Virus record (IMG/VR): IMGVR_UViG_3300035204_002141
Coordinates: 1 to 30,362 of that record
Length of the DNA: 30,362 bases
Source of the DNA: a virus
Strand: one strand, 5' to 3'
Shown here: piece by piece, positions 1-30,362 of the stretch
Layout of the letters: each line of letters begins with the position of its first letter
Position numbering within the stretch: the stretch's first letter is position 1
The notes under the pieces: model-generated
Seen by the model: the letters and a program-made list of their open reading frames with translations, nothing else
What the model was told of the DNA's origin: nothing
Databases searched by the model: none
Translations under genes and position numbers: made by a program

Positions 1-1176
1 CTGCAGGGCAGCACGGATTGCTTCAACAGAAGCATCACGATTGCTTTCGTTTGTGTTCATTGTGGACTGCAGAGTGGACTCGGCGGCCTGAGCACGGGTG
101 ACTTCGGCAGACAGAGCAGCGTCGTTGGAAGAAACATAGGCATCATAAGTTGCCTTGTTTGCAGTGATGGTGGCGCTGAGGCCGTCATCAGCTAGCGCGA
201 ACTCGCTGCGGATTGACGCACGGTCGGCTGTGGCGGCAGAGAAGGATGCATCAGCATCAGCTTCGTTCTGATCCACGTCAGCCTGCAGAGTAGCACGGAT
301 TGACTCGACAGAGGTATCACGAGCTGACTCGTTTGCAGCCATTTCGGTACGGATTAGCGCACGGTCAGTGGTTGCTGCAGCATGGACCGCAGTCATCGAG
401 TTGTGGAAATCAGGATCGTCAGCAATCGCGGCGGCTAGCTCATCTAGTGTATCTAGCGTGGCTGGCGCCTGGTTGATTAGATTGTTAACAGCTGTCTGAA
501 TTGCAGCAGCTTCTGATGCGTCACGAGCAGTTTCGTTTGCAGCCATTTCGGTGCGGATTAGCGCACGGTCAGTGGTTGCAGCAGAGAAGGATGCATCAGC
601 ATCTGCTTCGTTCTGATCGACATCAGCCTGCAGGGCAGCACGGATTGACTCGACAGAAGTGTCGCGAGCTGACTCGTTTGCAGCCATTTCGCTGCGGATT
701 AGCGCACGATCGTTGTCGCCGTCAAGCTCATTCTGATCGACATCAGCTTGCAGAGCAGCGCGGATTACCTCAACAGAGTCGTCGCGATTGCTCTCATTTG
801 TGGCCATTGTGGATTGCAGAACGGACTCGGCGGACTGTGCACGAGAGACCTCGGAAGCCAGAGCGGCGTCGTTAGAAACAACATAGGCATCATAAGTTGC
901 CTTGTTTGCAGTGATGGTGGCGCTGAGACCAGCATCGGCTGTCGCCATTTCGCTGCGGATCTCGCCGCGGTCGGTGGTTGCAGAGCCAAACTGAAGTTGA
1001 ACATTGCTGGTTGCGCCCTCCATGTGGTTTAGTTCGGTTGAAGACACGGTCATCGGAACACCATCGATCATAAGTCTACTACCGCTGACGCTCAAGTCGC
1101 CAGAAGCAGAAAGATCATTTTCTACGAGGATAGAACCCGATGCAATGAAATCACCTAATTGAAATTTGTAAGCCAT
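1..1176 (-). CDS. repetitive tail-fibre-like virion protein (3' end cut by window edge)
   Basis: The frame is open from an ATG at 1176 to the left edge (392 codons, no stop), so the C-terminus is missing. A GGAGGG ribosome site lies at 1187-1192. The N-terminus (MAYKFQLGDF) is followed by short beta-type repeats (ASGSILVENDLSASGDLSVSG-like, about residues 12-32), as in tail-fibre or appendage proteins of marine myoviruses. From about residue 68 the protein is built of near-identical Ala/Asp/Glu-rich units with recurring DRALIRxEMAANExARD, SVESIRAALQADVDQNE and GLSATITANKATYDAY segments. These suggest a long trimeric coiled coil or fibre shaft. One insert near residues 228-258 (TLDTLDELAAAIADDPDF) matches a motif common in phage tail-fibre repeats. 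It is probably a virion appendage protein; the receptor-binding end would lie outside the window. Confidence 0.8.
   Translation of the reverse strand, partial: MAYKFQLGDFIASGSILVENDLSASGDLSVSGSRLMIDGVPMTVSSTELNHMEGATSNVQLQFGSATTDRGEIRSEMATADAGLSATITANKATYDAYVVSNDAALASEVSRAQSAESVLQSTMATNESNRDDSVEVIRAALQADVDQNELDGDNDRALIRSEMAANESARDTSVESIRAALQADVDQNEADADASFSAATTDRALIRTEMAANETARDASEAAAIQTAVNNLINQAPATLDTLDELAAAIADDPDFHNSMTAVHAAATTDRALIRTEMAANESARDTSVESIRATLQADVDQNEADADASFSAATADRASIRSEFALADDGLSATITANKATYDAYVSSNDAALSAEVTRAQAAESTLQSTMNTNESNRDASVEAIRAALQ
134..927. repeat. long direct repeats inside the fibre gene
   Basis: Positions 134-180 recur identically at 881-927 (offset 747 nt, 249 codons). 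They are the core of a roughly 230-nt imperfect repeat covering about 1-234 and 748-981. A second pair (about 236-360 and 581-705, offset 345 nt) encodes the ADADASFSAAT..DRALIR block. All offsets are multiples of three, so the repeats are protein-coding modules rather than a CRISPR array or a mobile element. Confidence 0.85.
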
Positions 1177-1194
1177 TTTTTAAAAACCCTCCAT

Positions 1195-1203
1195 ATTAAT
1201 AGT
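1195..1203 (-). promoter_or_regulatory. ACTATTAAT box upstream of the fibre gene
   Basis: The minus strand reads ACTATTAAT 18 nt upstream of the ATG at 1176. It differs at one position from the ACTATTTAT box seen upstream of five other genes in this window. It may be a phage late promoter element. The rest of the 141-bp gap (1177-1317) shows no convincing gene or terminator. Confidence 0.4.
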
Positions 1204-1317
1204 TTTATTTATGGTTATTTGAATGAGATAAAGCACAATTATTTACCACCTTGCCAATAGCAAGAAATGCACAAAGCCCATCCGCACATAAGTAGTCTTT
1301 TTTCTTAGGCTCGAACC

Positions 1318-2352
1318 CTAGCAAATAAAATATTTATTTGCACCATTACAATAAAGCTGGATCGATGCATAAGATGACTCCAAAACTACTTGATTTTGAC
1401 CGTCAATTGTGTCCGATCCTGCGCAACTCACAGTAACCGGATGCGTGCTAACAGCGCCGCCTTCGTCTTTAATTACAAAAGTTTGACCATTTAAAAGGTT
1501 GTTTGCGTTTGGAAGTGTCAAGGTGATAGAATTCGACAAAGAATCCGACTGGATGCCCAACAAATAATCGCGCTCACTAATAGAATAATTGGTTGTGACG
1601 ACCTTTCTCACATAGCCAATACCGCCGAACATTTGAATCTGATATGCACCCAGTTTAAAAAGGCGACCTTGTTCCATGAAAATACCATTATTCTTAAAAT
1701 TCATGAATCCAATATCAAAGCCCTTCACCAAACTTCCGGATCCAAAGCTTAGATTGCCACCCTCAACGCTAAGCTTGTCTGACCCCAAATAAATTGTACT
1801 GCTCGATACATATAAGTTGCGCCATGGATTGTCGGCGCTCCCCAGATCAAATGTATTCCCTGTGACTGGAACCATGTGCCCAGAAGCAGACACATTCCCG
1901 CTTACCATCATAGTGCCGGTGAGAATTAAGTCGCCGCCCGAAAAAAGCAGTGTTGCCGATCCTGTGATCCCCCCGTCTATCGGATCGTGAAACTGAATAG
2001 AATTAGCGGGGCCCTCGGTGGCGATATGGTTGCCGGCCACATTGGTCAGATTATAGCCATCGCCATAAAAATATGACGCAGACACCCCCACACTTGCGGT
2101 CAAGTCTCCCACAAGATTAAGAGTATATCCGTCAAAAGTGAGATTGCTTTCACAGGTTAGAGTGTTCGCATCGCCACCTACATTGGTGATAATTGCGTTA
2201 TCGACTGCATTTGAAACGCGGGGAACATTTATAACCTGGGCTGCGTCTGAGGTGCTTAGGTTTCCAGATAGAACCGTAGATACGATTGCATCCGGCCGGG
2301 GGATAAGCTCTGACGGCAAGAAAACCGTACCCGACATATTATTGTGGGACAT
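1318..2352 (-). CDS. tail-fibre/appendage structural protein
   Basis: This 344-aa protein starts at ATG 2352, with AGGAG nine bases upstream; an internal Met at residue 6 is a weaker alternative. The N-terminal two thirds are rich in Ser, Gly, Asn and Thr with short beta repeats (GDLTASVGVSASYFYGDG, LTGTMMVSGNVSASGHM), typical of phage fibre or decoration proteins. The C-terminal ~75 residues (TLTLPNANNLLNGQTFVIKDE ... SIQLYCNGANKYF) form a domain shared with the next gene upstream (2375-3079): a small beta domain ending in an aromatic [SI]xLYxNGxNxF motif. I infer a virion role from this architecture and from the neighbours; which structure it belongs to is not visible. Confidence 0.72.
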   Translation of the reverse strand: MSHNNMSGTVFLPSELIPRPDAIVSTVLSGNLSTSDAAQVINVPRVSNAVDNAIITNVGGDANTLTCESNLTFDGYTLNLVGDLTASVGVSASYFYGDGYNLTNVAGNHIATEGPANSIQFHDPIDGGITGSATLLFSGGDLILTGTMMVSGNVSASGHMVPVTGNTFDLGSADNPWRNLYVSSSTIYLGSDKLSVEGGNLSFGSGSLVKGFDIGFMNFKNNGIFMEQGRLFKLGAYQIQMFGGIGYVRKVVTTNYSISERDYLLGIQSDSLSNSITLTLPNANNLLNGQTFVIKDEGGAVSTHPVTVSCAGSDTIDGQNQVVLESSYASIQLYCNGANKYFIC

Positions 2353-2374
2353 TCTGCAGGGCTCCTAGGTTTAA

Positions 2375-3079
2375 TTAGAAGACGAACCAATTAGTGCCAT
2401 TGGAATATAAACTAATTGCCGGCATCGTACCGGTGAGAATATAGGTCGGATCCCCATCAAATGTGTAAGTATCTGTTACCGAGCGCGTAAGAGTAATGTT
2501 GGAAAGGCCGCGGGGAGTTGTTACTTCATCTTTGATGATCAAAATTGTGCCGGCACTAAATTGAGTTGGATTGGGAATCGTAATATGGATATTGGCCGGC
2601 GGTGTTACTACGGCTGTGACTCCCAAAACGTATTCGCTTGTAGATGCAGTATAGTGACTGCTTGTGACGTTCGTATAATTTCCGCCGAAACCTTTTACAA
2701 ATGTTTGCTGACTTTGGGCACTTGATGTTAGGTACGCAACGCTATTAGGGCCGCCAGTCCACAACTCAAAGCTTCCGGTGCGCGAGTGAATGTCGTCAGC
2801 TGTATCTCCAAAAAACGTAGAACCAGTGGCGTCGATAACTGTAATGTTTTGGTAATTATATACACTGGCGCTCAGGGTGCCCGTGATTACCATGTTGCCT
2901 GAAAGGACTAATGTGTTTGGCGGATTCCCGGCAACAGACGCGGTATAAAAAATTAAGTGTTCTGAACCAGTAGTATGGCCGAGGGCACCAGAAATAAACT
3001 GCAGCGATCCTGTCGGTCCTGACGCAGCGCCATCGCCCGCATCGGCGCAATCTATATATGCCCAGCCGAACTTCGCCAT
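2375..3079 (-). CDS. tail-fibre/appendage structural protein, paralogous C-terminal domain
   Basis: A 234-aa protein starting MAKFGWAYIDCAD. Its ribosome site (AGGAGTAGGA) is encoded by the last codons of the upstream gene 3084-3503, so the pair is probably translationally linked. It has SGNMVITGTLSASVYNY-type beta repeats around residues 59-75 and a C-terminal domain (ITIPNPTQFSAGTILIIKDE ... AISLYSNGTNWFVF) clearly related to the end of the 1318-2352 product. The N-terminal 'GWAYIDC' region followed by Gly/Ser/Thr-rich sequence looks like an attachment segment. I judge it a virion appendage component; a specific fibre role is inference. Confidence 0.7.
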   Translation of the reverse strand: MAKFGWAYIDCADAGDGAASGPTGSLQFISGALGHTTGSEHLIFYTASVAGNPPNTLVLSGNMVITGTLSASVYNYQNITVIDATGSTFFGDTADDIHSRTGSFELWTGGPNSVAYLTSSAQSQQTFVKGFGGNYTNVTSSHYTASTSEYVLGVTAVVTPPANIHITIPNPTQFSAGTILIIKDEVTTPRGLSNITLTRSVTDTYTFDGDPTYILTGTMPAISLYSNGTNWFVF

Positions 3080-3083
3080 GGGC

Positions 3084-3503
3084 CTATCCTACTCCTGTTG
3101 AACCTGACCAATTCGGGCCTGTTTCGGTAGCCGTCTTGTTGGTATTAATGTTCGTCAAACCAGCAATGATGTCCACATTGTTCGAGCCCGATATCCATAT
3201 GGAGGAAACTTTTAATTCTAAAACACCGCTATTTCCCTGGCCGAACTGATCCAAGTCTGCGGCCGCTACTGTAAAATAGTTACTCGAACCAGTCATTCCA
3301 CTTACTGAAAACGCCACCTTACATGCATTTAGTTCATCATTATTGAGCACCTTAAACCAGCGCGTTACGTAAGGAAAAACAACCTCAACCCCTCCTGGGA
3401 GAGAAGCCTCCAAACAGTCAATACTGCCGGTCGCATAGGGCTGGCCGCTTACTTGAAATGAACCAACGAAATTTAGCCCTGGTGACAGGTTCCAGCTACC
3501 CAT
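3084..3503 (-). CDS. small virion-type protein, paralogue of the 15066-15479 product
   Basis: A 139-aa protein starting MGSWNLSPGLNFVGSFQVSG, with AGGAG seven bases before the ATG. It shares overall length and layout with the 137-aa product of 15066-15479: an N-terminal NPG/SPG...VGS(F/Y)Q segment, a central VxRxxxxxN beta region, an FSxxGxxGxxN motif, an IAGLT(N/G)I motif, and the ending NWSGS(T/A)GVG. The fold looks all-beta with no transmembrane segment. No enzyme motif is seen. An ACTATTTAT box lies 31 nt upstream of the start, so this may be the first gene of a late transcript running through the fibre genes. The virion role is inferred. Confidence 0.65.
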   Translation of the reverse strand: MGSWNLSPGLNFVGSFQVSGQPYATGSIDCLEASLPGGVEVVFPYVTRWFKVLNNDELNACKVAFSVSGMTGSSNYFTVAAADLDQFGQGNSGVLELKVSSIWISGSNNVDIIAGLTNINTNKTATETGPNWSGSTGVG

Positions 3504-3534
3504 AATAATTCTCCTAATTTATGTGATGTTCATT

Positions 3535-3543
3535 ATAAATAGT
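3535..3543 (-). promoter_or_regulatory. ACTATTTAT box (candidate late promoter)
   Basis: The minus strand reads ACTATTTAT 31 nt upstream of the ATG at 3503 and just after the stop of the bS21 gene. It is one of six copies at gene junctions in this window. Confidence 0.45.
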
Positions 3544-3545
3544 CG

Positions 3546-3791
3546 CTATTTTCTTCTATAACGCTTTTGATTAGCTTTAAGCCTCTTTTGTTGTTCGCGA
3601 TATCGGGTGCGGGCGGCGCGGTCTCTTTTTTCCTTCTTCTTGATGGAGGGCTTTTTATAATATCGGCGGTCCCTAACCTGTTCAACGATTTTTGATTTCT
3701 TGACTTTCTTGATGAACTTTCTAATCATCCTTTCATGATTGCCGCGGCACTCCCGGGCATTCACGGATATGTTTGTTGCTTTCTTTCCCAT
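3546..3791 (-). CDS. rpsU: phage-encoded ribosomal protein bS21 homologue
   Basis: An 81-aa, strongly basic protein. After a short N-terminal strand (NISVNARECRGNHERMIRKF) it has the bS21 pattern: a helix KKVKKSKIVEQVRDRRYYKK followed by P-S-x-K-K-K-x-K-R and a long basic C-terminal helix (RAARTRYREQQKRLKANQKR). Cellular bS21 shows the same order (VxVxxxExxxxALRRFKxxxxKxGxLxExRRRxxYEKPxxxRKR). bS21 sits on the 30S subunit near the anti-Shine-Dalgarno region, so a phage copy could enter host ribosomes and bias initiation towards phage mRNAs; that function is inference. The ribosome site CAGGAG lies six bases before the ATG, just after the stop of 3803-4207. At 81 aa it is slightly longer than the usual ~70. 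Confidence 0.82.
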   Translation of the reverse strand: MGKKATNISVNARECRGNHERMIRKFIKKVKKSKIVEQVRDRRYYKKPSIKKKEKRDRAARTRYREQQKRLKANQKRYRRK

Positions 3792-3802
3792 TTCTACTCC
3801 TG

Positions 3803-4207
3803 CTATTTCATGGCGCGCCAGATTTGCGATGCATTACCAACTAAAGAGCCAATGTCCACTCCAGCATCGCCCGGATCTCCGAGATCAGCGCGGCCGGGTG
3901 TGGGCTCTTGGGTCGGAAGAGGGCTTGTTCCTTCAAACAAGTTAACCCCATTATAGGCATCTGTTCCAACGGCTTCTAACATCTTCTGTCGGTGTTCGGC
4001 AATCTTCTTATGCGCTTCTTTGCTTTTAGCTGCTATCGTCTTTTCTTGAACAATTGGGGCGGATCTGTTTTCAACAAGTGGCGCGACCTGCATGCCTTTC
4101 ACAACTTCCGACACAACATTAGACAAAAGACCCTCTTCTATAAGGGTTTCATGTATACACTCTTTTACAATTGGCTTAATAAGCTGCTTTAAATCACTCT
4201 TTTTCAT
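3803..4207 (-). CDS. small protein with N-terminal LKxxIxxE tag, possible scaffold or internal head protein
   Basis: A 134-aa protein directly downstream of the prohead protease, with AAGGTG before the ATG. It starts MKKSDLKQLIKPIVKECIHE, a version of the amphipathic N-terminal segment seen on four other proteins here. Residues 60-80 are helical and charged; the C-terminal half is Pro/Gly-rich (PLPTQEPTPGRADLGDPGDAG). In T4 the gene after the gp21 protease encodes the scaffold core gp22, so its position fits a scaffold or core protein, but it is much shorter than gp22 and I see no family signature. The LIEEG segment near residue 24 would fit an (I/L)xE protease site. Confidence 0.55.
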   Translation of the reverse strand: MKKSDLKQLIKPIVKECIHETLIEEGLLSNVVSEVVKGMQVAPLVENRSAPIVQEKTIAAKSKEAHKKIAEHRQKMLEAVGTDAYNGVNLFEGTSPLPTQEPTPGRADLGDPGDAGVDIGSLVGNASQIWRAMK

Positions 4208-4246
4208 ATCACCTTCTTTTTTTGATTCCTAATGAGGTTTGGCCAC

Positions 4247-4855
4247 TTACTCATCGGCAAGAATCTCGTTTAATAGTCGATTAATGCGATCTGCTTTGGT
4301 GATGATGTTGGGCTCTGATAGATCTTTGGCTTCCTTCATCATGAACGCATTTGGCGTTGACGGCTCTGACACAAAGTCAAAACAAATAAGCTGGAAATCG
4401 TCTTCAACAATTGTTTGTCCGTTGCTTTCGCTTACGGAGCCCATACCCCGCGAGGAGATACCCAACTTAACGCCATCATTTACAAGCTCTTGGAGAATCT
4501 TTCCAGATGGTGTGTTTAATACTTGCACCTTGCCCATGACGGAATTGCCTTCCATCCAGACTGATGTTACCATATGGGAGGCGTTCTTAAGGTTGATAAC
4601 CGAGTCATCCGGGTGATCTAGTTCACCAAGTGCCCTCTTTTCTTTAACAAGCTTCTTGTAGTTCTCGATCTCTCTTATTAAAACTTTAGGCGGATATACT
4701 CTACCATTGCCATTCACGACGCCGCCCTCCTGGAGCTTGCCGGTCAGCATCATGCCGCCGTTGGCGACAAATCGCTTTTCATCCTCTGTCAGGAGATCCT
4801 GGCAAACACCGCCTTCGCAAAGCTCGTAATATTCTCTTAAAAGTACTTTACCCAT
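4247..4855 (-). CDS. T4 gp21-like prohead maturation protease
   Basis: I choose the ATG at 4855 (202 aa, MGKVLLREYYELCEGG) over a TTG two codons upstream; AAGGG precedes it. The protein matches the T4-type prohead endopeptidase (MEROPS S80): NGNGRVYP near residues 48-55, the catalytic-His motif GELDHP (His81), and the Ser motif LGISSRGMGS (Ser134/Ser135). Later come a DFVSEPSTPNA segment typical of the family and a C-terminal LLNEILADE. The enzyme cleaves scaffold, core and capsid proteins inside the prohead, usually after (I/L)xE. It lies four genes downstream of the portal gene, as in T4 (20-67-68-21). The start overlaps or abuts the stop of 4862-5224, suggesting coupled translation. Confidence 0.88.
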   Translation of the reverse strand: MGKVLLREYYELCEGGVCQDLLTEDEKRFVANGGMMLTGKLQEGGVVNGNGRVYPPKVLIREIENYKKLVKEKRALGELDHPDDSVINLKNASHMVTSVWMEGNSVMGKVQVLNTPSGKILQELVNDGVKLGISSRGMGSVSESNGQTIVEDDFQLICFDFVSEPSTPNAFMMKEAKDLSEPNIITKADRINRLLNEILADE

Positions 4856-4861
4856 AGTCAA

Positions 4862-5224
4862 CTACCCTTGCAGCAGTGTCGAACCGGCTGCAGCATCCAT
4901 TTTGCTGTCCAAATGTTTGTGTTCATGTTTGATCCCTTCATCTCCAAAAATCATATTAAGTATATATGAAGTGCCGGAAGATAGGCCGCCCAAGAGCAAC
5001 GCATTAACGACACTTACGTCAAAACTAAATAGTTCTGTAAACGGAGAAAGTAGCATTAAAAGCCAGCCCACATGAAACCCCATGCACATGGGGCAGTGAA
5101 ATACTTTTCCGTATCCCCCCAAGAACTCCTTGGAAGGCCTTAATCTCTTTACAATCGGCATATCGCTATATACCAAAATCTGTGTTAGCCCATAGGCACA
5201 CAAAATAAATGCTGCTAGTTCCAT
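4862..5224 (-). CDS. membrane protein with CPMCMGFHVG motif (DUF1360-like)
   Basis: A 120-aa protein with a hydrophobic N-terminal segment (ELAAFILCAYGLTQILVY), a central HCPMCMGFHVGWLLMLL segment with a CxxC pair at the start of a membrane helix, and a third hydrophobic stretch (VNALLLGGLSSGTSYILNMI). The C-terminus is polar and His-rich (KHEHKHLD). The CPxCxGFxxG arrangement resembles the DUF1360 family; that assignment is from memory. It lies between head-assembly genes and its ATG overlaps the preceding stop as TAATG, so it is co-translated with the 37-aa ORF upstream. One speculative role is anchoring prohead assembly to the membrane; T4 initiates heads on the inner membrane using other proteins. 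Confidence 0.68.
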   Translation of the reverse strand: MELAAFILCAYGLTQILVYSDMPIVKRLRPSKEFLGGYGKVFHCPMCMGFHVGWLLMLLSPFTELFSFDVSVVNALLLGGLSSGTSYILNMIFGDEGIKHEHKHLDSKMDAAAGSTLLQG

Positions 5225-5337
5225 TATAGTTTTCCTGTTTGTTCTTGAGGGTCCTGATTCGCCGGCGTAGATGGCCTTTGCTCTCCCTCTCTTAAAGCTA
5301 TTCGTAGATTCTCAAAAATCAATTTCACATCAGGCAT
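5224..5337 (-). CDS. 37-aa small protein in the head operon
   Basis: A short reading frame starting ATG at 5337 (MPDVKLIFENLRIALREGEQ) and ending TAA at 5224-5226, overlapping the next ATG by one base (TAATG). AGGA lies seven bases before the start. The N-terminal half is a predicted amphipathic helix; the C-terminal half is Pro/Gln-rich (RPSTPANQDPQEQTGKL). It fills what would otherwise be a 122-bp gap in a tightly packed operon, and the stop-start overlap is typical of phage genes. No function is recognisable. Confidence 0.6.
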   Translation of the reverse strand: MPDVKLIFENLRIALREGEQRPSTPANQDPQEQTGKL

Positions 5338-5346
5338 GTTAAGGTC

Positions 5347-5889
5347 CTAGTAAAGTGTATACATGTAGTTCAGGGAATAAGGATCGCGAATATAGCCCTT
5401 CCTAATAGAGCCTTGCGATGAGCGCTGCGGGACGTCTCCCAGCTCTGTTGAGTCAGCCTTCTCCGGAGAGATCAATTCGTCATCGGTCATCGACACAATT
5501 GCTTCGGTATTCTCGAAATATGGGCGCTCTTCATCGATGAAATTTGCGACGTTGATTAGCGCCAATTTAGGTGCGCTAATTGCTTCCGATACTGGCGTCT
5601 GCATATCGGCCTCCAAAGAGCCACAAAACGATCCTGCGCGGATTGATTCGGGCATCACGATTCCTCTTTTATGTAAAAAAGAGAACAATCGGTTCTGGGC
5701 GCCATAGGCGAGATCATCGACGACTTCCTTGGGAAACGCTACCACTTTATTCTTGCTTGGAGATAAAACGATGTCGATATCTCCATGATCAAAGATCATC
5801 AGGTCGCCATCAATACTCTTTCGAATATTCAGCTCAAGAGTGACGATCTTTTGATTCGCCTCTTCACCAACTTTAACTGTTATTGCCAT
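5347..5889 (-). CDS. conserved head-module protein of unknown function
   Basis: A 180-aa protein starting MAITVKVGEEANQKIVTLEL; the ATG lies inside the 3' end of the gene upstream (17-nt overlap). The N-terminal ~75 residues look like beta strands (LNIRKSIDGDLMIFDHGDID, VVAFPKEVVDDL), and the C-terminal ~60 residues are acidic and low in hydrophobics (TELGDVPQRSSQGSIRKGYIRDPYSLNYMYTLY). No enzyme motif or membrane segment is seen. Lying between portal and prohead protease, it occupies the place of the small core proteins gp67/gp68 in T4, but I see no sequence resemblance, so a head-assembly role rests on position only. Confidence 0.65.
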   Translation of the reverse strand: MAITVKVGEEANQKIVTLELNIRKSIDGDLMIFDHGDIDIVLSPSKNKVVAFPKEVVDDLAYGAQNRLFSFLHKRGIVMPESIRAGSFCGSLEADMQTPVSEAISAPKLALINVANFIDEERPYFENTEAIVSMTDDELISPEKADSTELGDVPQRSSQGSIRKGYIRDPYSLNYMYTLY

Positions 5890-6706
5890 CAGTATAAATT
5901 TCCTTTACTAATTTTTGTGTCTTCATCACGGTCATCAGGATACGCTCGCTTACTATATCCTGCCCTAACGAATCTAGCTTATCAAGCACCGTGTCCGCTC
6001 TTTGAAGCATTGCTTCGTCAGCCTGGAACTCTTTTGTGCTTTTGGCCTCCGACAGGCGCGCTTTAAGGCGTCCAACTTCTTCATTAAGGAACATCTTCAA
6101 TTCAAGTGCGTTATCAGAAAAGGAAGAAACATAACGAGAAAGCAGATCTTTTTGTTCTTCCAGTAACTCATCTGAATATTTTGCATTAAATTTTTCAACG
6201 AAACTTTTCATCACCAACTTATCAATATCCAAAGATGGCTCTTCTGTTGTGGCTTCCGCGGCCATGTTCTCTATTATCTGATTTTCCAAGATAACTGAAT
6301 TTTTCGGAGATAGCTTATCAGAAAATATCTGCGCTATTGTGGCGAGAGTGCGATAATTGGGCACGTAGTTGCCAAAAACAGAAGTGGCCACTTCTTTGTT
6401 TATGTCGTTAATAAGTTCAGTTTGCTGCTTGAACAAGCCTTCCGGATCGATAAGGCGGCGAGCAATTTTTGCTTCCTTCATGATCTTTTCCGAGGTTTGC
6501 CTGTCGAGGCCCTGGTTCTCATATAAAGAACGGTAGCACATCAGCTCTTTGTGTAACAAGCTATCACCGCCAAAGTGCTTCTTAAATAAGCGGACTATTT
6601 GTTGCTTACGGTCGGCGTCGTCTCTTAGCACGGCAACCGTGACCTCCTTAACAAGCGCCTCATAAATGAATGCAGTGTTGCGCTTCTTATTGTGCTTGTT
6701 CTTCAT
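5873..6706 (-). CDS. helical head-module protein, possible prohead core component
   Basis: A 277-aa, almost entirely helical and charged protein. It starts MKNKHNKKRNTAFIYEALVK at 6706 with GGAG seven bases upstream, and overlaps the end of the portal gene by 20 nt. The segment NTAFIYEALVKEVTVAVL is the most hydrophobic part and looks like a packing interface. Long coiled-coil-prone helices follow (for example residues 160-250). No catalytic motif is visible. The position directly after the portal gene and the helical composition fit a scaffold/core or portal-associated assembly protein; this is inference. The product carries several (I/L)xE tripeptides that the downstream protease could cut, but such sites are common by chance. 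Confidence 0.68.
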   Translation of the reverse strand: MKNKHNKKRNTAFIYEALVKEVTVAVLRDDADRKQQIVRLFKKHFGGDSLLHKELMCYRSLYENQGLDRQTSEKIMKEAKIARRLIDPEGLFKQQTELINDINKEVATSVFGNYVPNYRTLATIAQIFSDKLSPKNSVILENQIIENMAAEATTEEPSLDIDKLVMKSFVEKFNAKYSDELLEEQKDLLSRYVSSFSDNALELKMFLNEEVGRLKARLSEAKSTKEFQADEAMLQRADTVLDKLDSLGQDIVSERILMTVMKTQKLVKEIYTDGNNS

Positions 6707-9700
6707 CTTTGTTCTCCGTTAATAAATTGTTAGGGTTATTAGTTTCCAAATCTTGCAAAAGACTTCTCACAGAATCGTTTATTTCAAAAAGCCTGCTCTC
6801 TTCGGCATCTTCTCTCAAATTATAAATAGACCGGTCATCCTCGTAAATACCTGCTCCTAGGCCATTCATGGAAGCCATAGATTTCAAATCTGAATATCCG
6901 GGCATCATATTGCGTACTCCGGAGGAGCTTTTTTCTTTAGAATGCTTGGCCGCATATGAGCGTGTGCGGGCGCCTGCTTGGCGCTTATCAGTCTTTACCG
7001 GGCGGTATACCTTCCCCTTGGCGCCTGGTGTGAGGCGCGGGGCGTTGCGCGAGCCTGGGGGTACCGCCAAGAGGGGGGATTCCTCATCGCCACCCTCTGC
7101 TTCGCCGGCGGGGATCTCTTCGGGGCCGCCTTCGATGTCGCCGCCCAGATCAAGGTCGCCGCCCATGTCGTCGGCCATGTCGCCGCCCAGAACGCCACCC
7201 AATTCGCCGCCGAGGCCTCCGCCTGCACCGGCCTCGGCAACTTGTTGAAGGTTGGCATCTTGGCCGCGGTCGTAATACATCTCTCTTTGGTTGCGGATAA
7301 AGTCTTCGTACGACATGCCAAAGATGTTTGAAGAAACCCATCGGCGGGAGAAGAAGCCCTCGGTTGCGGAGGCTGCGATATCGAACTTCTGCTTCCAGTG
7401 TTCAAGCTCCTGAAGCTCCGCGATCTTAGATGGGTTGTTAAGGGAAAGTTCGAAACTCAACAAATCGTCGCCACGGAATCCGAGCGTATATAGATGAATG
7501 ATTCCAATCTTCGTAAGCTCAGCAATGATTACGCGCTGAAGGCGCTGAATTGTGCGCGCAAACCGAATATCCTTTTGCGCTAGCGTTGTCTTGTCTTCGC
7601 CGGCGTCGTCGCCCATCGTCAAATACGCCTGGGGAATCTTTAGTGCGGAAAACAGCTTGTCGCGAAGATACTTAACGTCGTCAATCGCGGTGACGTTTTG
7701 GCCGCCGGCTAAATTTTGGATATCAGTCACAGAGCCGGCACGAACAGGGATGAAATAGTCCTCTTCAATGCTCATTGGGTTATAGCGCAAATCAATTCGA
7801 CCGGTGTCGCTATCAACAACGGAGTTACGCTTAAGCTGCGTAACAATCTTCTGCATGTACTGTTCGACATCTTGTGGCGGGACCGAGCCGACATCGATCT
7901 TGAACACTCTTCGCTCGGATGATCGAACAACTCGATAAGCCATCATGGCGTCTTCCATTAGGGTAAGCTGGCGCCAGATTCGGCGGGCGGGCTCAAGGAT
8001 AGATGTTCCATATGGTGAATACTTGTCGTTTCCAAGTATACGAAAATGAGCAATTTGCCAATTTTCAAAGGTCATGCCGGCCGAATTCCATTGGTACTGG
8101 ATATAATTTGGATTTGTCGAATCTAGGCCCTCCAACCTTTCAATTTCAGGAGAGGGGAGAGCAATAACTGATTGGACACCGTACTTCTCATCGATGTCCA
8201 AGTACAAGAAGAAGTCTCCATACTTGCACATGGTGCGGCTCCATCCAAATAGATTGGATTCCACATTCAAAATATTGCTATACAATATTCCAAGAACCGC
8301 CTTCAATTCCTCGTTCGGGCAATTGATGCGCAACATCGGACGCAAATCAGAATACGTTGTCATTTCGTCTGCATAGATATCAAGGGTGGAGGCAATCTCG
8401 GGCGTGTTGTGTGATATAACAGTATCAGTCGCAAAGTTTTTATACCCGTCTACTGTTAAATCGTAAAGATCGATGTATCCGTAATACTCGATAGATTCCA
8501 CTTTGTGGTTGTGATAATTGTCTCTAAAGTCTGTAAAATTGTTGAACCCTGCCGACTTTACGCGACTTACAATCTTCATATATGTCGTATCGAGTTTTTC
8601 AGCCAACTCATTGGAAGACATTCCTCTTTCGTATGTCTCACATATTTTTTGGTATGTCAGGCTGTTGTCGAAGCGGGGGTTTTTATTTCCGCGATTATCG
8701 TGGCCATCGTTTCTCCACGATGGGCTATAAGTTTTAGCAAAAATCTCAAAATTATCGAAACCCTTTGAGCGAAGGCGACGCTTGATAACATTCGGATCCG
8801 TATCAAGCATTGAACATAGCTTCTTTTGATTAAACCCGTACGTATCACACAAGGACAAGATCTTTTCAAATGTGATATCTTTTCGCTCGGCAGGATTGTT
8901 TTCTTGCATCCATTTTGAATGTCTTTTTCCAAACTCTTCCCACCAACCAGTATCTTTTCTTTGTTCATTGAGGATATTTTGATGCATCTTCAAGTGCTCG
9001 TTGTTATCCATAACTTGCAAGTTATCGGGGCAGTTATCGTGCTTAACAAAGTTCCTGTGGTGGACCACCTCTGTTTCTAACATTCTTTCCCCAGACATCC
9101 ATTCGGCAATCATAATGTGCTCTGCTTTCCAGCCTGGGCGCCTGCCTTCGTCGTTATGCATTGTATAAATCCACCGATACCCATCGCCAGTATCGTCCTT
9201 GGTTCCCGCCAAGTCCTTGCGATAGAATGGCATCATAGCCATACCGGGAACAAGCTCATCAATGCGTCTGTAAGTTCCATCGCGGAGCATTAGACGGTGG
9301 TTTGCGGTCCCAATGATCTCTTTACCATTTTCAAACTTGACTTTCCAAGCGTGCTCGGTTGTTGTCTTTCTAGCCTGCTTGCCAAGTGCCGGCACTATTT
9401 CTTGTTTTGCGTGATCGTAGGCATAAACAATAAATTGTTCTTCTGTACCATATTCGTCAGACAATTCTTTAAGTGTCTTATATCCGCCTGGGACAGCAAT
9501 CTTGGTGTCGGCGTGGAGACAATACTCCATCTGATCAAAGTCAACATAACGCTCTGTTCTTTGTTGGTTCTGAATCGCATTGGTCGATATGTTGTCTAGT
9601 GGGTTATATTGCGACTTCTTGAACTGCTGTCCGGATGCAGACTTAAATTTTGAAGAAAACTTGTCTAGATGCTGGCGTCTAATCCGGCGGCCTGTTTGGG

Positions 9701-9794
9701 ACCTATAGTTAATGATTGGTCCAGAAAATAGGCGCGTTAACGCTTTAAATAAATTGGATTGTCGATTTTTTGGGTTCTTGTCTACTACAGCCAT
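6687..9794 (-). CDS. portal protein (T4 gp20-like) precursor interrupted by an intein
   Basis: The 1035-aa precursor consists of an N-extein (residues 1-91), an intein (92-463) and a C-extein (464-1035), giving a spliced portal of about 663 aa. The extein junction would read ...VDFDQMEY/TPEIASTLDIYADE; the xALDIYxDE-like sequence is the gp20 portal signature near the start of the core. Later portal features include FGWSRTMCKYGDFFLYLDID, the long helix region RIWRQLTLMEDAMMAYRVVR, and YLRDKLFSALKIPQAYL. The C-terminal region holds a Gly/Asp/Glu-rich low-complexity segment (minus strand of about 7088-7260), then a basic tail and a helical end. The portal forms the dodecameric packaging vertex and docks the terminase, encoded immediately upstream. 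The start ATG at 9794 has only a weak ribosome site. Confidence 0.9.
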   Translation of the reverse strand: MAVVDKNPKNRQSNLFKALTRLFSGPIINYRSQTGRRIRRQHLDKFSSKFKSASGQQFKKSQYNPLDNISTNAIQNQQRTERYVDFDQMEYCLHADTKIAVPGGYKTLKELSDEYGTEEQFIVYAYDHAKQEIVPALGKQARKTTTEHAWKVKFENGKEIIGTANHRLMLRDGTYRRIDELVPGMAMMPFYRKDLAGTKDDTGDGYRWIYTMHNDEGRRPGWKAEHIMIAEWMSGERMLETEVVHHRNFVKHDNCPDNLQVMDNNEHLKMHQNILNEQRKDTGWWEEFGKRHSKWMQENNPAERKDITFEKILSLCDTYGFNQKKLCSMLDTDPNVIKRRLRSKGFDNFEIFAKTYSPSWRNDGHDNRGNKNPRFDNSLTYQKICETYERGMSSNELAEKLDTTYMKIVSRVKSAGFNNFTDFRDNYHNHKVESIEYYGYIDLYDLTVDGYKNFATDTVISHNTPEIASTLDIYADEMTTYSDLRPMLRINCPNEELKAVLGILYSNILNVESNLFGWSRTMCKYGDFFLYLDIDEKYGVQSVIALPSPEIERLEGLDSTNPNYIQYQWNSAGMTFENWQIAHFRILGNDKYSPYGTSILEPARRIWRQLTLMEDAMMAYRVVRSSERRVFKIDVGSVPPQDVEQYMQKIVTQLKRNSVVDSDTGRIDLRYNPMSIEEDYFIPVRAGSVTDIQNLAGGQNVTAIDDVKYLRDKLFSALKIPQAYLTMGDDAGEDKTTLAQKDIRFARTIQRLQRVIIAELTKIGIIHLYTLGFRGDDLLSFELSLNNPSKIAELQELEHWKQKFDIAASATEGFFSRRWVSSNIFGMSYEDFIRNQREMYYDRGQDANLQQVAEAGAGGGLGGELGGVLGGDMADDMGGDLDLGGDIEGGPEEIPAGEAEGGDEESPLLAVPPGSRNAPRLTPGAKGKVYRPVKTDKRQAGARTRSYAAKHSKEKSSSGVRNMMPGYSDLKSMASMNGLGAGIYEDDRSIYNLREDAEESRLFEINDSVRSLLQDLETNNPNNLLTENKDEEQAQ
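8406..9521 (-). mobile_element. HNH-endonuclease-containing intein in the portal gene
   Basis: The 372-residue insertion begins with Cys (CLHADTKIAVPGG, block A) and contains block B (IIGTANHRLMLRDG). It ends with block F/G (DLYDLTVDGYKNFATDTVISHN), a C-terminal His-Asn followed by +1 Thr in the extein. All residues needed for standard class 1 splicing are present. Between the splicing halves lies an HNH nuclease (EVVHHRNFVKHDNCPDNLQV ... NEHLKMH, intein residues ~151-180, about 8982-9071). After it come two repeated helix-turn-helix-like units, about intein 216-262 and 288-333, each ending GF(D/N)NF, probably DNA-recognition modules of the homing enzyme. The element is in frame and intact, so splicing and homing both look possible. 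Confidence 0.92.
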
Positions 9795-9804
9795 TTTGTT
9801 TTTC

Positions 9805-11391
9805 TCACTTTATGATCCATTTAAATTGATCATATACTTGTTTTGATTCATCCATTTTATCAAAGATATTGTCTTTTTTATAGCCATCTTGTCCTTTAAT
9901 CTGAGTATTCATTGTTGTTTTGGCGGTATAAATCGCATCTACAAATGCTTTCTGATAATTTAAGTCGCGGGCGTTGGCCTGCAGAGCCGTGTCTCTAACC
10001 CAGCACGCAATTGCTAGCGCCAGAATCAAATCATCATTATAGCCCTTCATTGCTTGGGGCCTTCCGTTCCTCCAAATAAAAGTTTTCATCTCGTTAGTTG
10101 TTCGAGAAGAGTATATCTTAATTAGTTTATTTCTGATAAACTCTTCTAATTTCGCGATGATAAGGGGGCGCGTCTTCATAGAAGTGGTAAAACCAGGGAC
10201 TGCGCTGGTGCGATGTTCCGCGATATGCTGTTCAATATACTCATGTGTTGACTTAATTGAATGATACACATTTGGATACTGATATTCGTTTAATAATTTC
10301 TCTAATACTGAAAATCCAATATTGTTGTTCTCGACCACAATCATGCAAGAGCCAAACTCGCGACCAACACTATTAAGCATATTAGCATACATATCAATTG
10401 TTGGCTTGCCTTGGTACTCTCCAACACATTCCATCGTTTCCAGTTTCAAGATATGAAATGTGGAAAAGTCAGCGCCATCGCCTCTTGATACATCCGCAAC
10501 CAAAAGATAGTTGCACGTTGGATCAAATTCTTCCCAAAGCCAAAAATTGCGATCAAAGCCTGTTCTATATTTTGGCTCCTTGATGTTGGCTAACAACCAC
10601 TCCATCTCATCCGGGTCAATAACAGTTTCGCCCGAAGTGTTGAAATTGCATTGCAACTCTTGGGCTATCTGTCGTTTGGACATATTCTTGGTTTCTTTCG
10701 CATACCACACTTCGTCGCGTTCAGGGTGAACATCCCACGGAAGGGTTGTTAAATGAAAGTTGTTTGCCCCTGCTTCCGCATCTGTGCAAGTTTTGTGAAA
10801 CCAATTACCAACGCCATTGGGAGTCGACAAGGCAATACAGCGCCCACCGGTTGACAGCGTGGGGTATAGGCCCGTCCATAGCTCTTCAAGATTTTCAATG
10901 TGTGCTGCCTCGTCAAGCACAAGAAGAGACAGGGCTTCTGAGCGGCCGGCATCGCCTGATGTTGAGGCAGCCTTAATGGAAGAGCCATTCGAAAGCTCGA
11001 AAGATGTTCTGTTGTCAACACTGATTGTTGCAATCTTAAGCCAGTCGGGAAGATTGCGCATAATGCTCTTTACTTTCTTTACGAGGTTTCCTGCTGTCGC
11101 GAACTTGGTCGCCATAACAAGGATGGCCTTGTCGCGATGAAACAGCATCATCCAAACGATGTAGCCGGCTGTGATCGTTGAGATTCCAAGCTGGCGAGCT
11201 TTGAGGATCACATTAAATCGATAATCATTGAAGTCACCCAACAGCTCATCTTGAAATTCATATGTGTCAAATAGAATTAACCCGTGAAGCGGATGAGAAA
11301 TGCGAGCATACGTGTTAAGAAAATACGACGGATCCTTGCCGCACTTTAATATTTCTTTAACTCTTTGCTTCTTTGTTAGCTTGTAGCTCAT
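9805..11391 (-). CDS. terminase large subunit (T4 gp17-like)
   Basis: A 528-aa packaging ATPase/nuclease. ATPase features: a Walker-A-like ILKARQLGIST near residues 62-72, Walker B LSLLVLDEAAH (about 154-164) and the coupling motif ALSTPNG (about 187-193). Nuclease features of the RNase H fold: Asp in LLVADVSRGDGAD (D300, D305), Glu in MIVVENNN (E354) and Asp in GYNDDLILA (D453/D454). Length and motif order match complete large terminases. The start ATG overlaps the preceding stop as ATGA. The gene is directly upstream of the portal gene, its docking partner, with ten bases between. The ACT/Walker spacing and STPNG place it in the T4-type terminase group; I see no intein or break. Confidence 0.93.
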   Translation of the reverse strand: MSYKLTKKQRVKEILKCGKDPSYFLNTYARISHPLHGLILFDTYEFQDELLGDFNDYRFNVILKARQLGISTITAGYIVWMMLFHRDKAILVMATKFATAGNLVKKVKSIMRNLPDWLKIATISVDNRTSFELSNGSSIKAASTSGDAGRSEALSLLVLDEAAHIENLEELWTGLYPTLSTGGRCIALSTPNGVGNWFHKTCTDAEAGANNFHLTTLPWDVHPERDEVWYAKETKNMSKRQIAQELQCNFNTSGETVIDPDEMEWLLANIKEPKYRTGFDRNFWLWEEFDPTCNYLLVADVSRGDGADFSTFHILKLETMECVGEYQGKPTIDMYANMLNSVGREFGSCMIVVENNNIGFSVLEKLLNEYQYPNVYHSIKSTHEYIEQHIAEHRTSAVPGFTTSMKTRPLIIAKLEEFIRNKLIKIYSSRTTNEMKTFIWRNGRPQAMKGYNDDLILALAIACWVRDTALQANARDLNYQKAFVDAIYTAKTTMNTQIKGQDGYKKDNIFDKMDESKQVYDQFKWIIK

Positions 11392-12197
11392 ACATTATGT
11401 GCGATTTCCGCTGCCACAGTTGATGCATCTTCACCGGCTAGCCACTTATCATAATAATTTTCTTCTTGTGGCAGCTCTTCGGCATGCTCAATGCCCAAAT
11501 TGGTGGTATGCATCAACGTTGATATCAGCAGTTCCAACCACTCTTCGAACGTTTGCCCATCACCTCTTTGGGCTGCCGCGGCGGCAATGGCTTCTTCTGA
11601 ACGTTCTTCTTCTGGGTCTAGTACATTGTATAGCTCGTCTTCGCCGCCCATATCGTGATAATGGCCCTCAACTAACATTTTGCCAATCATCACCTTAAGT
11701 TCTTCGAAACCAACAACGGGGCGGCCTTCGGCTCCGGGCGAATAAAGGGTTTCTGGGTCTTCTGGGTAATCTTCGTCGCCGGGTGATGAAAGCTCAACGC
11801 CTGGTATTTTTTCGAATACTGCCTGGAATATTTCTGCCACCTCTTCTGGATCCATACCCTGAACTAGTTCGCCGATCGTATCAGCCAACACATCTGGGGC
11901 GGCGGGGGCGGGGGCGACGCGGGAGGCTATATCCTTGGCGCGCTGATCAATAGCGCTCTGGCGGGCCTTGGCGCGGATGCTGGGGCCGGGGTCGTGTGGC
12001 TTCTCCATCGGCCATGTTTCGCCATCGTTGTTGGCGTAACGAGCAGGATCTCTCTCTTCTGGTGGGCGGTACTTGTCGCCCTGAATCCGGCGGAGAAGGT
12101 CTTCGACATCTTCATCTCTGCCTTCAACAGTGATGCCTTCTTCGGCAAGATACTCTTCTAGAATAATACGATAAAGATTTTCGCGAGTCATCTTCAT
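11388..12197 (-). CDS. acidic protein with N-terminal LxxIIxEE tag, upstream of terminase
   Basis: A 269-aa, very acidic protein (MKMTRENLYRIILEEYLAEE at the N-terminus), with GGAG eight bases before the ATG. Its first ~16 residues are a member of the N-terminal tag family shared with four other genes here; IILEE contains an (I/L)xE tripeptide suited to a T4-type prohead protease. The remainder has Asp/Glu/Pro-rich linkers (SSPGDEDYPEDPETLYSPG), an Ala/Pro-rich stretch (APAPAAPD) and helical segments (DTIGELVQGMDPEEVAEIFQ, FEEWLELLISTLMHTTN). No known family is recognised. It overlaps the terminase start by four bases. A head-internal or small-terminase-like role would fit the position but has no motif support. 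Confidence 0.6.
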   Translation of the reverse strand: MKMTRENLYRIILEEYLAEEGITVEGRDEDVEDLLRRIQGDKYRPPEERDPARYANNDGETWPMEKPHDPGPSIRAKARQSAIDQRAKDIASRVAPAPAAPDVLADTIGELVQGMDPEEVAEIFQAVFEKIPGVELSSPGDEDYPEDPETLYSPGAEGRPVVGFEELKVMIGKMLVEGHYHDMGGEDELYNVLDPEEERSEEAIAAAAAQRGDGQTFEEWLELLISTLMHTTNLGIEHAEELPQEENYYDKWLAGEDASTVAAEIAHNV

Positions 12198-12200
12198 TGG

Positions 12201-12764
12201 TTATTCTCCAGAGTTCTTGGGGCGGCTATCATTTTTGGGGCGTTTGCCTTGCCAGCCGCCCTGGTCAAGAAAAGACTTCCACCCTTTATCAAGCGTGTCT
12301 TTCGACTCTGCATCATTCTGCATTGCTTCATCTAAGCCGCCAACTTTATAATGCTTCTTGGCTGTCACCCAAGACCGCACACGAGATGAGCTTTCAACGC
12401 GAACATCCACTTCGCCATCTTCTGTGAGTGTGACGGACTTGCCGGTCACCTTGCGATATTCCTTTTTAAGCCAGCTAACGATATCAGTCAATCGCTGATC
12501 GACGTCGCTTTCAAATCCGTTGGCGTATACTTCTTTAAGTTGCACCTCTGACTGATAAGTGAGGCACATCATGTTGCCATAAAGCTTGACGTTAAAGCCG
12601 TCCATCACGCGCTTGTCTAGGATGGGGTCACCCTCTTCTCGCTGAAGGCCTGCCTGAATTGGCTCTCCGTCTTCTGTTAGTGCGCCATCATACGCATTTG
12701 CGGCGGCTTGTGACAGCCCTTGAATGATTTCGTATACCGATGAGGTTTCTTTCTTTTTAGCCAT
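12201..12764 (-). CDS. conserved protein of unknown function near terminase
   Basis: A 187-aa protein starting MAKKKETSSVYEIIQGLSQA, with GGAG eight bases upstream and a start overlapping the preceding gene's stop by eight bases. It shows a helical N-terminus (IIQGLSQAAANAYDGAL), a central strand region (FNVKLYGNMMCLTYQSEVQL), an Asp/Glu-rich LTEDGEVDVRVESSSRVRSW segment, and a polar Lys/Asn-rich tail. No catalytic or zinc motif and no membrane segment is seen. The repeated TEDGE(P/V) segments (about residues 30 and 113) are notable but unexplained. Operon position between the lysis-like set and the terminase suggests a late structural or assembly role. Confidence 0.6.
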   Translation of the reverse strand: MAKKKETSSVYEIIQGLSQAAANAYDGALTEDGEPIQAGLQREEGDPILDKRVMDGFNVKLYGNMMCLTYQSEVQLKEVYANGFESDVDQRLTDIVSWLKKEYRKVTGKSVTLTEDGEVDVRVESSSRVRSWVTAKKHYKVGGLDEAMQNDAESKDTLDKGWKSFLDQGGWQGKRPKNDSRPKNSGE

Positions 12765-13140
12765 TATTTGGTCTCCATCCTTTTAGCCATCTCTCCTCTC
12801 TCCCAAAAATGTATTTATCGTAACATGCGCCACAACATTGAAATTTAATGAGACAGACATCATCCATCGATTTCCTTGGAAAAGATCCGCAGACCGAGCA
12901 CGATGTTAAAGATTCTCTATTAAGTAGTTTTTTTGACACCTTTATACCATTAATATCGATTTTCTCTTGGTACTCTTCGTTTTTCTTAATTTTTTGATAG
13001 AACTCTCGCATCTGTGAGAGATACTCTTTTTCTTTATTCTCGTCCCAATTTGCTCTAGGGTTTGCTATGGTGTCGCTGCCGTACTTCTCTGCGATCGCTT
13101 TTTCGACGGCTGCAATATGATTTAAATCTTTATTTTTCAT
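12757..13140 (-). CDS. small zinc-ribbon-like protein
   Basis: I start this gene at ATG 13140 (127 aa, MKNKDLNHIAAVEKAI) rather than at an upstream TTG (13179) that lies deep in the preceding gene; an ATG at 13161 is also possible. The N-terminal half is helical and charged. The C-terminal half contains a probable zinc site: SCSVCGSFPRKS, then about 17 residues on QCCGACYDKY, giving CxxC and CxxC pairs, followed by FGREERWLKGWRPNNG. A treble-clef or zinc-ribbon fold is likely. The nucleic-acid- or protein-binding function is unknown. Both ends overlap neighbouring genes (13130-13552 and 12201-12764), so it belongs to the same operon. Confidence 0.62.
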   Translation of the reverse strand: MKNKDLNHIAAVEKAIAEKYGSDTIANPRANWDENKEKEYLSQMREFYQKIKKNEEYQEKIDINGIKVSKKLLNRESLTSCSVCGSFPRKSMDDVCLIKFQCCGACYDKYIFGREERWLKGWRPNNG

Positions 13141-13552
13141 CGAAGGCTCTGTATGCTCCATATGTGGCTGCGGATCCAATCACAACTCCACCAATAAACC
13201 ACCACGTCTTGTTGCGAGGGGATGTCTTCTTGAGTGACTTCACAAGTGCATTAATCTCTCTATCTTTATGCTTAATAAACAAGTCGTATTCCTGTATCAA
13301 TGCCTTGTGTTCTATCTTGAGAGTCTCGATCTCGAGATTGTGCTTTTCTTCTTGCCTTTTAAGCTCGTAATCCACACGAGCGTCGCAAGCTGGTTTGAAT
13401 CTGTCGTATCCTGAAAGAATCTCTGCTGTTGCATATTTATCAAACAAAACGCCCTCGAAAGGGGCACATTCATTTTTTCCGAGGATTGTGAACTGAGATG
13501 TCTCTGCAATTGCAGATAGCGAGAACATTAGCAATATATTAAGGAGAAACAT
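13130..13552 (-). CDS. exported coiled-coil protein with C-terminal membrane segment (spanin-like, uncertain)
   Basis: I start at ATG 13552 (140 aa, MFLLNILLMFSLSAIAETSQ); a TTG four codons upstream is possible. The N-terminus is a good signal peptide with an AIA cleavage-type site and no lipobox Cys. Two Cys in the first 60 mature residues (NECAPF, KPACDA) could form a disulphide. A charged coiled coil follows (RQEEKHNLEIETLKIEHKAL ... NALVKSLKK), then a C-terminal membrane segment (WWFIGGVVIGSAATYGAY). Lying directly after a Rz-like gene and a holin-like gene, it may be part of the lysis machinery. Two membrane-directing ends are unusual for an outer-membrane spanin, so the call is tentative. 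Confidence 0.5.
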   Translation of the reverse strand: MFLLNILLMFSLSAIAETSQFTILGKNECAPFEGVLFDKYATAEILSGYDRFKPACDARVDYELKRQEEKHNLEIETLKIEHKALIQEYDLFIKHKDREINALVKSLKKTSPRNKTWWFIGGVVIGSAATYGAYRAFDEK

Positions 13553-13925
13553 ATTCAAACCCAAACAATGACTCTATATCTTTAACTAGTCCTTCTTTAT
13601 CCTCGCTGAACTTTCTGGCGTATTCCTTCTTTTTCTTTTGTCTCTCTCGCTCAAGATCGGCGGCAGTCTCTTCGTATTCTCTTTCTAGAGATTCGATCGA
13701 TTCCAGATAATCCTCCATTAAAAGCTGCTTTTCGTGCATCTCTTGTTCGTGAATATCTTTTAAGCCTTCAATCTGTTGCTTGTGTGAGTCGACCATCGCT
13801 GTGTATGCCGATTCCATCAAGTGATAATCGTAGCGTGTCTTCAACACCACAACGAGAAGAAGCAATACGATTAATATTGCTTTCCAGTTTTTTATAATAA
13901 ATTCAAGCACTTGCCTTTTAAGCAT
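13539..13925 (-). CDS. Rz/i-spanin-like membrane-anchored coiled-coil protein
   Basis: I prefer the ATG at 13925 (128 aa, MLKRQVLEFIIKNWKAI) because GAGGG sits five bases upstream; ATGs at 13928 and 13952 are alternatives. One N-terminal transmembrane helix (AILIVLLLLVVVL, about residues 16-28) with basic residues before it gives an N-in topology. The rest is a long charged coiled coil (HKQQIEGLKDIHEQEMHEKQ ... SLEREYEETAADLERERQKK). This architecture is that of inner-membrane spanins, which fuse the inner and outer membranes in the last step of lysis of Gram-negative hosts. It overlaps the genes on both sides. No endolysin gene is in the window, so lysis is inferred from the set alone. Confidence 0.58.
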   Translation of the reverse strand: MLKRQVLEFIIKNWKAILIVLLLLVVVLKTRYDYHLMESAYTAMVDSHKQQIEGLKDIHEQEMHEKQLLMEDYLESIESLEREYEETAADLERERQKKKKEYARKFSEDKEGLVKDIESLFGFEYVSP

Positions 13926-14118
13926 CATACCCTCGCAGCTTTGCGATACCATCGATCACAGCTTGTGTGCCGATATAGATTGCTGAAATAATGACCCAAT
14001 CGCCGCTCTCGACTTGTCCGGTCATTGCAAGATATGTGGCGGTGCCCCACACAAGAAGTTTGCGGGATGCTAACTTCTCTAACCATCTATCAAGGAATGC
14101 ATTTGCTTTCGCCATCAT
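13918..14118 (-). CDS. holin-like small membrane protein
   Basis: A 66-aa protein (MMAKANAFLDRWLEKLASRK) with two hydrophobic segments: KLLVWGTATYLAMTG (about residues 20-34) and DWVIISAIYIGTQAVIDGI (about 40-58). They are separated by a short polar turn (QVESG). An amphipathic N-terminus precedes them. Size and hairpin topology fit small phage holins, which permeabilise the inner membrane at the end of infection. The ATGATG start has GAGG six bases upstream and overlaps the TGA of the tagged gene upstream. A Rz-like gene follows immediately, which supports a lysis role. Confidence 0.6.
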   Translation of the reverse strand: MMAKANAFLDRWLEKLASRKLLVWGTATYLAMTGQVESGDWVIISAIYIGTQAVIDGIAKLRGYDA

Positions 14119-14423
14119 TTGTCGCCTCTGTTTTGTGCCTTCACGCTCTTAACGCATTTCTCATATTTCTCTTTATCTTCTCGTCCCACTTGTGCTGTGC
14201 ATATTGCCCAAGGATTGTTTTCTTTCTCTTCAAGTTCACCTGAACCTTCGCTCTCTGGTCACGTGTCTTCTTCTTCTGATTCTTTCTTGCGGGGGCCGGG
14301 GTGTTGTCCAGGATGAGGGGTGCCATCACGCTGGCGTTTGAGCTTTCTCCACGTTGGAATTTCATCCAGCTTTTCAATCTCTTCTCTTATAATCTGCTTA
14401 AGTTGGGATTTGGTGATCTTCAT
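14115..14423 (-). pseudogene. tagged small protein with in-frame TGA at codon 55
   Basis: From ATG 14423 the frame reads MKITKSQLKQIIREEIEKLD and then a basic, Pro/Gly-rich region to EEEDT (54 aa), where a TGA occurs at 14259-14261. The same frame continues without another stop for 47 codons: an acidic linker and then NPWAICTAQVGREDKEKYEK, C, VKSVK, ending with TGA at 14115-14117 overlapping the holin start. The downstream part is compositionally ordinary protein with Trp/Cys residues and has no ATG, GTG or TTG start of its own. It is therefore expressed only if the TGA is read through or is an error. Options: nonsense mutation, sequencing error, or recoding (TGA followed by C is a leaky context). 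The N-terminal 54-aa piece is expressible as it stands. Confidence 0.62.
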
Positions 14424-14455
14424 TGCAGTTCTTCTGTGTTAATGGAACATTCATA

Positions 14456-14464
14456 CTAAATAGT
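14456..14464 (-). promoter_or_regulatory. ACTATTTAG box (candidate late promoter)
   Basis: The minus strand reads ACTATTTAG 32 nt upstream of the ATG at 14423, just after the stop of 14472-15047. It is one of the six junction boxes. Confidence 0.4.
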
Positions 14465-14471
14465 ATCTAAT

Positions 14472-15047
14472 TTATGTTGTGTTCTCGATATAGCCTTGCA
14501 CAACAAAATAATGTTCTACTAAATCATTATTGCCGGCGCCCGAGTCCAATGAAAAATCATCGTTCAAGACGACTTCTAATCTTTCGTTGTTTGAACCATC
14601 CAGACGAAGTGGATAGCCGCTTTTCTCAAAAGTCCAACGAACTCTCAAGTAAGTGTCGGTATTTCCTGTACTGGCGGCGTATATTTCGCTATCATAACAG
14701 AATCTGCCCCAGTTGCCGTTTGTTTTGACCGGAACATCATCGGTTAAGTTGATTAATGTGCCTGAGTCGTCTTGTGTTCTAACTACAATACCATTGGTCA
14801 ATGCTGTGCGAGACCCATAAGAATCTGTGTAAAAAGAACTTTTGTCTCCTCGAACCAAAACCATCATTCTTGTGATACGAAACACTTGTGTTGAAGAGGG
14901 TTGGATATAAAAGATTTCTTCGCTGCTTGAATAATCACCAATAGCATTTTTCGTTCCAGTTCCATCCCCATCGGTGTCCAAGTGTCTAGTGAATGTAGTT
15001 GGGACCGGACCATAACCAGAACTACCGGGGGCCACCAGAGCCATCAT
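14472..15047 (-). CDS. virion-type beta protein; start may lie at 15066 with a +1 shift
   Basis: From ATG 15047 the product is 191 aa (MMALVAPGSSGYGPVPTTFT...), with RHLDTDGDGTGTKNAIGDYS, a beta-rich middle (FRITRMMVLVRGDKSSFYTD) and the ending LVEHYFVVQGYIENTT. It looks like a virion protein: no signal, no enzyme motif, many Ser/Thr/Asn. The good ribosome site (AGGAGTAGGA) is too far (about 25 nt) from this ATG. It is instead correctly spaced for an ATG at 15066 that overlaps the previous stop (TAATG). That frame reads MGFSDLNDGSGGP and hits a stop at 15022-15024, but a +1 shift at the C5 run at about 15027-15031 joins it to the main frame. The true N-terminus is therefore uncertain. Confidence 0.65.
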   Translation of the reverse strand: MMALVAPGSSGYGPVPTTFTRHLDTDGDGTGTKNAIGDYSSSEEIFYIQPSSTQVFRITRMMVLVRGDKSSFYTDSYGSRTALTNGIVVRTQDDSGTLINLTDDVPVKTNGNWGRFCYDSEIYAASTGNTDTYLRVRWTFEKSGYPLRLDGSNNERLEVVLNDDFSLDSGAGNNDLVEHYFVVQGYIENTT

Positions 15048-15065
15048 TTAAATCAGAAAATCCCA

Positions 15066-15479
15066 TTATCCTACTCCTGCCGAACCCGACCAGTTACCCG
15101 ATAAGTGATACCCGCCAATACCAGTTAGCCCGGCAATAACCGACGCTGAAGCTTCACTTGTTGCTGAGTCGCTCAACAAATATACTCTTGAAACCTTGAA
15201 TTCTGCCTCAAAGGTCTCTCCATTATTGAGAACTCCATAGTTGTTGTTTTCAGTGCCCTTAACTCCATTGGCGGAAAATCCAAAACGCATTGGAACATTG
15301 GTGGCGCCACCATCAAGTGTGTTGGTGATAATCACAAACCGAGACACACTCCCAAACGATACCTCATAAGGGGTTGCAGATGATGATGGTACCGTCAAAG
15401 ACGCAGTTAGATAAGGGCGCGCCGAGGTCTGATACGAACCAACATTTCCTATCCCCGGATTATATCGATGATTACTCAT
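15066..15479 (-). CDS. small virion-type protein, paralogue of the 3084-3503 product
   Basis: A 137-aa protein starting MSNHRYNPGIGNVGSYQTSA. It shares layout with the 3084-3503 product: VGSYQTSARPYLTAS against VGSFQVSGQPYATGS near the N-terminus, a central VxRxxxxxN strand, FSANGVKGTENNNYGV against FSVSGMTGSSNYFTV, IAGLTGI, and the final NWSGSAGVG. All-beta, with no membrane or catalytic features. Its last codons double as the ribosome site of the next gene, exactly as in the paralogue. No strong ribosome site precedes its own ATG. A role in the virion, perhaps decoration or tail, is inferred from the gene neighbourhood in both copies. Confidence 0.65.
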   Translation of the reverse strand: MSNHRYNPGIGNVGSYQTSARPYLTASLTVPSSSATPYEVSFGSVSRFVIITNTLDGGATNVPMRFGFSANGVKGTENNNYGVLNNGETFEAEFKVSRVYLLSDSATSEASASVIAGLTGIGGYHLSGNWSGSAGVG

Positions 15480-15557
15480 TATAGTAAGTAGTACCTAATT
15501 TTTGTTTATATTTTTGTAATCTCTCATGTTGCTTTCTTGTGCGCGGGGGGCAGCATA

Positions 15558-15881
15558 TCACCGACGAATGCGTTTGTTGTCTGGGGTCCATTGTGGTTGA
15601 GCAATTGGCTCTCCAATATCTTGAGAAATAAGTTTTCTCAATGCCTCGTCAGCGTTTGAGGCATAATAGCCGTGGCCGCCGTACGCAGCCCCATCATTTA
15701 AGCTCCTCAACATCTCTTCTTTGATCTCTTCTGGAATGCTGTCTATTATCTGCTGGACTGCTTCCTTTACTCGCGGCTGAATATCGCTTGTATATATATG
15801 TCTCCAATTGCGGTGGGGCCCAGTCATACTACTCATCTCTTCCTTAATAATCTGTTTGAGTTGTGATTTGTTGATTTTCAT
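15558..15881 (-). CDS. small protein with N-terminal LKQIIKEE tag
   Basis: A 107-aa protein whose first residues, MKINKSQLKQIIKEEM, are nearly identical to those of the 14115-14423 product and resemble three other N-termini in the window. After the tag come SSMTGPHRNWRHIYTSD and two helices (VKEAVQQIIDSIPEEIKEEM, NADEALRKLISQDIG), then a basic end (DNKRIRR). No family is recognised. AGGAG lies about eight bases before the ATG, within the short spacer after the tubulin-like gene, so the two are probably co-transcribed. The I-K-E tripeptide in the tag would fit a T4-type prohead protease site. The 76-bp gap downstream (15480-15557) shows nothing further. Confidence 0.6.
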   Translation of the reverse strand: MKINKSQLKQIIKEEMSSMTGPHRNWRHIYTSDIQPRVKEAVQQIIDSIPEEIKEEMLRSLNDGAAYGGHGYYASNADEALRKLISQDIGEPIAQPQWTPDNKRIRR

Positions 15882-15891
15882 TATGGATCTC

Positions 15892-17031
15892 CTATGTTGC
15901 TAATCCATTCATGCTTAGTATCGCAATCAACCCAGGCACATTCTTTCGGACGTAAACGCCAGAGAACAATGTCTCGCATCGGCCGCCGACATAAGCGATT
16001 GCCGACTCAATATTCTTGCTGACCTTCGGGTCAGCCACCATCTCTTCCGAAACCACCAGCACTAGTGCACCTGCTTGTGCCTTTCCTTTGGGTGATGGGC
16101 AAGGGCTGCGGTTCATCGTGTTGTGCAGAATCACCGACCCAAGCTTGCCTGTGTTCGGATCCTTAATCATTGTAGAGCCGATAAATGCTCGGCCATTATT
16201 GCCCAAGCATGTTTCCAGATCCTTTGAATCAAAGGATTGAATCGGCGAGTCCTCTGTGGATAGTTTTAGGATTTGAGCAAATGACTTGGCAAATTGCGTG
16301 TTAGCGACAGGATACATCCCAAGCATGCCTATGCGACCTCTGAGGAGCCGTGTGGCTCGCTCGTTATCCAACACGATGTGCGGGTGCTTGGCGACATCAT
16401 TAACGAGTGTGAGGGCATTGCGGGCGATTGTGGGGTTAAGGTTCTCTTGTGCTGTCGGCCAAGACACTACATACACAACCTTGCCTGATGCTTGCACCGA
16501 CTTCATATATCGCTCGAATGTGCCGTGCAATGCTGTCGCAGAGCTTCCTGTGCCGCCACCGCCGCCTGCAAAGACAAACAGCCAATCGACCTTGCCCAGC
16601 TTAATGCGGAGGGCATCTTCGACAATCGCCCCATTCTGTGATAGAACCTCTTTGCCGTAATCTACGTTCTTGCCGATGCCGTCGCTATCGGGGATAAGAA
16701 CGACGTGATCTTCTTCAACGTTCTTCGGGATGTCTTTGCCTGTCGTGTTGACGAGCAGTGCCTTGTTGAAGCCAAGCTCGATGAAAGCATTAGCCATCTT
16801 GCCACCGCCGCCGCCTATGCCGACGAACCCAACATTGATAGATGATGCTGCTGTGTTCTCGGGGAGGAGATCCTCGTCGGAGTATTCCATTTGCAACCCA
16901 AAGTCTTCGACCATTCCGAAGTCAGCAGCTTCCACTTCTTCGTGGTAGCTATCCTTCTCCTGGTTGAAGGCGGGTGGCGGAACGGCTTCTGGTAAAAACC
17001 CAAATTCATTGTTATCGTTTTCGTCTGACAT
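15892..17031 (-). CDS. FtsZ/tubulin-family GTPase
   Basis: I start at ATG 17031 (379 aa, MSDENDNNEF; GGAG seven bases upstream) rather than at a TTG seven codons earlier. After a ~64-residue acidic, disordered-looking extension comes the tubulin/FtsZ GTPase core: NVGFVGIGGGGGKMAN (T1, residues 66-81), LLVNTTGKD (T3 region), the signature loop FAGGGGGTGSSA (T4, 154-165), helix LDNERATRLLRGRIG, and a T7-like loop SFDSKDLE (266-273) with both acidic residues that complete the active site across the filament interface. It ends at LIAILSMNGLAT without an FtsZ-type C-terminal peptide. Filament formation and GTP hydrolysis look possible. In phages such proteins position DNA or capsids, or could interfere with host division; which applies here is unknown. 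Confidence 0.88.
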   Translation of the reverse strand: MSDENDNNEFGFLPEAVPPPAFNQEKDSYHEEVEAADFGMVEDFGLQMEYSDEDLLPENTAASSINVGFVGIGGGGGKMANAFIELGFNKALLVNTTGKDIPKNVEEDHVVLIPDSDGIGKNVDYGKEVLSQNGAIVEDALRIKLGKVDWLFVFAGGGGGTGSSATALHGTFERYMKSVQASGKVVYVVSWPTAQENLNPTIARNALTLVNDVAKHPHIVLDNERATRLLRGRIGMLGMYPVANTQFAKSFAQILKLSTEDSPIQSFDSKDLETCLGNNGRAFIGSTMIKDPNTGKLGSVILHNTMNRSPCPSPKGKAQAGALVLVVSEEMVADPKVSKNIESAIAYVGGRCETLFSGVYVRKNVPGLIAILSMNGLAT

Positions 17032-17048
17032 TGAGTGTCTCCTATTTA

Positions 17049-17079
17049 GCAATAAATAGTTATTAAATAATCTTATTGC
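17049..17079. repeat. inverted repeat before the tubulin-like gene
   Basis: GCAATAA at 17049-17055 is matched by TTATTGC at 17073-17079 (7-bp arms, 17-nt loop), spanning the ACTATTTAT box. There is no T-run, so it is not a standard terminator. It could be an operator or a leader hairpin. Confidence 0.4.
17052..17060 (-). promoter_or_regulatory. ACTATTTAT box (candidate late promoter of the tubulin-like gene)
   Basis: The minus strand reads ACTATTTAT 20 nt upstream of the ATG at 17031, in the 59-bp gap after the Mre11-Rad50 gene. Confidence 0.45.
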
Positions 17080-17090
17080 TCTTCTTTAAA

Positions 17091-20000
17091 TCACTGATTT
17101 ACTCTTGCATAACCTTTTGCCTTATCAATCTCTATTTGCGTATCAACACAATCCTTTAGGGAATCTAAATGAGAGATCAGCAAGACAGCCGGGAAATACA
17201 CCTTGATTATCTCTAGAATTCTCACGAATCCCTCCATGTTGTCTTGATCTAATGCCGTCCCTGGCTCATCTAAGCAAAATATTGATGACTTTGGCAACGA
17301 AGACACGCCAAGCAATGCTAGCCGAATAGCTATGGCAGCCAAAGATTTTTCTGCTCCTGATGCCATCTCAATTGGGCGAGGGTCATGTCTGGGGTGTTTG
17401 ATGAAGATGTCGAACTTTTTTCCACTATCTTCGAAGAAAATTTCGAACTCAACAATGTTTGCGAGAACTTTCGCAATCTCTTGATTAATGATTGGCAACT
17501 TTCGCTTAACAACATCATAAGATATCCCACTCGAGTGCATACATCGCATATAAAGATCATAAGCTGAATATTCCTCCTGTAAATCAATGTATTCTTGTTT
17601 CTGTGTTTCTATGCTCTCGACCTTTTGTTCAAGAGAGCCGACACTTTTATATAATTCTAATGTTTCTGTTTGACAAACAGCATATTGTGCCTCTGCTTTC
17701 TCAAGCTTGGCGGCACAAGCATCAAGTTCAGTCGTATATTCTTCGAAGTTTTCAATGACTTCTTTGTTCTCTTCGTATTGCTTCTTTTTGATCTCGAGAT
17801 CTTTTAGCTCATAACCCAAGCGATCAATTGAGGCCTGATTTCTTTCAATTGATAGATTCAGATCTGCGATATCATTTGTGATTGCTGTTCGCTTATCAAT
17901 AATCTTGTTATATTTATCAAGCTGATCTTCAACAAAATCTGGCTTTAAGCTTTTTAGCTTTTCTTCAAGCTCGTCGACGCTAGTTCGTGCTTCTTCTTTT
18001 TCACTCTCAACGTGAGGAAGATTGGCGACAGCCACATTTGCATCGCGAATAAACTTGCACTGCGGAAAATCGGTGCCACACGGGATCCCATCAAGAAGGT
18101 GCGATTTGCGTTCAATATCTTCGATCTGTTGTGTTAGATCAGCCAACATGTTGGCTTGTGCTTCTTTCTGTTCTCTCGCTGTGTTGATTGTTTCGATCTG
18201 TTCTGTTAATGCATCAACGTTAATCTTGCTTAAATATTCTTCTATTTTCTCGGCTAAACCGCGTTTAACACTTAGGTCAACATTGTGCTGCTTGTTGTCG
18301 CTCTCCAACGATGCAACCTGATTCTCTCTGTTTCTGATTTCTCGCTTTGTGTCGACAACATTGATAACATCCTCGGGGATTGCGTCAATGCTGTTTCGCA
18401 ATTCCTCACAAGTTTTTGTTATTTGCTCGATTTCTTCTTGCAACTCTTCACAATCAATCTTGTGATCTTCAAGCTCTTGTCGCTTATCTTCCAATTGTGC
18501 TGACGCGTCACCAATTTCTTCGTCGTAATTGCGGGCTTCCAGTCGCCTCAAAGCACCCTTAAGATCGGTGGAGTCGTCTTTCGCCAACTTAAACTTTCGC
18601 TCAAACACTTCAAGATCCAGGAACTTGGCGATGATCTCCTTGCGTCTTGTTGAGCCCTCGTCAATAAACGCCAATGCCCCGTGTTGAGACGCCATTGAAG
18701 ACACCAAGAAGTCGTCAATGGTGCCAAAGTGCTTGCGGATGTTTGCGTCCGTCAGCGGGCGACTGAGCCCGTTTAATGATAGTGTCTCGTCTGTGACTTG
18801 ATTGTATACTTCAAAGTTCAGGTCTGTCTTTGCTTCTTCTGTTTCCTCGCCTTTGAGTCGTTTGATATATTTTGTGGCGGTTCGCTCGATTGTGTAGGTT
18901 TTGTGCCCAACATCGATTGTTACTTTTCCTCGGCACGATTCCTTATTCTGGTTAATAACGTTGAGATTCTTCCTTTCATTTTTCGAGGTTGTATTAAAAA
19001 GAGTCCAAAGCACGCCATCAATAATACTGCTCTTCCCAGAATAGTTCTTTCCAAAAATGCCGATAATTCCATTAAGGTTCTCAAATGATACATTGTTCCC
19101 TTCTCCGTAATTAAACAAATTATCAAACTCAAAGTTCGTGAGTTTCCAATTTACATTTCTTGATACTTCTTCGCTGTCTTCAACTTGCTTTTTATATTTG
19201 CGGTTTAAATCATAAACTCTCTCAAGTGTTGAGGAGTCGACCTGATAATCTTTTAGATATTCATCGATTAGTTCTTCTTGAATATTGATATCTCGAAGGT
19301 TCTCTGTCTTTAATGTGTCTGTGATCTCGCTTACATCACCGCGTTCACCAGCCGCACGATTCAAGAACGTCACAACTTCTGGCTTAAAGCGGTGTTTTGC
19401 GATATCCATTGCTCGCTTCATTACATTGAGCGGCAGGTTGTTGTTACTTACGAGGCGGAGGCGAGCACCCTTTGTGACCTTTGCTCCCTTGGGCATACGA
19501 CCCTTTGGCGTAAGCTCCAAAGTGATAAACGGCTTCGGGTTCTTAAATACGACTGGCTCGACATCCCACTCGTCCTTTGACTGAATATCCCAAATGAGGA
19601 TGCCCTTGTCGTTCGTCTCTCCGTGATTTTGCTGAACGGTACTGCCGGCATACCAAATGCGACCAGCATCGTCAAGGATCTGGCGGCGATGGATATCGCC
19701 AAGCATCGCAAAATCAAATCCGTCGAAGATCTCCATTGTGTCTTCGCCATTGAGCATCACCCAGCCAACGTCTGTCTTGCAGTTGCTGATAGAGCCGTGA
19801 TATAGGGCGATGTTGATCTTGTCTGTGTTTGTTGGCTTGATCCAGTTTTCTCGATCAAACACCGATAGCACGTTCAGGCACACCTCATCATTGATGTTGG
19901 TCTCACCTGCATCTTTAAGCAAATGAAGATTCGGATGTTCTAACGCCATAACAATTGGAGTTAAAGCATCTTGACGACTACTATTTTTTAAATTTCCATC

Positions 20001-20246
20001 GTGGTTACCAAGCAGACAATACGTCGGCGCAATATCCGCCAGGTTTCTTAGAAAGTCTGACGCCATCTCAAAAAATTCCGGAGATAACTGCGTTTTCGTG
20101 TGGGCGAGATCTCCCGTGTGGACAATATAGTCGACTTCTTCTTCTCGCAGCTTCTCGTATAACTGCTCAAAGACAACTCGATATTCATAATGATATTTTA
20201 AATTTTTAATGTGTGTGTCGCTAATATGTGCGATCTTGTAACTCAA
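17091..20246 (-). CDS. single-chain Mre11-Rad50 (gp47-gp46 / SbcD-SbcC) fusion
   Basis: A 1051-aa protein. Residues 1-~340 are an Mre11/SbcD/gp47 phosphoesterase with all metal motifs: SDTH (D10, H12), HTGDLAH (D46), GNHD (80-83), LYHGS (H150), GDIH (183-186). From ~365 on it is Rad50/SbcC/gp46: FGKNYSGKSS Walker A (399-407), long coiled coils (~570-720 and ~745-920), an apex CGTDFPQC with Cys 723 and 730 (zinc-hook-like), ABC signature SGAEKS (963-968), Walker B IFCLDEP (989-995), D-loop and ISHLD. In T4 these are two proteins that process DNA ends for recombination-dependent replication; here they are one. The start is TTG at 20246 with GGGAG five bases before it; no ATG is better placed. 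Confidence 0.93.
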   Translation of the reverse strand: MSYKIAHISDTHIKNLKYHYEYRVVFEQLYEKLREEEVDYIVHTGDLAHTKTQLSPEFFEMASDFLRNLADIAPTYCLLGNHDGNLKNSSRQDALTPIVMALEHPNLHLLKDAGETNINDEVCLNVLSVFDRENWIKPTNTDKINIALYHGSISNCKTDVGWVMLNGEDTMEIFDGFDFAMLGDIHRRQILDDAGRIWYAGSTVQQNHGETNDKGILIWDIQSKDEWDVEPVVFKNPKPFITLELTPKGRMPKGAKVTKGARLRLVSNNNLPLNVMKRAMDIAKHRFKPEVVTFLNRAAGERGDVSEITDTLKTENLRDINIQEELIDEYLKDYQVDSSTLERVYDLNRKYKKQVEDSEEVSRNVNWKLTNFEFDNLFNYGEGNNVSFENLNGIIGIFGKNYSGKSSIIDGVLWTLFNTTSKNERKNLNVINQNKESCRGKVTIDVGHKTYTIERTATKYIKRLKGEETEEAKTDLNFEVYNQVTDETLSLNGLSRPLTDANIRKHFGTIDDFLVSSMASQHGALAFIDEGSTRRKEIIAKFLDLEVFERKFKLAKDDSTDLKGALRRLEARNYDEEIGDASAQLEDKRQELEDHKIDCEELQEEIEQITKTCEELRNSIDAIPEDVINVVDTKREIRNRENQVASLESDNKQHNVDLSVKRGLAEKIEEYLSKINVDALTEQIETINTAREQKEAQANMLADLTQQIEDIERKSHLLDGIPCGTDFPQCKFIRDANVAVANLPHVESEKEEARTSVDELEEKLKSLKPDFVEDQLDKYNKIIDKRTAITNDIADLNLSIERNQASIDRLGYELKDLEIKKKQYEENKEVIENFEEYTTELDACAAKLEKAEAQYAVCQTETLELYKSVGSLEQKVESIETQKQEYIDLQEEYSAYDLYMRCMHSSGISYDVVKRKLPIINQEIAKVLANIVEFEIFFEDSGKKFDIFIKHPRHDPRPIEMASGAEKSLAAIAIRLALLGVSSLPKSSIFCLDEPGTALDQDNMEGFVRILEIIKVYFPAVLLISHLDSLKDCVDTQIEIDKAKGYARVNQ

Positions 20247-20313
20247 GCGTTCTCCCTATAAACGTGTGCCCCCATCAACAACAAATGTGCCGCCGACAGG
20301 GGCCACCAAATTC

Positions 20314-20472
20314 TTATCCTGCTATTGTGCAAGCAGCGGCGTAGCTCAGTACATTTACAACCGCCACAAATCCAACGAACATAAAGGTCAAAATACCCGC
20401 TTGCATTATTGTTACGTTACCAAGTACCTTTTTGTCGAGAATGGTCGAAATAACGTTCTTAAAGCTAGACAT
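20314..20472 (-). CDS. 52-aa single-span membrane protein behind a strong promoter
   Basis: A short gene starting MSSFKNVISTILDKKVLGNV, with AAGGAG five bases before the ATG and a consensus sigma70 promoter just upstream. Residues ~23-48 (MQAGILTFMFVGFVAVVNVL...) are a transmembrane helix. It ends CTIAG then TAA at 20314-20316. A +1 shift at the stop would add 19 residues (KNLVAPVGGTFVVDGGTRL) ending at a TAG just before the ribosome site of the Mre11-Rad50 gene, filling the gap 20256-20313. The strong promoter, ribosome site and small membrane product suggest an early host-takeover or superinfection-type protein; this is inference. Confidence 0.72.
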   Translation of the reverse strand: MSSFKNVISTILDKKVLGNVTIMQAGILTFMFVGFVAVVNVLSYAAACTIAG

Positions 20473-20491
20473 AGCCGCTCCTTATATATTA

Positions 20492-20520
20492 AGTATATCT
20501 TTTCAGGCTAGCAATGTCAA
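20492..20520 (-). promoter_or_regulatory. sigma70-type promoter TTGACA-N17-TATACT
   Basis: The -35 TTGACA is at 20515-20520 and the -10 TATACT at 20492-20497 on the minus strand, with an exact 17-bp spacer. The -35 overlaps the 3' end of the 304-aa gene. It would drive the 52-aa membrane protein and the Mre11-Rad50 fusion. Confidence 0.8.
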
Positions 20521-21417
20521 GTATTTTTCTAAACTTTCTTTCCAAACTCCAACGCCTGAATCTGGTGAAAGGTTTAGTTCACTTTCTGGTGATGGCTGGT
20601 TCCCTGCTCGGGCTTTGTTTTTTTGAATAACGTCATAAGCAACCGACCACTCTGGTGGCAACCACATGTATTCACCTCCATCATCAGCTAGCGAAAACAA
20701 CTGATTGTCTGATGCATATGCCCAGAACGTTGCCTGTGTTTTGCCGGAAGTGCCTGTGAATTTCTCCAACCTCTTTCGGCCTTCTCTGTCGGTAAGCCAA
20801 TGTCGAACTAGTTGTTCCCACGACGCCTTTGTCATTCCAACAAAAGGCAGCATCTCATCATCTGCAATTGAGTCTGCGGGTGTGTAAACGAAGTGATTTG
20901 TGCCTGTTCTCAGGGCGATTGCGTTATCGGCAATAATCGGGGCAACCTCCGCTCCTTTTGCAAGAAACTTTTTCTTTGCGCCTTCAATCCCTTCGGCATC
21001 GTCTACGTCAATTATGATGCCCTCAGCGGTGGCGGCATCTCTAAAGTGTCTCACGTCTTCCATGCTACCAAAGTATTCGTCTTCTATATCTTTTTTCTGC
21101 TGAGCGAGTTGCGATTTAATCTCCCCTTTTTGTGCATCGTGTGCGAACTCTCCTGCCAATTGTGTGCCGAAAGCACCGAGAGCACCGAGGATCATAATAA
21201 CAGTCTTCTTCTTTAATGACGGTAGTTCATCAAAATTCCTTAAGGCGTTCTTGACTTTTTCGCGGAATGATTCGCTAGTTTTCCACTGCTCGATAACATC
21301 ATCCTCATCGCCCTCAAACAAAACACCGAAGATCTCTTCTTCTAGTATCTCGTTAAGCAGTCGAAGGCGAACTTCCTCTAAGATAATCTGCTGAAGTTTG
21401 GATTCTGTGATATTCAT
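20503..21417 (-). CDS. 304-aa protein with N-terminal LxxIILEE tag and a hydrophobic segment
   Basis: It begins MNITESKLQQIILEEVRLRL, a member of the tag family seen on four other proteins. After an acidic region (EEEIFGVLFEGDEDDVIEQW) comes a hydrophobic stretch (KTVIMILGALGAFGTQLAG, about residues 71-89) that could cross a membrane, then charged helices, and a C-terminal mixed domain rich in Trp (ASWEQLVRHWLTDREGRKRL, TFWAYASDNQLFSLADDGGE, YMWLPPEWSVAYDVI). No family is recognised. The ATG follows the primase stop directly (TAA-ATG), so it may be translationally coupled. A GCTATTTAT box also lies 26 nt upstream inside the primase gene, which could give separate late expression. Confidence 0.6.
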   Translation of the reverse strand: MNITESKLQQIILEEVRLRLLNEILEEEIFGVLFEGDEDDVIEQWKTSESFREKVKNALRNFDELPSLKKKTVIMILGALGAFGTQLAGEFAHDAQKGEIKSQLAQQKKDIEDEYFGSMEDVRHFRDAATAEGIIIDVDDAEGIEGAKKKFLAKGAEVAPIIADNAIALRTGTNHFVYTPADSIADDEMLPFVGMTKASWEQLVRHWLTDREGRKRLEKFTGTSGKTQATFWAYASDNQLFSLADDGGEYMWLPPEWSVAYDVIQKNKARAGNQPSPESELNLSPDSGVGVWKESLEKYLTLLA

Positions 21418-22359
21418 TTATACTGCCGATAGTAAATCTACCAATAAATAGCTATCTCTATCGATAAAGGATGCATTATTTTTTCTTGCCTCAAACACTT
21501 CTTTCGGCATTGATCCTACGTCTTCGTATCCGGAAACATCGATCTTATAAAGCTCGATATCGTACTCCAAAAGCATCTTAATGATCCTGCGTTCTTTTGT
21601 GGCCGCGTCTGGATCGAGGGCCACGTAGACCGGCGTGTCGTTGAAAACAATTTTGCGGACGAGATCGGAGTTCGTTCTAAGTGTTGAGCCCAAAATGGGA
21701 ACAGCATTTCCTGCGACCAATGCATCAAAAGCCCCTTCGACCAAAACAAGGTCTTTGTTCCAGTCAATAAATAGCTCATTAAAGACTATGTCTTTTGACG
21801 CTCTCGGGTTTTTATACTTATACGAGTCCCCCGTATAGGATCGAGCAATAAAGTAGCTACAATCGCCGTCATCGTCAAACGACGGAATGATGACTCTGTT
21901 GCGGTATTCGCCGCTAAAACAAAAGCCGATTTTCCATTTAAGAATATCGGCCTTAGATACGCCTCGGTTTTCAAGGTAGCGCAATGCATATCTGCCGGTT
22001 GCTGGAACATCATCGGAACATAAGCTTACGAACTCTTCTGGGAGTTCCACTTTTGTCTTGTCTTCTCCACCGCATCGTTCCACAAATAGATCAGCGAATC
22101 TTTCAAGATCGGTACGGTCTGTAATCGAGTCCCATTTCTGTAATTGGCTATACGTACCAAAACGTCTAACAAGCCGACGAAGATTACGACCGCGATAATC
22201 ACAAATCCAACAATGAAAAGCATTTTTATCCAGATTAACAGCGAGCTTATGCTTGCGGTGATTGCACGCCGGACATTTGAAATAATGCTCGTTCTTGCTG
22301 GTTTGGCGGTAGTTTCCAATCGTTTCATTTAAGATCTTTAGTGCTTCTTTCTTGTTCAT
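21418..22359 (-). CDS. DNA primase (DnaG/gp61-like)
   Basis: A 313-aa primase. The N-terminal zinc-binding domain has CPAC (Cys29, Cys32) and CWIC (Cys50, Cys53). A TOPRIM catalytic domain follows with the acidic motif LVLVEGAFDAL (Glu208) and VALDPDA (Asp249, Asp251). IGFCFSGEYRNRVIIPSFDDDG (about 144-165) resembles the RNA polymerase-basic region of DnaG-like primases. It makes RNA primers for lagging-strand synthesis with a helicase partner not present in the window. Length is close to T4 gp61 and shorter than cellular DnaG, with no helicase-interaction domain visible. A consensus promoter sits immediately upstream; the predicted leader is only about eight nucleotides, beginning within GAGGG. 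Confidence 0.88.
   Translation of the reverse strand: MNKKEALKILNETIGNYRQTSKNEHYFKCPACNHRKHKLAVNLDKNAFHCWICDYRGRNLRRLVRRFGTYSQLQKWDSITDRTDLERFADLFVERCGGEDKTKVELPEEFVSLCSDDVPATGRYALRYLENRGVSKADILKWKIGFCFSGEYRNRVIIPSFDDDGDCSYFIARSYTGDSYKYKNPRASKDIVFNELFIDWNKDLVLVEGAFDALVAGNAVPILGSTLRTNSDLVRKIVFNDTPVYVALDPDAATKERRIIKMLLEYDIELYKIDVSGYEDVGSMPKEVFEARKNNASFIDRDSYLLVDLLSAV
21444..21452 (-). promoter_or_regulatory. GCTATTTAT box inside the primase 3' end
   Basis: The minus strand reads GCTATTTAT 26 nt upstream of the ATG at 21417. It lies in coding sequence, so it could be chance, but its placement matches the five other junction boxes. Confidence 0.3.
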
Positions 22360-22373
22360 ATGCCCTCAAGCAC

Positions 22374-22402
22374 ATTGTAACACGATTGAATATCAAAGTC
22401 AA
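22374..22402 (-). promoter_or_regulatory. sigma70-type promoter TTGACT-N17-TACAAT
   Basis: The -35 TTGACT is at 22397-22402 and the -10 TACAAT at 22374-22379, with a 17-bp spacer, on the minus strand. The predicted start near 22366-22367 leaves a leader of about eight nucleotides before the primase ATG at 22359. Confidence 0.78.
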
Positions 22403-22403
22403 G

Positions 22404-22424
22404 AAAAACCCCCCAAAAGGGGGG
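22404..22424 (-). terminator. intrinsic terminator after the prolyl isomerase gene
   Basis: On the minus strand CCCCCC-TTTT-GGGGGG is followed by TTTTT (22404-22408): a perfect six-pair GC stem with a four-base loop and a U-run. The primase -35 begins one base after the U-run, so one transcription unit ends and the next begins within about 30 bp. Confidence 0.85.
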
Positions 22425-22458
22425 CATTTGAATTATTTGATTTCGATAATATTATTAA

Positions 22459-23055
22459 TTATGCAGCACTCTCGAGCGCAGAAATCAATTGTGCCTTGGT
22501 TGTGCGAGTGTTGACGTCAAGGCCTTGCTGCTTGGCAACCTCAAGAAGCTCTGCCTTCTTCATTGACTTGTTCCACGCAGAAGCAGCTGTTGCTGTGGCC
22601 GCGGGGGCGGCTGCAGCTGCGGTGGTGGCGCCGTCGATCGAAACCAGTTCAATCTCAAAGGTAAGATTCTCGCCGGCGAGAGGATGGTTGAAGTCCAGCA
22701 CCACATCAGAATCGCGGACATCGTGAATCTTGGCCAAAAATGGGCCGCGGGGACCATTGCCCTGCACTGTTTCTCCTAGCTTAAATACGAAATCTTCTCC
22801 AAATGCTAGCTTTGGGATAGTCTGAAAAGCATCCGGATCCCTATCTCCATATGCATCGCCTGGGGTCAGTGCGACCTTCTTTGAATCTCCTACAGACATG
22901 CCCAAAAGAGCATTGTCAAAACCCCTAATCATCTTGCCGGAACCAACTTGAAAACCCAAGGTATTACCTCGAACCTTGGAATTATCAAACTCGGTGCCGT
23001 CGTCCAATGTGCCCCTATAGTGCACATGAACATTGTGTCCATTCTGTACCTTCAT
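22459..23055 (-). CDS. SlyD-like FKBP prolyl isomerase with C-terminal SAP-like domain
   Basis: A 198-aa protein. Residues 1-~141 are FKBP/SlyD-like: VHVHYRGTLDDGTEFDNSKV, VGSGKMIRGFDNALLGMSVG, PGDAYGDRDPDAFQTIPK, an inserted-flap region, and DFNHPLAGENLTFEIELVSI, the SlyD hallmark. An Ala/Thr-rich linker (about 143-160) joins a 34-residue helical domain (SMKKAELLEVAKQQGLDVNT ... AQLISALESA) of the SAP/HeH or Rho-N type, usually a DNA- or RNA-binding helix-extension-helix. The first part catalyses prolyl isomerisation and acts as a holdase; the tail may bring it to nucleic acid. AAGGAG precedes the ATG, and a consensus promoter and a terminator bracket it as a single-gene unit, suggesting high expression. 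SlyD's metal-binding His-rich tail is replaced. Confidence 0.87.
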   Translation of the reverse strand: MKVQNGHNVHVHYRGTLDDGTEFDNSKVRGNTLGFQVGSGKMIRGFDNALLGMSVGDSKKVALTPGDAYGDRDPDAFQTIPKLAFGEDFVFKLGETVQGNGPRGPFLAKIHDVRDSDVVLDFNHPLAGENLTFEIELVSIDGATTAAAAAPAATATAASAWNKSMKKAELLEVAKQQGLDVNTRTTKAQLISALESAA

Positions 23056-23093
23056 TGTTTCTCCTTTTTTTATTAATGAAACTAACTCTTGCT

Positions 23094-23122
23094 ATTATAT
23101 CCACATGACGTGGAATTGTCAA
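23094..23122 (-). promoter_or_regulatory. perfect sigma70 promoter TTGACA-N17-TATAAT with palindromic spacer
   Basis: The -35 TTGACA (23117-23122) and -10 TATAAT (23094-23099) both match consensus exactly, with a 17-bp spacer. The spacer contains TCCAC (23100-23104) and GTGGA (23110-23114) on the plus strand, an interrupted palindrome where a repressor could bind. The -35 overlaps the 3' end of the 85-aa gene. Confidence 0.88.
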
Positions 23123-23376
23123 ACTTTTATTTCTACTTTTTGAATTATCTCGAGAACAGAAGCCGGCAAAGATTCAATATATCCGGGCTGGAGCCAGTGA
23201 ACATATATCCTGTCCTCAAAAGGGCCTTGAGGCGAGAACAATTGATATCTATTTTTTTCAATATGAACAACAATCCCTGTCCACACTTTCCGATCGGGCG
23301 GAACAATCGACAAAGATTCTTGTACGATATCCCCTACATTAAATTCTGTTTTGTCCGGAACATCTTCAGCGCCCAT
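23119..23376 (-). CDS. 85-aa conserved-looking protein, SH3/KOW-like
   Basis: A small protein starting MGAEDVPDKTEFNVGDIVQE. It has a strand-rich pattern (VGDIVQESLSIVPPDRKVWT, GIVVHIEKNRYQLFSP, DRIYVHWLQPGYIESLPASV) reminiscent of small SH3-like barrels that begin with (F)xxGD(I/L)V, and ends in a short helix (LEIIQKVEI). No catalytic residues are evident. No clear ribosome site precedes the ATG, which lies ten bases after the RuvC-like gene's stop, so coupled translation is likely. Its 3' end overlaps the -35 of the next promoter. The function is unknown. Confidence 0.62.
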   Translation of the reverse strand: MGAEDVPDKTEFNVGDIVQESLSIVPPDRKVWTGIVVHIEKNRYQLFSPQGPFEDRIYVHWLQPGYIESLPASVLEIIQKVEIKV

Positions 23377-23386
23377 ACATTATATA

Positions 23387-23953
23387 TTAGGCGTTGTGTT
23401 CTTTTTGCTCCTCTATTTTATATCCTGCTTTTGCTATTACAATCGCATCTGCTTTGTCATATGAGCCTGCCACCGGGTTTCCGTGCTTGGTATACTCAAT
23501 CTTGAAGGCTGGTTCATGCTCTAGAAGGTGCTCTATCACCACTTCCTTGGCTTTTTGTCCTCGTTTCACACTGATGCCCGCCTTCTTCCTTGCGGACGCA
23601 GCAGAAACGTATTCTGGCTCAATCTCGAACATTTCATAAACTAGCCACGACACAATGCCGTTAAATGTCATTAAGGTTGATAATGTCTTTGCGGAAGACT
23701 TGCCTTTCATAAACATGTGGAGAGGTTGCTCAATGTAGATTTTCTCTATCGGATATTTTGACTCTCCCACAAAATGATCATTATCAAGCTGATACATTTC
23801 AAACAGCTCCTCAATGCACTCTTTGATCACCTCCGCTTTCGTGAAGGTACCCTTGTGCTTTCGTAGGTCGCAAGCACTATAATGCAACAGCTGGTCGTCG
23901 CCTACAATAGCAAAGCCAGTGATGCTAGTTGAAATGTCTATTCCCAAAATCAT
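23387..23953 (-). CDS. RuvC-like Holliday junction resolvase/nuclease
   Basis: A 188-aa protein of the RuvC/RNase H fold. It starts MILGIDISTSITGFAIVGDD (catalytic D6), has KIYIEQPLHMF (E75), and near the C-terminus SYDKADAIVIAKAGY (D166 and D169), the four acidic metal ligands of RuvC-type resolvases. Length is close to RuvC (about 170 aa). It probably cleaves branched DNA before packaging, the role T4 gives to endonuclease VII. It precedes other DNA genes and follows the tail genes after a 12-bp gap. No good ribosome site is visible at the ATG. Confidence 0.8.
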   Translation of the reverse strand: MILGIDISTSITGFAIVGDDQLLHYSACDLRKHKGTFTKAEVIKECIEELFEMYQLDNDHFVGESKYPIEKIYIEQPLHMFMKGKSSAKTLSTLMTFNGIVSWLVYEMFEIEPEYVSAASARKKAGISVKRGQKAKEVVIEHLLEHEPAFKIEYTKHGNPVAGSYDKADAIVIAKAGYKIEEQKEHNA

Positions 23954-23965
23954 GATTTTATCATA

Positions 23966-25333
23966 TCATATATCAAGTTTTATTTTAAAGGTATAGTCTT
24001 GATCTTCTTCTTTTAACACAGGATCGGCCAATGTAGCAATCCCGATCAGGTTCTTGCTTTCGTCATATATCCCAACACGAGAGATAAACACTTGCTTCTT
24101 GAACGAGGCGCTGTGACCTGAGTAGCTGGAGCTTACCGTATTCTTAATCTTTCTATTCGGGTTTTCTGCATATATTGCAGATCCAGACTGCTGCACCGCT
24201 GCTTGGTTAAACTCCAAGAAGGTGGGATTATTTGAATAGTTGGCTTTGCCGCGGCGGGCATTGGCAAACATCGTGTAAACTTGCACATCGGTTTGCCCTT
24301 CAAAGCTTATTCCAAACATGTTGTGCGCAAAACTATCGCCGTTTGTGGATGCATTGTTTCCATCATAGGCTCCTGCGGCGAAGTAAATCCATCTAGGGAA
24401 ATCTGTGAATCCGGGTGTGGAGCCGGAGGCCCCCACAAACAAGCTGGGTGTTCCTGGAATTCTCCAGCTTCCCGTTAGGACAAGCAAGCCCTCGTCGTAA
24501 AGAACGACGCCTCCCACTTTTCCTGCATCTGCTCCTATGGTTTCAATTAGCTCTCCGTTTTCTTTCGAGTCCTTAAGTTCGGCCAGCAAAGATCCCGTGT
24601 AATAATAACGCAAAGACACGGTGCCCTTTTTGATTGTCGAGCCATACATAATAGCCGGAATTGATACCAAATTCAGAGTATCCGTGGCCTTGTTCCAGCC
24701 GTCTTCATAGCTAGAGGACACCCTGTAGTGCTCGCTCATATAGCCATAATAGTTGAGGCGATTCTTGAGCGCATAGAAGTGTGGATAGACTGGGGCGCCC
24801 TCGTATGTTGGACAACCAACGCAGGTTGCGCCGGCGCCTTTCATTTCTTCCCACACTTCGGCACTGCGCGCAAATCGGGAAAAGTCAACTTCTGTCTTTC
24901 TCTCTCCTGGAACCCACATAATCTCACGATCAATGCGGCCGCCCAGAGGATAAGAGCCGGTCAATACGTCGCCATGAGCAAACTCATTTACAAAAACGGT
25001 GCCGGCATCAAAAACTGCCGTCGACTTAAATGAGCTACGAGCAGAGCCCTTAAAAATCCAAGGCGTGATTTTACCACGATCCACAACCGGGCCAACCATG
25101 CGGGTCTCTCCAGTTATCGGATCGAGACCATCTGTCGTTGGCCGGTCGATGTTGTACTCATACAGGCTAACGGCGCCGCCGGTCACATCTAAGATGTTGG
25201 ATAAAAACGCGCCGGAATGGTAAGGGCTGTTGTTATAATATACGTTTCCATCGTATATCAGGTATTCAACATGCGGATATGTCCGCATCGTATTTAGGAC
25301 AATATCATTTGGCCCAAATTTGCGCAGGGCCAT
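23966..25333 (-). CDS. baseplate/tail structural protein (paralogue of the next gene upstream)
   Basis: A 455-aa protein starting MALRKFGPNDIVLNTMRTYP. It is beta-rich with many Gly/Ser/Tyr. A Cys pair (ATCVGCPTY, near residues 169-177) may bind metal. The C-terminal ~100 residues (ANYSNNPTFLEFNQ ... ISRVGIYDESKNLIGIATLA, DPVLKEEDQDYTFKIKLDI) align with the end of the 25336-26448 product, showing shared ancestry. The ATG lies two bases after the upstream stop, indicating coupled translation. Baseplate or tail placement is inferred from the company of the 26477-27490 protein and from similarity in style to marine myovirus baseplate-region proteins. No enzyme motif is seen. Confidence 0.7.
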   Translation of the reverse strand: MALRKFGPNDIVLNTMRTYPHVEYLIYDGNVYYNNSPYHSGAFLSNILDVTGGAVSLYEYNIDRPTTDGLDPITGETRMVGPVVDRGKITPWIFKGSARSSFKSTAVFDAGTVFVNEFAHGDVLTGSYPLGGRIDREIMWVPGERKTEVDFSRFARSAEVWEEMKGAGATCVGCPTYEGAPVYPHFYALKNRLNYYGYMSEHYRVSSSYEDGWNKATDTLNLVSIPAIMYGSTIKKGTVSLRYYYTGSLLAELKDSKENGELIETIGADAGKVGGVVLYDEGLLVLTGSWRIPGTPSLFVGASGSTPGFTDFPRWIYFAAGAYDGNNASTNGDSFAHNMFGISFEGQTDVQVYTMFANARRGKANYSNNPTFLEFNQAAVQQSGSAIYAENPNRKIKNTVSSSYSGHSASFKKQVFISRVGIYDESKNLIGIATLADPVLKEEDQDYTFKIKLDI

Positions 25334-25335
25334 GG

Positions 25336-26448
25336 CTAGTAATCCAGTCTAACTCTAAGAGTAAGCTCGTTGTTCGGATCCTTCTTGAGCGGCTCGGACA
25401 ACTTTGCGGTCGCCAATAGTTCGTTGTTTACGTTGTATAGGCCAATTGTCGTGACGTAAGCGACAGGCATGTCGGAAGCAACCGACTTAACTCTAATTTT
25501 GCTCGAGCTGACATATGTCGGGTTGGCGCTATAGTTAAACTTGTTAACCGGCGCGCGGCAGAAGTAAATTGTAGAGTTAATCTCTGTAGTGTTGTTGAAT
25601 GATAGGTTATACACTCTGTGTCTGATCGCGTCGCATGTGCCGGAGATGGATGACGTCGCAATTGCTTCGAGCGCGGTGCGTGCAGGGCCAGTACCAGCAG
25701 TTGAACCTGTCTGGGTGGCGGCGCCGGATGCGAAATCATTTGAGCCGGTTACTCTCTCGTCCCAAATTGATGAGGAGAGAGCGACAATTCCAGCTTGATA
25801 GAAGATGACACCATAACTGGAAGTGTTTGTCGCGGCTGTGGCGGATGCGGTGGTGTCATAAAGCACGCCATAATCGCCACCAATTGAAGAGCCAACCTGG
25901 GAACCATCTTCGTTAGCTCGGAGATCCTGCAGAGTGATTCGAGAAGTCATAGATGACGTCCAGGGGCCGCGGCCAAGCTCTAATGAAAAGGAGCCTCTCT
26001 TAACCTCATCTTTGGTCAGCAATCGCGACAAAGATAAGAAGAAGCAATTCTTCATTTGCTCTGTGGACGTGTCGTCTGTGATGTCTAGATCACTCTCAAA
26101 AATCTCCACGGCGCCTGTTTCGGCATCATAGCCGAGAAGAATCTGTGAAAACTGGTTATAAAGATTAATCTTCTTGCTGTTCTGCGTGTTGGTGGATGCG
26201 GAGATCTCTGAACTCTCGTCATAACCAACGGTGATATCAAAAATATGATTCGCAGAAGAACTCAGGTAAGGATAGTCGTAAACAGACTGAAACATTCCAT
26301 GAGTGAAATTCTTAATATTTTCCTCATTTGGAAAAGTGCCGTATGTTCCTGAGATGATTGTCCCTGTAAGCGGGATAATCTCATGTAACATTGTTCGGGT
26401 CGTTGTTACATCTGTGTTCTGGTTTAAGGGTTCATATGATATAGCCAT
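25336..26448 (-). CDS. baseplate/tail structural protein
   Basis: A 370-aa protein starting MAISYEPLNQNTDVTTTRTM, with GGAG eight bases upstream. The middle is Ser/Thr/Ala-rich (SATAATNTSSYGVIFYQAGI, SGAATQTGSTAGTGPARTAL). The C-terminal domain (NKFNYSANPTYVSSSKIRVK, YVTTIGLYNVNNELLATAKL, SEPLKKDPNNELTLRVRLDY) is homologous to the end of the 455-aa product downstream. FFLSLSRLLTKDEVKRGSFS (about 136-155) matches the KKGTVSLRYYYTG region of the paralogue in position, suggesting the similarity extends further. It is most likely a virion (baseplate or tail) protein; the exact T4 counterpart is not clear. Confidence 0.7.
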   Translation of the reverse strand: MAISYEPLNQNTDVTTTRTMLHEIIPLTGTIISGTYGTFPNEENIKNFTHGMFQSVYDYPYLSSSANHIFDITVGYDESSEISASTNTQNSKKINLYNQFSQILLGYDAETGAVEIFESDLDITDDTSTEQMKNCFFLSLSRLLTKDEVKRGSFSLELGRGPWTSSMTSRITLQDLRANEDGSQVGSSIGGDYGVLYDTTASATAATNTSSYGVIFYQAGIVALSSSIWDERVTGSNDFASGAATQTGSTAGTGPARTALEAIATSSISGTCDAIRHRVYNLSFNNTTEINSTIYFCRAPVNKFNYSANPTYVSSSKIRVKSVASDMPVAYVTTIGLYNVNNELLATAKLSEPLKKDPNNELTLRVRLDY

Positions 26449-26476
26449 TCAATATCTCCATTCCTGTCTTTCTATT

Positions 26477-27490
26477 TTATGAAGTACTTACTACTCTGGT
26501 TATCCTGATGGGGATCTGCAGTGTTATGTTAGTCGAGATTCCCTTGACATATACGATAGTATCGATGTAGTCGAACAACTTGCCGTCAGAGAAAATGTTC
26601 TGATTTACTCGTCCATATTTCTCATAATCAGTTGTTGATATATCGTCGCGTATTGTGAAGTTTAAAGCCGTAAGAGCACCTCTTGCGCCGGCAATATTGG
26701 AAAAGTTCGTTGAGGTATCCGGGCCGCTTGTGGGTCTCACCAAGCCACTCAAAATGCCCAGCACTGGGACTTCGCCGTAATTCATGATACTTCTTGCGGC
26801 TGCAGCTCCCTGAGCCGGTAACAAGCTTACGGAGAGCTGTGCTGATTTTTGGCTATTTGCATTGCTAAAGTTACTACCCGGTCGAGGGCCCAAGACTCTG
26901 CTAACGAATCTCGAATCATATCCTACCATAAATTGACGATCATTTAAACCAACGTTGGTAATGTAGGATGATTGGTTGGCGGCCGTTGATGGAATTTCTG
27001 AATTATTGATACCAGTTTCCACCAAAACATATCGCTCATTAGTTCTTCCGGAGCGCAAAACAGTTGTTTGGCCAGCGCGGGTGGAGTCCACCAACAAGTC
27101 TCCCGTAACCACCTGGTTTGTATCGTATTTTGAATCATCTGCAAGGTAAATGACGCCCTGGCTGCCGCTAAACGCGACATTGTCGGTCATCTTGCTGTTA
27201 ACTGCGATCGTTGGAAGATATAGCAAGTCATTTCTAGTGTATGACATGAGCCCATAGTTAATGGTCGCATTAACTTGCGTAAATGCTTCTAGCACTGGCG
27301 TCTGTAGGATTTCCAGGTCGGCGTACGCAGAGCCGGAGGGGTGATCCCTATTGTATGTTCCATAATCAACTTCGTCGTCACCTAAAGCGAATTTGGTAAT
27401 CTTAAAGTTTCCTTGAGCCATTCTTCGTCTTCCGACGTCGGTAAGAACGGCATCTAGAATAATGTCGCCAGAATTATCTAAAAAAGCCAT
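26477..27490 (-). CDS. tail/baseplate structural protein, MAFLDNSGDIILDAVLTDVG family
   Basis: A 337-aa protein whose N-terminus MAFLDNSGDIILDAVLTDVG, RRRMAQGNFKITKFALGDDE, VDYG is a strongly conserved pattern that I recall from tail-region genes of marine myoviruses. The rest is beta-rich: PTIAVNSKMTDNVAFSGSQG, YVLVETGINN, FMVGYDSRFVSRVLGPRPG, and a C-terminal VYVKGISTNITLQIPIRITR strand pair. No enzyme motif or membrane segment. AGAGG precedes the ATG, and an ACTATTTAT box lies 17 nt upstream, so this may start a late transcript through the tail genes downstream. The role in the tail is inferred from family resemblance and neighbours. Confidence 0.75.
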   Translation of the reverse strand: MAFLDNSGDIILDAVLTDVGRRRMAQGNFKITKFALGDDEVDYGTYNRDHPSGSAYADLEILQTPVLEAFTQVNATINYGLMSYTRNDLLYLPTIAVNSKMTDNVAFSGSQGVIYLADDSKYDTNQVVTGDLLVDSTRAGQTTVLRSGRTNERYVLVETGINNSEIPSTAANQSSYITNVGLNDRQFMVGYDSRFVSRVLGPRPGSNFSNANSQKSAQLSVSLLPAQGAAAARSIMNYGEVPVLGILSGLVRPTSGPDTSTNFSNIAGARGALTALNFTIRDDISTTDYEKYGRVNQNIFSDGKLFDYIDTIVYVKGISTNITLQIPIRITRVVSTS

Positions 27491-27507
27491 TTAATTTCCT
27501 CTCTTTC

Positions 27508-27516
27508 ATAAATAGT
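27508..27516 (-). promoter_or_regulatory. ACTATTTAT box (candidate late promoter)
   Basis: The minus strand reads ACTATTTAT 17 nt upstream of the ATG at 27490, in the 76-bp gap after the 924-aa protein gene. An A8 run lies a few bases upstream of the box. Confidence 0.45.
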
Positions 27517-27566
27517 GTCTGTTTTTTTTATTCGCCCCAACTAAGCATACTTATTAGAACTGGGCC

Positions 27567-30362
27567 CTATCCCGACTTGTCCACGGTTTGATTATAGGTA
27601 ATATTCAAATCGATTTGCTTATTTGTTTTTTTGGAAGTTAGGCGAATTTTGAAAGTTTTGTCCCACAGCAAATCCTCGGCACTTCCAACCTTTACATGAT
27701 CTATCTGATCGATCGCCTTGTCTTGAAAGTCCACATCATCTGTGTCGAGCGCAATCTGCTGCAGTGCGGGCGAAATTTGAAGCACCTTTTTGGCGGTCGT
27801 GGTTGTTTGCAAAAATGGGTTAATCTCCAAATCTTCCTTAAACATCGTATCAAAAAGCGCATATTTATAGCCGCCATCATCAATCAATTCTGCTTCCATT
27901 ATTTCATCAACATATCCCGGCATATTTAGGTCGTTGAGGGCCCTGAAAAGGTAATAGTACTTTCTATTGGGTGCGACCTGATCATAAAATATTATATCTG
28001 TGTATGAAGAATCGCCGGTGTCGTCTGTTAGATCAACTGTTCTTAAGAGTGCGCCATCAAAATCCTCAAACGATTCTGGCTTGGTTTCGATTCGATAAAT
28101 CTCGATCGTTGTTTGTCTTGATACACTCTCCATGTCTGCAAGTTCTGTGGCAAGGAGCAGGTCTTTTGCATGCAAATAGTCATCGCGGTTAATTTTGTCC
28201 TGAGCGCTTACCACGTTTGGGTATGGAGCTGCTGCAAATGATTCGTATGACGCCATGAAAGCCAATTGATTGGTGTTGTCTTGCGCATATGAAGGCAGAA
28301 TGTTCAATCGATTGGGCGGGTTGTCTTGCACTCTTAGTGTCTTTTCGAACATTGGCACTTCCACAATTTGCACATCTGGTTCAACTGTAACCAGGAAATT
28401 CGCCAAGTAAGGCGCCTTGCCGGGATCAAATCTTGAGACTGCGATTCTCTGTGCGTCGGTAGCCAAGGAGCTTATCTGTGTCCAGCCGGGGTCGCCAAGG
28501 GCTCGGTCATACGTTGCTCGGCCGGCCGTAAGCAGATCTGATACTGCTTCATCTGTTGCCGGATCGTAGTATTCTATGCAAAAGTTTTCTGACTCTTTTG
28601 CTCCTATTTCGCCTGTTGAAATGCCAGTAAAATCGGGAGTGCGAGCAGCGGTACCGATCACACGGCTTAGCTGCAAATTTGAATACTTATATTTTAGCCC
28701 GTAAACAACAACATACGCGTACACTCTATAGGTGTAATCCTTATCATATTTCACCTGAGTATCAAAGAAGTCAAAATTCGAGGCCATTTTGTCCGAATTG
28801 TAAAACCAAAAATTCTGCATTACTTCTTCTGTTCCATTCATGCTTCCAATTTTTTCAACTCTATAGGCAATGGTCTCGTTATATTTTGGCTGCATTGCGT
28901 CATTCAGGCGATCGCTTAAGTGCCCCTCGTGGGCCACGGACTCCACATTCAGAAGAGAAGTCATATCCATTGTTCCGAAGCCCCCAAACGCGGTGCTGCC
29001 GGAAGTCCATTCCTCAATTAGGCCGTCTAAGACTCCCAAAGTATTGCCGACGTTGATTGAGCGATATATGCCTTCAGTATCATAGGTGCTATCTGTTTCG
29101 ACATTTTTTGAATCCAAAATGGTAAAGTCAGTTATTTCACACTTAATTTTAGCATGCGAATATAGAAGCAGATCAGCCAGGCTAATACTTTTATATTTTA
29201 CATTTTCAAGAGTTTTTAATTCTGTATTTGCATCCATGTGCGCTGATGATGAAAGCTCCTGTATATACCTTTGTAGTGAAATTTCCGATGGCGTAATCTG
29301 CTCGGGGAGTTGATTTAAAAATGTCGTTTTCAAAAGCCTCATAAGCCTGGTGTCGAAGTCGTGGCGCTTTGCAATATTCCCAAGGAGTTCGGCTTCCGGC
29401 TCTGTGTTGAAGTTTATTTTAATATAATACGGCATGCTTTCGGAAGGAGGATCCCCTTCCTCCCAAAGCTTCATTGCCGGCATGATGGACTCACTATATT
29501 CAAGATAATCCTCAAAACTATTATCATTAAAGATGATATTTTTTAATCTCGTGTTAACATAATCTCGAGTTGAAGAGTTGTGTGTGGGCCCGTCGGAGGC
29601 CATATCTAGATATTGGCCCACAAAATCGGCGGCGCTTGATGTTTCTGGCGGGGTCGCGAAAAATGACCACGGATCTTCGATGGCCCCATTATATGAAATA
29701 TAATTATAAATTTCTGTTCGCAGATCGCTAGAAGCTGTTGCGTTGATCCCTGCCCATTTTAAAATATACCAATTGGGAATGAGCATTTCAGATTCCATGT
29801 CATTAACATAGTTTTGATAATCTTCCCTATAGTGAAGATAGTCGTATGATATTTCCACGTAATCTTTAACGGCTTCTGGGTTACTGAGTTTTCTGCTGGC
29901 TATTTTTGGATAAGGTTTCTTGACTGTAGTGTAGAAGGTGTTGTAAGTTCCTGCATTATAAATCGGAGAATACGTTACGTCATCAATAGTGCCTCCCGTC
30001 CAAACAATCTTCCACATTTTGTCATCTGTGATGTGGTTGGGGTTCCCGTCGACGGTGCACACAAAATGTTTATTTGGAATTATCGTGTCTGTGTTTTGTG
30101 CGCTTTCTGGGATCGCTATAGTTGTCTCGCCGCTGCCGTGGAGATCAATCAGTGTAAAAGATTGAGCCAAATATAGATTTTTATTCATCGGCGAGTCAGC
30201 GTAAAATAATCTAAAATCAATATCTACATTTTCTTCATCAGTTCTGTCAACCGTAAAATATCCGCCTAAATTATTTCTAAGCTGTTCTGTGGAGCCGGAG
30301 AAAAGGTTGCTATCAATTAGCGTGCAAACCCTATACGACATGTCGTCATGAACAACATCGCG
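27567..30362 (-). CDS. large baseplate/tail structural protein (start possibly outside window)
   Basis: From ATG 30341 the product is 924 aa (MSYRVCTLIDSNLFSGSTEQ...). The frame stays open through the right edge (RDVVHDD before the Met) and no ribosome site precedes this ATG, so the real start may lie beyond the window. The sequence is acidic with many Asp/Asn/Tyr. It has a long helical-mixed N-terminal half, a fibronectin-like central part (YDKDYTYRVYAYVVVYGLKY; later APNRKYYYLFRALND, both typical of FnIII-type strands) and an end (KTFKIRLTSKKTNKQIDLNI). The paired TYRVYAYV and KYYYLFRALN segments suggest two FnIII-like modules. The position before other tail genes suggests a large baseplate or fibre-hub component; this is inference. 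Confidence 0.7.
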   Translation of the reverse strand, partial: RDVVHDDMSYRVCTLIDSNLFSGSTEQLRNNLGGYFTVDRTDEENVDIDFRLFYADSPMNKNLYLAQSFTLIDLHGSGETTIAIPESAQNTDTIIPNKHFVCTVDGNPNHITDDKMWKIVWTGGTIDDVTYSPIYNAGTYNTFYTTVKKPYPKIASRKLSNPEAVKDYVEISYDYLHYREDYQNYVNDMESEMLIPNWYILKWAGINATASSDLRTEIYNYISYNGAIEDPWSFFATPPETSSAADFVGQYLDMASDGPTHNSSTRDYVNTRLKNIIFNDNSFEDYLEYSESIMPAMKLWEEGDPPSESMPYYIKINFNTEPEAELLGNIAKRHDFDTRLMRLLKTTFLNQLPEQITPSEISLQRYIQELSSSAHMDANTELKTLENVKYKSISLADLLLYSHAKIKCEITDFTILDSKNVETDSTYDTEGIYRSINVGNTLGVLDGLIEEWTSGSTAFGGFGTMDMTSLLNVESVAHEGHLSDRLNDAMQPKYNETIAYRVEKIGSMNGTEEVMQNFWFYNSDKMASNFDFFDTQVKYDKDYTYRVYAYVVVYGLKYKYSNLQLSRVIGTAARTPDFTGISTGEIGAKESENFCIEYYDPATDEAVSDLLTAGRATYDRALGDPGWTQISSLATDAQRIAVSRFDPGKAPYLANFLVTVEPDVQIVEVPMFEKTLRVQDNPPNRLNILPSYAQDNTNQLAFMASYESFAAAPYPNVVSAQDKINRDDYLHAKDLLLATELADMESVSRQTTIEIYRIETKPESFEDFDGALLRTVDLTDDTGDSSYTDIIFYDQVAPNRKYYYLFRALNDLNMPGYVDEIMEAELIDDGGYKYALFDTMFKEDLEINPFLQTTTTAKKVLQISPALQQIALDTDDVDFQDKAIDQIDHVKVGSAEDLLWDKTFKIRLTSKKTNKQIDLNITYNQTVDKSG

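Follow-up and report, generated by a model that had tools for sequence, protein, structure and literature searches.

The window analysed here is a 30,362-base fragment of a virus record in which all called genes lie on the minus strand. It contains a T4-type head and packaging block composed of a portal (PF07230), a prohead protease (PF03420), and a large terminase, and it also encodes a primase, a single-ORF SbcD-SbcC protein, a tubulin-like protein, and many proteins of unknown function. The large terminase exhibits 85-90% identity to those of at least 80 viral contigs and about 46% identity to that of Flavobacterium phage immuto, the next matches being an uncultured 484-kb phage and Microcystis phage Mel-JY01. 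Judged by these terminase relatives, the window can be placed provisionally near the "Far-T4" phages, a group that is widespread in aquatic environments (PMC4360716, PMC7198788).

Several genes were characterized at the domain level. Near its N-terminus, the portal ORF (6687-9794, minus strand, 1035 aa) harbours an intein-splicing domain that shows similarity to HNH endonucleases. The 1051-aa ORF at 17091-20246 (minus strand) combines an SbcD-like phosphoesterase with an SbcC-like ATPase, the equivalents of T4 gp47 and gp46, in fused form, and the gene at 22459-23055 (minus strand) joins an FKBP-type isomerase domain to a short C-terminal endonuclease VII-like match.

The comparison set comprised the window and eleven longer relatives (G001-G006, G011-G013, G015, and G016), amounting to 759 kb, in which genes were called and words were subsequently counted in 37.8 kb of noncoding DNA and 721 kb of coding DNA. 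In the 195-kb relative G011, 249 of the 252 called genes are located on one strand, unlike in T4.

Enrichment and orientation of the box

Within the noncoding DNA of this set, ACTATTTA is the most over-represented 8-mer, with 68 copies against 2.2 expected and, relative to a trinucleotide model built on those gaps, a z value of about 40. The density of the full 9-mer in noncoding DNA is 86 times that in coding DNA, and ACTAYTTA occurs in the gaps 83 times in the coding orientation and once reversed, which bears out the intergenic density and orientation that had been expected of the box in a preliminary description. The window alone contains eight copies of ACTAYTTA (1.24 expected), all on the coding strand, as well as 18 exact and one-mismatch matches to the 9-mer (7.9 expected; none of 100 shuffles reached 18), and ACTATTTAT is present three times in its 1.3 kb of noncoding DNA, where 0.026 copies are expected. 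The strand bias over the whole sequence was set aside as weaker evidence than it appears, since the genes share a single strand and stop codons in two of three frames suppress the reverse word ATAAATAG; valid tests of the box are density and orientation within noncoding DNA, where the 83-to-1 bias stands.

The consensus can be written as ACTAYTTAN in the window clade and as [AC]TATTTAT in the wider family. Judged by single-base variants, positions 2-4 and 6-8 hardly vary, position 5 tolerates T, C, or A, and A predominates at position 1; position 9 varies among the relatives. Some matching words were rejected: the many copies of CTATTTATA in the portal gene of the relatives are coding matches to a conserved peptide and lack the leading A, and both ACTACTTAA near terL in the relatives and ACTATTTAG at window positions 5025-5033 were judged to be coding matches.

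The core [AC]TATTTAT is common to the two cultured phages. In the gaps of immuto, CTATTTAT occurs 17 times (1.0 expected) and ATATTTAT 24 times (3.5 expected), and these words precede the terL, portal, tail sheath, tail tube, and tape-measure genes. The box is found in 20 of 35 late-region gaps and 8 of 67 early-region gaps (P 3e-6), the latter being examples of boxes situated outside virion regions. In Mel-JY01, ATATTTAT occurs in the gaps 24 times (6.4 expected) and precedes, among others, the gene in the portal position and the tail tube gene. As controls of the method, TATAAATA was recovered in T4 and ATAAATAA in cyanophage P-RSM4; none of ACTATTTA, CTATTTAT, and ATATTTAT was present in the P-RSM4 gaps tested, and the procedure met ACTATTTA once in T4, both strands counted. 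Phage RM378 (NC_004735) was considered as a further case and rejected: its top noncoding word, TTATTTAA (27 copies against 2.5 expected, both strands counted), shares the TATTTA core and is possibly a related promoter, but it lies mostly 5-16 nt before start codons and may equally be a translation signal, and the annotated sigma of this phage is not clearly related to the candidate discussed below. No description of the motif or of the Far-T4 transcription programme was found in a literature search that covered few subscription journals.

Box sites in the window

The preliminary description had reported six sites on the minus strand, 17, 20, 31, 32, 26, and 18 nt upstream of start codons. Their sequences, coordinates, and all six distances are correct, while the identity of one site and the placement of another in a gap required revision. 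Exact copies of ACTATTTAT are located at three of the sites (all minus strand). The copy at 27508-27516 lies in a gap 17 nt before the gene for a 337-aa protein (26477-27490), and orthologues of this gene in G011, G012, G013, G015, and G016 carry the same box 17-18 nt before the start. The copy at 17052-17060 lies in a gap 20 nt before the ATG at 17031, which is probably the start of the tubulin-like gene (15892-17031, minus strand; GTPase domain PF00091, E 3e-8), rather than the TTG at 17052. A gene for a tubulin/FtsZ-type GTPase thus appears in a T4-like phage with a putative late-promoter box at its head. The third copy, at 3535-3543, is situated between an S21-like gene (3546-3791) and the gene at 3084-3503, 31 nt before the latter, and a box is present at this junction in many relatives.

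Two further minus-strand sites are probable copies. ACTATTTAG at 14456-14464 contains the core ACTATTTA and lies in a gap 32 nt before a small ORF (14259-14423). GCTATTTAT at 21444-21452, 26 nt before the gene at 20503-21417, had been assigned to a gap and in fact lies within the 3' end of the primase coding sequence. It is probably a real, slightly degenerate copy, as suggested by the relatives: 8 of 10 distinct sequences have ACTATTTA at the corresponding position, and the synonymous codons there are conserved, with TTA in 9 of 10 against a background of 0.26.

The remaining site, ACTATTAAT at 1195-1203 (minus strand), is not a box. It is a conserved stretch beside the Shine-Dalgarno sequence GGAGGG and aligns with the conserved AAAACTATAATATGGAGGG just 5' of the start codon in 12 orthologous leaders. 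The box of the gene starting at 1176 is instead ACTACTTAT at 1288-1296 (minus strand), which had been overlooked; all 13 distinct orthologous junctions carry a box at this place, as ACTAYTTA or a one-base variant.

T4-type frame and candidate late sigma

The T4 late promoter TATAAATA occupies positions -13 to -6 without a -35 element (PMC2988020, PMC1524935) and is read by gp55 together with gp33 and gp45 (PMC2988020); the late promoter of Aeromonas phage Aeh1 is CTAAATA from -12 (PMC1524935), and that of cyanophage S-PM2 is NATAAATA (PMC2984593). Read in the T4 direction, [AC]TATTTA retains both the C or A at -12 and the TA...TA on either side of the centre, where TT takes the place of AA. 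The box had been regarded as a T4 late promoter pointing the wrong way because the reverse complement of TATAAATA also reads TATTTATA; this view does not hold, as the forward reading fits the T4/Aeh1 frame [AC]TAAATA with AA changed to TT. TATAAATA itself occurs only three times in the 37.8 kb of noncoding DNA of the window and relatives, and the box has a central TT throughout. Since this TT departs from the sequence TATAAATA or [AC]TAAATA, the box is, by its sequence, a variant of the T4-type late promoter and not a plain member, even as it lies upstream of virion genes in the coding orientation.

The box and the T4 late promoter share a length of about 8 bp, their orientation, their association with virion genes, the TA..TA frame, and a gp55-related sigma, here a candidate; differences from T4 are the central TT, the added C-terminal helical domain of the candidate sigma, the lack of a detected gp45 homologue, and the location of nearly all genes on one strand. 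The Aeh1 promoter resembles that of the window clade in its C at -12, frame, and spacing, and the cyanophage promoter belongs to the same element class in marine T4-like phages possessing gp55; both differ from the box in their AA centre.

A search with gp55-family profiles identified one gene each in G011 (E 2e-4), G012 (1e-4), and G013 (8e-6), in a setting where 7 of 14 control genomes also yielded matches at E up to 1. The gene lies outside the window fragment, encodes about 238 aa in the relatives, and has homologues labelled hypothetical in immuto (MW353175, 78174-78872) and Mel-JY01. Although single members match phrog_234 (gp55) weakly, 45 of the 47 aligned members of the family do so at E up to 0.1, the best at 6.6e-7. 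The same G011, G012, and G013 genes also match sigma70 region 2 (PF04542) below the family cut-off. A profile comparison with T4 and P-RSM4 gp55 gave about 100 shared columns at a low probability of 22%, and the sequence had no significant match among solved structures. In the predicted structure (mean pLDDT 77), the named best Foldseek matches in both libraries are mainly sigma factors, with modest scores. These weak but consistent signals suggest that the candidate resembles T4 gp55 and adopts a sigma-like predicted fold. It does not fit the gp55 architecture of region 2 alone with a C-terminal clamp-binding tail, as its C-terminus is longer by about 80 residues, which form helices, and the alignment shows nothing like the gp55 tail.

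The best inference is that this gp55-like protein reads the box, the link between them being their co-occurrence. The sigma-gene loci contain few gaps and show only slight box enrichment, and sequence LR756508 has no box within the 100 kb examined despite a sigma homologue of 35% identity. Late transcription in T4 depends on the gp45 clamp, and no match to phrog_223 (gp45-type clamp) was detected in the 195-kb relative, immuto, or Mel-JY01, a search that a divergent clamp could escape. The gp33 family is poorly conserved (PMC2988020). One tentative, rather doubtful possibility is that a single sigma, with a region-2-like part and the added C-terminal helical domain, replaces both gp55 and gp33 and reads the TT-centred box without a gp45-type clamp; the added domain is possibly region-4-like and in contact with a conserved upstream G described below.

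In the mechanism proposed, the box would act as the -10-type element of a late promoter in the T4 orientation with an altered centre, so that ATAAATA at -12 to -6 in T4 and CTAAATA in Aeh1 would correspond to [AC]TATTTA in the window phages. A gp55-related phage sigma, encoded elsewhere in the genome, would direct the host RNA polymerase to the box late in infection, and transcripts would start about 5 nt downstream of it; in T4-type late promoters, transcription begins 6 nt beyond the final A of the box. The identification of the box as a late promoter is strongly supported by sequence comparison, whereas we infer from it which sigma pairs with the box, where transcripts start, that the host polymerase is used, and when the promoter is active, and the combined reading appears highly likely to us. 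The phage-specific late promoter and phage sigma put forward in the preliminary description are consequently retained in their essentials, through conservation, position, gene classes, terminators, and the gp55-like gene.

The box, very probably the late promoter element of a phage-made sigma, is a TT-centred variant shared by a large family of little-studied aquatic phages. What is new here is a variant of the T4-type late promoter, strongly supported, together with its probable sigma, as the best inference, in a widespread phage group. The two would provide a direct means of telling which genes are late and which are early on many metagenomic fragments, and a late-sigma function is suggested for a conserved "hypothetical protein" of cultured phages. 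They may also represent a natural experiment in which a sigma and its promoter element diverge, from AA to TT, within a constant overall frame.

Alternative readings and gene classes

An unlikely alternative is that a housekeeping or alternative sigma of the host reads the box, for example, as the Bacteroidota -7 element TAnnTTTG. TATTTAT somewhat resembles a -7/-10 element, and in the window clade the position 19 nt upstream of the box is enriched in G (36 of 65), which hints at an upstream, possibly -35-like, contact. This G is not enriched in immuto or Mel-JY01, and the three groups have no consistent -35 element, whereas the core is tight and fixed; moreover, the core is shared by phages infecting Flavobacterium and Microcystis, two hosts with different housekeeping promoters. 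Separate sigma70-like promoters also head other genes in the same genomes. In G011 and G001, TTGACA-TATAAT-like promoters precede the genes for SSB, exonuclease, DnaB, GroEL, and UvsX, among others, while box-led genes in G011 include tail sheath, tail tube, neck adaptor, and PhoH. In the window, a consensus scan (+/-1-2 nt) placed sigma70-like promoters on the minus strand at 23094-23122, before the FKBP-endonuclease VII gene, and at 22374-22402, before the primase gene (21418-22359); by sequence, they form the contrasting, putatively early class. Such promoters likewise lie in gaps upstream of genes, and they differ from the box in having two hexamers and in heading replication and other non-virion genes. 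G011 and G013 each contain one gene with both promoter types upstream.

It seems improbable that the box is an RNA element within a longer transcript, such as a ribonuclease processing site or a translation signal. The box does lie close upstream of Shine-Dalgarno sequences, but its distance to the start is variable: box ends fall mostly 16-20 or 27-37 nt before start codons, with a full spread from about 16 to more than 60 nt. Intrinsic terminators are more common upstream of box-led genes (14 of 60 against 15 of 197, P 0.002), as would be expected if a promoter followed the point where the preceding transcript ends, and the box often follows a terminator directly, where little RNA would be present without a new start. 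The marking of virion genes, as by a temporal promoter, and the T4/Aeh1 frame also argue against an RNA element. At one junction, in most relatives, the box does head a folded leader, namely that of the box at 1288-1296, which extends from box to start codon at 1177-1287 (minus strand). This leader of about 80-110 nt precedes a gene beginning MAYKFQLG, and its orthologous leaders include L026, L046, L054, L055, L064, L069, L081, and L083. Folding of 13 leaders gave, in most relatives, one or two hairpins, the first stem starting 2-5 nt past the box in most cases, near the transcription start expected from T4 geometry. Against shuffles, 12 of the 13 reached z values of -1.8 to -5.5, and the window copy, at -0.6, is not outstanding. 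The leader of the MAYKFQLG gene may stabilize late mRNA.

That a phage-encoded RNA polymerase reads the box is very improbable; some phages with private promoters do use their own polymerase, but no multi-subunit polymerase gene was found, and the PF00940 matches considered as a phage RNA polymerase all fall inside the large terminase ORF and yield no credible gene. A chance repeat of an AT-rich word is scarcely credible: although the spacers are AT-rich, six sites in a 30-kb window are a small sample, and two of the six are not clean, the enrichment and orientation bias given above and the independent recurrence in two cultured phages oppose it, and the relatives already refute it. The gaps of immuto (MW353175) additionally contain a second, longer repeated element around TATATTTAGGTATCAATAATTAA, whose 8-mers are present in 11-31 copies and which is possibly another promoter class.
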